A stretch of DNA of 64,000 bases from Styela clava. Lineage: Eukaryota; Chordata; Ascidiacea; Stolidobranchia; Styelidae. The notes beneath the pieces were generated by a model. That model was not told the DNA's origin and searched no databases. It saw only the letters and a program-made list of their open reading frames with translations. The stretch's first letter is position 1. Each line of letters begins with the position of its first letter. A program made the position numbers and the translations under genes. Of the stretch, positions 1 through 64,000 are shown in pieces. Where the stretch lies: positions 23,055,395 through 23,119,394 of the forward strand of contig NC_135250.1 in NCBI RefSeq assembly GCF_964204865.1, given 5' to 3'.

Positions 1-344
1 TCTGATAGCGTAATATGGTTTAATATATTTTATTTTGGATATTGATACATTAACATGTTCAATAAGGCAGTTAACAGTAACTGTAATTTTGAAAACATTC
101 ACAGTAGCAAATTATGGTGGTAAAACATAGAAATACCGGTATATTTTTTTTAAATATATAAGTAGCTGACATACCCGGATGATTTTCTTTAAATAACTGC
201 ACACATTCTATCACTTCACGCTCGTGTTTTTACCTTTTTCTAGCTGTGATGTCCTTATCATACACGCTTGGTCTTATGTTTGAGTGTTGGTATAAGGGTT
301 GTAGATAGTATAATATAGTTCCTGCAACTAGGCGAGTAGTAGAG
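1..344. other. Left flank, no gene seen
   Basis: No coding region or RNA gene is recognised. The part from about 270 to 344 is paralogous to about 1648-1713 (shared words such as 'agggttgtaga' and 'agtagag'), so it is the left half of a repeated unit that resumes at 5076 beyond the foldback element. Confidence 0.5.
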
Positions 345-813
345 CTATGTTGGAGGGCAACCCTAAAATGCAGGAAACGGGAACTACGGGAAATTTCACT
401 AAAAAGCGGGAAATTTCTCAAAAAGCGGGAATGACGGGAAATCGCTTTAAGGTACGGGAAATATTCATTTTGGGGTATGTTTAGGGGAAATTGTTCTAGA
501 AAGCGAAAGCAATAGTAAATATACGCTTGGGGGTGTATGTACGTGAAAATTTATCTAAAATGCGGGAACGACGGCAAATCGCGTTAAAGTACGAGAAATA
601 CTAATTTCAGAGTATGTTTAGAAGAAATTGCACTAGAAAACGGAAGCAACGGGGAAATATACGCTTGGGTTGTGTCGATACGGAAATTTCACTGAAAAGC
701 GAAAAATTTCACAATAAGTGGGAGTGACCGGAAATCGCTCTAAGATACGGATAATATGTATGTTAGTACAATTACCCCGTACATGCACACTCAAGTATAA
801 ACGGCACTCCGGA

Positions 814-893
814 AGTATCTGCAACAAGATGACGCACAGCCTGAACCCTAACCTGGTATACATACTATGTTCAGGTTGTGCGTCATCTTGTTG
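814..893. repeat. Hairpin in left foldback arm
   Basis: About 26 nt ('caagatgacgcacagcctga' and surroundings) is repeated in inverted orientation about 28 nt later ('caggttgtgcgtcatcttg'). The same hairpin occurs in the opposite arm at about 4467-4540, so it belongs to the element and not to the host flank. Confidence 0.75.
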
Positions 894-1639
894 CACATAC
901 TTCGGGAGCGCCGTATAAACTTGCCATTGCTTTTGGTATTCAATGCATATTCACCCCACACATACTCTAAAATACATATTTCCCATACCCTATAGCAAAT
1001 GCCCGTCATTCCCGTCTTTTGAGAAATTTCCCGTAGTTCCCGCAATTTCAAATTGACAAATTCCCGTCGTTCCCGCTTTTCAGTGCATTTCTCGTCGCAT
1101 TTTAGGGCTGTTAACTTAGCATCATTACAGTGCTGTTCTATTTGTGTGAAGGGTGTTGCCCAATATTGTCTTATGCAAGTATAAGTTTAATGCTCTCTAT
1201 AATCTGAATCTTCCTTCTGATACTCTTTAAAGGTACTTTAGTGGAATTAACCGAATGCCCTCAGAGATCAAATAGAAACGCAATGGATTGTAATGCAAAA
1301 TTTTCATATATTGTAAAGTTGTACGATCGAATTGAATTGTTCCGAACAACAGATAGTGAAATACACTTAAATCAATGATGCAACTATATGTGATGAAACC
1401 AAATTCCATGGGCTCTTCCCAAAACTTTCAACATTTCCTGAAATGCAATTTGGCGGCATTTGCAGTGAGACATAAATTCTTACGACTTTTTCAACGTCAA
1501 TGTGCTATATTCTTGAACGATTTACTGAAAACCGGACGTTTCCCGGCTTGCTATCAATAATCCCTTTTTCATACGAATCAACCGATGAACCAATTTTTAA
1601 CATCACACTGCATGGTCTTTGTTTCTATTTGGGTGATGT

Positions 1640-3190
1640 AATACCTTATGAGGGTTGTAGACGGTATAGTTTAGCTCCTGTACTTGTTTTTGTAATTAGG
1701 CGACCAGTAGAGATATATTGGATTATCCCCTTGGTTTTAATTTGCTGTGGTATTCTATGATTTGTCTTGTGTGTATACAAAAATTTATTCTAGGTTAAGG
1801 TTCTGCTGTGAAATGAACGTGAAGGCCAACAGAGAGAGAGAGATTTTATTTCGTCCACCAGAAAAATCATTCATAACAATAGATTTTGGCTAAAGAAAAA
1901 ATACACTTTTTTTCGGTATAGACTGGAAGGAGCGATACGATCATGCAGTCATCGGAGTCAGCTTCCTCTAAGTTTACGCCGATAAGTTCACAGTAAAATA
2001 TGACTATTAGAAGTGGTTAAAGTTCACGAAACATGCGGATGGTTAGTGAGGTTTGAGAGTTTTTGGTTTGCGAGAAATTTACCCTGTATTCCAACCAGAA
2101 TTCAACTCAGGTCTTTCAACTTGCGTTTTAAAGATAAATAACCAATGATCAATATCTACTCAAAATAATATCTTCTTCTCAACAAAACTGTAGGTAGGGT
2201 AGTGTTGTTTCCTAATATGTAACCCTTGAATATTCTACTCGCAGATGTATTTTCTGTTTTTCAGGTCGTTTCGTGATGATCAATTCATTGGCTAGCTTAT
2301 TGAATATAAATGGTGTCTACATCAACCAAATTTGCTGATGTCTCATCCACGATAAATTTGAATTGACATCAATTGCGTCATAATAATTAAATGAAGAAAT
2401 GATCCTGTAAAATAACAATCCTAATTCCGTTATTCTTGCAGAAGTCAATATCTAAAAATTAAAAAAACTTACTTACATAACCTTGGTAACCAATATATCC
2501 CTATACCCTATCGCCCTACCTTAAATTAAATATAACAAGAGAGCTAAGCTCAAATATATGGACACGTCACAAGGTGTCGCTACTTTTTATTCTGACACAT
2601 AAAAAACGAATCTCTTGAAGTCCACAGAAATTTTTGAAATAAGTAAAAGTGATAGCCTTCTGGCGACAAAATTAATCTTTAACCACTGAAAAGTTCAAAA
2701 CAATTAGTCAAGTATTCGAAGAGAAAAGCGATTTTATCATGACCAAGGAAAAGAACAAAACATAATATTGAAACGATCGTTATGTCCACTAAAGTGTCCA
2801 ATATTCAGCTTGGCAATATATTTTTCATGAAAGTTTATCTTTACTGTTCATTCCTATTTATAGAATCGATCAATTCGGCAGTGGAAAACAATATTAATTT
2901 ATTAATATGGTGTGGCCAGTGATTTTTTATTTAATAATATATTTTTTTTAACTACCAGTATGTAATTTATTATGTTCTTCTTACTTTATAAATTCTGTAT
3001 GGTTGTGTGTGTGAGCGTGTGTGAAATATTTTAGGTGAGTGAACACGTACCACTTCTTCTTGGCAAAACCCTCCATCTTATATTCTGTACGTTTTCAACC
3101 TTATCTAAGATTTTGTTTGCTCTCCTGATATCATAATCTGTTTTTATTTATTTATGGAGTCGAAATAAACTTATATCGTGATAGATGAAA
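1640..3190. repeat. Copy B of the flanking unit, inside the foldback element
   Basis: This block is a diverged copy of the sequence outside the element: about 270-344 joined to 5076-6104 and 8369-8650. Matching landmarks include 'ttttaatttgctgtgg' (1736, 5092), 'cttggcaaaacc' (3060, 8498) and 'gagtcgaaataaactta' (3157, 8629). It spans the empty insertion site of the foldback element. No open coding region was recognised in it. It could be a captured segment, or an older duplicated unit into which elements were nested. Confidence 0.6.
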
Positions 3191-3339
3191 CGCGCACTAC
3201 ATAGCTTGGGCAATTTCGAAAGCGCAGCCTGCCATGTCTTAGCAGGCTACATATGAATTGATTTTATAAGATGCTTTTCTTGACGATTTTCGCAGACATC
3301 TTATGCTGTACATAGATTTCTTGTTCTTCCCGAATCTCG

Positions 3340-3960
3340 CATTTTATTGTAATGTTCTGTATGAAAACACCTAAATATAACATAAACTTCCTGTTTTACA
3401 GCGATTTTCTCAATCTTCCCGCCTTTTCCGTTCTTCCCACCATTTTCAATACTTACGTATTTTGTTGCAATTTTCTATATAAAACACCTGAATACTTATT
3501 TTCCGCATTCCCGAGATATTCTTACTCTTCCCGCCTTTTCCGCAATTTTACGCTTTTCCCGCCATTTTCAATACTTACGTATTTTGTTGCAATTTTCTAT
3601 ATAAAACACCTGAATACTTATTTTCCGCATTCCCGCGATATTCTTACTCTTCCCGTCTTTTTCAAGACTTAGCCTACGTATTTTGTTGCAATTTTCTATA
3701 TAAAACACCTGAATACTTATTTTCCGCATTCCCGCGATATTCTTACTCTTCCAGTCTTTTTCAAGACTTAGCCTACGTATTTTGTTGCAATTTTCTATAT
3801 AAAACACCTGAATACTTATTTTCCGCATTCCCGAGATATTCTTACTTTTCCCGCCTTTTCCGCTTTCCCGCCATTTTCAATACTTACGTATTTTGTTGCA
3901 ATTTTCTATATAAAACAGCTAAATACATGTTATTTATTTTTTACGCGATGCTCTTACTCT
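3340..3960. repeat. Minisatellite, five units of ~98-122 bp
   Basis: The word 'tacgtattttgttgcaattt' recurs at about 3454, 3576, 3675, 3773 and 3885, each followed by 'tctatataaaaca' and by pyrimidine-rich 'cttcccg' sequence. Unit lengths are about 122, 99, 98 and 112 bp. The array lies inside the right part of the foldback element. Confidence 0.85.
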
Positions 3961-5075
3961 TCCGGCTCTCCCCGTCATTTCTCAATACGTTTGCTTTTCA
4001 TTGCCGTCATCGCCGCTTATTTAGAGAATTTCCCTTATACCCACCCGATTTTCAGTAAAATTTCCCAAAATATCAGATAGTTCCTACTCATGAGTAATAT
4101 TTTCCGTAATTTCCGCTTTTTAATACAATTTCTTGTACCTACACGTTCAAGTGTATATTTCCCGTTGATCTCGCCTTCTAGTACAATTTCCCGCACATAC
4201 AACAATAAAATGCCCATTTCCCCCATCCTAGAGCAATTTCCCGTCATTCCCACTTTGTGTGAAATTTCCCCTACATACACTCTAAAATGCATATTTTCCC
4301 TATCTTAGAGCAATTTCCCCTCTTTTCCGTATTTCGTAACATTCTCCCGCTTATTAGTAAATTTTCCCGTCATTCCTGTTTCCCGCATTTTAGAGTATGT
4401 GTGGGGTAAATATGCATTGAATAGCAAAAGCAACGGCAAGTTTATACGGCGCTCCCGAAGTATGTGCAACAAGATGACGCACAACCCGAACATAGTATGC
4501 ATACCAGGTTAGGGTTCAGGCTGTGCGTCATCTTGTTTATACTGCCGTTATAGTGCCGTTTATACTTGAGTGTGCATGTACGGGGTAATTGTACTAACAT
4601 ACATATTATCCGTATCTTAGAGCGATTTCCCGTCACTCCCACTCTTTGTGAAATTTTTCGCTTTTTAGTGAAATTTACGTATCGACACAACCCAAGCGTA
4701 TATTTCCCCGTTGCTTCCGTTTTCTAGTGCAATTTCTTCTAAACATACTCTGAAATTAGTATTTCTCGTACTTTAACGCGATTTGCTGTCATTCCCGCAT
4801 TTTAGATAAATTTTCACGTACATACACCCCCAAGCGTATATTTACTATTGCTTTCGCTTTCTAGAACAATTTCCCCTAAACATACCCCAAAATGAATATT
4901 TCCCGTACCTTAAAGCGATTTCCCGTCATTTCTGCTTTTTGTGAAATTTCCCGCTTTTTAGTGAAATTTCCCGTAGTTCCCGCATTTTAGTTTTCGCAAT
5001 TTCCCGTCGTTCCCGCATTTTAGTGCAGTTCCCGTCGTTCCCGTTTCCCGCATTTTAGGGTTGCCCTATGTTGGA

Positions 5076-6104
5076 TTCTCCTCTTCAGATTTTAATTTGC
5101 TGTGGGTCATTGTAATTGGATGTGGTTTTTATATCATTTATGTATGCATGCATTTTATGTTAAGGCATGGTATTGGTGTTAGAGTTGACTTGTTGGCCAA
5201 GGTATAGATAGTGAAATTTTGTGTTTTTTGCATGGTGTGATAAATTTTTCTCTGTCCCAAGCAGAATGTCACCATAGATCATCTATCCATCGCTATATAA
5301 TGACAATACATCCCATTTGATTAAACAATTATTTTTTTCCTGTAATAAATAGTTCAGCGCGTTCCCCTTCACCCAATCATTGAAACATCTACTCGCAGTT
5401 TCATTTTTTGTTTTTCAGGTTACTTCAAAGTGATTAAATGTAGTAAAACACATAAGGAAAAAATCAAACAAAGACCCCGATATCCTGTGAAATAACAACC
5501 TTATTCCTATATCCTTGTCTGAAATCAATACCCAAGAATGAAAAACCTCACTTACACCCCTTGTAAATAATTTATTTCCATATCCTTCCTTCTTTACTTA
5601 ATTATAGTAATTTTACTGTTACCGGTAACTTTAATTACTTATTACAATCTGGACTATAATTTGGCAGGTGACCGTACATTTGAACCCATGTGTATATCCA
5701 CGGGTTCAATCTATATGTGGGTGCTAAAACCCATGGGTTAGGGTTAGTGTGGGTTCAACTATCCGAAAAACAAAAAAAATTCCATAGGTGCAATAGCATA
5801 CAGGTGCAATTGCCATGGGTTCAAATGTACGTGGGTTCAAATGTAATGGAACCAATTTGGCAATAATAGGCTCTAATTCGGGGAATGAAATGGTCTCGCC
5901 CACCTCTTCATGCACCCAATTCTGGCAACTTGGCATTTGACTCCAACTATAATCAGCTTGGCAATATGTTTTCAATAGAATCTTCCTTTTATATTTTAAT
6001 TAACGATTAGATGATCGATCAATTTGGCAATGGCAACCATTACAAAAATATCAATATGGTGTGGCAAAATTTTTTTTTTTTCTAGTATTTATTTTTTTGT
6101 TTAC
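5076..6104. repeat. Copy A of the flanking unit (left part)
   Basis: Paralogous to about 1720-2950 and interrupted by the MITE at 5667-5853. No gene is supported; the open frames here are short and have no recognisable similarity. Confidence 0.5.
5667..5853. mobile_element. 187 bp MITE with 9 bp target duplication
   Basis: Starts 'ggtgaccgtacatttgaacc' and ends 'ttcaaatgtaatggaacc', imperfect inverted termini. A perfect 9 bp direct repeat 'aatttggca' lies at 5658-5666 and 5854-5862. Internal copies of 'tgggttcaa' occur in both orientations. A partial relative with the same end ('caaatgtacggtcacc') is found at about 26390-26447. Confidence 0.75.
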
Positions 6105-6112
6105 TGCATAGT

Positions 6113-8360
6113 CAGGGATGGCCAATATCGAATAGTTCACTATTTCGAATACATTCGATATTATTTTTTTCGAATATGAAATTTCGAATACTTCGCAAAT
6201 AAAATCCACTAATTGAAGCTAATCTAAATGTATTTAGGAATTTCCATACAATAAGCAATGGAATAACTGCTATCTACAAGTTACAACCTATCTATATTAC
6301 CAGGCATTTCATATTTGCAGATTATTGCAGTATATATTTTATATACCATGAGTCATGTTAACAGAATTAAATTAATACGACAATAGTGGTATCGATGATA
6401 GATTTGAATATTTGCGCAACACAAAATCACCCTAGTAAAACGCCCATACTTTTACATACCAACCGTTATCCAAATTATTTGTCGAAAAGCGGGATAAAGT
6501 ATGAGGTATTTTTCCGACTTGTGACAATTTTTTCTTGAGTACAAAAATACGAATCAAAAATTAATTATATTTGGGAACTTTACCACGCATTTTGAGTCCG
6601 CAGATCGCCGTTGTATGTTTGAGTAATAATACTTTTATTATTTCATAAATATGAAAATAGGAATCAAAAACTATTTATAATCGGGTAGTTTACCACACAT
6701 TCTAAGTTTACAGATCGCCGTTGTATTTTGTAAATACGAAAATAGGAATCAAAAATTAATATTAATCGCGAGTTTGCCACACAATTTCTGTCCACAGATT
6801 GCCGTGATATTGTGCCGAATATAATTAGTTTTGATTCTTATTTTCGTACTCACAAGTCGGAAAAAGAATTTATATTTTATCCCGCTCTTGGGAACTTATT
6901 TGGATAATGGTTGCCATTGGTTTGCATTTAAAAGTATGGACTTTTTACTAGGATGATTTTGTACTGCGCAAAATATTCGAATCCATGTCTCCATGACCGA
7001 TACCACTACTTAAAATGCCTTACCGTGTTAATTTAATTCTATTATCATAACTCAAATGTTGGTAAATTGGGCAGTTTACCACACATTTGAATGCCACAGA
7101 TCGCCGTTGCAGTTTAGAATTATTAGTTTTATTATTTTGTAAACACAAATCCGAAATGAATTATAATTGGGCAGTTTACCACATATTTCATGTCCACAAA
7201 TACCCGTTGTATTTGGCATTAATACTTTCATTATTTTATCAATATGAAAATAGGAATCAATATTTAATATTTATTAATATCGGTCAGTTTACCACACATT
7301 TTATGTCCACAGATTGTCGATACAACCATGAGTTACGTTGAGCAGAATTAAATTAATACGTCATGACATTTTTTTTAAATGCCGGTAAATTATTTTGCGC
7401 AACAAAAAATCACCCTGGTAAAGGATCGATACTTTTAACTATCGTTATCAGAATTATTTGTCAGAAATTACTTTCTAATAAATCGACTTGTTTTTCCAAC
7501 TAATAAGTCCACATGGCAAATAGGACGATGTCTATTTTTAGCACTCAAAAAAGGGGTTTTTCCATATAGGCCTCCAATAAGACGGGTAGAAAAAATCGCT
7601 AATAATTTTATATGTTTAGAACCAGATCATGTTAGTTTGGTAGAATCATACTCACTGAATTAACTATTTTTAACAATTGAGCTGTAAATTTAAGTTGTAA
7701 AGCGGCAATCATTTTGGACAACCTAATAACCGGAATGTTGAAATAATTTTGGAATGTGATAAGTGTACTTCCACTGTACGTCCACGGGTTATTTCACAGC
7801 TGTTTTTTCCTGTCCCTGTGGTGTTTGGCTGAATCGGCAAAACGAAAGGGTCACAAATCACTTTATCTTGGTGGCCGTGTTTCTCTTTAAAGTAACGATA
7901 ACCAGCCTGCGATTAAATATCATGATTGGCAGACCCTAAGACCCAAATATAAGGTTACACAAATCATGCTTGAGAAGACTCATGCGAATAATAAGCTGGC
8001 CACATAGAAATAAAATAAACATACTTTCTCAATTTTTCGACGTAATGGAAATGAATTTGTAAATTAAAAGCCTCGTACACGAATGTCGGCAATGTCCACC
8101 AACGCAAACGTGCAAATGTGTCGCAACACTATGCGACGTACAGTCGCACAGAATATAAACAATCAAAGTGCCGATTCTATTTCATCGTCATTACGTGAGA
8201 CAGCGTAAAAAGTCGTTTAAAGATTCCCGTAAAACGAAACACCACGTTTACGGCGAAAAGTGGCTACTATTCGGAATTATTCGAAAATCAACCGAAAAGG
8301 TATTCGAATACTTTGATATTCGAATACATTCGAATATTCGATTCGTTTTGGACAACCCTG
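6113..8360. mobile_element. Non-autonomous hAT-like element, 2.25 kb
   Basis: Left end 'cagggatggcca' and right end 'tggacaaccctg' are flanked by a perfect 8 bp direct repeat 'tgcatagt' (6105-6112 and 8361-8368), as expected for hAT transposition. The subterminal regions are rich in 'cgaata'/'tattcg' words. The interior has repeated 'cagtttaccacacatttt' units and a ~130 bp inverted repeat (about 6406-6530 against 6845-6985). No transposase frame is seen. The same family recurs at 40322-43289 and, truncated, at about 60873-61292. Confidence 0.8.
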
Positions 8361-8368
8361 TGCATAGT

Positions 8369-9078
8369 ATACCCTAAATTTATCACGTTCTATTCTTACT
8401 TAAATAACTTCTCAGTGTGTGTGTGGTTGGTGGGTGCATGTGAGCGTGTGTGAAATAACTTAATAATTTTAGGTGAGTAAACACGTACCACTTCCTCTTG
8501 GCAAAACCTTCCATCTAATATTTTGTACGTTATAAACCTCATTTAAGGTTTCGTTTGCTCCCCTGATTTCATAATCAGTTTTTATTTATTTGTTTTTATC
8601 TGTCAAATGTATTGTTATGCGGATTATGGAGTCGAAATAAACTTATACTTATTATAAACTTATATTAAAATTAGTAAATGTTCATTTTTGTTCAGCGATT
8701 TCTTGAACGAAGAAATATGCATGGCCTATCTTTCAAACTGATATTTAAATCTACAAACTCCATAACTGAGAGTTGTAAGGTTATGAACTGTCACATCTTG
8801 ACATTGACCTTTATGTGACACAAATTAAGCAGTCAATAGCTTCGCCATTGTGGTTGTGTACTTATTGCATTTCTTCTCGTTAGAGTTTATTTTTTTGTTG
8901 TAATCATTGTTTCATGAAGCAATTAACCTAAATGAGTCCTTCCTTTTTCTCTCCAGAGGTTTATATGTGATGGACCGTAAAGTCTTTAGTTTAATTATTG
9001 TTTCTCTTTTTAAGGTATTATTATTATTAGTGGTATAATCATAAGCAGTACTTTAAATTGTCGGACAAAGTCTCAGAA
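8369..9078 (+). other. Unit A end and upstream region of KLHL-1
   Basis: 8369-8650 matches 3000-3190 (end of the duplicated unit). From about 8820 to 9078 the sequence resembles the 5' flanks of the other KLHL copies ('gtgtacttatt', 'ttgtaatcattgttt', 'ggtataatcataagcagtac'). It should hold the promoter and 5' leader. No core promoter element can be assigned with confidence. Confidence 0.5.
9014..9078 (+). promoter_or_regulatory. Conserved leader block before KLHL-1 ATG
   Basis: The ~65 bp 'ggtattattatta...ataatcataagcag...' directly before the start codon is shared with copies 2, 3, 4, 6, 7 and 8. It may be 5' UTR. The 'ataagcag' could be a splice or trans-splice acceptor. This is inference. 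Confidence 0.4.
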
Positions 9079-10704
9079 ATGGAAGAAAAAATCAATACAG
9101 ATTCTAAAGAACATGCTGTTGAAATTTTACAACAATTAAATGAATATCGTAAAACTGGACGACATTGTGATTTCATGATCAAAGCTGGATCTGAGGAACT
9201 TTCTGTTCATAAGAATATTGTGTCGGCAAGTTCCGATTATTTTAAAGCAATGTTATCTCATGAAAATGTTGAAACAAAATCTGGTGTCGTTGAAATAAAG
9301 GAATTTGATGAAGTTTGTGTTAAAAAATGTGTTGATTTCATTTACACTGGGGATGCTTATGTTGCCAAAGAAAAACGTGAAACACTCATGGGTGTCGCTC
9401 ACATGATGCAGCTTCAAAGACTTTGTGATAGTATCGCAATTTTTCTGGAAGATGATCTTGATCCTACATCGTTTTTTCAAACTAAAAAAATTGCGAATAG
9501 GTACAACTGTAAACAACTTGAGGAAAAATGCAATCAATTTGCATTGCAACGTTTTATAGAAATTGCCCAGTCTGATGAGTTTATGGATCTTGATGAAAAA
9601 TTCATTTCATTTCTGATGGAATCAAAAGCAAAGGAAGAAGGGAAATGTAAGATGTTGTTAGCATGGACCAAACATGATATTGATGAAAGAAAAGAATGTT
9701 TTCTTAGTTTGGTGATGAAATTTCAATTGACAAAAATGACTTTGTCATATAGAAGATTTCTTGTTGAAAATGAACCATTAATACTTGAATCTGGAAAATC
9801 TCTCCAGTCATTGACTTTGTCAATTTTAGACAGTACTGGGAATGCCAAATCAAAAGATTTCAATTTCACAAAGAATAAACAGCTTGTTGTTTTTGACGAA
9901 ACTTCTCAAAGAATGCATTCTCATGATGTTGATGATAAAACATGGACACCAATGCAAACCATAGATCAAGCAATTATACAGAATTTATATTCTGCTGTAG
10001 TGATGGAATCTTACATTTATGTGATTTGTACGAATGGATCATTTCATAGACTTGAATATGCTGAATCAAATGCAAAGTGGGAACAAATGACAAATACAAA
10101 TCTTCAGAATGCACGTGCAGTTGCACTTGATGGTTTTGTTTATGGTATTGAGTATGAAAATGCTTCAAACATTATGGAAAGATATGACCCATCAAATAAT
10201 AGATGGACCAGACTAACAAACAAATCATTCATTCTAGTCTGTGAATCTTTGGTGGCTGCTAATGGAAAGGTGTTTTGTATTGCAGGATATAATCAGCAAT
10301 GTCGAGCAACAAACCAAGTTGAGATTTATGATCCGGTCACATCAACTTGGTCAATGGATAATAGATCATTGAATGAAGCAAGATATCGTGCTTCTGCAAC
10401 TGCTACAGAGGAAGGAATATATGTTATGGGAGGGTATGATGTTAATGGAAGATCAACTCTCACTACTGTTGAGTTTCGTTCATCTGTAACTGAAACCTGG
10501 ATGATGTTGAAACCAATGAAAAATGCAAGAGCACAGTTCAATAGTTGTGTAATTGATGGGAAAGTTTTTGTCATTGGTGGAAATAAAAATCCTGCAAATA
10601 TAGAGGAATATGATCCAGAAACAAAAGAATGGAAAATCATTGAAACAATACAAGGAAAAAGTATAACTCCACTGGCAACGGTTGCAATATCTATATGGCA
10701 TTAA
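9079..10704 (+). CDS. KLHL-1: BTB-BACK-Kelch protein, intact, 541 aa
   Basis: Predicted substrate adaptor of a Cullin-3 ubiquitin ligase: in this family BTB binds Cul3 and dimerises, and the kelch propeller binds the target. Visible domains are BTB at about residues 25-125 (HCDF, VHKNIVSASSDYFKAML), BACK at about 128-235, and six kelch-like blades from about 265 to the end (for example MERYDPSNNRW, VEIYDPVTSTW, IEEYDPETKEW). I chose the ATG at 9079 because every paralogue starts MEEKINTDSKEH; the in-frame extension upstream begins with TTG. It is one uninterrupted exon. Compared with its paralogues it lacks three residues after MESK in BACK and ends with an extra WH. Loop residues between blades differ from the other copies. 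The family assignment is secure; the target is unknown. Confidence 0.93.
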   Translation: MEEKINTDSKEHAVEILQQLNEYRKTGRHCDFMIKAGSEELSVHKNIVSASSDYFKAMLSHENVETKSGVVEIKEFDEVCVKKCVDFIYTGDAYVAKEKRETLMGVAHMMQLQRLCDSIAIFLEDDLDPTSFFQTKKIANRYNCKQLEEKCNQFALQRFIEIAQSDEFMDLDEKFISFLMESKAKEEGKCKMLLAWTKHDIDERKECFLSLVMKFQLTKMTLSYRRFLVENEPLILESGKSLQSLTLSILDSTGNAKSKDFNFTKNKQLVVFDETSQRMHSHDVDDKTWTPMQTIDQAIIQNLYSAVVMESYIYVICTNGSFHRLEYAESNAKWEQMTNTNLQNARAVALDGFVYGIEYENASNIMERYDPSNNRWTRLTNKSFILVCESLVAANGKVFCIAGYNQQCRATNQVEIYDPVTSTWSMDNRSLNEARYRASATATEEGIYVMGGYDVNGRSTLTTVEFRSSVTETWMMLKPMKNARAQFNSCVIDGKVFVIGGNKNPANIEEYDPETKEWKIIETIQGKSITPLATVAISIWH

Positions 10705-12631
10705 TTTTTCGTATACTTTGACAATTATGGCTCTCATAATCCTATTGAATATACCTATCAATTTTCTGATTTACTCTGAAATTAAATTTGTTTGCAGAAT
10801 TATGGATACCAGTAAATTAATATTTTGTGTGGTAATATTTTGATCGAATAATTCCTTCAATAGATTTAGCGTAAGAACAAATTTACGGAATGTTTGAGGA
10901 TATAGCTTGAATAATTTATCTTCACTGATAGTCAATATCAATATTGATTGCTGGGGTAGTTAATCATTAGCTATTTTATTCGGAAGTGACAAGTAAAAAT
11001 TACTTTCATATTGGTAGTGTTGATATTTTATTGTTTTTTTATATCATTGCATTTATTATGGTCAACAATTTAATCTCTAATTCTTGAAAATGTATCATTT
11101 TTTCAATATTTTATTCAATTTTGTGATATATCAGATTACAGAGGATTACCGTATATTATTTTTTATGGTTGGTATGTTATGGGTTGTTATCATATCTTTC
11201 TCATTAACTCGCATTATTTGTTTACGATGGGGCCTATCTGATTTTAGTTCCATACAAGAATTCAAGTTTTTTATTCTTATGATCCAGTAGGGGTTATTTA
11301 TATTAAAAGCACATTCCTTTGAAATCACTGTATTTTTCAATTATTATCATTCCACTGCTTTTTTGATATAACTAGTTCGAAGATATGCATGCGTTAATTA
11401 TTATTCATGCTTTTTATTCTTTGAGTAACTGACCAAAAAAATTGTGTTTTTGTAAATGGAACATTCAGGTTAGTGGCAATAAAGCTTTTATTACATGGCC
11501 CCTACTGCACAAATTGAGTTCTGTCCATCCAGTATCAAATTTTTGCTAATCTGTTATTACAAATAAATGAAAATACAAAACTTTTAGGTTTGGAGGAGTA
11601 GTGTTTATTCAGACATGTCTCAGTAATGACGTTACTGCTGATCACTGTTGTCCAATGCATTATTAGCATTTTGTATTTTTGAGGTGAGGCTCATTCCATA
11701 CCATCATCTGTATAACGTCATAACAGACTTGTTGTAGCCTTCTAGGTTGAGAACAATTATTCAACTTTTGATATTTCTATTCTGAACATGATGATGATGT
11801 TGAGAAATTTTCATTTTTGTGAATATCCTTTCAACCAATGAGGTCTGAAATATTATCATTTTTTATTGATTCCAATTCTTGATTAACAGACAATAAGCTC
11901 TGTAATAAAGGAAATATGATTTTATTGAATATTCTCGAAAATTTTATTATTGTAGTATATTCATATTGACTAATTCACTGAACTTGATAAAATATACTGT
12001 GTTAGTGAAATTGTCATTGTTATTTCGTTATGTATAAAAGGTAATAGGAGGAAATATAAATTTTCATCTTGATGCTTTTAGTTAATATTCTGACAAATTC
12101 CTACTGGCATTATTCATGTAATTTTTCAGGGTTGTAATTTGCAATATTGATATCATAATTAGATCAGCTGAGAAAGAAATTAAATATTATCTCATGGTCG
12201 CGGAGTTCCTGCTTGTCTTCATAACATGCTTGATTCGTCACTCAACAATTTGCCAGAAGATTGTTGAAGATGATTTGATGCATATTTTTGATAAAGTTTT
12301 ACGCAGACAACACATGTCATTATTGTTTGACATAAAGTGGAATTGATATCAGGCTGTGAAGTTCGCTGTTCAATAAACTCATTTTGATATTTGCTTAAAA
12401 CAGCTGTATTTCAAATGTCCTCGAGTTGGGTTCAAAATAGATTAATGGCTTGAACTTAAATTTTTTCATACCTAGAACACCAGTAGATAATCGAATTGTG
12501 AGAAAGTTTAAAAAGTGGAGTAGTTTTTAATTTTGATGGTGTCATCGCACACAAAAACTAAATACTAAAAAGCCAGCAGAAATATTTAAAATAAATGAAA
12601 GTGATAGACTTTTAGCGAAAAATACAATCTT
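10705..12631. repeat. 3' flank of KLHL-1 (flank type A)
   Basis: This is the downstream unit shared with KLHL-4 (36074-38370), the relic at 30921-31630 and, in pieces, KLHL-6. Shared landmarks are 'tttagc(g/t)taagaac', 'gataacaa/atcatatcttt', 'ataaagc(t/c)tttatta' and 'gaagatgatttgatgc'. Possible polyadenylation signals AATAAA lie near 11478, 11910 and 12370, but none can be preferred. No second gene is seen. Confidence 0.65.
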
Positions 12632-12705
12632 TAAAATCGTTCAGAGTGGAGAGCGATAGCTTATTTCCCTTAACCTACGTTAATCAGTAATCAGTAATTT
12701 ATTTC

Positions 12706-13951
12706 TTCACCAAGCTGAAAGTACGAATTATACATACACAAATAAAGGAAATATAAAAGACCGCATTCCAGGGTGAAAGGAGACGCCGAAAACCAATTCT
12801 GGTTATCGAGCGGCGGCACCCTCGGGGAAGTCTAACAAAAACGTGATAAATATAATTAAATCGAACAAAATATATTACTTAATAAATAAATAAAGAAACG
12901 CAATCGATGCGTCAAGGCGACCCGGTAAAAACCAAGCAATCGCCGTTTAAAAATAAGAAAAACGACTCCATGCACCACAGTCTAGGTAACCATGGAAATT
13001 ATTAAGTGAACCAAACAGACTTGCAGTGTGGTCATGGCAGGTAAATAGTTCGGCTACGGTAAAGTGCAACACAAGTCGATTGTGTGCATATAAGTGTCCA
13101 GATTGAAATAAAACTGGATGTTAAGAGTACACAAGTTGTAAAAGTATAGAATACCGTACCAATGGCAATCAAGTATGCAAATAACAAAATATTGACACTT
13201 TGAGGCAGAAACAAGCTAGTAGTGTAAAAGCTAAAATGTTGACCTGGACTAACAAGTGTTTTGATGCTGGGGTCAAAGATTCACATACGGGAATTGTATA
13301 GACATGAGGAAAATATACATCGAAATATTCAGCAGTATTAATACAACACAATGAAGTGAGTATCATACCATAGAAGTAGACTAGGAAAATTTACAAAAAA
13401 AAAAATTAAGTTAATCAAAAGGATAAAAACAATTGACCTGGATCACTGTTACCGAAGCATTATAAATAGTAAAAACAAATACAACATTAGGCTTGACTGC
13501 CCATAATGAAAGTAATCAGAAGGATGCCAATTAAGTTTGGATCCCAGTTGAGGCATGTAAAATGGCATGGTAACAATAAGTGTACTTATGGGCATTGGAC
13601 TGTAGGCATGAATTTGTCATTGGCAGTTAACAGAATAGATATCAAGAAATTACACACTGAATAGGAGACCAAGATCATTGAGGAGCGGGCTCAATAGTAG
13701 GGCAAAAAGCCTGCAATATTTTTTTGTTATATAATTTTAGTAATATAATTTTTGGCTTTACCTCAACCCACAATGTGTTGGTGACAGAAATACTTGTCAA
13801 GTGGCTTGTGCCCATCAGTATGGAATACACAATTAAAATTATAAGCTAAAATACAATACTAATATTTACACGAGACATTGTTATGTTACAGGTGATTTGG
13901 ATCGAGACAAATGATGAGCTGGCAATGACGAAAAGATTTGCTGGGACAACA
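12706..13951 (-). other. LINE 3' untranslated region
   Basis: About 1.25 kb downstream of the ORF2 stop on the minus strand has no long open frame. It ends in a GC-rich stretch (about 12770-12830) and then AATAAA-like and repeated 'actgatt' words, as in the 3' ends of CR1/L2-type retrotransposons. Confidence 0.5.
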
Positions 13952-16900
13952 TCAACTGGATGTAGAGGCAGTGGAAAGGTAAAGGGAGCGCATGAATTTT
14001 TTGTATTTGAATTTGAAAGTGTCATAACTACAGTTACGTAAGTTTAAGGGAATATTATTCCAAGTTACCACACCTTTATATTTCAAGGAGTTTTGGGATT
14101 TGCTTAGAGAAAATCTGGGTACAAATAAATTAGACCTTGTCGAAGAGCGTGTGTTATGATCATGCACTTTACTGAGCGAAACAAAATAATCGTCGAAAGC
14201 AGCGGGCAAATGGTTGCTATGAAACTGATGCATGACCTTGGAAATCTCTAGTTGATAGATATCGGTTAATTTTAACACCCTGGTCTTATAGTATAGGGTG
14301 TTTAAGTTAGATCGAATGGGTGCTCTAGAGAGAATTCTAACTGCTCTATTTTGTAAAACTTCCAAACTGTGCAACGCTGATTGGGTGGCGGAGCCCCATG
14401 CAGTTATAGCATACTGTATATGAGACTGGAAAAGTGCGAAGTATATGGTTCGGAGAGTTGAGTCCTGGACGTAATGTCTGAGCTTACCCAGGATTCCAAC
14501 TGCTCTTGACAGTCTCTTATGCAGTTCAGTAGTATGAGTGTTCCAATTTAGTTTGTCGTCAATAAGTAGCCCAAGATATTTGAAAGAGTGGACAATTTCG
14601 AGTGTGACACCCCTGATTTTAATTGAAAAGTTTTCATGTCTGGTTCGAGTTTTAGGACCAAACAACATAACTTTAGATTTTTTAACATTCACAGTAAGTT
14701 TATTGCATACCATCCAATTATACACTTTGTTAATTTCAGTGTTCACCTCGGCTTGCAGTGAGATTAGATTCTTTGCACTGTCGAGCAGACAGGCATCATC
14801 GGCGAAGAGTTTGCTCAAGAAATTTGAACAATTTGAAAGATCGTTTATGAAGATTAAAAAATTCAAAGGTCCTAATACGCTACCTTGTGGAATTCCGTAA
14901 TGGATGGGTAATAACGAAGACCTGTGAGAATCTAACTCCACATATTGATAACGTCCGGACAGGTAATCATTTAATAACTTGCCTGCGACACCTCGAAAGC
15001 CAAAATATCTAAGTTTTTGAGAGAGAATAGCATGGTCGACAGTATCAAAAGCTTTTTTCAGATCTAAGAAAGTACAACAGACGAATTCCCCTTTGTCAAG
15101 TTTATCATAAATATATGAAGTTAAGTCCAAGATAGCGTGGCTGGTCGAGTGATTGCTTTGGAATCCAAATTGACATTTATTGATCAAGTTAAATTTTTTA
15201 CAAAAATTCAGCATTCGACTATGAATTAATTTTTCTAAAATGATGCCTAGGGAGGGTAAAATGGAAATTGGTCGGTAATTTGACGGGTCATTTCTTTTGC
15301 CATTTTTAAATATTGGTTTCACTCTGGCAATCTTTAACGATGAAGGAAAAATACCTAATTTAAAAGATGAGTTGAAAAAATGACACAGAGTTGGCGATAT
15401 GATATCAGCGACTTGTTTTAGAAAGTAAGTTGGAATACCATCTGGGCCAACTGCTTTTCCATTTTTCAGGTTCAATATGGTTTGAAGAATCTCTGTATGT
15501 GTCGTTGGCTCCAGGAAAAAGGTGTTTTGCAGCGGAACACCCAAAAAATCGGTAGAAGGGTTAGAGCTACCAGGGATGTTATTCGCAAGTTTCTTTCCTA
15601 CCGTTGAGAAGAATTCATTAAATTCACTGGCCATCATGATGGGGTCTGTCACTGTGGTACCATTTTCGAGTTTCAATTCTGAGATGGATGTATCATCTCT
15701 GGACTTAGTCTTAATGATCTCGTTAATAGTTTTCCAAGTTTGTTTGATATCTCCCCGGTTATTCTCGAGGGCATAGCGATAATGCAGTTGTTTCGATTTT
15801 CTCTGCAAGTGCATTAAGATATTTTTATATTTTTTGAAGTGGAGACGCTGAAGTGTATTACCTTTCAAAAAATTTTTTTTGAACATATTATTTTTGTGAA
15901 TGATGGACTTGCGAATTCCCTTAGTGATCCACGGTTTGGAGTATAATTTATTTTCTCTTCGTGATAGGGGTCTTAATGGAGCGTGTTTGTTTATTAACCA
16001 TTTCATTTGACCCAGGAAATCATCAAAAGAGCTATTGAAATTTTCTCTAGTAAGAGTAACACTCATGTAATTATTACACATTAATTCAATTTCAGATCTA
16101 AAAGAGTCGTTACAAAATTTAGTCATATCTCGCTTCATTCGGATCTTTGTTTTTGTGCCAATATTCATACCCGAAATTGTACACATTACTGGAAAGTGGT
16201 CGGTGAGATCGCTAAGTAAAATAAAGGATGAAGAACAATGGTTTATGGCGTTTGTATAAATATGATCGATGAGGGTTTGGGAGGATGGCGTGACTCGAGT
16301 AGGTTCTGTGATCAAAGGAAATACGAAATAGGACGTCAGCATATCTAAATAGTTGGTGGTGGATTTATCATGGGTGTTAAGTAGGTTGATATTAAAGTCA
16401 CCCAGAATCACAAATTTCCTTTTCGCCATTGCCAGCCCACCAAGAACACGAGCCATTGCTCCTGTGAATGATGGGATGTTACTTTTCGGATGTTTATAAA
16501 CTACACCAATTACTAGGCTCTGGTTGTTTGAGTTTTGTTTGACCTCAATCCACAAGTCTTCGCAGTTTGGAAATGCTAAGTTAAAATCTTGGATGATTTG
16601 GTAATCTAAATTTTTTCTGAGGTAAAATCCCACGCCTCCAGCTTGGGTTGGGGTGGGAACATGAATAAACGCGTACCCCGGGATATCGATATTTACAAAC
16701 GTGGCTCCATGAATGATTCTGGTCTCACTCAGGGCAATTATATGAGGGAGAACATGAAAATGAGATATTAATTCGATAAGGTTGTCAGCATATCTTGGCA
16801 GTGACCTGATGTTGAAATGCACTAAAATGAGATCAGAGGGTGGAAAGCTGGATGAGACCTCGTTGATCTCATTAATTTGGAGGTGCCGACATGGTGGTAA

Positions 16901-16978
16901 ACTAACATGGGTATGAAGAATGGTAGATTCCCAGTTTACATGGGAAGGATGAGAGGTTAAATCATATACAGGGCACAT
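13952..16978 (-). CDS. LINE ORF2: endonuclease-reverse transcriptase, intact, up to 1008 aa
   Basis: An APE-type endonuclease lies at about residues 50-270, with HFNIRSL (54-60), SETR (84-87), GDFN (193-196) and the SDLTDHFPV motif (256-264). Reverse transcriptase spans about 500-800, with FLDLKKAFDTVDH (637-649), GIPQGSVLGPL (695-705) and the catalytic FADDA (725-729). The C-terminal part has HNTRS and YKG-WN-IP motifs seen in the CR1/L2/Daphne-like group. It nicks target DNA and copies the element's RNA into it. The frame has no stop, and the catalytic residues I can see are present, so it could encode an active enzyme. The start is uncertain; translation may begin at any early ATG or depend on ORF1. 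Confidence 0.92.
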   Translation of the reverse strand: MCPVYDLTSHPSHVNWESTILHTHVSLPPCRHLQINEINEVSSSFPPSDLILVHFNIRSLPRYADNLIELISHFHVLPHIIALSETRIIHGATFVNIDIPGYAFIHVPTPTQAGGVGFYLRKNLDYQIIQDFNLAFPNCEDLWIEVKQNSNNQSLVIGVVYKHPKSNIPSFTGAMARVLGGLAMAKRKFVILGDFNINLLNTHDKSTTNYLDMLTSYFVFPLITEPTRVTPSSQTLIDHIYTNAINHCSSSFILLSDLTDHFPVMCTISGMNIGTKTKIRMKRDMTKFCNDSFRSEIELMCNNYMSVTLTRENFNSSFDDFLGQMKWLINKHAPLRPLSRRENKLYSKPWITKGIRKSIIHKNNMFKKNFLKGNTLQRLHFKKYKNILMHLQRKSKQLHYRYALENNRGDIKQTWKTINEIIKTKSRDDTSISELKLENGTTVTDPIMMASEFNEFFSTVGKKLANNIPGSSNPSTDFLGVPLQNTFFLEPTTHTEILQTILNLKNGKAVGPDGIPTYFLKQVADIISPTLCHFFNSSFKLGIFPSSLKIARVKPIFKNGKRNDPSNYRPISILPSLGIILEKLIHSRMLNFCKKFNLINKCQFGFQSNHSTSHAILDLTSYIYDKLDKGEFVCCTFLDLKKAFDTVDHAILSQKLRYFGFRGVAGKLLNDYLSGRYQYVELDSHRSSLLPIHYGIPQGSVLGPLNFLIFINDLSNCSNFLSKLFADDACLLDSAKNLISLQAEVNTEINKVYNWMVCNKLTVNVKKSKVMLFGPKTRTRHENFSIKIRGVTLEIVHSFKYLGLLIDDKLNWNTHTTELHKRLSRAVGILGKLRHYVQDSTLRTIYFALFQSHIQYAITAWGSATQSALHSLEVLQNRAVRILSRAPIRSNLNTLYYKTRVLKLTDIYQLEISKVMHQFHSNHLPAAFDDYFVSLSKVHDHNTRSSTRSNLFVPRFSLSKSQNSLKYKGVVTWNNIPLNLRNCSYDTFKFKYKKFMRSLYLSTASTSS

Positions 16979-17191
16979 AGATTTGAAGGAGATTTAGGAT
17001 AATAAGTGTGCTTTCTATCAAATGAGATTGAGTTGTAATGATCAAATGAGAAAAATTTGTCGCAAACAGTAACACGAATAATAAAATGACAAGCGGATGT
17101 GGGTATTTCTCTACAAATCTGGCCTAAGTTGTTTAAATTTTCCATAGTAGGAATAAAAGATATAGGACAATAGTTCAAATAGAAAAGACAC

Positions 17192-18184
17192 TTATCTGAT
17201 TTTTCGCAGATCATCTTCATCAGATATTGAAATGGTATTGGTATCTTTATTTTTTTTCACTAATACTCTCCCGTTCGATGTCCAGAGGAAAGCATAGCCA
17301 CATCGTTTTTTGAGAATTTTAGCTTGGTAAAAGAGATTTTTATTTTTTTCAGTCAAATTCTCCACAATGAAGGCCTTGGACAAGTTAGTTAAGGATGATC
17401 TGTGTGAGGGGCTTCTGATTAAATGGCGATTCTTGAGGATTTTATTCCGTATCTTCCTGTTGGTAAATTTGGCTACGATAGGTTTGTGAATGTTCGAGTT
17501 GTGGGTTGGGCTGCGATGAGTGATTGAGATGTCAGATGGTTTAATATCAACATTGATCAATTTACCAACCTCAATTACAAGTTTATCTGTGTCTTCGTTC
17601 ACTGATGGTGCAAGGCCATGAAACTCTAAGTTGTCGAGTCTTGACCTCCTTTCCTGTTCTTCCAGTTTTTCAGCAGTATAATCCAGGTCTTCCTCCAGGT
17701 CATAAACTAGTTCCTCAAGTTCACGTATTTTTTTACCATAGATGGTTAATTTTTCATCCATCGATTTTTGTTTTGAGGACAGCTTATCGAACATGTCCGA
17801 TTGAAAACTCTGGGTTTCCTTAATTGAGGCGATGTCTTGTTTTACCTCCTTTAAAGACTGCATTTGGTCTTCTATGCATTCTTTAAGCCCAGGGCTCAGT
17901 GATGCATAATCCGAGCTGGTGTTCGCTGGGTTAAAATGATCTTCAAGACACTTGGTGATAAGAGTTGGAAGTAGCATTTCAATGTGTCTTTGAATTGTTT
18001 CCTGTAGGTTTTGTTGAAGGTTGTAAGGTCCCTCTTTTTGATGTATGATGGGACCTATTGGAGAGAGGCCAGGATCAGGAAGGCTTCTGCTCAGACGCGG
18101 CTTTGGGATAGGCTTTATGGTGTCGTAGAAGGAAGCCTTGTTTGTTTCGGTGTTCGACATATCACTGGTACGAAGATGTTGCAT
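17192..18184 (-). CDS. LINE ORF1: coiled-coil RNA-binding-like protein, 330 aa
   Basis: It lies 213 nt upstream of ORF2 on the same strand, the usual ORF1 position. A basic, proline-rich N-terminus (PKPRLSRSLPDPG) is followed by a heptad-like coiled coil at about residues 110-185 (KEVKQDIASIKE, ELEELVYDLEEDLDYTAEKLEEQERR). A C-terminal part (about 190-320) has RLDNLEFHGL, ITHRSP, KPIVAKFTNRKIRNKIL and a lysine-rich segment, resembling ORF1 proteins of L1/CR1-like elements, which trimerise and bind element RNA. No zinc knuckle is seen. Family placement is by motif resemblance only. Confidence 0.8.
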   Translation of the reverse strand: MQHLRTSDMSNTETNKASFYDTIKPIPKPRLSRSLPDPGLSPIGPIIHQKEGPYNLQQNLQETIQRHIEMLLPTLITKCLEDHFNPANTSSDYASLSPGLKECIEDQMQSLKEVKQDIASIKETQSFQSDMFDKLSSKQKSMDEKLTIYGKKIRELEELVYDLEEDLDYTAEKLEEQERRSRLDNLEFHGLAPSVNEDTDKLVIEVGKLINVDIKPSDISITHRSPTHNSNIHKPIVAKFTNRKIRNKILKNRHLIRSPSHRSSLTNLSKAFIVENLTEKNKNLFYQAKILKKRCGYAFLWTSNGRVLVKKNKDTNTISISDEDDLRKIR

Positions 18185-18832
18185 TGGCAGTGATGATAGT
18201 TATGTTAGTTAGACTATAGGCTATTTTTAAGTAGATTTTAAACCTTAATTATACAGCGAATTATACAGCGTTCGCTATTATTTTCAATGACCAGGCCGTT
18301 TTATCTTTTCCTCTTTATTATGTACATTATATAGATGTAATTGTTTGTTTGTATTCCTCATTAGACTCTATCAATTTTTCGTAAGTGTCTCCTAAATTGC
18401 ATTTGCTGTAAATATTTCCGATTTACTGTTTGCCTTATATTGCTTTTAGTTGCATATTCCGCCAAACTTTCCCTTCCTATATTTTTTCTGTGCTTTTATC
18501 TTACTTTCCTCGCGTTTTTATTAGTTATTAGTAATTATTCCGTGAAAGTTACATTTTCTGTTTTACTGTGTCATAATCGCATACATTTCGAATGTCGCTG
18601 TAATTGTATCAGTTGTGACTTATTCCTAGGATTTATTCATTTTATCCCTCATTTAATTATGTTTATTCTAACCTGTAGCGCTGTAGGTGTGGCTGCTTGA
18701 AGACCTTCTCAGGTCCCTCGCGACTCCGGTCACGCAAAAACATGATTAGTACTGTAATTTATTCATTGTGTCACTTTATGTTTGAACGTGTTTTTTTTGT
18801 GATGACAAAATAAACGATTGATTGATTGATTG
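18185..18832 (+). repeat. LINE-like 3' end in plus orientation
   Basis: Directly upstream of ORF1 the plus strand carries a hairpin ('gaccttctcaggtc'), then AATAAA ('caaaataaacg') and a tail of (gatt)n at 18810-18832. These are hallmarks of a LINE 3' terminus, opposite in orientation to the adjoining ORFs. Confidence 0.6.
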
Positions 18833-18836
18833 ATCA

Positions 18837-19256
18837 ACCACTGGAAATTTCAAGGCAATTCATCCAGTAGGTAATGAGGAAAGATATTTTTTCACAACAA
18901 CATAATAACAAAAAGATTCCTATGTACACTTCATGTCCAATTGGAATCTAGAAGATCGGGATATTATATTTTAATTAATATTTTTAGTGATCTGTCATTG
19001 TCGAGCAATCGTGATCACACTAGATGGTATCCAAGAGTATCCAAGTACTCAATCCAACACCAGATAGTTAGGGTATTCCCCGTTTCACGGACAACAGGCA
19101 GGAAGGTGCTGTCGCTGTGTTGTGGGAAATACAATAGGTGCATTTTGTTTCTGCATTCTGGATATACCAGTACCGGTATAAGTTTATTTTTATTCATCCA
19201 TGAACTAGGTATATGTGTGAATGCAATATTTAAGAGACTTTATGTCATTTATTTTT
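18837..19256. repeat. Resumed type A flank
   Basis: Matches 38371-38730 and 39776-39826 closely (for example 'aacaccagatagttagggta' at 19049 and 38583). It continues the unit cut by the LINE. No gene is seen. Confidence 0.65.
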
Positions 19257-19811
19257 GGGGTCTTACTACTTACTGAATACAGCGCGAAAGAGCGCAAAAC
19301 AGAGGGAAACAGCGCATAACAGGAGACGCAGTTAATACCACCTCATGAAGGCTCCTGCCACGAAAGAACCACGGCGCCTCTCGCCATGGTTTTATGGCGC
19401 TATTTCCGGTATATTTACAAAGATATGTGCCGGATTCTAGATCATCATGCGAAATTTCATCTACTTTTTTTTTCATCAACCCTAAAGTCGGCGGTGTGGC
19501 GCCATATGATTAAGCCGTCTTATCGGTTTTCCTCTCCCCCGGGATAAATATGTAAATCCTATCCTAAATTGCATTACCCAAAATGTGTCACTAGCAGGGG
19601 CAGACCTGCCATTACAACCTACATGCCTTGGTTTGTGTTTTTAATTTGCTGCCGTGGTACCCCAACTCAAAAAAGAAAAAAAAAATATGTGCCCCAACTC
19701 ATTGAAAATTTTTTTCTGCTTTGCGCTGTTTCCCTCTGTTTTGCGGCTGTTTTCCTCTGTTACGCGCTATTTCCCCATTTTTCGCGCTGTATTCAGTAAG
19801 TAGTAAAACCG
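19257..19811. mobile_element. 555 bp MITE with 9 bp target duplication
   Basis: Inverted termini 'ggggtcttactacttactga' and 'cagtaagtagtaaaaccg' enclose subterminal 'gcgctgttt' words in opposite orientations. A 9 bp direct repeat 'tttattttt' flanks it (19248-19256 and 19812-19820). The same insertion at the equivalent site is found at 39827-43411, so it predates the segmental duplication. Confidence 0.75.
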
Positions 19812-19956
19812 TTTATTTTTGGAATGTCAATGGGCTGTTGATTTCTGGCAATGGGGTTGCATAGAATATAATTGAAATACTATGTTAGCAAATGAATCAC
19901 AATAGTATGCGAAAAATCAACAATTTGGGAATATCAAAATTCAGTAATATCGAATT

Positions 19957-20750
19957 GGAAATGATCAAGCTTTTAATTTATTATTTTTTGACATTTTCCA
20001 TTTTTTATTATCATTCAATTTTGTGACATGCCCTAATGATGGTGTTTCAATTTCTATTGATGAATATGGTTTCATAACTTGAAATCCTTTCATTCACACT
20101 GCCCTAATTGTTTTTGAAAAATTCTAGTTGATGTTAGTTCAATACAAAAATTCTTACAACAAGATTTTCAGCATTTGATAAGAAACGGCTTTATTGTATT
20201 TAATAATCATTTCCTCTAGTGAAAATTACTGTATTTTTTTAATTTTATAATCACTGCTTTCTCAATATAATCAATTCCCTAATATGCATTTTTAAATGGG
20301 ATAATTGTTATCTATGCTTTTTATTCATGAAATGACTGTTCAATAGAGTTGTTGTTATGAATTATAATATTCAGGCTAGTGACCTTACCAAGGGGCCATT
20401 CCAAACAAATGTTGAATTTCATCAATTTTATAAAGCGCAATGAAAGTACCGTAATTGTTTTGTATTTTTTTATATCAAAAGACACTTGAATTTTATTGGA
20501 CTGCATTCATTTCATGGAAAAAGTTGAAATTTCACCCAGGTTTTTGATGGTTTACACAAAAGGGCCTGAAATGTAGAAATTTTGATATGATTGACATTTT
20601 TTGTGATGACTCGTAACACAAAGTGTTTGCTTGTCTGGTACAGTTATTTCATTTCAAATATATGCACTGGACTTAAAAGTTAATAAAGATTAGGTGTTTG
20701 CAGTGCTGTAGGACATGTCTTTGCCTATTTAATGATTTATTGTTAGAATT
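19957..20750. repeat. Type B flank without its gene
   Basis: Nearly the same as 57628-58400 and 61682-62450. It normally lies downstream of a KLHL gene (compare 23880-24300 after KLHL-2), but no coding region precedes it here, so it marks a rearranged or lost unit. No gene is seen. Confidence 0.6.
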
Positions 20751-20754
20751 TTGA

Positions 20755-21110
20755 TAGATGATAGAGGCCGCTGTTCCGAAGCGGAAGACTTTAAAGTGGA
20801 AAAATGTCCCATAGTGTCACATACAATGTGCACATTATCGTCATGGATCTACAGTGTTACATTGAGTTACTTGAGTGAGACATTGACGGGTCCTTCAGTC
20901 ACTGCTCAGAAAATATTGCTGTTCCAGCTCGACAATTTACTTTTGTGCAGTTTCGTTCAAACCAAATAAAACAACTGATTGAACAGTGATGCAAAACATA
21001 TTGCTGGAGATGTAAAAATATTGGATCTCTCAGCGTGAAAATTTTCTGGAATCATCCTGTAGAGTCACTTGGATTTACTCTTACCAGTATATTCTTTATC
21101 TTCAAATTCA
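20755..21110 (+). pseudogene. Tc1/mariner-like transposase relic
   Basis: The segment 'cagctcgacaat' encodes QLDN, which corresponds to the conserved QxDN...H motif around the second catalytic aspartate of Tc1-like transposases. About 100 nt on, another frame reads VKILDLSAW, matching the xxLxWPAxSPDLNP region. The frame is broken by stops and shifts, and only this C-terminal part is recognisable. Better-preserved copies lie at 58430-58740 and 62483-62790. The assignment rests on motif resemblance. Confidence 0.5.
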
Positions 21111-21781
21111 TACATACCGGTACTTCACTATACAGTACTATTTGGAGGTTTTTCACCATGCTGTGATTTGTTGAAATTGTCTTTGCAAGGTATCCTATAT
21201 CAGTTGAATAGATAATTTGTTGAGCTAGGCATTATAGATTATAGAAGTTCATGGTTAATTTGATTGAGATGGCCTGGGGTTTATACCTGTGTAATATTTT
21301 GATACCTAACTATTTATGTTTTATATTATTTTATTCATAATTTCCATGCAGTAGCACTTCTAGTGGGATAGTTATGAACAACTGAAATGTGTCACTACTT
21401 TCACATTAGCAAAATAGAGTATTAAAATATTGGCATAAATTAAAAACTTTTATGGTCATTTATAAATGTTCCCTTACTGTTAACTTCTATCTTATTAACC
21501 TGATTAACATAATACCCTTATTTGATACATATCAAGCAGACAATATTTGACTTCATTCTTATCAGAAGTGCGATTGTGTACTTATTTGATCCAGCATTGT
21601 CTTTCGTTATAATTTCATTTTTTTTTATTGTAATCATTGTTTTATGAACCAAGGTTTATTTGTGATGAACTGTAAAGTCTAACTCTTTTATTTATAATTT
21701 TTCTATTGTACAAGGTATTATTATTAATAGTGGTATAATCATAAGCAGTTCTTTATAAAATCAAAGAAAGTCATCTCAGAA
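21111..21781 (+). other. Upstream region of KLHL-2
   Basis: The last ~270 bp resemble the other KLHL 5' flanks ('gcagacaatatttgacttca', 'gatgaactgtaaagtc'). The part from about 21190 to 21510 is not present upstream of KLHL-7 and was not recognised. No gene is seen. Confidence 0.5.
21714..21781 (+). promoter_or_regulatory. Conserved leader block before KLHL-2 ATG
   Basis: Same block as before copies 1, 7 and 8, preceded by 'tttctattgtacaag', a pyrimidine tract that could serve as a 3' splice site. Role inferred only. Confidence 0.4.
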
Positions 21782-23410
21782 ATGGAAGAAAAAATCAATA
21801 CAGATTCTAAAGAACATGCTGTTGAAATTTTACAACAATTAAATGAATATCGTAAAACTGGACGTCATTGTGATTTCATGATCAAAGCTGGATCTGAGGA
21901 ACTTCCTGTTCATAAGAATATTGTGTCGGCGAGTTCCGATTATTTTAAAGCAATGTTATCTCATGAAAATGTTGAAACAAAATCTGGTGTCGTTGAAATA
22001 AAGGGATTTGATGAAGTTTGTGTTAAAAAATGTGTTGATTTCATTTACACTGGGGATGCTTATGTTGCCAAAGAAAAACGTGAAACACTAATGGGTGTCG
22101 CTCACATGATGCAGCTGCAAAGACTTTGTGATAGTATCGCAATTTTTCTGGAAGATGATCTTGATCCTAGATCGTTTTTCCAAACTAGAAAAATTGCAAA
22201 TAGGTACAACTGTAAACAACTTGAGGAAAAATGCAATCAATTTGCATTGCAACGTTTTATAGAAATTGCCCAGTTTGATGAGTTTATGGATCTTGATACA
22301 AAATTTATTTCATTTTTGATGGAATCGAAGGAAACAAAAGCAAGGGAAGAAGGGAAATGTAAGGTGTTGTTAGCATGGACCAAACATGATATTGATGAAA
22401 GAAAGAAATGTTTTCTTAGTTTGGTGATGAAATTCCAGTTGACAAAAATGACTTTGTCATATAGAAGATTTCTTGTTGAAAATGAGCCACTGTTATATGA
22501 ATCTATGCAGTCAATTCGTTCAATGACTTTATCAATCTTGGACAGCAATGGGAATGCAGGTTCAAAAGATTTCAATTTAATTCAGAATCAACAGCTGGTT
22601 GTTTTTGATCAGACTTCCAAAAGAATGCATTGTCATGATGTTGATGATAAAACATGGACACCAATGCAAACCATAGATCAAGCAATTATACAGAATACAT
22701 TATATTCTGCTGTAGTGATGGAATCTTACATTTACGTGATTTGTACAAATGGATCGTTTTACAGACTTGAATATGCTGAATCAAATGCAAAGTGGGAACA
22801 AATGACAAATACAAATCTTCAGAATGCATGTGTAGTTGCACTTGATGGTTTTGTTTATGGTATCGAGGATGGAAATTTCTCAAACGTTATGGAAAGATAT
22901 GATCCATCAAATAATAGATATACCAGACTAACAAACAAATCATTGATTCTGGCTCATGAATCTTTGGTGGTCGCTGATGGAAAAGTGTTTTGTATTGTAG
23001 GAAGGAATCAACAGGGTCGAGCAACAAACCAAGTTGAGATTTATGATCCTGTCACATCAACTTGGTCAATGGATAATAGATCATTGAATGAAGCAAGATG
23101 GCACGCTACAGCAACTGCTACAGAGGAAGGAATATATGTTATGGGAGGTTATAATGATAGTAGGAATACTAGTAATACTGTTGAATATCGTTCATCTGTA
23201 ACTAAAACTTGGATGATATTGAAACCAATGAAAACGACAAGGCAATGGTTCAGTAGTTGTGTGATTCATGGGAAAGTTTATGTCATTGGTGGAAATGGAA
23301 ATCCCGCAAATATAGAGGAATATGATCCAGAAACAAAAGAATGGAAAATCATTGAAACAATACAAGGAAAAAATATTTATTCAAGTTCGACTGTTGCAAT
23401 ATCTGTATGA
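21782..23410 (+). CDS. KLHL-2: BTB-BACK-Kelch protein, intact, 542 aa
   Basis: Single-exon paralogue of KLHL-1 with the same BTB (about 25-125), BACK (about 128-235) and six-blade kelch layout. It is the most divergent intact copy in the propeller. It has VVALDG where the others mostly have AVALDG, IEDGNFSNV in the blade-3 loop, GRNQQGRAT in the blade-4 loop, EARWHATAT before blade 5 and NDSRNTSNT in the blade-5 loop. The stop is TGA, and the C-terminus is SSSTVAISV instead of PLATVAIS. Expected to act in the cytoplasm or nucleus as a Cul3 adaptor; substrate unknown. The upstream region is shared with KLHL-7 and KLHL-8. Confidence 0.93.
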   Translation: MEEKINTDSKEHAVEILQQLNEYRKTGRHCDFMIKAGSEELPVHKNIVSASSDYFKAMLSHENVETKSGVVEIKGFDEVCVKKCVDFIYTGDAYVAKEKRETLMGVAHMMQLQRLCDSIAIFLEDDLDPRSFFQTRKIANRYNCKQLEEKCNQFALQRFIEIAQFDEFMDLDTKFISFLMESKETKAREEGKCKVLLAWTKHDIDERKKCFLSLVMKFQLTKMTLSYRRFLVENEPLLYESMQSIRSMTLSILDSNGNAGSKDFNLIQNQQLVVFDQTSKRMHCHDVDDKTWTPMQTIDQAIIQNTLYSAVVMESYIYVICTNGSFYRLEYAESNAKWEQMTNTNLQNACVVALDGFVYGIEDGNFSNVMERYDPSNNRYTRLTNKSLILAHESLVVADGKVFCIVGRNQQGRATNQVEIYDPVTSTWSMDNRSLNEARWHATATATEEGIYVMGGYNDSRNTSNTVEYRSSVTKTWMILKPMKTTRQWFSSCVIHGKVYVIGGNGNPANIEEYDPETKEWKIIETIQGKNIYSSSTVAISV

Positions 23411-25910
23411 GGTTGATGTTTATTTCTATTCATTCTGGTCAAATATTGCTACTATATGCTTATTGAAAATCGCTGTCAACATTTCTAATTTTTTCTCAAA
23501 ATAATTTATATCATAAGATGATAATCTAATTTTTTGTGTTTCATAATACTCGACCAAATAATTTCAATTTATCAAATATTTTTTAATTTTTCTTGTGTTG
23601 TATTATAGTTAGCTTAAGAATGATCCAATAGAATAAAGTTAGGATTTACATATTCATCCATGGGTCAGGAAAGTCGATGAGACAGCTTTATGATGAATGT
23701 ATGTTTTAATGTGGAGCTTATTAATCTTTTTCATATATACATCCAACTAGTATCTGATTGAAAATTTGATCGCCTGACCACCTTAATATTACCTAATTTT
23801 ATTTAGAAATAGTTATTCAAATCTTATCGAGGGTTTTTCATTCTACTTATTTTATTATATTAGTGCATTGATAATGATCAAGATTTTAATTTATTCGGTA
23901 TTTTATTCAATTTTGTGACATGCCATAATTTTGAGACCCCTGGCCTAAATTGTTTTTGATTTGAGTGGAACACAACAATTCAATTTTTTCATTGCATAAA
24001 ATTTCAAGTTTTTCGACTATTGATCAGAAAGGGTTAATATTAAATAATCATTTCCTTTAGTAAAAATCACCGTATTTTTCTGAATGATTGATTTTGTTTC
24101 CACCGCTTTCTTGATATAATCAATTCCCTAATATGTAAGTTTCGGAATTGGTTAATTGTTGTCTATGCTTTTTATTCATGAAATAACTGTTCAATAGATT
24201 TGTCATTACGCATTGTAATATTCAGGATAGTGGCTATAAAGCCTTTTATTACATTGCTCCTGTTTTATTAAATTGGTTTCTGTCCATCCAATGTCCAATT
24301 TTGCGAAGTGAAAATTTCAAAGATGAAAAAACTTTTTTAACAGATTATTATTTATTCAATCTTGTCTTTGTAATAACATTACTGCTGATCACTGGTGACA
24401 ATTCATTTTTTGGGATGGGCTTATTTCATATCATCATTTATATAACGAGATAAGATATATGTTAAGTTGACAAACAATAATTTAACTCCTGATAATTATA
24501 TTTTTGAAATATTTAAATGGTGTTTTTGGGTTCATATGGATTTTGAACTTGAATAGGTATAGTTTTGTACTTAATATAGAGTGTTTAAAATATGACTGTA
24601 GAACTTGTTCCAGTCTATAACATTTGTTTGCTTCATACCAATTTTGAAATATAATATTTGAAAAACTTTTGTTCAAACTCACATTAGCCCTATAACAAGT
24701 ACCGTATAATATGTTATAAGAGATGTCCAAGGGCGTTTTTCATGTAATTTTGAGACATTTTTATAAATTTTTCTGCAACTGACAAATCTTGAATATTTGT
24801 TGACCGTTTTGATTTTTCATTAAAAAAAATTTTTTAATTTGGTAATTGAAAATAAGTTCCCTATTATAAAGGGAATAGGATTTTGATAAATATTTTCATT
24901 GTCGTAATATATTTATTTTGAATATTTCTTTAAACTCAATAAAATATATTAGCCCAATTGTTGTTGTTATTATGTTAAATATAAAAGATATTTGTAGGAA
25001 AATAGTTTTCACTTTTTTGCTTGCAGCTAATTTTTTGAAGTATTGTTATTTTTACAGTAATATTGATATCATAATCAGATCAGCTGAGAAAGAAATTAAA
25101 TAGTCTCTGATTATTGCAGAGTTACAATTTGTCATTGCAACATGCTTGGTTCCCTACTTGACGATTTCCCAAAAGTTTGTTGAAGATGATTTGATGCGTA
25201 TTTCTGATGAAGCTGTACATGGACAAAAAATGCCATTGTTTGGCAAAACGTGAACTTTATATCAGGCTTTGAAGTTGGGTGTTTAAACTTAATTTGGTAT
25301 CGGCCAGAATCATCTGTATTTCTTAAATTTCATTGAGTTAGACTCAAAATTGTTTTGTGACTCATAGTTGGGTGAAAGTTTTTAGGCCCCAGAACACCAG
25401 TAGATTCTGGAATCAAATTGTAAGAATATTCAAAAACGAGTAGTTTCTGCTGATGTTAAAAAAGATCGATATCATCGAGCAACATGAAAATGTGATCTTG
25501 CTTGATTGCTTATATTTTGGCTTGCATCAAACAGTAATTAAACTTATAACTAATGCAGCAATAGTGCAAAAAGTCTGCAATTCTGCTGTTTACAATCCCT
25601 TTATGCTGTGTCTGTAGATTTCTGTGATAACTAAATTGCTTGCGTTGACAAAATCTTGAAAAAGTCTCAACCAAGATTTATTGATTAATACAAGTCATTG
25701 ATTAATTCAAATTAAAAGCTAGTCTTTTTCCAGGTGTGACTTTGCTTCACCTCCACAATATCGCCATCGGCACCTCCACCTTCTTGGAGTTTACTTCAAA
25801 AGCGTTTAATCGACCACAACCTAACGACAAAGTTCCCAAGAAACCTCTGTTGAATGCTTTTTACCAGATCCTGCGCCAACCAATCTCTACTTCCCAAAAA
25901 AATAGGTACC
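23411..25910. repeat. 3' flank of KLHL-2 (flank type B)
   Basis: The downstream unit resembles those after KLHL-3 (28835-29800) and KLHL-5 (47816-48540), with landmarks 'caattttgtgacatgcc', 'tgctttttattcatgaaata' and 'attcagg(a/c)tagtgg'. From about 25040 it matches 12150-12420 and 37870-38150. 25730-25910 resembles 30718-30830. No gene is seen. Confidence 0.6.
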
Positions 25911-25918
25911 GTACCTAC

Positions 25919-26937
25919 TAGAGATGCATTGGTTATATCGGCCCCCTTTTGCAGTATCGATTAAATGGTCTATATTTAATTCATTTCCGATATATTTAGC
26001 TTTATAATCTAATCCAGAATGGTTTAAAAATTAAGTTAGAATAATGTTGAAATTATTTCTTGCGCGGAGAGATTATGTTTGAGGTAATTGCCTCGTTAAC
26101 TCTGAGTCATGCCCGCCCCCACTTTTGTGAGTAGAAATGGGAACAGGTTTTTGATCTTCTTTTAACTATTTATCAGCCAACCTGGCTAAACTAATTTGGC
26201 TATTTTCGCTGCTAAATTTTATAATATTATTAGGTATGTATTATATTTTATATTGACCTTTTAATATGACATGATAATTTGAAGAAATATATCATTTGAA
26301 TAATTTCTAATGACTGAAATACAATATATGAGATAATATATTTGCACTTAATGTATCAGTTTGATAGGATAAAGAAAAAAAAAAAATTAAACCCGTGGAT
26401 ATACACATGGGTTCAAATGTACGTGGGTTCAAATGTACGGTCACCATTTACTGTACATTCTATCGTAGCCAAACCCTATGAGTTTCCTAATTGAACACAT
26501 AGTTTACGAATGTCAATGCACAATGCACCTCGATTACAAATATCAGTTTTTTTATTATCTGGAATATCCCTTTTTCAAGCTGAAATAATTTGCACTATGA
26601 ACTAGAGCTGCGTGCAGCTTTAACAGGCTTCCCGCGTAAAAAAAAATTTGCATTTTATTGCTAGCTCAGAACTTCTGCACATTTGAGGTGAATTTCAAGT
26701 TTGTAGGACCAATTTGAAAAAATAATAATAATAATAATAAATAAATAATAATAATAATAAAACACAGGAATACAATAGGTTCCCTGCTGACAAGCAGCGG
26801 GAAGCCTAATAATTCTATCAGCCGCTTGTTTTAACCAGTCTACCCCGCACACCTAAAATAATAATTACATAGTATCTGTACTTGCATTATTCGTGGGTAT
26901 TGGTATCGGTTACAAAAGTGGTATCGGAACATTTCTA
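25919..26937. mobile_element. hAT-like element, 1.0 kb, with nested repeats
   Basis: Left end 'tagagatgcattgg' and right end 'cggaacatttcta' resemble the TAGAGATGC-type termini of some hAT elements. The 8 bp flanks are 'gtacctac' (25911-25918) and 'gtacttgc' (26938-26945), six of eight identical. An empty site 'gtacttactag' is visible at about 30822. Nested inside are a fragment of the 187 bp MITE family (26390-26447), a small element with 'aggcttcccgc' / 'gcgggaagcct' ends (26625-26807) and an (aat)n microsatellite (about 26718-26760). Confidence 0.65.
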
Positions 26938-26945
26938 GTACTTGC

Positions 26946-27204
26946 TAGCTTCATTTAATCATTTGTTTAGATTTTGTTGAGCTCATTTCATTCAGGCATC
27001 CCTTCTTGTTAGTTAGAGTGTTATTTTTTTTATTGTGATCTTTGTTTTTTGAAGCAGTTAACTTATTGAGTTCTTCATTGTCTCTCCTGAGGTTTATTTG
27101 TGATGGACTGTTTAATTATATTTCTCTATTGTTTCAGGTATTATTATTAATAGTGGTATAATCATAAGCAGTACTTTATAAAATCAAATAAAGTCATTTC
27201 AGAA
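26946..27204 (+). promoter_or_regulatory. Upstream region of KLHL-3 with a good 3' splice-like site
   Basis: Shares the family 5' flank ('gtttatttgtgatggactg'). Here the block start reads 'tctctattgtttcag|gta', the best acceptor-like sequence among the copies, so a 5' UTR intron or spliced-leader addition is possible. No core promoter is identified. Confidence 0.4.
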
Positions 27205-28834
27205 ATGGAAGAAAAAATCAATACAGATTCTAAAGAACATGCTGTTGAAATTTTACAACAATTAAATGAATATCGTAAAACTGGACGTCATTGTGATTTC
27301 ATGATCAAAGCTGGATCTGAGGAACTTCCTGTTCATAAGAATATTATGTCGGCAAGTTCCGATTATTTTAAAGCAATATTATCTCATGAAAATGTTGAAA
27401 CAAAATCTGGTGTCGTTGAAATAAAGGAATTTGATGAAGTTTGTGTTAAAAAATGTGTTGATTTCATTTACACTGGGGATGCTTATGTTGCCAAAGAGAA
27501 ACGTGAAACACTCATGGGTGTCGCTCACATGATGCAGCTGCAAAGACTTTGTGATAGTATCGCAATTTTTCTGGAAGATGATCTTGATTCTAAATCGTTT
27601 TTTCAAACTAAAAAAATTGCGAATAGGTACAACTGTAAACAACTTGAGGAAAAATGCAATCAATTTGCATTGCAACGTTTCGAAGAAATTGCCCAGTCTG
27701 ATGAGTTGGATGGATCTTGATGAAAAATTTATTTCATTTCTGATGGAATCAAATGAAACAAAAGCAAAGGAAGAAGGGAAATGTAAGATGTTGTTAGCAT
27801 GGACCAAACATGATATTGATGAAAGAAAGGAATGTTTTCTTGGTTTGGTGATGAAATTTCAGTTGACAAAAATGACTTTGTCATATAGAAGATTTCTTGT
27901 TGAAAATGAACCATTGATATTTGAATCTATGCAGTCTATCCAGTCGCTGACTTTGTCAATATTAGACAGCCATGGGGATATCAGCTCAAAAGATTTTAAT
28001 TTACCAAAGAATAAACAGCTTGTTGTTTTTGATCAAACTTCTCAAAGAATACATTCTCTTGATGTTGCTGATAAAACATGGACACCAATGCAAACCATGG
28101 ACCAAGCAATTATAAAGAAATTATATTCTGCTGTAATGATGGAATCTTACATTTATGTGATTTGTACAAATAAATTATTTTATAGACTTGAATATGCTGA
28201 ATCAAATGCAAAGTGGGAACAAATGGCAAATACAAATCTTCAGTATGCTTGTGTAGTTGCACTCGATGGCTTTGTTTATGGTATTGAGTATGGAAAGAGC
28301 TCAAACATTATGGAAAGATATGATCCATCAAATAATAGATGGACCAGACTAGCAAACAAATCATTGATCCTAGCTTGTGAATCTTTGGTGGCTGCTGATG
28401 GAAAGGTGTTTTGTATTGCAGGACAATCTAAGCAGCAATATCGAGCAACAAACCAAGTTGAGATTTATGATCCTGTCACATCAACTTGGTCAATGGATAA
28501 TAGATCATTGAATGAAGCAAGATATTATGCTTCTGCAACAGCAACAGAGGAAGGCATATATGTTATTGGAGGTTATGTTAATGGTAAATCATTGCTCACT
28601 ACTGTTGAATTTCGTTCATCTGTAACTAAAGCCTGGGTGATGTTGAAACCAATGAAAACTGCAAGGCACTGGTTTGGTAGTTGTGTGATTGATGAGGAGG
28701 TTTATGTCATTGGTGGAAATGGAAATCCTGCAAATATAGAGGAATATGATCCGGAAATAAAAGAATGGAAAATCATTGAAACAATACCAGGAAAAAATAT
28801 TTTTCCAAGAGCAACAGTTGCAATATCAATATAA
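27205..28834 (+). pseudogene. KLHL-3: BTB-BACK-Kelch gene with one +1 frameshift
   Basis: Reading from ATG 27205 gives 171 residues (complete BTB and the start of BACK) and ends at TGA 27718-27720. Where intact copies read 'gagtttatggat', this copy reads 'gagttggatggat', one base longer. Downstream, the +1 frame is open to 28834 and encodes the rest of BACK and all six kelch blades with no other defect. The product would be full-length if the ribosome skipped one base at TCT-TGA-T, changing only FMDL to LDGS. The alternatives are a recent pseudogene, a short BTB-only protein, or an assembly error. KLHL-4 has the identical lesion. Confidence 0.85.
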
Positions 28835-29800
28835 CATTGAAAGCTTATATTCCTGGACATACATGGCTCTCATATGTTTATTGAAAATCCCTGTCAACAT
28901 TTATAATTTTTTTCCCAAATTATATCATAAAATGATGAGGGCCAAATAATTTAAATTTATCAAATATTCATTCATTTCATTATCTTATGTTCTTGTCTTA
29001 AGTTATAGTTAGCTTGAGAATGAATGTATGATTTAATATTAAGTTTATTGGATTTTTTCATACATACATCTATCTTATTGATAATTTGACAGCCTGATGC
29101 TAAACATTACCTGATTTTATTAAGAAGTTGTTATTCGAATCTTATTAATGGTTTCTAATTTCCCCCCATTTTATAATATTATTGAATTGTTAATGATCAA
29201 AATTTCAATTTAGTATTCTTCGACATTTTCTATTTTTTCATTGTTTCATTCAATTTTGTGACATGCTACAATGAGGCGTTGACCAATTTCAATTTTTATT
29301 TATGAATCGTGGTTTCATAATTTGAAATTCTTTTATTCACAATGCCTAAATTGTTTTGAAAAATTTCATTTGATCTTAGTTCAACACAACAATTCTAGTT
29401 TTTCAATTGTTGCTGAGAATGGGTTAATATTAAATAATCATTTGCTTTAGTGATAATCACTGTATTTTTTTGAAATATTAATTTTGTTTCCACTGCTTTT
29501 CTGATATAATCAATTACGGTACCTAATATGCATTTTTTTAAATTTGTTTATGAATATCTATGCTTTTTATTCATGGAATAACTGTTCTATAGATTCGACA
29601 TTATGAATTGTCATATTCAGGCTAGTGGCTCTAAACCTATTATTACATGGCAAATTGGTTTCTGTTCATCCAATATCCATTTTTTTTAAATTTGAACTGG
29701 CAAGGATGAAAGAACTTTTTTTAACAGATTATTATTTATTCAACCTTGTCTTAGTAATCCCTTACTGCTGATCACTGTTGACCAATTAATTTTTAATTTT
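28835..29800. repeat. 3' flank of KLHL-3 (flank type B)
   Basis: Paralogous to 23411-24400. No gene is seen. Confidence 0.6.
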
Positions 29801-30878
29801 TTCCAGAAAGAAGGAACGTTGCTGCAGTCACGTTCTAAGCATCATTTTCAGAAGGCTTTTTGGGTTCTACTCCTAGGTATCTAGAATAACTGGCGTTTAT
29901 TTAATCGAGAGCTCTTGCCGGAGTCTAAAAGATCTAGTTTTTCCCAGTGGAAACAAATATTCATCTATTTCGGCATCTCAGTGCATCTTGAAGATAAATT
30001 TTTTAAATAATAAAATATCTTCAGTTTGTTTTTAAGCATGACCAATTCAAGTGGTCAGTAATTGGAGATTTTGAATAGTAGAATTTCTGATGGCTCTACA
30101 AAGTGATTTCACATAATCTTCATGTTGATGTTGCCATTAGGATAGTAGAGACACAGTTTCACACTACAACGTCAACAGGGCCAAATGACTAAATAAAAGA
30201 AAGTGAAAGTTTCGGCAGTAAAAGCGACATCAAATGGGACCCTACAGCAGTCCCTGTTAACCTTTGATGATGTCAATATTACAAATTGAAGTCCCCCTTT
30301 TACACACCATAGCGCCGTAATTTGACTGTAAAACGTACCTTACCAATGAGTTAATGATAGTTGGCTACATATGGGGGGGGGGGTATTCATGAAAACAACC
30401 AGGACTATAGTTGTAAATTTAGAACAAACAAAAAAAGATCAATTTTGTGTTGCTGAAAAGATATTCAAAATGGGTTTGTTTTACGGTAGTTACATAGAAT
30501 ATAGGAAATACTGGAAAATAGCACCAGACTAAGTTTCACTGAAAGTGTTACTCTGTTTTATATCACAAAATTAGATTTTTGGAAATTACCCATTTTCACA
30601 ATATCAATATTAAAAAAATTAAAATAATGCCATTTTCTTCAGTTTTGGGGTGTTCCCAATTAAAAAATAATAATTATAAGATAGAAACAAAAAGTGTGTT
30701 ACATTGTTATCAACCACATTGGCACAACCCCATGTCAAAGCTCACTAGAAACTACATCTTTGTCGAATGCTTCTTACAAAGTCTCATGCCAACCGATCTC
30801 TACTTCCCCCAAAAAATAAGTACTTACTAGCAGCATTTAATCAATTGTTTAGATTTTGTTGAGCTCGCAACAAAATTT
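29801..30878. other. Intergenic sequence, mostly unrecognised
   Basis: No gene was found. It contains a run of about ten G (near 30372), and 30718-30878 resembles 25730-25918 plus 26946-26995, that is, the sequence around the empty site of the hAT-like element at 25919. Confidence 0.4.
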
Positions 30879-30920
30879 AAAAATATAACCCCACTGGCAA
30901 CTGTTGCAATATCTATGTAA
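30879..30920 (+). pseudogene. Relic of a KLHL 3' end (last 13 codons)
   Basis: Encodes KNITPLATVAISM followed by TAA, equivalent to the C-terminus of KLHL-4 and KLHL-7, and is followed directly by a type A 3' flank. The rest of the gene is missing, so this is the scar of a deleted copy. Confidence 0.75.
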
Positions 30921-31630
30921 CATCAATTACTCTTATACTTCACAAACATTATTCTTGATGAAAAAAATACTTATCAGTTTTTCTAATGTCCTCTCAAATT
31001 AATTTTTTTCATAATGATGAAACTAGTAAATTAATCATTTGTGTGTAGTAATATTTTGAGTGAATAATTTATTTAACCAAGTGTATTAGATTATTGTTCT
31101 TCAATACATTTAGCTTAAGAACGAATTTACAGAATGTTTAAAGATATACCATAGCTTGAATAATTTCTCTTTACAGATATGGAAACAATAAGATCAATGT
31201 TGATAATTCGATTGTTTGCTTAGTTAATCATTACCTATTTTATTTGGAAGTGACAAGTGAAAATTACTTTAATATTGGTAGTGTTGATATTTTATTGTTT
31301 TTTTTCAATCAAATTCTTGAAAATGTAACATTTTCAATATTTTACTCAATTCTGGGATATGTCAGATTACAGGGGCTTATCCCATATTATTTTTTATGGT
31401 TGGTATGGTATGGGATGTAATCATATCTTTCGCATTACCTCGCATTAATTGTTTATGATGGGGCCTATCTGATTTTAGTTCTATACAAGAATTCAAGTTT
31501 TTCATCTTTATGATCCAGTGGGGATTCCTTCGAAATCACTGCAATTTTTAATTATTAACATTTCACTGCTTTTCGATATAACTAGTTCAAAGATATGTTA
31601 AATATTATTCATCCCTTTTTTTCTTTAAGT
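30921..31630. repeat. Type A flank behind the KLHL relic
   Basis: Matches 10705-11400 and 36074-36830. It ends where a hAT-like terminus begins at 31631. No gene is seen. Confidence 0.65.
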
Positions 31631-33300
31631 CAGTGGTTCCCAAACTATAAGTTGCGACCCCGGATTGGGTCGCGTGATGATTTTTCTGGGTCGCCTAATT
31701 TCTGTCAAACATGCACATACAAATGACTAGGATTTGAAAGCTGGAAAGTGAAATTTGTGCTGTTCGGCATGTACCGGAAAGGTGCTTAACTAATAGCCCT
31801 ATTTTCTACATTTCTGCATTAACTTGGCCATTTATTGTCCAAAAGGTGCCAAAATTGCTTTAACCTTTCCGGCTGGTCGGCAGGTACCGGTATTAGTAAA
31901 TGCAATTGAGCTAGAGTGTTACGAGCACCAATATTATTTCTCATTTTATAGTTTTTTTGATCTCGTTACATCCGAATGAGTAGTTGGTCTTTTCATTCAT
32001 GGGTAACTGCAGGCCAGTGTTCCCTCTAAGAAAATTCCACACTGCGCAAATGTTGTTTGTACTGCGCAAGACTATTTTAGGCCTGAGCAGGGTCTTGAAG
32101 TATTTACAAACTTTGTGAAATATTACAATAGTATTACCTATATATAATCGTAATGCGAACAAAGCTAGCTTCTTGTCCATGTTTATTGATGAATATAATA
32201 TATATATATGAATATATATATAATCGTAATGCGAACAAAGCACACATTTAACTCAAATAGCTTCTTGTCCATGTTTATTGATGAATCAAGCGACAATCAT
32301 CAATGCACAATACTTTATGTACAATATCAACCTTTTTCATAGTTGAAATATCATTGCTTTCATCAACAATTAGGGTATGAAATTTTTCTTGTCGTATGCT
32401 CTGTAAGATTTCTTTCCAGACGACCAAGTCTAAGTTTTTCAAAAATTCAAAGATGTAATTTTTGCTTTGCCAAGTTCAAACTACCTCCCATTGATTCAAA
32501 CTTTCGCTTCGGAGTTTAATGCACCTAGTGCTTTTTATGATCTAAATGGCATTTTATATAGTCAACTTTCCATTCCGCCGATGATTTGACTTGAAATAGC
32601 GATAAATTTCAAAAGTTTAGCAGTTTGTTTTTTCGACTTTATGTATTGGTACTGTATCACGATTGCAAATTAGTGTCTCACAGTCCATGTTGTATTTAGC
32701 CATACCACTCTAAAATCAATATTCTTATTTTTAGCCTTGCTTCCTTGAATAGACTTTTTACTTGGACCTAAGATAAAAACATTAGTATATTGAATTTGGT
32801 TAAATGATAAACCACTCATTCCAGTAAACTGCCAAATATAAAAACGCTTAAAACTTTTTTAGTAATTTCTGAGGAAACATAATAATCATATAACACTTTG
32901 CATTTAGAACAAGTATCATTTATAACAGAGGTGACAAACCTGCGGCCCGCCAAGAGATTTTGTGCGGCCCGCGGAGTATTCAGTGTATGTTTGGCTTGAC
33001 TGTACATAGAAAACGGGAGCGCCAGTATTACTTGGATTGATTCGTTTAAAATTTCTATATAGGGAGGCTTGCGAAATAAGGATCTCTTTTATAAAGCCCT
33101 CGCCACTAATGTGAAATTAGAGAAAAACACCACGCTCTGAAATACCAAATTAGTAATTATCCAGTTGCGGTTTTGGTTAGAATTGATTAGGATTGAGAAT
33201 TGATTGATCGAGAAATTGAATCGAAAAAAATCCGGGAATTTTCATGAAACTGTCGCCGCAATTAGGCAGGCCACTTGTAAAAAATGCCCGTATTTTCAAC
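31631..33300. mobile_element. Cluster of truncated hAT-like ends
   Basis: Three left-end-like sequences occur: 'cagtggttcccaaac' (31631), 'cagtgttccctctaag' (32015) and 'cagaggtgacaaacctgcgg' (32926). I found no matching right ends, so these look like nested, broken insertions. A ~50 bp segment ('ataatcgtaatgcgaacaaa') is repeated at 32144 and 32221 around an (at)n stretch. No host gene is seen. Confidence 0.5.
32290..32449 (-). pseudogene. hAT transposase core relic
   Basis: The minus strand reads KFHTLIVDESNDISTMKK, corresponding to the conserved VDESTD region around the first catalytic aspartate of hAT transposases, preceded by VVWKEILQSIRQ. The surrounding frame is short and interrupted. 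It probably belongs to the element whose end lies at 32015. Confidence 0.6.
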
Positions 33301-33597
33301 GGATGTCAGTTTTCAGTTGTGTTTATATAACCGAAATGTCAATATGCCTTCTGATAGTCCGAGGAGCTTCAATTTAAGCAGACAATATTTGACTTCATTC
33401 TTTACATAGCTCCGAGATTGTGATGTGTACTTATTTGATCAGGCATTGTTTTCCATTATAGTTTCATTTTTTTATGAAGCGAGGTTTATTTTGATGAACT
33501 GTAAAGTCAAACTCTTTCAATTTTCCCTATTGTTCAAAGTATTATTATTAATAATGATAAGCAGTACTTTATAAAATCGAACAAAGTCATCTCGGAA
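33301..33597 (+). other. Upstream region of KLHL-4
   Basis: Family 5' flank ('aagcagacaatatttgact', 'gatgaactgtaaagtcaaac'). The leader block is shortened ('attattattaataatgataagcag'). Confidence 0.5.
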
Positions 33598-36073
33598 ATG
33601 GAAGAAAAAATCAATACAGATTCTAAAGAACATGCTGTTGAAATTTTACAACAATTAAATGAATATCGTAAAACGGGACGTCATTGTGATTTCATGATCA
33701 AAGCTGGATCTGAGGAACTTCCTGTTCATAAGAATATTGTGTCGGCAAGTTCCGATTATTTTAAAGCAATGTTATCTCATGAAAATGTTGAAACAAAATC
33801 TGGTGTCGTTGAAATAAAGGAATTTGATGAAGTTTGTGTTAAAAAATGTGTTGATTTCATTTACACAGGGGATGTTTATGTTGCCAAAGAAAAACGTGAA
33901 ACACTCATGGGTGTCGCTCACATGATGCAGCTGCAAAGACTTTGTGATAGTATCGCAAATTTTCTGGAAGGTGATCTTGATCCTAGATCGTTTTTTCAAA
34001 CTAAAAAAATTGCGAATAGGTACAACTGTGAACAACTTGAGGAAAAATGCAATCAATTTGCATTGCAACGTTTTAAAGAAATTGCCCAGTCTGATGAGTT
34101 GGATGGATCTTGATGAAAAATTCATTTCATTTCTGATGGAATCAAAGGAAATGAAAGAAAGGGAAGAAGTGAAATGTAAGATGTTGTTAGCATGGACCAA
34201 ACATGATATTGATGAAAGAAAAGAATGTTTTCTTAGTTTGGTGATGAAATTTCAGTTGACAAAAATGACTTTGTCATATAGACTCTATAATGGTCGGCAA
34301 CCACCGGGCCGCGGCCCATCGTCGGTCCGCGGAAAGGTTACTACCGGTCTGCAGAGAGGTGACACAGAAACGGACAAGGCCCTAATGACGCCTCTACAAT
34401 CTAACCACATACTACACAATCAAAAAAGCACTAAACCAGACAAACATAACGCATTTCAGCAGCATGTCTGACTTCACAAACAATTCCCATGTCATTATGT
34501 CGCATTGACGCTGGGCCAATTGTTCCCTCAACGCCCGTATAAGAAAGTCTCACATCAGTCGGCATAAGATCTCTCGAACAAAATGATTCTCGCTAGGAAC
34601 GTGACTAGTGACTACTCCACTACTTGCTCATAGCTAACCGGTCATGACTAGTCAGTGCTAATTCTATACTTCAGGAATCAGGATAATCATAAGTTAACAC
34701 ATCGGGTAAAAAATTAGTTATGGCAAAACAAACAATAGTAAAATCAAATATTCAATCAAACATCAATCAATACCCAGACTAGAGACAGGAGGTTTACAGG
34801 CATTGTTACTTATTCCACCATCTTATTAATGTGAGGCCTGGTTTCAATATTGATAACTACAAAAAAGGAAATATCGAAGTAGGCTGTATGAAACACGTTA
34901 CATGTGTCGATGTCGACCATATCTCCAATATTGGAACAGTTAATTGCCAACCAATAATTACAGATCTCGCATTAAATAGCATGGCTTTCGTTTTTTCAGT
35001 ATATTATTAACATAAGTTTCTTAACGTGTAGAATTTATTGCATAAACTTAGTTCGTTTGTATAAAAGGTGGTCCGCCAAAATTTTCGCCAGGGTTTACCG
35101 GTCCGTCACTTAAAAAAGGTTGCCGACCATTGATATAGACGATTTCTTGTTGAAAAGGAGCCACTGTTATTTGAATCTATGCAGTGTATTCGGTCACTGA
35201 CTTTATCAATACTGGACAGCCATCCTGAGAATATCAGTTCAAAAGATTTCAATTTAACAGAGAACAAACAGCTTGTTGTTTTTGACAAAACTTCTCAAAG
35301 AATGCATTCTCTTGATGTTTATGATAAAACATGGACACCAATGCAAACCATAGATCAAGCAAATATACAGAATACATTGCATTCTGCTGTAGTGACGGAA
35401 TCTTACATTTATGTGAGATTTGTAGCAATAGATTATTTTATAGACTTGAATTTGCTGAATCCAATGCAAAGTGGGAACAAATGACAAATACAAATCTTAA
35501 GTATGCGTGTGCAGTTGCACTCGATGGTTTTGTTTATGGTATTGAATATGGAAAGCACTCAAATATTATGGAAAAATATGATCCACCAAATAATAGATGG
35601 ACCAGACTTACGAACAAATCATTGATTCTAGCTTGGGAACATTTGGTGGCTGCTGATGGAAAGGTGTTTTGTGTTGCAGGAACAAACCTACAAGGTCGAG
35701 CAACAAACCAAGCTGAGATTCACGATCCTGTCACATCAACTTGGTCAATGGATCATTGAATGAAACAAGATATCAAGCAACTGCTACAGAGGAAGGAATA
35801 TATGTTATGGGAGGCTATGATACAAAATCAAATCTCACTACTGTTGAATTTCGTTCATCTGTAACTAAAACCTGGATGATGTTGGAACCAATGAAAACTG
35901 CAAGACATTATTTCAGTAGTTGTGTGATTAATGACAAAGTTTATGCCATTGGTGGAAATGGAAATCCTGCAAATATAGAGGAATATGATCCCGAAACAAA
36001 AGAATGGAAAATCATTGAAACAATACAAGGAAAAAATCTAATTCCGCTGGCAACTATTGCAATATCTATGTAG
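33598..36073 (+). pseudogene. KLHL-4: disrupted BTB-BACK-Kelch pseudogene
   Basis: The start and BTB domain (33598-34113) match the intact copies, but at least four lesions follow. (1) The same +1 insertion as KLHL-3, with TGA at 34111-34113. (2) An 849 bp hAT-like insertion at 34284-35132 within the BACK coding region, with an 8 bp duplication. (3) A 2 nt insertion near 35414 ('tgtgagattt' for 'tgtgattt'). (4) A 7 nt deletion near 35750 ('caatggatcattg'). There is also a 6 nt in-frame loss before blade 5. Kelch blades remain readable in alternating frames to TAG at 36071-36073. Not expected to yield a full protein; a 171-residue BTB product is conceivable. Confidence 0.93.
34284..35132. mobile_element. 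hAT-like element inside KLHL-4, 849 bp
   Basis: An 8 bp direct repeat 'atatagac' lies at 34276-34283 and 35133-35140, and removing one copy plus the insert gives the intact paralogue sequence. The ends share 'aatggtcggcaacc' in inverted orientation. Subterminal sequence is rich in 'ggtccgc'/'gcggcc'. No transposase is seen. Confidence 0.85.
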
Positions 36074-37469
36074 CTTCATTTACTCTTATACTTTGACAAT
36101 TATGGCTCTCATAATCTTATTGAATATACCTATCAATTTTCTGATTTACTCTGAAATTAAATTTGTTTGCTGAATTATTGAAACTAGTAAATTAATCATT
36201 TGTGTGGTAATATTCAGATTGAATACCGGTAATTCCTTTGACAACATTTTTTTTATTACCGTATTTATCTTCAATACATTTAGCTTAAGAACGAATTCAC
36301 AGAATGTTTGAAGATATAGCTTGAATATATTCTCTTTATAGATAACCAATATCAATATTGATAATCCGATTGTTTGGTTAGTTAATCATTACCTATTTTA
36401 ATTGGAAGTGACAACTGAAAATTAACTTCATATTGGTAGCGTTGATATTATATAATTTTTTTTATGTCATTTTATTTATTATGGTCTACAATTTATTCTC
36501 TAATTCTTAAAAATGTATCATTTTTCAATATTTTATTCAATTTTGTGATATGACATCTTACAGGGGCTTACCCTACATTATTTTTTCATGGTTGGTATCA
36601 TATGGGTTGTTATCATATCTTTCTTATTAACCTGATGGGGCCTATCTGATTTTAATTCCATACAATAAATTAAGTTTTTCATCTTCATGACCCAGTGGGG
36701 GTTATTTATACCAAATGCTCATTCCTTCGAAATCACTGTTTTATTTTTATTTTCATCATTTCACTGCTTTTTTGATATAATTACCTAGTTCGAAAATATG
36801 CATTTTCTAAATGCGGTAAACATTATTCTTGCTTTTTATTCTTGGAATAACTGATCAAAAATAAATGTGTTTTTGTAAATGAAATATTTAGGTTAGTGAC
36901 AGTAAAGCCTTTATGGCCCCTGTTGCACAAATTGGGTTCGGTCCATCCAATATCAAATTTTTGCAATTTTTTTTTTTTTACAAATAGAAGAAAATACAAA
37001 ACTCTTGGATCACTGATGTGTGTTGTCCAATGCATTATTAGTGTTTTGTATTTTTGAGGTGAGGCTCATTTCATACCATCATCTGTATAACGTCATAACA
37101 GACTTGTTGTGGCCTTCTAGGCTAAGAACAGTTGTTCAACTTTTAATATTCCTATTCTGAAAATGATGATGTTGAGACATTTTCATTTTTGGTATTAATA
37201 TCTTTGCAACCAATGAGGCATGAAATCATATTGTTATTCATTGATTTCAATTCCTGATTAACAGACAATAAGTTCTGTAATAAAGGAAATATAATTTTAT
37301 TGAATATTCTCGAAAATTTTATTATTGTAGTATATTGATATTGACTAATTCAGTGAACTTGATAAAATATAGAATTGTTATTATGTTATGTATAAAAGGT
37401 GCTAGACAGAAATATAAATTTTCATTTTGATGTTTGTAGTTAATCTTCTGACAAATTCTTACTGGCATT
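36074..37469. repeat. 3' flank of KLHL-4 (flank type A)
   Basis: Paralogous to 10705-12110 over its length. No gene is seen. Confidence 0.65.
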
Positions 37470-37844
37470 ATTACTTATCGATCTCGATATATTGGGTATT
37501 TGTCTGTTAGACACTTTCGTATGTTACGCGATATCTCACGAAAGCGAAGTTGAATCTGCTCCAAATTTTGCATGTTCATTCATCATATCTCGGACCAGAA
37601 GCCTATGATTTTGGATGAATTATGTCCTATAATTGGCGAATTAATTGTGGTGGGACGCGCGGTGTGTCTATTGAGTCAAAGGGAAGATATCGAGACCGCA
37701 GTTTCTGTTTTGGGGGATCCTCTTACTCTCGTCGCTGCGAACGATTGTGTGCGTAACAATGCCCTGTCTGCGATGTGGAGCATTTAGGTATTTTGGTTAC
37801 ATGCGGATCGATAAGTTGGCAGTCTCCAATCGCTATCCAGTTTT
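37470..37844. mobile_element. ~375 bp insertion, family unknown
   Basis: Absent from the paralogous position at about 12113, where 'actggcattatt' runs into 'catgtaatttttcag'. Near its ends are 'acttatcgatc' and 'gatcgataagt', inverted copies. It is more GC-rich than its surroundings and has an open frame of 71 codons with no similarity I recognise. The target duplication is unclear. Confidence 0.5.
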
Positions 37845-38730
37845 ATGTAATTTTTCACAGGTGTTATTTGCAATATTAATATCATAATTAGATCAGCCAA
37901 GAAAGAAATGAAGTTTTCTCTGATAGTCGCGAAGTTCCTGCTTGTCTTCATAACATGCTTGTTACGTCACTGCTTAATTTCCCAAAAGAATGTTGAAGAT
38001 GATTTGATGCATATTTTTGATAAAGATCTACACAGACAACACATGTCACTATTGTTTGGCTAAAGTTGGAATTGATATCAGGTTGTGGAGTTGGCAGTTT
38101 AATAAACTCATTTTGATATTGGCTAGAAACGGCTGTATATCAAATCAATGACATTAAATCATTGATCAAATATCCTCTAGTTGGATTTCAAAATAGATTA
38201 ACGACTTTAAGTTTTTTCATACCTAGAACACCAGTAAATTTTGGAATTGTGAGAAAGTGGGGTAGTTTTTAGTTTTGATGATGTCATCGCACACAAAAAC
38301 TGGATCCTAAAAAGCCAACACAAATTTTTGAAATAAATGAAAGTCATAGCCTTTTAGCGAAAAATGCTCTAACCGCTGGAAATTTCAAAGCCATTTCTTT
38401 CAAGATAATGAGGAAAGATATTATTTCACAACAACATAATAACAAAACGATCCATATGTACAATTAATGTCCAATTAGAATCTAGAAGATCGCAAATTAT
38501 ATTTTAATTAAAATTCTTGGTGAAGTGTCATTGGCGAGCAATCGTGATCACACTGGATGGTATCCAAGAGCCACTGAATCCAACACCAGATAGTTAGGGT
38601 ATTCCCCGTTTCACGGACAACAGGCAGGAAGGTGTTGTGTTGTGGGAAATACAACACGGTGCATTTTGTTTCGGCATTCTGGATATACTGGTATGAGTTT
38701 ATTTTCATTCATTAATGAAATAGGTATATG
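37845..38730. repeat. Resumed type A flank
   Basis: Matches 12114-12631 joined to 18837-19215, and so shows the LINE-free state of the locus. No gene is seen. Confidence 0.65.
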
Positions 38731-39775
38731 CAGTGGCGTATCTAGGTGAAATGGCGCCAATGGCAAAGGTTTAAAGATGCGCCCCAACTTCGCTTGTTTT
38801 GTTTACATGATTTAATAATGACACAATAAGCATTGGACGATCGGGCAATGACAAGATCCAAGAATAGTATACTTTTCGTGCCTTTCTTGACGAAAATTCG
38901 TCGATGATTTCTTCTCTTACCCTTACTCTCTTTATACTTAATAAAGCCAGATCACACAACCTTTCCTGGCTTATTGAAGATCCAGGGTATGATAGAATTA
39001 ATTTTATTTTACTAAGCGATCCCTCGCAACTTTCCTTGAATAATGCCATTGTCAGCAAAATTTGCAAAGATATCCGGAGATTGAGTAAACCAAGACTCGA
39101 CACAATGAAAAATCATTTTGAACACTTGGAGAAGGGTAAGAGGTTGAATGTGCTGTGTTTTAATGGAATCGAGATGCCCTCGCAACACAGGATCAAAGAC
39201 GGCAAGGAATTTCATTGAAGCCAAGAAAATTACCAACATTTGAATCACTATTTGCTTGAATTGATTCCCTGTAGACCCTCGCAAAACGGGGTTTTGTTCC
39301 GCCAGCTACTTTATTACACTAATATTTATTTAAGAATCTCACACCACTTTTGTCTTTTCATTTCAATTTGTACATGGAAATCGGTGCCAGTAATTCCGGT
39401 TCTATTGCTCAAATTTTTTTCCACGATGTAAAACACTCGCTCTCATTGTACGAATATTTATAAATGTTCACTCCAGTACGATAGCAGAGCAAATATGAGG
39501 TGCAGTTAGTCCAGTACCGTATCAATTTAAGTTTATTCATGTTGAATTATGACGTGACCGTCAATTGCGCTAACTGGCGGAACAAACGGCATTGATCGTT
39601 GGCTGACAATTTTTATTGACTTTTGCCATTATTCAATTAGAAATACGAATTTCAAGTATTTTCAATTTTCATTATAACATAAGAACTTTTCACGTTTTTT
39701 GTGCCCCCTTCCGAACGGCGCCCATGGCACGAGCCATGGCTGCCATACCCTAGATATAGGATATATATGAAGATA
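38731..39775. mobile_element. hAT-like element with transposase remains, 1.05 kb
   Basis: The left end 'cagtggcgtatctagg' is a common hAT-type terminus. A direct repeat 'taggtatatg' flanks the insert (38721-38730 and 39776-39785), and the paralogous locus at about 19207 is empty. The right terminus is degenerate. Confidence 0.65.
38771..39284 (-). pseudogene. hAT transposase C-terminal (dimerisation) relic
   Basis: Minus-strand frames encode SLSKIKLI, SISQERLCDLALLSIKRV and EEIIDEFSSRKARKV, matching the hAT C-terminal dimerisation region of the ZMYM/TTF-zinc-finger type. In another frame upstream, MKFLAVFDPVLRGHLDSI fits an earlier part of such a transposase. The two parts are in different frames and the N-terminal catalytic half is missing, so it is non-functional. 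Confidence 0.7.
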
Positions 39776-41339
39776 TAGGTATATGTATGAATTTAATATT
39801 GAAGAGACTTTATGTCAATAATTTTTGGGGTCTTACTACTTACTGAATATCGTACAGGAGCAGACTGAGGAGCAGAAAGCTCAACGACTGAATGCATGCC
39901 GAGTTGACATGCATTTTTCCAAGTTTGACACAAAATTTAATGTTAATTCTTTGCTCAATCGTCATTCTGCAATTGAACCCCCTATCGCCAAAACAGAACA
40001 AAACCAGCGCAAAACAGGAGTCGCAGTTATTACCACCTCATGACGGCACCTGTCACGGAAGAACCACGGCGCCTGTCGCCATGGTTTTATGGCCTATTTT
40101 CGGTATATTTACAAGGTTATGTACCGGATTCTAGGTCATCATGCGAAATTTTATCTACTTTTTTTTATCTAACCCTAAAGCCAAATCAATTAAAACTGTA
40201 TCCATATGGAAAATGTTCTAACTTGCGTTACCCAAAATGTGTCACCAGCATGGGGTAGACCTGCCATTACAGCTTGCATGCCTTGGTTTGTGTTTTTAAT
40301 TTGCTGCCGTGGTACCCCAACCAGGGATGGCCATTTCCGAATACTGAACTATTCCGAATACATTCTAAAATAATGTTTTCGAATCTGGAATTCCGAATAC
40401 ATTCTAAAATCAAAAATAACACAATTTTGTTTTAGTTCATAAACCCAGTAAAATAGGAAATAAGCTTCAATAGAAATATTAGAGTAAAGCCACAAACCAA
40501 TAGTATATGTATACAAAGTAATTGATAGTTTGTGGTTATTTTGTTTAGCATATTGTTAAGTCTGAAATTAGCAATAAGTTAGAGGATAGATGACCACCAC
40601 TGCCAGGCGCGCAGCCAGGATTTTTAAAATCGGAAATTTCCATTGCCGCCTGTAACATCCACCGCGATTCTACGCTCGTTGAAAGAGCCGTCTTTTCGGC
40701 GTATAATGATCATCCTGTCGCTTAAATTATTCAATCCATGACAACTACGAAATTCTAAAATATCTTTTTATATTGTTTCAATGTGTCCAACATAACTCGC
40801 GGTTGCTTCTTCTTACGTCAAAATGAAAACATTACTATTTGGTCCACGGCGAATTGTGGCCTAAATGTACGAGAAAAACTGCCTGATGTATTTAATTTTA
40901 ATACGTATTTTTGCAATCTTGCTAACTCGTTATCGTCGTTAGAAAAATCCTAATAGATATAAAATTCTTCTAAGTACAACTTCATGTCACACAATAAATA
41001 TACATATAAAGTTTAGCAGTAAATTAAAAATACAGATTCATCGCCGTGATTACTCCACCTGTTAAAAGAGCCGACTTTCACAACGAATTATATAACGTAT
41101 ATTTTCGAGAATAGGCCGAGTTTAAAACTGAAAAAAAAAGTTGCCAAACTAAGGGACCGGCTTATTCGCGCATGACTCAGATCGCACCAAAAAATTGGTT
41201 CATTCGCGCATCAGACTTTGATCCCGCAACGAGATGACATTATGCTGACTTGCCGGTAATTCCAGAAGCTTCAAACCATATCAAGTTCTCATAATAAAAG
41301 CGTGCATGCACGCACTCAATCGCTTGTGAAGGTGGATTG

Positions 41340-41640
41340 TTTTATCATACAGCTGATGGCTTGTACAGTCTGTGATTCGTTGTTCAACACGTGATGCTTG
41401 TACAGTCTGTGATTGGTTTGTTTTCGCTAGCTTGTGCAGTTGTGATTGTCTTATCATACAGCTGATCGCTTGTTCAACACCAAAGTGACTATAATAGTTA
41501 CTTTGTTCAACACGTGTCGCTTGTACAGTCTGTGATTGGTTTGTTGTCGCTCGCTTGTGCAGGTGTGATTGTCTGATCCCACGTGATCGCTTGTACAGTC
41601 TGTGATTGGTTGGTTGTCACACACGTGATCGCTTGCGTGT
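41340..41640. repeat. Tandem repeats of a 'cttgtacagtctgtgatt' unit
   Basis: The word recurs at about 41361, 41397, 41519 and 41589, interspersed with 'cacgtg' and 'gcttgtgcag' words. It lies directly upstream of the small frame at 41700, as a promoter or transposase-binding array would. Confidence 0.7.
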
Positions 41641-41699
41641 TTGCGCTATTAAATAGTCTTGTCATTTATCGTTCAGTACAGTTTTAAACTACCGTGATC

Positions 41700-41786
41700 A
41701 TGTCGAACTCTATCAGAAAAAGAATGTCTTACCCTTGTTCTTTTAAACTCAAAATTGTAGCAGCTGCAGAAAATCCCTTCCATTAA
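41700..41786 (+). pseudogene. N-terminal relic of a pogo/CENP-B-type transposase (tentative)
   Basis: Begins MSNSIRKRMSYPCSFKLKIV and continues AAAENPFH to TAA. KRxSYxxxFKLKIVxxAE is the start of the helix-turn-helix in many pogo/CENP-B-like or similar DNA-binding transposases. Nothing further is readable. The call rests on about 20 residues. Confidence 0.4.
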
Positions 41787-43420
41787 TACAAACCATGACG
41801 CATTGGAAAGCAATATAGACTTTATTAACATGAATTAACAAGTAAGAGTTGCGGGTAAGAATCCACCTACGGCTCTCGCTAACAAACAGAAACGATAAAT
41901 GTGAGAAATGTTTGTGTTACAGTAATTTTGTTTTCTTTCTGCGCCTTTCTTAACGCATGTAGTGTGTTAAGATTCGTAGCGATTTATAAGAATGTGTTAA
42001 TACAGCGTTATTTTATTCCTTGAAACAGACGTGGAACGAAATTAACCGCCATTGTGGGCGATCAAAGGAAATTGTTTTATGCTGATTCAGGAGCTCTATT
42101 TTAAACTCCCGACGCATTGAAAAGCAATATAGGCTTTATTAACATAAATTAACAAATAAGAGTCACGTGTAATAATTCACCTACGGCCGTCGCTAATATG
42201 CAGAAACGATAAACGTGAGAAATGTTTGCGTTACAGTAATTTTGTTCTCTTTCTACGATTTTCTTAAGGCGTCCGGCATGTAACGATTCGAAGGACCGGC
42301 TTATTCGCGAATTTTTATAAAATCGCTGTTTTAAGGCTGTTTTTAGGGAGTCTGCTTATTCGCGAGATGGGCGTAATTTCGAGAAAATACGGTAACAACG
42401 CCTATATATTTTTCTGTTGTGCAAAGTGATTAATTCGTGACCAATACGGGCATATTTAAAATGTCTTGCTTTTTTAATTCAATTGTTTCCAATATAACCT
42501 GCGGTTGCGTCGACAAAATAAAATCCTCACCACTCTAATATGCCATGGCAACCCGCAGACATAAAAATAAAAATGTGTGGTAAACTGCCCTATTATATAT
42601 TGTTTTGTTCCTTATTTTGCGAATTCAGCAAATTTGAGATGTGTAACACTGACTCCACTCAATCGAAATGCCCCCACTCTGATTATTTTTGAGATGAAAC
42701 TGTTCGAAAAATCCATAAATCTGCCGTAAAATTTATTTCAGCACAATAAAAATTGATTGAATATACTTTAGATTAATTATATTATATATATTCTCACAAC
42801 CCGGTAAAAGTCGCGTTTCAAACCTTGTATAATGTTAACACAAAAATTTTCGACGGCAATTTAATTAAGGTAATGGATAATCAGGCACCCTAGAAAAGCG
42901 TTTTTTAAATTGTCGCGGGCTTCATTAAAACATATTTTGTTTACGGTTTTATTTTCAGTATTTCAAATTGCCGCTTTTCAATCCAAAAATTTGCGTTTTC
43001 TATAGAAACTCGCCGCCGATGACGTATTTACCGGATTCACAATTTGCCTTTTAGTAAAGTAACACAAACGTGAATGCGTTTACGGCCTAAATAACACGTC
43101 CGCTGATAAAGCAATCGCGCGCAAGTTTCTATCGAGAATGTTTTCACTCAACGGAAATGTCTTGAAAGCGGCGTCGAAAATGTGTGACGCCACACAAATA
43201 TTCGATATTCTTATGAACGCTGATTCCGATATTCGAATAACGAGATATTCGAATACATTCCAATACTTTATTCGAATTGGCCATCCCTGACCCCAACTCA
43301 AAAAAAAAATATCAACTCATTGCAAATTTTTTTTCTGCTTTGCGCTGTTTTTCTCTGTTTTGCGTGCTGTTTTCCTCTGTTCCGCGCTGTATTCAGTAAT
43401 TAGTAAGACCATTTATTTTT

Positions 43421-45310
43421 GGAATGTCAATGGGCTGTTGATTTTTGGCAATGGTGTTGCATAGAAAATAATTAAAATAATATTTTAGCAAATGAATCAC
43501 AATAGTATGCAAAAAATCAACAATTTGGGAATATCGAAATTCAGTAAAATTATGATGAAATAGTTAAAAGTAGAAGTACTATGCGTTCAATTTTAAAATG
43601 TTAACTGATAGAAATTTCAAATTTATTGAAAACAGGTGAAAGAAATGATTTATTATTGTATGAACACATGGATGATCTCATACAAAGATCAATCATGATG
43701 TGACATTTTTTATGCAACACCAGCTTTGATGAATACATGGGAGGATTCAAATGTCCAAATTTATGCATCATTTTGATTTAATTCATAGATAGATAGTGAA
43801 TAGAAAAGTGCCAAAACACCACTTTGTTGTCTGATTTTCTATCTAGATTAACTAAATCGATCAATTATTGGTAAATATATATAAAATGTGTGCACAACTT
43901 GGATGACAATTGTATGATAATATGGACTAACTTATTTTCAATTGACATATATTGTATTATATATGATACAAAACTCCGGTAATTGTATGGTTTTATATTT
44001 TAATTGTTACATATATTATTTGAACTTGTGGGAAATGTGTTATAAATTATGAAACTGTTTAATTTGGGGCAACTTATACTAATTCGGCACTAAAATCTCT
44101 ATACGAAATAGAGGTGAGATTGGGCCAAAAATTCCGGCCCGACCCAGGCCCATGGGTATTAAACCCGACCCAAGCCCGACTAATTAGCTGGATTTGCAGG
44201 CCCGAAGCAAACCCGAAAGTTCCTATTTTATTTAGGTCATCGAATTGTCATTGCAAGAGTTGATGAGGCAACTTCTGTTTTTTGCAAACCACGGTCTCTC
44301 GTGGCCCAAACACAGCCGAAACGCCTCATTTAAAAAGAGTCACTGATAGAGAAGCCTGACGCAAACGTAAGGATTGACATTTCAGGCCTGATCAGGCCCG
44401 AATTACGGGTTGGCTCAAGCCCCAGATCTTAGCTTTAATATAAAAATTCAGTTTGGTTCCAACCAGTAATATATTCAACAGATACAAATGCAAAAAACAT
44501 GCGAAAGAGTAAAGAATATAATTTTACTGACAGATTGGGAAGTGAAGTCGCGGGGAGATTTGATGGTGGGCCCGTTATCCAACTAAACCTAATTGAAATT
44601 ATGATTATCTGTAGTGGGCTGGACATTGGAAGTCTGGAGAAAAAAAAGATAGAGAACAGGTTTAGACAGGCTAATGAGTAATGACTGGATGAATTCCATT
44701 AAACATTATTAGTTGTTTAACATGCCCATATAGAATATGACAGTACTCAAATATGAAATAACAGAATTAGAATGAAACATATACTATCATAAGCTAGCAT
44801 TTGGATAGGCGCATTATGCTGCAATATATATGAATAAATAGATAATAAAACTATGTTGGAGTGTCAGTTCAGGTTTTTAGGCTTCGAAACATCTCGAGAA
44901 CAAACCAAATTAAACTATTATTATTACATGCTACCGGTACTTGCATTTTACACTCCAAGAGATTTGTATTTTCAGCAGATAGACTTGATAGGTGTATTTG
45001 ATGTTCTTGGTACAGCAACGTTTATCTGTTATGTTGCCAATTCAACAGTTGGTTGAACAAATTTTAAGTTTTTCTGTTTTGCTCAGTTCAAGCAATTCTG
45101 GTATATTTAGGATGGTCTGGATCATGCAGTTGTACTTGGTGATGAAAACCTTTTTTTTTGTAATATTGGGGTTTATTTTTGATTGACTTTAATGTCTAAT
45201 TAATTACCGTATCTTTAAATTAATTATTTTTTTCTATTGTTTATGGTCTTTTCAATAATAGTATTAGTATCATAAATTTTTTTATAAAATCAAACCAAGG
45301 CATCTCAAAA
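43421..45310 (+). other. Flank remnant and upstream region of KLHL-5
   Basis: 43421-43555 matches 19821-19955 (end of the duplicated segment). 44113-44425 is GC-richer, with repeated 'ggcccga(c)cc' words, probably an unclassified repeat; a similar start occurs near 47025. The family 5' flank is poorly preserved here, and the leader block is degenerate at 45250-45310 ('caataatagtattagtatcat'). No gene is supported. Confidence 0.4.
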
Positions 45311-46936
45311 ATGGAAGAAAAAATCAATACGAATTCTAAAGAACATGCTTTTGAAATTTTACAGCAATTAAACGAATATCGTAAAACGGGACGTCATTGT
45401 GATTTCATGATCAAAGCTGGATCTGAGGAACTTCCTGTTCATAAGAATATTGTGTCGGCAAGTTCCGATTATTTTAAAGCAATGTTATCTCATGAAAATG
45501 TTGAAACAAAATCTGGTGTTGTTGAGATAAAGGAATTTGATGAAGTTTGTGTTAAAAAATGTGTTGATTTCATTTACACTGGGGATGCTTATGTTGCCAA
45601 AGAAAAACGTGAAACACTCATGGGTGTCGCTCATATGATGCAGCTGCAAAGACTTTGTGATAGTATCGCATTTTTTCTGGAAGATGATCTTGATCCTAGA
45701 TCGTTTTTTCAAACTAAAAAAATTGCGAATAGGTACCACTGTAAACAACTTGAGGAAAAATGCAATCAATTTGCATTGCAACGTTTCAAAGAAATTGCCC
45801 AGTCTGATGAGTTCATAGATCTTGACGAAAAATTTATTTCATTTCTGATGGAATCAAAGGAAACAAAAGCAAAGGAAGAAGTGAAATGTAAGGTGTTGTT
45901 AGCATGGACCAAACATGATATTGATGAAAGAAAAGAATGTTTTCTCAGTTTGGTGATGAAATTTCAGTTGACAAAAATGGCTTTGTCATATAGACGATTT
46001 CTTGTTGAAAATGAACCACTGTTATTCGAATCTATGCAGTCTATTCGTTCACTGACTTTATCAATCCTGGACAGCAATAAGAATATCAGTTCAAAAGATG
46101 TTAATTTGACAGAGAATAAACAGCTTGTTGTTTTTGACGAAACTTCTCAAAGAATGCATTCTCATGATGTTTATGATAAAACATGGACACCAATGCAAAC
46201 CATGGATCAAGCAATTATACAGAATACATTATATTCTGCTGTAGTGATGGAATCTTACATTTATGTGATTTGTAAAAAGGGATCGTTTTATAGACTTGAA
46301 TATGCTGAATCAAATGCAAAGTGGGAACAAATGACAAATACAAATCTTCAGTATGCATATGCAGTTGCACTTGATGGTTTTGTTCATGGTTTTGAATATC
46401 AGAGGCACTCAAACATTATGGAAAGATATGATCCATCAAATAATAGATGGACCAGACTAACAAACAAATCATTGATTCTATATGGAGAATCTTTGGTGGC
46501 TGCTGATGGAAAGGTGTTTTGTATTGCAGGAATGAATCAGCAAATTCGAGCAACAAACCAAGTTGAGATTTATGATCCTGTCACATCAACTTGGTCTATG
46601 GATAATAGATCATTGAATGAAGCAAGATATCAAGCTTCTGCAACTGCTACAGAGGAAGGAATATATGTTATGGGAGGTAAAAATGTTAATAGTAATACTA
46701 ATAGTGTTGAATTTCGTTCATCTGTAACTAAAACCTGGATGATGTTGAAACCAATGAAAACTGCAAGAGCACAGTTCAGTAGTTGTGTGATTGATGAAAA
46801 AGTTTATGTCATTGGCAGAAATGGAAATTCTGCAAATATAGAGGAATATGATCCTGCAACAAAAGAATGGAAAGTCATTGAAACAATACAAGGGAAAAAT
46901 ATAGTTACGATGGCAACTGTTGCAATATCTATATAA
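45311..46936 (+). CDS. KLHL-5: BTB-BACK-Kelch protein, intact, 541 aa
   Basis: Intact single exon with the family's BTB, BACK and six blades. Distinguishing N-terminal changes are few (KINTNSKEHAFE, RYHCKQ). Propeller loops differ: CKKGSF in blade 2, HGFEYQRHSN in blade 3, ILYGES before blade 4, GMNQQIRAT in blade 4, YQASAT before blade 5, GKNVNSNTN in blade 5, and IGRNGNSAN where the others have IGGNGNPAN. The glycine-to-arginine change replaces part of a conserved GG doublet of blade 6. The upstream leader block is eroded, so its expression may differ from the other copies. Cul3-adaptor role inferred from family. Confidence 0.93.
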   Translation: MEEKINTNSKEHAFEILQQLNEYRKTGRHCDFMIKAGSEELPVHKNIVSASSDYFKAMLSHENVETKSGVVEIKEFDEVCVKKCVDFIYTGDAYVAKEKRETLMGVAHMMQLQRLCDSIAFFLEDDLDPRSFFQTKKIANRYHCKQLEEKCNQFALQRFKEIAQSDEFIDLDEKFISFLMESKETKAKEEVKCKVLLAWTKHDIDERKECFLSLVMKFQLTKMALSYRRFLVENEPLLFESMQSIRSLTLSILDSNKNISSKDVNLTENKQLVVFDETSQRMHSHDVYDKTWTPMQTMDQAIIQNTLYSAVVMESYIYVICKKGSFYRLEYAESNAKWEQMTNTNLQYAYAVALDGFVHGFEYQRHSNIMERYDPSNNRWTRLTNKSLILYGESLVAADGKVFCIAGMNQQIRATNQVEIYDPVTSTWSMDNRSLNEARYQASATATEEGIYVMGGKNVNSNTNSVEFRSSVTKTWMMLKPMKTARAQFSSCVIDEKVYVIGRNGNSANIEEYDPATKEWKVIETIQGKNIVTMATVAISI

Positions 46937-49323
46937 CATTGATAGCTATTATTCATTGCCTATATGCAATTATGGATCTTGTAGGGAACTTTATTGAATT
47001 TTTTCATTCCTCGATCTAACTCCGGGTCCAAATCCAGGCCCGCGGGATCCGCCGCTTCATTATCTGTTGCCCTCGTTACATTTACGGGAGAGTAAACAAA
47101 AAATTGCATTTGTTTTTGTTTGGTCATAAAAATAACCAGTAAAATCTTCTGACATTTTGTTACATCATTTATGTCAATGATTTGACTAGTTTTATGGCTG
47201 GCTGAGGCAACTAGCGAACTTGAAAAAGTGTGCTTGGCTAGCCTGAATTGTTAACTGGCGCTCTATCTTTTTCATCTGGAATATATGCTAACAGAAAAGA
47301 CTTCATAGAAAACTTAAAATCGAATTAGGAATCTATTAGCCTAGGTTGCCTATGCCTGATAACTAAATTTCGATGTAATATAATATAATTCCTGCTGTGT
47401 GTTTGTTGCAACCAGCCTAAACAGTATTACAAAAAATGCTTCATATATGTCAGAAAATTTAGCTCTCACCCTACTGTATCTCAAATACCACAATGCATGC
47501 TTGATATGTCTGCAAGTTGTTTTGGTGGCAATTTAAAATGGTACTTTTCTTTTGGCACATCCTCTGTTATGAAGAGATTGAAATCTTGCACTGAATGTAG
47601 ATATAGTAAGATTTTTGCACATTTTAGTGAGTTTTTTTGTGTTTTAGCATGTTTCAGCTTGATAAATGACAAATAATGATCAATGTGTTTTGACAACGAA
47701 ATTGTTTGTTATATATTGCATTGTTTACCTATTCTTGGCACTATTGTAACCCGCAAAAATAAAAAAAATAATAGTATGGTCCCCGAGGCCGACAACCTTG
47801 AAACACCCTGATGTAACTAGTATCTGATTAATAACTCGACTACCTGTTCGTTTACATATTACCTAATGTTTTTAATTCTAATAGCGGTTTTTCATTTTCC
47901 TTTTGTTATTACATTATTGATTTGATAATGATCACGATTTTATTTTATTATTCCTCGACATTTTCCATTTTTTTTATTATTCCATTCAATTTTGTGACAT
48001 GCCATAATGATGGTGTTGACCTCGTTCAATTCTTATTTATGTTTTATGGTTTCACAATTTGATATCCTTTCATTCAAAATACCTAAATTGTTTTCGAAAA
48101 ATTCTATTTGATCTTGGTTTAACACAACAATTCAAGTTTTTCAGCTGTTGATCAGAAAGGGTTAATATTGAATAATCATTTCCATCAGTGAAAATCACTG
48201 TATTTTTTCAAATTACTGATTTTGTAATGTGATAATTTTTTTCTATTCTTCTTATTCATGAAATAACTGTTGTAGATTAGCCATTATGAATTGTAATATT
48301 CAGGCTAGGCTTTTTATTACATTGCTCCTGTTGTACAAAATTGGTTTCTGTCCATTCAATATTAAAATTTTGGAAAGGTAAAATTTCAAGGATTAAAAAA
48401 TTTTCTAGTCAGAATATTATTTATCCAACCTCGTCTTAGTAATAACATTACTGCTGATCACAGCTAACCAATTCATTTTTTTCATTTTCAAGGATGGTTC
48501 ATTTCATATCATCATTTGTATAACGAGATAAGAGATATGTTATGGTATTTTTCAAGTGCCGCCCAAGTGAAATACAATACTCAAGCATGTAACATGAATG
48601 AAATATACCAGTAACTGAAACGATACCACCTAGTAAGTCGGTGAATTAACAACTGTCCCGCACACCGTCAAGCACCTTGCATCACATGAACCAACCTACG
48701 GCATCAAGGAATCCAGCAATCCTCTCGCACATAACTATCGCCACATGGTATTCAAACCTTGCAAACTAACGCAGGGTAATCAGAGTTGCGGTGGTGAGTC
48801 TATTCCTAACGCTCGTACCACTCCTATTCCTAACACCGCCGTTTTATTCTTATACTTTATGCACCTAAGAATAAGAAAAAGTTGTTAAAATTTTTTCTAT
48901 TCCTATCATTTTATGGAAGACTATGGTAGTTAAAAAATAGCTCCTTAAAAGGTTTCCAAGAAATGCTAATATTGTTTAGAAGTTATTGCTGTGTCAAAAA
49001 ATTGTATGAGCCGTATTGGTATTTGCATCTGTTTGTCAACAAGTTTCGATTATATAACCATATAAGATAAGTATAAATCACTAGTTGTTTATTAGGTCAT
49101 CAGTAAACAATTATTTGCCCACAGTATAAAAGAAGGTGAATGATCTACCTAATTAATATACCGGTATGTAAAGAAACAATGCTATCGATAAACCACAAGA
49201 TGTTATTTATATTCTGTTCATCGTGCTGTTGTAATTTTAGTTACTTTTATTTAATACTTTATAAAGTTTGTTGTTGTTAATCTATGAATATTTTGCTAGA
49301 TAAAGAAATTTTATGCTTTATAA
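46937..49323. other. 3' flank of KLHL-5 with unclassified inserts
   Basis: Two stretches are not shared with other flanks: about 47010-47815 (starting with GC-rich 'gggtccaaatccaggcccgc') and 48541-49323. Between them, 47816-48540 is a type B flank ('caattttgtgacatgcc' near 47990). No gene, tRNA or clear element ends were found in the unshared parts. Confidence 0.4.
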
Positions 49324-50195
49324 CAGGGATGGCGAACCTTTTTCAATGAATGGGTCAAAAATCATAATTTCATCACGAAACAAAAGAGTGTGGGTCACAG
49401 ATATTCAATCAATGTTTGTATCTATACGAAACTTGCTGCTGCATCTTAACTTTTAATTCTTATGAGCTTCAGTTGGTGTTGTGTAGTTTTGAGCTTTTTT
49501 ATTATGCACTTCTATCATGGACTACTAGACTCTTTATGGCACTCAATTTTATGAAATTTGTGTACAAAAACATATATATGAATCATCAAAAACATTTTAG
49601 GATGATGAGGCAAATTATTTTGGGAATTCTACTCTAATAGAGTTGCTTCATCGTTATTTGAGATTTCTGGGTCTTTATTTAAAATCTGATATAGATTTTG
49701 TTTTCTATGTTGGCCAGAAACTAATAAAATGCAAAGTAGCATCTATTTCTCGTATACACCCCCCCCCCTGACTCTGCGGTGCTTTTTGGTTCATTCACTT
49801 CCAAAAAAGGAACGCTGTAGCAAGACGTTACGAAAACTGAACGATTCAATTGTACTGTTATGTCCTAAACAAGGTCGCGGCCAATAGGTACATAACGGTA
49901 TACAGGGGTGAGTGAACATGTAAGTCCAGGACTGGTATTTTTGGAAATTACCACATCGACCCGGAATTCAAAATTTGAATATGAGCGGTCCCAGCACTAG
50001 CTGCCCAACTGACGGTACATTATGATAGTTTACTTATTGTTAAATTTAATTAAAGTTGGTTTTATCAATTTTTATCACTTATATATTTATATATATGTTA
50101 CGGTAATGTTTTTATTTAATTCATGCCTGGGGGTGTCACGAAAAAAACGTGATGGTTCACTTTGTCACCCGTGGGTCAGTGGTTCGCCATCCCTG
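49324..50195. mobile_element. hAT-like element, 872 bp
   Basis: Ends 'cagggatggcgaacc' and 'ggttcgccatccctg' are perfect 15 bp inverted repeats of hAT type. The 8 bp flanks ('ctttataa' and 'gtctatgg') do not match, which suggests a rearrangement after insertion. Confidence 0.65.
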
Positions 50196-50830
50196 GTCTA
50201 TGGTTTCATAATTTCTAATCCTACTTTTTTCATTAATTTACATTAATTGTTTATAGAGAGATCTATCTGATATTAGTTTAATACAATGATTCATTACAAT
50301 AAAGTTTTTCAGCTGTATGCTTCAGAGGTGTTAATATTTAATACTCTTTTCTTGAAGATCACTGTACTTTTTGATTACGGTATTTATTTTGTTCCACTGC
50401 TTTCTTGTTATAATTAAATCTAAATTATGCATTTTTTTATGTGTTAAATCTGTGTGTTTTTTTGTCATGGAAAAAATGTTCAATAGATTTGACATTATCA
50501 TTTGTCATATTCAGGCTTGTGGCTATAAAGCTTTTATTACATTGCTCCTGTTGCACATATTGCTTTCTGTTCATCCAATATCAAATTTTTGCAAAATGGA
50601 AATTGCCAAGATGAAAAATAAAAACTTCTAATCGAAATAGTATTTATTCAACCATGCCTTAGTAATAAATAACCTCACTGCTGATTGCTGTTGACCAATG
50701 CATTATTAGTATTCACGATTTCATTTATTATAATTGATATGGTTTGATAACATACTTGTTCAAGTTCAAGTTGTGCTATTTTTTTTTTTTTTGTGTTTTC
50801 AAAAAATAGTTAAAAATTAAATAACTCGAT
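50196..50830. repeat. Second type B flank without a gene
   Basis: Has 'ataaagcttttattacattg' and the following words of the family 3' flank but is preceded by an element, not by a KLHL gene. No gene is seen. Confidence 0.55.
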
Positions 50831-51058
50831 TGCCATTATGCCTTCCGAAGAGCTTTTGTTTAAGCAGTCAATATTTGACTTCATTCTTTACATAGCTCCG
50901 AGATTGTGATGTGTTCTTATTTGATCAGGCATTGCCTTCTGTTAAAGTTCAATTTTTTTATTGTAGTCATTGTTTTAAGAAGCAAGATTTATTTGTGATG
51001 AACTGTGAAGTCAAACTCTTTTAATTTAATTTCTCTATTGTTCAAGGTATTATAATTG
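50831..51058 (+). promoter_or_regulatory. Orphan KLHL 5' flank
   Basis: Matches the sequence directly before KLHL-6 (51580-51785): 'ttgacttcattctttacatag', 'gatgaactgtgaagtcaaac' and 'tctctattgttcaaggtatta'. It stops at the leader block, and no coding sequence follows. Possibly a partial tandem duplication of the promoter region. Confidence 0.6.
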
Positions 51059-51842
51059 GTAGGATAAGTACGGCCATACGATACCGGTTGGTTTTTCTAT
51101 GCAAATGTCCACTTTCTGAGAATGGGATCTGATCTAATCAAAATGTAATTCGATCAGTTGGCATGAAAAAATAGAAACGAAAACATGACGGTATCACACA
51201 GGGTTGCCAATATTGGTTTTTTTATCCGCAAATTTAGCAATTTTGATTTTTTGAAGCACGTTCAGTGTCGAAATTCACGTTTGATGTCCTGGCATTTACT
51301 TGACTTGTTGATATATATTCTAGTTTCTACTATTGAAATGGTCCGCAATACGGTATATAGTGTGCAACAATAGCCTACTGCTTAGCTACCCCCAGGAATT
51401 GATTTTCTTGTTTATTACTTTAACCCCAACCAAACTTTTGCAGCTACTCAGATGGATATTCAAGCAGGGGTGTTGTGAATTTAGTTTTGCACGTTACATT
51501 GTTATTTGTCAGTTTTTAGTTATGTTTATGAAAATATTTGAAAATTAAATAATCAATTGTCATTAAGCCTTCCATTATTCCGAGGAGCTTCAGTTTAATC
51601 AGTCAATATTCAACTTCATTTATTACATAGCTTCGAGATTGCGATGTGTACTTATTTAATCAGGCATTGCCTTTCGTTATGGTTAATTTTTTATTGTAAT
51701 CTTTGTTTTATGAAGCAAGGTTTATTTGTGATGAACTGTGAAGTCAAACTCTTTTCATTTAATTTCTCTATTGTTTAAGGTATTAATTAATAGTGGTATG
51801 ATCTAAGCAGTACTTTATAAATCAAACAAAGTCATCTCAGAA
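51059..51842 (+). other. Upstream region of KLHL-6
   Basis: 51059-51540 is unrecognised; 51541-51842 is the family 5' flank and leader block. No separate gene is seen. Confidence 0.5.
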
Positions 51843-53477
51843 ATGGAAGAAAAAATCAATACAGATTCTAAAGAACATGCTGTTGAAATTTTACAACAAT
51901 TAAATGAATATCGTAAAACTGGACGTCATTGTGATTTCATGATCAAAGCTGGATCTGAGGAACTTCCTGTTCATAAGAATATTGTGTCGGCAAGTTCAGA
52001 TTATTTTAAAGCAATGTTATCTCATGAAAATGTTGAAACAAAATCTGGTGTCGTTGAAATAAAGGAATTTGATGAAGTTTGTGTTAAAAAATGTGTTGAT
52101 TTCATTTACACTGGGGATGCTTATGTTGCCAAAGAAAAACGTGAAACACTCATGGGTGTCGCTCACATGATGCAGCTGCAAAGACTTTGTGATAGTATCG
52201 CAATTTTTCTGGAAGATGATCTTGATCCTAGATCGTTTTTTCAAACTAAAAAAATTGCGAATAGGTACAACTGTAAACTACTTGAGGAAAAATGCAATCA
52301 ATTTGCATTGCAACGTTTCAAAGAAATTGCTCAGTCTGATGAGTTTATGGATCTCGATGAAAAATTTATTTCATTCCTGATCGAATCAAAGGAAACAAAA
52401 GCACAGGAAGAAGGGAAATGTAAGATGTTGTTAGCATGGACCAAACATGATATTGATGAAAGAAAAGAATGTTTTGTTAGTTTGGTGATGAAATTTCAGT
52501 TGACGAAAATGACTTTGTCATATAGAAGATTTCTCGTTGAAAATGAACCATTGATATTTGAATCTATGCAGTCTCTTCGTTCACTGACTTTATCAATACT
52601 GGACAGCCATCCTGAGGATATCAGTTCAAAAGATTTCGATTTAACAGAGAATAAACAGCTTGTCGTTTTTGACCGAATTTCTCAAGGAATGCATTCACAT
52701 GATGTTGGTGATAAAACATGGACGCCAATGCAAACCATAGATCAAGCAATTATACAGAATTTATATTCTGCTGTAGTGATGAAATCTTATATTTATGTGA
52801 TTTGTACAAATGGATCGTTTTATAGACTCGAATATGCTGAATCAAATGCAAAGTGGGAACAAATGGCAAATACTAATATCCATAATGCTTGTGCAGTTGC
52901 ACTTGATGGCTTTGTTTATGGCATTGATTATGGAGATCACTCAAACATTATGGAAAAATATGATCCATCAAACAATAGATGGACCAGACTTACGAACAAA
53001 TCACTGATTCTGGTCTATGAATCTTTGGTGGCTGCTGATGGAAAGGTGTTTTGTATTGCAGGATATACTGGTCAGCAACTTCAAGCAACAAAGCAAGTTG
53101 AGATTTATGATCCTGTCACATCAACTTGGTCAATGGATAATAGATCATTGAATAAAGCAAGATGCCGTGCTTCTGCTACAGCTACAGAGGAAGGAATATA
53201 TATTATGGGAGGTTATAATGTTAATAGAAACTCAACTGTTGCTACTGCTGAATTTCGTTCATCTGTAACTAAAACCTGGATGATGCTGAAACCAATGAAA
53301 AATGCAAGAGCAGAGTTCAGTAGTTATGTGATTGATGGGAAAGTGTACGTCATTGGTGGAAATAGAAAACCCACAAATATAGAGGAATATGATCCGGAAA
53401 CAAAAAAATGGAGAATCATTGAAACAATACAAGGAAAAAACATATTTTTATTGGCAACTGTTGCAATATTTCTATAG
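51843..53477 (+). CDS. KLHL-6: BTB-BACK-Kelch protein, intact, 544 aa
   Basis: The longest intact copy, a single exon ending in TAG at 53475-53477. BTB and BACK are nearly those of the paralogues. Loop differences include FDRISQGMHSHDVG in blade 1, NTNIHNACAV, GIDYGDHSN in blade 3, ILVYES, GYTGQQLQATKQ in blade 4 (one residue longer), ARCRAS, NVNRNSTVAT in blade 5 and ARAEFSSYV, where a conserved cysteine is tyrosine. The stop codon lies inside the target duplication of the hAT-like element that follows immediately, so the native 3' UTR has been displaced by about 390 bp. Cul3-adaptor role inferred. Confidence 0.93.
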   Translation: MEEKINTDSKEHAVEILQQLNEYRKTGRHCDFMIKAGSEELPVHKNIVSASSDYFKAMLSHENVETKSGVVEIKEFDEVCVKKCVDFIYTGDAYVAKEKRETLMGVAHMMQLQRLCDSIAIFLEDDLDPRSFFQTKKIANRYNCKLLEEKCNQFALQRFKEIAQSDEFMDLDEKFISFLIESKETKAQEEGKCKMLLAWTKHDIDERKECFVSLVMKFQLTKMTLSYRRFLVENEPLIFESMQSLRSLTLSILDSHPEDISSKDFDLTENKQLVVFDRISQGMHSHDVGDKTWTPMQTIDQAIIQNLYSAVVMKSYIYVICTNGSFYRLEYAESNAKWEQMANTNIHNACAVALDGFVYGIDYGDHSNIMEKYDPSNNRWTRLTNKSLILVYESLVAADGKVFCIAGYTGQQLQATKQVEIYDPVTSTWSMDNRSLNKARCRASATATEEGIYIMGGYNVNRNSTVATAEFRSSVTKTWMMLKPMKNARAEFSSYVIDGKVYVIGGNRKPTNIEEYDPETKKWRIIETIQGKNIFLLATVAIFL

Positions 53478-53863
53478 CAGTGGTACCCAAACTTTTTAAG
53501 AGAGAGAGACCCACTATTTTTCACCACAGCTTATGGCGACCCATTTAACTTTAATAAATTAATGAAACATTGATGGAGGAAACTAATTTATTTTCTCAAA
53601 TTAAATTTTCAGTGAAGCTAGTGAGAAGGATGGGCTTGTTTCTTGCTACTTTCCATAATAGACTTGACATTTATTTCCATTTCAGATAGTTTTAGACATA
53701 ATGAATTGGAAAGTTGCAGTTAATTTCGAAATTTGCATTTAATTTGCTTTGCCACCGATCCTAATAACCAGTATAATTAATCAAAGCTTTCTACATCTTT
53801 TTATGACCCACTAAGATTCCTGGAGACACTGGTGGGTCATGACTCATAGTTTGGGAACCGCTG
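53478..53863. mobile_element. hAT-like MITE directly after the KLHL-6 stop codon, 386 bp
   Basis: Ends 'cagtggtacccaaac' and 'gtttgggaaccgctg' are inverted repeats. Flanks 'ttctatag' (53470-53477) and 'ctctatag' (53864-53871) match in seven of eight positions. The left flank includes the KLHL-6 stop codon. No coding capacity is seen. Confidence 0.85.
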
Positions 53864-53871
53864 CTCTATAG

Positions 53872-54083
53872 CATCATTCACCACTTATTTTCTTAAACTT
53901 ATATGGCTCTAATATTTTAAATTAAAATACAGTAATATTAACGGTAGTTTTTTTAATTTGCTCACAAAATATATTTCATTTGCAGAATCATTAAAACTAG
54001 TGAATTATTCATTTGTGTGTGCAAATATTTAGATTGAGTAATTTTTTTAACAAAAAATTTCATTCGATTATTGTACTTTTATA
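53872..54083. repeat. Type A flank displaced by the hAT insert
   Basis: Continues the 3' flank of KLHL-6 and matches 36160-36280 and 31020-31100. Confidence 0.55.
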
Positions 54084-55308
54084 CAAGGGTGTCAAACTCA
54101 TGGGTTTTCGAGGGCCGCATTGCATTTAGGGAATTGTGCAAGGGGCTGCAAACAGTTTTTAATATATTTTGATAATGTATACTTGAAGCATATTATAGAT
54201 GGGTGTACTTTGTGACATATATTGTAAATTTGTGATGCAATTAAACAGCCAAATGAAATTTTGTTGTATTATTAAATTTCAAATGCCATTTACCTATTAA
54301 TTTTTGCATTTTACTATTATTGCAATTTACTTTATTTATTACAAAAAAAACATAAATTTTTATGTACAACTATCCAAAACATTTTTGAAGAAAGTTTTGA
54401 TAAGGAAAGAATAATACATACACTAAAAAATGACTTAATCTAAATATATAACCTAAAAATTTACAAAAATACCACAGAAAAAACTCAATGATTTTCATTA
54501 CATATGTCCTGACGTTTGGCATCTCTTTTGTGCCACCAGCTTATTATTATCAGGCTGAAATGATTTTGCTGTACCAACTCTAATATACGAGGTCACATGA
54601 TCATCGGCTAATCTGGATCATTGAGAATGTTCGATTAAATTCAGTAATGCAAAAATATAATGTTTATTATTTCATGTATAGATCAGTGTACAAATAAATG
54701 ACTGACTTTTCAGACCAGACAATTACCGCCACATTTCGCTTTATTTCCAGGACCGCTTGAGTTATGACTGATATTTATTTTTTGTAACTAGGTAGTTGTA
54801 TAAATATAGAAATATACAAACACATAAAAAAATTTTGTTCGAAGCTGATCTTTAAATTTTCCACATTGACTGCTGAGCTACCGTAATTCTGATAATGTTT
54901 ACTTTTACTGTATTTTTTCATTCTACTGATGAAAATGTGACAAATTAAAGAATGTGCTTTAGAACTTGAGAAATATTGAAGAAACTCACATTTTTCTTCA
55001 AAAATGCCACCTTCTTCATGTACTTTGCGTTTCATTTAATTCCTGAAGTGTGTTTTTCAAATATTCTTTTGCTAGCTTGAGGTGTATCCACAATTTGGTC
55101 AGATTGAAAACAAAAAATTTCAATTTTCCAAAACTACTTTCAGTAAATTGTCGTTTTCTGTGTGGATAATTAATTTCACTTTGAGAGTTTTGAAAAATGC
55201 ATTACATTTAGTTGAAAAAAATTACAAATTACATTTATTGTTAAGCGTTCGAGGGCCGCATTGAAAACTCTCTTGGGCCGCATGCGGACCACAAGCTTGG
55301 CACCCCTG
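54084..55308. mobile_element. hAT-like element, 1.2 kb
   Basis: Left end 'caagggtgtcaaactca' and right end 'agcttggcacccctg' are inverted relatives. Flanks 'cttttata' and 'ctttaata' match in seven of eight positions. Paralogous loci (31096, 36270) show the empty site, running directly into 'cattttagcttaagaac'-like sequence. 'cgagggccgcattg' occurs near both ends. No transposase is recognised. Confidence 0.8.
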
Positions 55309-55316
55309 CTTTAATA

Positions 55317-55592
55317 CATTTAGCTTAAGAACGAATGTACAGTATGGTTGAAAATACAACTTGAATAATTTCTCTTTACATATAGCCAATTTCAACATTG
55401 ATAATTCGATTGCTTGATTAGTTACTTATTATCTATTTTATTTAAAAGTGAAGAGTGAATAATAATGCCATTTTGGTATTGTGATTTTTTTTTATATTAT
55501 TTAATTGATAATGAGAAACAATTTGTTCTTAATTCTTGAAAATATTTTAATTTTTAATATATTATTCAATTTTGTGATAAGTTAGATTAGGT
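55317..55592. repeat. Type A flank between two hAT elements
   Basis: Continues from 54083 ('catttagcttaagaacgaa') and ends at the next insertion. No gene is seen. Confidence 0.6.
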
Positions 55593-56627
55593 CAGGGGTC
55601 TCCAACACACGGCCCGCAAAGCAATTTTTTGCAGCCCGCGTCGTGGTTGGGATTTTTCCAGAAATAACTAAAATAGTACAATGTCAACTATGAGTTTTAT
55701 CGTGTTCGTATTTTATTCTTTTGTAATAATTATATTGTAAATGATTTTTATTTCGTTTTTATTATGACAAAGTAAACAAGTTTCGGTCAGATCATTGAAT
55801 TGTGCAGTTATGAATCGTTAATTCTGCATATGTGCAGTTAACGCAAAACTAGATTATTATAAACTTTTTATAAAGTAGTAAACCCATACGCAAGGACCAA
55901 GGAGTGTAAATGTTTGGAAGAGCACAGAATATTTTACGAGAATTGGGAGGATATATATGTATTTTGAATGAAATTGTTATAACAAGGTTCAGTGTCTCAT
56001 ATGTTGTGCAATTATTGCTGTTTGAAAATAATACAATATCGGATGACTTTACGGCTCATTACACAGGAAAAATACCACGTTTATACTAAATTAATCCGCC
56101 ATGAAAAGGTATCATCTTTAAAATTTTTACTGATAAAACAGAGAAATTTTTCATCAAACGTAAACAAAACTTGCGAAGATACGGTGAAAGCAAGCTTTGC
56201 CATAAGTGTGATGATTGCGAAATCTCCGCGTCCTATGTTAAAGGAAGCTATTAAAGGCTGTATGTAAGGGCTTGTGGAGTACTTAGCAGTCATTATTTTA
56301 AACAATGAAAGTTAACAAATCAGCATTCGGCACACGACTAATGGACCAGAGTTTGTATGCGGTCTTAAGACTAGCAAATCAACGCAAATAAGGCCAAACA
56401 TCGAGTATCTCGCCGCTACAAAATGGTGCCAAATATCCAGCACAAGTAAATGAATATGTTTCATGTCTTGTTTGGTGTAAGATTCAAGTGTAATTTCAAC
56501 AAATAAATTCAGATTTCCCTTGTTAATTTTTGTATGTCAATTTTGTACCTAATTTGTTGTTTTATGGCCCGCGTCATCAATAAATTTCAAAAAGTGGCCG
56601 CGACATATTTTGAGTCGGAGACCCCTG
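55593..56627. mobile_element. hAT element, 1.04 kb, perfect 8 bp duplication
   Basis: The left end 'caggggtctccaacacacgg' and right end 'gagtcggagacccctg' share an inverted 'caggggtctcc'. A perfect 8 bp duplication 'gattaggt' flanks it (55585-55592 and 56628-56635). Confidence 0.88.
56082..56267 (+). pseudogene. hAT transposase N-terminal relic
   Basis: The frame reads LLIKQRNFSSN, TVKASFAISVMIAKSPRP and LKEAIKGCM, resembling the segment ahead of the catalytic core of ZBED/GTF2IRD2-type hAT transposases (ASYxISxxIAKxxKPF..GEFIKxCL). A TAA follows and the catalytic core is absent. It explains the origin of the 55593-56627 element as an internally deleted autonomous hAT. Confidence 0.6.
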
Positions 56628-56635
56628 GATTAGGT

Positions 56636-57060
56636 GGTGCTGACCATGTTTATTTTTTCGTTTAAATTGTTTTAATCCTATCTTTCTCATGAATTTTCTT
56701 TATTAATCATTTACAATGAGATCTATCTGATATCAGATTAACACAATGAATCATTAAATGGAATTTTTATTTTTCAGAGGTGTTAATATTAAATACACAT
56801 TTCTTGATTGAAAATCACTGTTATTTTCGGTCATTTGTTTTGTTCCAGTGCTTTCTTGATATAATTGATTCTAAAATATGCATTTCTTAAATGTGTTTTA
56901 ACAAAACTGTTCAATAGATTTTTTATTATGAATTGTAAAATTTAGGCCAGTGACTATAAAGCTTTTATTACATGGCCCCTGTTGTACATATTGGATTATG
57001 TCCACTCAATATCATATTTTTGCAAAGTTTAAATTGCAATAATGGAAAAAATTGACATTC
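56636..57060. repeat. Family 3' flank fragment
   Basis: Contains 'ataaagcttttattacatgg' and neighbouring words of the KLHL 3' flank, then joins abruptly to a KLHL coding relic at 57061. Confidence 0.55.
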
Positions 57061-57231
57061 TGGCACTGGTTTGGGAGTTGTGTGATTGATGAGAAAGTTT
57101 ATGTCGTTGGTGGAAATGGAAATCCTGCAAATATAGAGGAATATGATCCGGAAACAAAACAATGGAAAATCATTGAAACAATACAAGGAAAAAATATTTT
57201 TCCAAGAGCAACTGTTGTAATATCTATATAA
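57061..57231 (+). pseudogene. Relic of a KLHL last kelch blade
   Basis: Fifty-six codons ending in TAA at 57229-57231 encode blade 6 and the C-terminus (HWFGSCVIDEKVYVVGGNG, IEEYDPETKQWKII, NIFPRATVVISI). It is closest to KLHL-3 (HWFGSCVID, NIFPRATVAISI). The 5' part is missing and replaced by flank sequence. This is the scar of a deleted array member. Confidence 0.85.
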
Positions 57232-58429
57232 CATTGATTGATCTTATTTCTGAATTCTGAGCAAATATGTCTCTCATATGCTATACTGAAAATCCCTGTA
57301 AACATATCTAGTTTTTTCCCAAATTAATTTTTATCACAAAATGATAACCTATGGTAACTTTTTGTTCATCATAATTCTCAACCAAATAATTAAACGGTAT
57401 CAACTATTTTTTCATTTCATCTTGTGTTCCAGTGTTGTATTTTACCGTAATTACCGGTAGCTTAATGAAGTTTATTAAATTTATCTATCTATCTAGAATC
57501 TGATTGACAATTTGATTGGCTTGACTGCTTGAATATTACCCAATATTATTAAGAAGTTGTTGTACGAATCTTATAACTAGTTTATCATTTTCCCTATTTT
57601 ATTATTATAATATCAAATTGGTAATGATCAAGCTTTTAATTTAATATTTTTTGACATTTTCCATTTTTTATTATCATTCAATTTTGTGACATGCCCTAAT
57701 GATGGTGTTTCAATTTTTATTGATGAATTATGGTTTCATAATTTGAAATCCTTTCATTCACACTGCCCTAATTGTTTTTGAAAAATTCTAGTTGATGTTA
57801 GTTCAATACAACAATTCATACAACAAGATTTTCAGCATTTGATAAGAAACGGCTTTATTGTATTTAATAATCATTTCCTCTAGTGAAAATTACTGTATTT
57901 TTTTAATTTTATAATCACTGCTTTCTCAATATAATCAATTCCCTAATATGCATTTTTAAATGGGATAATTGTTATCTATGCTTTTTATTCATGAAATGAC
58001 TGTTCAATAGATTTGTTGTTATGAATTATAATATTCAGGCTAGTGACCTTACCAAGGGGCCATTCCAAACAAATGTTGAATTTCATCAATTTTATAAAGT
58101 GCAATGAAAGTACCGTAATTGTTTTGTATTTTTTATATCAAAAGACACTTGAATTTTATTGGACTGCATTCATTTCATGGAAAAAGTTGGAATTCCACCC
58201 AGGTTTTTGATGGTTTACACAAAAGGGCCTGAAATGTAGAAATTTTGATATGATTGACATTTTTTGTGATGACTCGTAACACAAAGTGTTTGATTGTCTG
58301 GTACAGTTATTTCTTTTCAAATATATGCACTGGACTTGAAAGTTAATAAAGATTAGGTGTTTGCAGTGCTGTAGGACATGTCTTTGCCTATTTAACGATT
58401 TATTGTTAGAATTTTGATAGATGATAGAG

Positions 58430-58740
58430 GCCGCTGTTCCGAAGCGGAAGACTATAAAGTGGAAAAATGTCCCATAGTGTCACATACAATGTGCACATTA
58501 TCGTCATGGATCTACAGTGTTACATTGAGTTACTTGAGTGACACATAGACGGGTCCTCCAGTCACTGCTCAGAAAATATTGCTGTACCAGCTCGACAATC
58601 GTTCAAACCATATAAAACAATTGATTGAACAGTGGAGCAAAACATATTGCTGGAGATGTAAAAATATTGGATCTCTCAGCGTGGAAATTTTCAGGAATTA
58701 TCCTGTAGAGTCACTTGGATTAGCTCTTATATTCTTTATC
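58430..58740 (+). pseudogene. Tc1/mariner-like transposase relic in unit 1
   Basis: A frame reads TGPPVTAQKILLYQLDN then RSNH, matching the DGxxTAxxY...FQxDNxxxH stretch of Tc1-like transposases. After a shift, VKILDLSAW matches the LxWPAxSPDLNP stretch. Stops interrupt it. It lies 360 bp upstream of KLHL-7 and might supply part of its 5' flank. Confidence 0.5.
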
Positions 58741-59032
58741 TTCCAATTCATACTTACCGGTACTTCACTATACAATACTTTTTGGAGGTTTTTCATCATG
58801 CTGTGATTTGTTGAAATTGTCTTTACAACAATTTGATACATATTAAGCAGACAATATTTGACTTCATTCTTTACATAGCTTCAGAAGTGCGATTGTGTAC
58901 TTATTTGATCCGGCATTGCCTTTCAGTATAATTTAATTTTTTTTTATTGTAATCATTGTTTTATGAACCAAGGTTTATTTGGGATGAACTGTAAAGTCTA
59001 ACACCTTCAATTATAATTCCGTTATTCTACAA

Positions 59033-59100
59033 GGTATTATTATTAATAGTGGTATAATCATAAGCAGTTCTTTATAAAATCAAATAAAGTCATCTCAGAA
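59033..59100 (+). promoter_or_regulatory. Conserved leader block before KLHL-7 ATG
   Basis: Same as 63086-63153 and close to 21714-21781. It is preceded by 'gttattctacaag', a weak acceptor-like site. Confidence 0.4.
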
Positions 59101-60729
59101 ATGGAAGAAAAAATCAATACAGATTCTAAAGAACATGCTGTTGAAATTTTACAACAATTAAATGAATATCGTAAAACTGGACGTCATTGTGATTTCATGA
59201 TCAAAGCTGGATCTGTGGAACTTCCTGTTCATAAAAATATTGTGTCGGCAAGTTCCGATTATTTTAAAGCAATGTTATCTCATGAAAATGTTGAAACAAA
59301 ATCTGGTGTCGTTGAAATAAAGGAATTTGATGAAGTTTGTGTTAAAAAATGTGTTGATTTCATTTACACTGGGGATGCTTATTTTGCCAAAGAAAAACGT
59401 GAAACACTCATGGGTGTCGCTCACATGATGCAGCTGCAAAGACTTTGTGATAGTATCGCAATTTTTCTGGAAGACGATCTTGATCCTAGATCGTTTTTTC
59501 AAACTAAAAAAATTGCGAATAGGTACAACTGTAAACAACTTGAGGAAAAATGCAATCAATTTGCATTGCAACGTTTTATAAAAATTGCACAGTCTGATGA
59601 GTTTATGGATCTTGATGAAAAATTTATTTCATTTCTAATGGAATCAAAGAAAACAAAAGCAAAGGAAGAAGTGAAATGTAAGATGTTGTTAGCATGGACC
59701 AAACATGATATTGATGAAAGAAAAGAATGTTTTCTTGGTTTGGTGATGAAATTTCAGTTGGCAAAAATGACTTTGTCATATAGGAGATTTCTTGTGGAAA
59801 ATGAACCACTGATATTTGAATCCGCAAAATCTCTTCAGTCATTGACTTTGTCAGTTTTTGACAGCCATGGGGATATCAGTTCAAAAGATGTCAATTTGGC
59901 AGAGAATAAACAGCTTGTTGTTTTTGACAAAACTTCTGGAAGAATGCATTCATGTGATGTTGATGATAAAACATGGACACCAATGCAAACCATAGATCAA
60001 GCAATTATACAGAATACATTATATTCTGCTGTAGTGATGGAAACTTACATTTATGTAATTTGTACAAAAGGATCGTTTTATAGACTTGAATATGCTGAAT
60101 CAAATGCAAAGTGGAAACAAATGGCAAATGCAAATCTTCAGAATGCTTCTGCAGTTGCACTTGATGGTTTTGTTTATGGTATTGAGTATGAAAAATACTC
60201 AAGCATTGTGGAAAGATATGATCCATCAAATAATAGATGGACCAGACTAACAAACAAATCTTTGATTCTGGCTTGTGAACTTTTGGTGGCTGCTGATGGA
60301 AAGGTGTTTTGTATTGCAGGTATAAATCAACAAGATCAAGCAACAAACCAAGTTGAGATTTATGATCCTGTCACATCAACTTGGTCAATGGATAATAGAT
60401 CATTGAATGAAGTAAGATATTGTGCTTCTGCAACAGCAACAGAAGAAGGAATATATGTTATGGGAGGTTATAATGTTAATGGTAATACTACTAATAGTGT
60501 TGAATTTCGTTCATCTGTAACTAAAACCTGGATGATATTGAAACCAATGAAAAATGCAAGACAAAACTTCAGTAGTTGTGTGATTGATGAGAAAGTTTAT
60601 GTCATTGGTGGAAATGGAAATCCTGCAAATATAGAGGAATATGATCCTGAAACAAAAGAATGGAAAATTATTGAAACCATTCAAGGAAAAAATGTAACTC
60701 CACTGGCTACTGTTGCATTATTTATGTAA
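59101..60729 (+). CDS. KLHL-7: BTB-BACK-Kelch protein, intact, 542 aa
   Basis: Single exon with BTB at 25-125, BACK at 128-235, and six blades at about 269-298, 308-340, 350-385, 394-430, 441-478 and 490-523. Diagnostic residues are SVELPVH and DAYFAKE in BTB (the others have SEELPVH and DAYVAKE) and QLAKMTL in BACK. Loops read KTSGRMHSCDVDD, YEKYSSIV, INQQDQAT, VRYCASAT, NVNGNTTNS and ARQNFSS. Blade 5 and blade 6 keep the GG doublets. It heads the youngest tandem pair of the array; KLHL-8 matches it over all 847 bases visible. Cul3-adaptor role inferred from family; substrate unknown. Confidence 0.93.
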   Translation: MEEKINTDSKEHAVEILQQLNEYRKTGRHCDFMIKAGSVELPVHKNIVSASSDYFKAMLSHENVETKSGVVEIKEFDEVCVKKCVDFIYTGDAYFAKEKRETLMGVAHMMQLQRLCDSIAIFLEDDLDPRSFFQTKKIANRYNCKQLEEKCNQFALQRFIKIAQSDEFMDLDEKFISFLMESKKTKAKEEVKCKMLLAWTKHDIDERKECFLGLVMKFQLAKMTLSYRRFLVENEPLIFESAKSLQSLTLSVFDSHGDISSKDVNLAENKQLVVFDKTSGRMHSCDVDDKTWTPMQTIDQAIIQNTLYSAVVMETYIYVICTKGSFYRLEYAESNAKWKQMANANLQNASAVALDGFVYGIEYEKYSSIVERYDPSNNRWTRLTNKSLILACELLVAADGKVFCIAGINQQDQATNQVEIYDPVTSTWSMDNRSLNEVRYCASATATEEGIYVMGGYNVNGNTTNSVEFRSSVTKTWMILKPMKNARQNFSSCVIDEKVYVIGGNGNPANIEEYDPETKEWKIIETIQGKNVTPLATVALFM

Positions 60730-61292
60730 CATTGACTCTTATCAGTTGCTATAACCTTTGTGGCAATATTTATTCCTATTATTCATCAACTAAAATTTGA
60801 CTTCGAAAAGTTGATTTAAATTCATTATGCTTAAATTAGTATCTATCTAATTTTCTATTAAATTTTTTTTACCGAATAAATCTCTATTTCGAATACATAC
60901 AAAATTATTATTTTCGAATATGAAATTTCGAATACATGCAAAAATAAATGTAAGTAAAATAGCATATTTTAGGGCATGAAGGAATCTGCATAAAACAAAC
61001 AATGGAATAACTGTTATCTACAACCTGTCTATTTACCAGACATTTTATGTCCATCGATTGCCTGATATTTTCGAGTAGTATTGCTTTTCATATTTCAGTA
61101 GGTACGAAAATATGAATCAAAAATTGATAATAATCGGGCAGTTTACTACACATTTTATGTCCGCAGATTGCCACTGTTTTTTAGAGTATAGTAATTCCTT
61201 CTGTTTTCCCGTAAGTACGAAACTTCGGATCAGAAATTAATTATAATCGGCAGTTTTCCACACATTTTATGCCCGCAGACTGCTCCGTATTT
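60730..61292. mobile_element. Truncated hAT-like relic after KLHL-7
   Basis: From about 60873 the sequence has the 'tttcgaatac' words and then 'cagtttaccacacatttt' repeats of the 6113-8360 family. The right end is missing: it stops at 61292, where the second duplication unit begins. No gene is seen. Confidence 0.65.
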
Positions 61293-62482
61293 TGATCTTA
61301 TTTCTGAATTCTGAGCAAATATGTCTCTCATATGCTATACTGAAAATCCCTGTAAACATATCTAGTTTTTTCCCAAATTAATTTTTATCACAAAATGATA
61401 ACCTATGGTAACTTTTTGTTCATCATAATTCTCAACCAAATAATTAAACGGTATCAACTATTTTTTCATTTCATCTTGTGTTCCAGTGTTGTATTTTACC
61501 GTAATTACCGGTAGCTTAATGAAGTTTATTAAATTTATCTATCTATCTAGAATCTGATTGACAATTTGATTGGCTTGACTGCTTGAATATTACCCAATAT
61601 TATTAAGAAGTTGTTGTACGAATCTTATAACTAGTTTATCATTTTCCCTATTTTATTATTATAATATCAAATTGGTAATGATCAAGCTTTTAATTTAATA
61701 TTTTTTGACATTTTCCATTTTTTATTATCATTCAATTTTGTGACATGCCCTAATGATGGTGTTTCAATTTTTATTGATGAATTATGGTTTCATAATTTGA
61801 AATCCTTTCATTCACACTGCCCTAATTGTTTTTGAAAAATTCTAGTTGATGTTAGTTCAATACAACAATTCATACAACAAGATTTTCAGCATTTGATAAG
61901 AAACGGCTTTATTGTATTTAATAATCATTTCCTCTAGTGAAAATTACTGTATTTTTTTAATTTTATAATCACTGCTTTCTCAATATAATCAATTCCCTAA
62001 TATGCATTTTTAAATGGGATAATTGTTATCTATGCTTTTTATTCATGAAATGACTGTTCAATAGATTTGTTGTTATGAATTATAATATTCAGGCTAGTGA
62101 CCTTACCAAGGGGCCATTCCAAACAAATGTTGAATTTCATCAATTTTATAAAGTGCAATGAAAGTACCGTAATTGTTTTGTATTTTTTATATCAAAAGAC
62201 ACTTGAATTTTATTGGACTGCATTCATTTCATGGAAAAAGTTGGAATTCCACCCAGGTTTTTGATGGTTTACACAAAAGGGCCTGAAATGTAGAAATTTT
62301 GATATGATTGACATTTTTTTGATGACTCGTAACACAAAGTGTTTGATTGTCTGGTACAGTTATTTCTTTTCAAATATATGCACTGGACTTGAAAGTTAAT
62401 AAAGATTAGGTGTTTGCAGTGCTGTAGGACATGTCTTTGCCTATTTAACGATTTATTGTTAGAATTTTGATAGATGATAGAG

Positions 62483-62790
62483 GCCGCTGTTCCGAAGCGG
62501 AAGACTATAAAGTGGAAAAATGTCCCATAGTGTCACATACAATGTGCACATTATCGTCATGGATCTACAGTGTTACATTGAGTTACTTGAGTGACACATA
62601 GACGGGTCCTCCAGTCACTGCTCAGAAAATATTGCTGTACCAGCTCGACAATCGTTCAAACCATATAAAACAATTGATTGAACAGTGGAGCAAAACATAT
62701 TGCTGGAGATGTAAAAATATTGGATCTCTCAGCGTGGAAATTTTCTGGAATTATCCTGTAGAGTCACTTGGATTAGCTCTTATATTCTTT
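62483..62790 (+). pseudogene. Tc1/mariner-like transposase relic in unit 2
   Basis: Copy of the relic at 58430-58740. One visible difference turns 'tcaggaat' into 'tctggaat'. Confidence 0.5.
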
Positions 62791-63153
62791 ATCTTCCAAT
62801 TCATACTTACCGGTACTTCACTATACAATACTTTTTGGAGGTTTTTCATCATGCTGTGATTTGTTGAAATTGTCTTTACAACAATTTGATACATATTAAG
62901 CAGACAATATTTGACTTCATTCTTTACATAGCTTCAGAAGTGCGATTGTGTACTTATTTGATCCGGCATTGCCTTTCAGTATAATTTAATTTTTTTTTAT
63001 TGTAATCATTGTTTTATGAACCAAGGTTTATTTGGGATGAACTGTAAAGTCTAACACCTTCAATTATAATTCCGTTATTCTACAAGGTATTATTATTAAT
63101 AGTGGTATAATCATAAGCAGTTCTTTATAAAATCAAATAAAGTCATCTCAGAA

Positions 63154-64000
63154 ATGGAAGAAAAAATCAATACAGATTCTAAAGAACATGCTGTTGAAAT
63201 TTTACAACAATTAAATGAATATCGTAAAACTGGACGTCATTGTGATTTCATGATCAAAGCTGGATCTGTGGAACTTCCTGTTCATAAAAATATTGTGTCG
63301 GCAAGTTCCGATTATTTTAAAGCAATGTTATCTCATGAAAATGTTGAAACAAAATCTGGTGTCGTTGAAATAAAGGAATTTGATGAAGTTTGTGTTAAAA
63401 AATGTGTTGATTTCATTTACACTGGGGATGCTTATTTTGCCAAAGAAAAACGTGAAACACTCATGGGTGTCGCTCACATGATGCAGCTGCAAAGACTTTG
63501 TGATAGTATCGCAATTTTTCTGGAAGACGATCTTGATCCTAGATCGTTTTTTCAAACTAAAAAAATTGCGAATAGGTACAACTGTAAACAACTTGAGGAA
63601 AAATGCAATCAATTTGCATTGCAACGTTTTATAAAAATTGCACAGTCTGATGAGTTTATGGATCTTGATGAAAAATTTATTTCATTTCTAATGGAATCAA
63701 AGAAAACAAAAGCAAAGGAAGAAGTGAAATGTAAGATGTTGTTAGCATGGACCAAACATGATATTGATGAAAGAAAAGAATGTTTTCTTGGTTTGGTGAT
63801 GAAATTTCAGTTGGCAAAAATGACTTTGTCATATAGGAGATTTCTTGTGGAAAATGAACCACTGATATTTGAATCCGCAAAATCTCTTCAGTCATTGACT
63901 TTGTCAGTTTTTGACAGCCATGGGGATATCAGTTCAAAAGATGTCAATTTGGCAGAGAATAAACAGCTTGTTGTTTTTGACAAAACTTCTGGAAGAATGC
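63154..64000 (+). CDS. KLHL-8: BTB-BACK-Kelch protein, 5' part, cut by window edge
   Basis: The first 282 codons (BTB, BACK, entry into blade 1) are open and, as far as I compared, the same as KLHL-7, including the SVELPVH and DAYFAKE signatures. The start matches all paralogues. Whether the propeller remains the same lies outside the window. It may be a very young duplicate, or an assembly artefact such as an uncollapsed haplotype. Confidence 0.9.
   Translation, partial: MEEKINTDSKEHAVEILQQLNEYRKTGRHCDFMIKAGSVELPVHKNIVSASSDYFKAMLSHENVETKSGVVEIKEFDEVCVKKCVDFIYTGDAYFAKEKRETLMGVAHMMQLQRLCDSIAIFLEDDLDPRSFFQTKKIANRYNCKQLEEKCNQFALQRFIKIAQSDEFMDLDEKFISFLMESKKTKAKEEVKCKMLLAWTKHDIDERKECFLGLVMKFQLAKMTLSYRRFLVENEPLIFESAKSLQSLTLSVFDSHGDISSKDVNLAENKQLVVFDKTSGRM

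Follow-up and report, generated by a model that had tools for sequence, protein, structure and literature searches.

The window examined here, a stretch of 64,000 nucleotides from contig NC_135250.1 of Styela clava, contains eight copies of a BTB-BACK-Kelch gene, all on one strand, and the remnant of another. At least eight same-strand genes had been proposed by a sequence-only reading of this DNA, and all eight are present; two of them (starting at 27205 and 33598) are, however, broken, and the array to which they belong reaches beyond the window. The loop strings quoted in that reading occur in the translations when compared by eye, with EAR replaced by KAR or EVR in two copies. No structural RNA was found in the window at Rfam gathering scores, and no tRNA by ARAGORN. 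The assembly gave no match to COX1 and none to the arthropod cuticle domain PF00379, the second being a weak negative, as its control gave no hit either. The features are the following.

9079..10704, + strand: g1 (L030), intact BTB-BACK-Kelch open reading frame, 541 aa
21782..23410, + strand: g2 (L015), intact, 542 aa
27205..28834, + strand: g3 (L037), disrupted by a BACK-domain frameshift that it has in common with g4
33598..36080, + strand: g4 (L036), broken by the g3 frameshift, an ~850-base insertion and additional lesions; position of the 3' end approximate
45311..46936, + strand: g5 (L026), intact, 541 aa
51843..53477, + strand: g6 (L009), intact, 544 aa; reference for codon numbering
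51843..52538, + strand: g6 chassis (BTB and BACK, codons 1-232); dS 0.108 and dN 0.021 over 22 genes, without a class of omega >1
52539..52652, + strand: g6 linker (codons 233-270), where synonymous divergence peaks (dS 0.745 in codons 233-262)
52653..53474, + strand: g6 six-bladed propeller (codons 271-544)
52929..52949, + strand: g6 blade 3 BC loop (codons 363-369), selected sites 364 and 366; 17 distinct strings in 21 genes
53058..53099, + strand: g6 blade 4 BC loop (codons 406-419), selected sites 408, 413 and 414; 21 distinct strings in 21 genes
53208..53246, + strand: g6 blade 5 BC loop (codons 456-468), selected sites 462-464 and 466; 21 distinct strings in 21 genes
57076..57331, + strand: remnant, the 3' end of another copy, adjoining the duplication 57238-59947 / 61292-64000
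59101..60729, + strand: g7 (L027), intact, 542 aa
63154..64000, + strand: g8 (L028), running past the window end; intact in the genome (540 aa); recent duplicate of g7 in a 4.05 kb unit

The coding regions of g7 and g8 show 0 differences across aligned bases, yet the products have 542 and 540 residues, respectively.

The array spans 285 kb and holds 32 copies that carry at least part of the chassis, all on the + strand, with starts ranging from C1:23,019,491 to 23,304,130 at a median spacing of 7.5 kb. The copies form a tandem expansion, as seen in this one genome. An open reading frame of 537-546 residues was found in 22 of the 30 array copies retrieved, and these 22 constitute the intact set; 10 of the 32 copies look broken (8 by the reading-frame check, 2 from genome match listings). 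The Pfam domains BTB, BACK and Kelch_1 score above cut-off, in that order, in both copies scanned (g6 and g1). The best-scoring match to the chassis outside the array in this genome is 48% identical. A reserve of silent propeller cassettes elsewhere in the genome was weighed and rejected: of 266 candidates 135 were scored, and the best-scoring whole-propeller match outside the array is 33% identical; the higher propeller identities among them (up to 48%) are confined to stretches of ~40-110 residues, at E-values no stronger than 1e-14.

A structure model of g6 shows a Kelch propeller of six blades, which a C-terminal strand closes; the chassis is poorly modelled (pLDDT mostly <50). Selection was assessed with codon models implemented in custom Python code, not PAML, with branch proportions fixed from FastTree. 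L028, a near-duplicate of L027, was omitted from model fits, loop counts, PHI and one-tree tests, and simulations, which therefore cover 21 genes, and was included in the regional dS/dN and residue tallies (22 genes). The propeller contains a site class with omega of about 4.4 (2dlnL of M8 against M8a, 209), with roughly a tenth of its sites at omega 3-4.4; under the same model no class with omega >1 was found in the chassis of the 21 intact genes. Sitewise dN/dS therefore behaves as the sequence-only reading had anticipated, being elevated in the part presumed to contact targets.

The location of the selected sites is the second line of evidence. It had been proposed that the variable residues lie on one face of the propeller, and on the predicted structure they do so: 16 of the 18 strongly supported sites in the modelled propeller fall within the BC and DA loops, the face on which Keap1 holds its substrate. 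The two exceptions are site 499, in an AB turn on the opposite face, and site 491, the first residue of a strand; selected sites 265 and 269 precede the first propeller strand. Nine of the 12 top loops contain a site scoring above 0.9, loop DA2-3 peaks at 0.85, and loops BC6 and DA1-2 contain no site above 0.5. The top face is unlike in each of the 21 genes. It should be noted that loop borders were taken from the DSSP string of the structure model when the alignment had already been seen.

Could the loops be merely unconstrained, redundant tandem copies drifting where only framework and chassis are needed and no target drives selection? We consider this quite improbable. The broken copies agree with such drift, as do the indels tolerated in loops and the pooled pN/pS of the DA loops (0.92, near 1). 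Relaxation alone, however, does not yield omega of 3-4.4 at a tenth of sites, and the BC loops have a pN/pS of 1.60 (lower bound 1.19) while the loops of the opposite face have 0.32. The AB loops by themselves (11 codons) give 0.61 [0.30-1.12], and the quiet of the opposite face thus depends mainly on the CD loops.

It is more improbable still that gene conversion, misalignment in indel-rich loops, or biased conversion has produced a spurious omega signal. Recombination in the array is strong and inflates the simulated statistic, 1 of 24 recombination-null simulations reaching 47, and loops BC4 and BC5 carry indels. The real value of 209 nevertheless lies far above that simulated maximum, and removal of gap-adjacent codons leaves a statistic of 83 and 13 sites, 12 of which lie in top loops (the recombination null was simulated for the full codon set, with no separate null for this subset). 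GC-biased conversion as the source of loop changes left no sign: the loops are not rich in third-position GC (0.162), nor do W-S variants make up a raised share. The signal of diversification on the substrate face thus survives both simulated recombination and the removal of gap-adjacent codons.

The sister arrays in this genome replicate the loop-selection pattern weakly. The propeller statistics of C17A and C17B (7.1 and 23.9) are within the recombination-null range, the corresponding chassis values are 5.9 and 4.2, and the contrast between top and bottom loops in three sister sets (p 0.40, 0.013 and 0.16) is significant in one. C17A was analyzed without L042, which resembles a duplicate of L039, and its site-model fit also without L043, which is close to L040; L047, L048, L049, L057, L058, L060, L061 and L069 (truncated or outlying) were left out of both contrast and site model. 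L070 served as an alignment bridge only, and the site model covered C17A and C17B but not C18 (3 genes).

The chassis presents a different picture. Its dS is 0.08-0.15, as against ~0.75 in the linker, and its omega is ~0.2. The claim that selection holds the chassis fixed is therefore sustained in part: omega indicates constraint, but synonymous divergence is low as well, so that homogenisation by gene conversion contributes and constraint does not act alone. The invariance of the chassis, in other words, points to conversion as a partial cause.

The copies are mosaics, with blades shuffled among them. A single-tree history for the array genes was rejected on both PHI and likelihood. Four-gamete incompatibility is in modest excess (0.355 vs 0.258-0.328 in 30 one-tree simulations); for sites <30 bases apart, incompatibility (0.265) and r2 (0.084) are both within the one-tree range.

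Binding of the chassis to Cul3 is plausible as a prediction from sequence. The chassis aligns with the BTB-BACK region of KLHL3 (residues 11-221, E 8e-26) and of KLHL11 (residues 9-227, E 3e-16), and Ala57, Met58 and Glu65, which align to A77, M78 and E85 of KLHL3, do not vary across the 22 intact genes. The Cul3-binding motif phi-x-E of BTB domains is described as having a large hydrophobic residue at phi, the residue with the most surface buried against Cul3 (PMC3616122). In the array, the M-S-E of KLHL3 and the F-S-E of KLHL11 align to N63-V64-E65: Glu is kept, and phi is Asn, not a large hydrophobic residue, in all 22 intact genes.

This Asn counts against a Cul3-ligase reading and in favor of Kelch scaffolds that recruit no cullin and whose diversified face binds partners for some other purpose. 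The chassis alignments and the three invariant residues speak against such scaffolds, which we regard as unlikely.

In our opinion, the array is probably a diversified repertoire of BTB-BACK-Kelch substrate receptors, most likely of a Cullin-3 E3 ligase, with loops under positive selection. The array itself, its intact reading frames, propeller fold, one-face site-specific positive selection and mosaic histories are observed. The mechanism suggested is as follows. The genes, if expressed, would encode intracellular receptors with a common chassis, each intact copy displaying BC and DA loops of its own on the face that meets the substrate. Since these loops are copy-specific, every copy would be expected to recognise its own target, or its own variant of a target, and a bound target would be sent to ubiquitination, presumably through Cul3, and degraded. 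Positive selection would maintain loop diversity, tandem duplication and gene conversion would renew it, and conversion would also homogenise the chassis. Loops driven apart from copy to copy are what one would expect of a repertoire in pursuit of shifting targets. Candidate targets are proteins that change quickly, whether from parasites, viruses, mobile elements or the mating partner.

The last of these touches on a further possibility, namely, that the array functions in reproduction (through sperm or egg proteins, sexual conflict or gamete recognition) and not in defence. Reproductive proteins are often under similar selection. The termite Zootermopsis nevadensis has 37 BTB-BACK-Kelch (KLHL10) genes as against 10 in another termite, an expansion that its authors link to male fertility (PMC4348803). 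Nothing in the array sequence points to the gonad, however, and we hold a reproductive role to be rather unlikely.

A bolder form of the receptor-repertoire reading is offered tentatively, being somewhat doubtful: a germline, recombination-renewed repertoire of intracellular degron receptors, in which conversion moves blades from copy to copy and new combinations of loops are retained by selection. The BTB domain hardly varies among the intact copies (dN 0.013), so that pairing could occur between any two products; from 22 genes as many as 253 dimeric ligases could arise, the majority carrying two dissimilar pockets. Were this true, the array would be an inside-cell, target-destroying counterpart of a variable receptor family.

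The array offers evidence, at the level of single sites, that diversifying selection can act strongly on the substrate pocket of Kelch ligase receptors without change in the part that faces the ligase. Should its targets prove to be proteins of pathogens or selfish elements, the array would be a convenient family in which to identify them; it could then also teach which loop residues set degron specificity, which is relevant to the design of targeted protein degraders.

Known KLHL proteins are mostly conserved single genes. As in Keap1, KLHL3 and KLHL12, the array genes show the BTB-BACK-Kelch order, the propeller fold and a BC/DA substrate face; unlike in these proteins, the top face differs from gene to gene and phi of phi-x-E is lost. 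The MHC, var genes and sea urchin 185/333 genes are renewed by gene conversion and combine a constant frame with variable segments and mosaic copies. The array likewise has a constant frame, variable contact sites and mosaic copies, but those systems work at or outside the cell surface, whereas the array products should act on intracellular proteins. The termite KLHL10 expansion has the same domain order and is described through gene counts and a fertility link (PMC4348803), whereas the array is marked by loop selection and shuffling.

The nematode MATH-BTB and F-box adapters resemble the array in that positive selection acts on the substrate-binding domain and not on the ligase-facing part. 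Thomas, in 2006, reportedly found this selection and proposed that the adapters target foreign proteins. Nematode adapter genes of this kind are induced in infection, in which SCF parts are described as playing a role (PMC4063957). Unlike these adapters, the array uses a six-bladed Kelch propeller as its binding module, and it forms a single one-strand array with nearly identical chassis and shuffled blades.

The same-strand array of BTB-BACK-Kelch genes claimed by the sequence-only reading is present and extends beyond the window. The window holds eight copies of one gene, all on the + strand; a mapped search with the first 240 residues finds 32 copies that retain all or part of the chassis (BTB and BACK, codons 1–232 in copy 6 numbering) on the same contig of the 376.6 Mb assembly. 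They span 285 kb at a median spacing of 7.5 kb, and every copy is on the + strand. A 3′ remnant of a further copy lies at window position 57076. Thirty of the copies were retrieved as individual loci; 22 of these have an open reading frame of 537–546 residues and eight lack one. The remaining two of the 32 appear broken from the search matches. Among the best candidates scored outside the array, identity is 48% for the top-scoring chassis match and 33% for the top-scoring propeller match. Other features of the window are as follows.

34283–35132: insertion in copy 4, resembling a non-autonomous DNA transposon
57238–59947 and 61292–64000: very recent tandem duplication of 4.05 kb, 99.9% identical
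13952–18184, − strand: non-LTR retrotransposon; ORF1 has a Baculo_FP_2nd domain, ORF2 an endonuclease and a reverse transcriptase
378–973 and 4387–4982: inverted repeat, each arm about 600 bases long, with 96% identity and 3.4 kb between the arms

Two of the window copies, 3 and 4, are broken; one frameshift is common to both. The copy 4 insertion carries perfect terminal inverted repeats of 14 bases (34289–34302 and 35118–35131), and an 8-base motif, read by eye, recurs on either side of it; these features resemble those of a non-autonomous hAT-like element. Copy 8 was made by the tandem duplication. Both ORFs of the retrotransposon are open, and the inverted repeat sits upstream of the first window copy.

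Site models place positive selection in the propeller (codons 271–544) and not in the chassis, where M8 brings no gain. With a separate tree for each propeller third, M8 is favored over M7 (2ΔlnL 222) and over M8a (208), with an omega of 4.4 at 10% of sites; with ten trees the values are 97.5 and 87. Because recombination inflates such tests, 24 null data sets were simulated without positive selection and with a separate tree for every 10 codons. Their statistics had a median of about 6 and a maximum of 47, compared with 209 for the real data under the same fit. The statistic is 83 once codons within three of a gap are removed.

The second line of evidence is the location of the selected sites. 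AlphaFold2, run on five window copies, gave a good model of the propeller and a poor one of the chassis; the propeller model aligns with KLHL12, Keap1, and other Kelch domains over about 260 residues. The modeled strands assign 102 codons to BC and DA loops (top face), 40 to AB and CD loops (opposite face), and 132 to strands. In Keap1, according to an excerpt of PMC4668279, the BC/DA-loop face holds the substrate. On the predicted structure, 16 of the 18 propeller sites with posterior above 0.9 fall in BC or DA loops (odds ratio 15.8, p = 4e-6), the exceptions being 499 in an AB turn and 491 at a strand start; the ten-tree fit places 12 of 14 there. Sites 265 and 269, ahead of the first strand, also exceed 0.9 in the three-tree fit. 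The proposed loop-focused diversification of the top face is thus borne out. Tree-free counts, in which pN is taken relative to propeller pS, agree with this placement: the ratio is 1.60 [1.19–2.17] for BC loops, 0.92 for DA loops, and 1.22 [0.93–1.62] for the two combined, against 0.32 for loops of the opposite face (0.61 [0.30–1.12] for AB and 0.21 for CD taken separately) and 0.37 for strands. Nine of the 12 top loops contain a site above 0.9; DA2-3 peaks at 0.85, and BC6 and DA1-2 have no site above 0.5. The top-face string differs in every one of 21 genes.

Copies ageing together without exchange would be expected to show a roughly level dS along the gene. Pooled over 22 genes, dS and dN are 0.080 and 0.013 in the BTB, 0.148 and 0.032 in the BACK, 0.745 and 0.185 in linker codons 233–262, and 0.158 and 0.101 in the propeller; raw divergence of the 5′ flank, from a gapped alignment, is 0.16–0.25. 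In copy 6 (window 52539–52652) and at the same codons of the other intact copies, linker dS is about 5–9 times that of the BTB, BACK, and propeller. Selection had been proposed to hold the chassis fixed, and a chassis omega of about 0.2 agrees with this; however, chassis dS is itself low. The dS valley over the chassis, between 5′ flank and linker, indicates that the chassis has been homogenized in addition to being constrained.

Several results indicate mosaic histories. Pairwise distances, computed for each of ten segments, show next to no correlation from one segment to another (Spearman −0.21 to 0.42). In a PHI-like permutation test the outcome is 0/1000 with 5 and with 15 neighbors and 6/1000 with 30, and three propeller trees are better than one by 292 log-likelihood units. 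Two copies 50 kb apart (L024 and L025) have 8 differences through codon 450 and 39 thereafter, 30 of which fall in codons 451–505; none of the copies compared is an exact donor. For the 260 bases upstream, the correlation is weak with the BTB (0.29) and close to nil with the BACK, linker, and propeller (0.04, 0.00, and −0.04). Some statistics fail to distinguish a single tree from several: among close sites, r2 and incompatibility lie within the range of 30 one-tree simulations.

Further BTB arrays were found on other contigs of the assembly (C5, C6, and C17), with the C5 and C6 counts made by hand among the 150 BTB matches listed.

C17, 4.43–4.77 Mb, both strands: sister BTB-Kelch array (L039–L061), chassis 36–45% identical to that of the window array
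C5, 2.78–4.80 Mb: large BTB array, at least 28 matches
C6, 21.81–22.55 Mb: large BTB array, at least 16 matches

Two members scanned from the C5 and C6 arrays (loci L062–L065) have a BTB and two BACK matches, without a Kelch match. Loop diversification is weaker in the C17 array than in the window array. Two results count against the reading given below. The top/bottom contrast in sister sets of 7, 8, and 3 genes gives p = 0.40, 0.013, and 0.16 and so appears in one set only; for the two sets put to the site model, recombination alone could produce the propeller statistics (7.1 and 23.9), and the chassis values are 5.9 and 4.2. In phi-x-E, the BTB motif for Cul3 contact (excerpt of PMC3616122), all 22 genes of the window array keep the Glu and have Asn at phi.

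In our opinion, the array is best explained as a repertoire of probable Cul3 substrate receptors that share a single chassis and carry diversified target faces. Such a repertoire would be fed by duplication and conversion and sorted by selection. Among the openly licensed literature, as represented by excerpts, we recognized no paper on loop-diversified KLHL arrays. The nearest precedent, as summarized in part of PMC4063957, is provided by the nematode MATH-BTB and F-box families.
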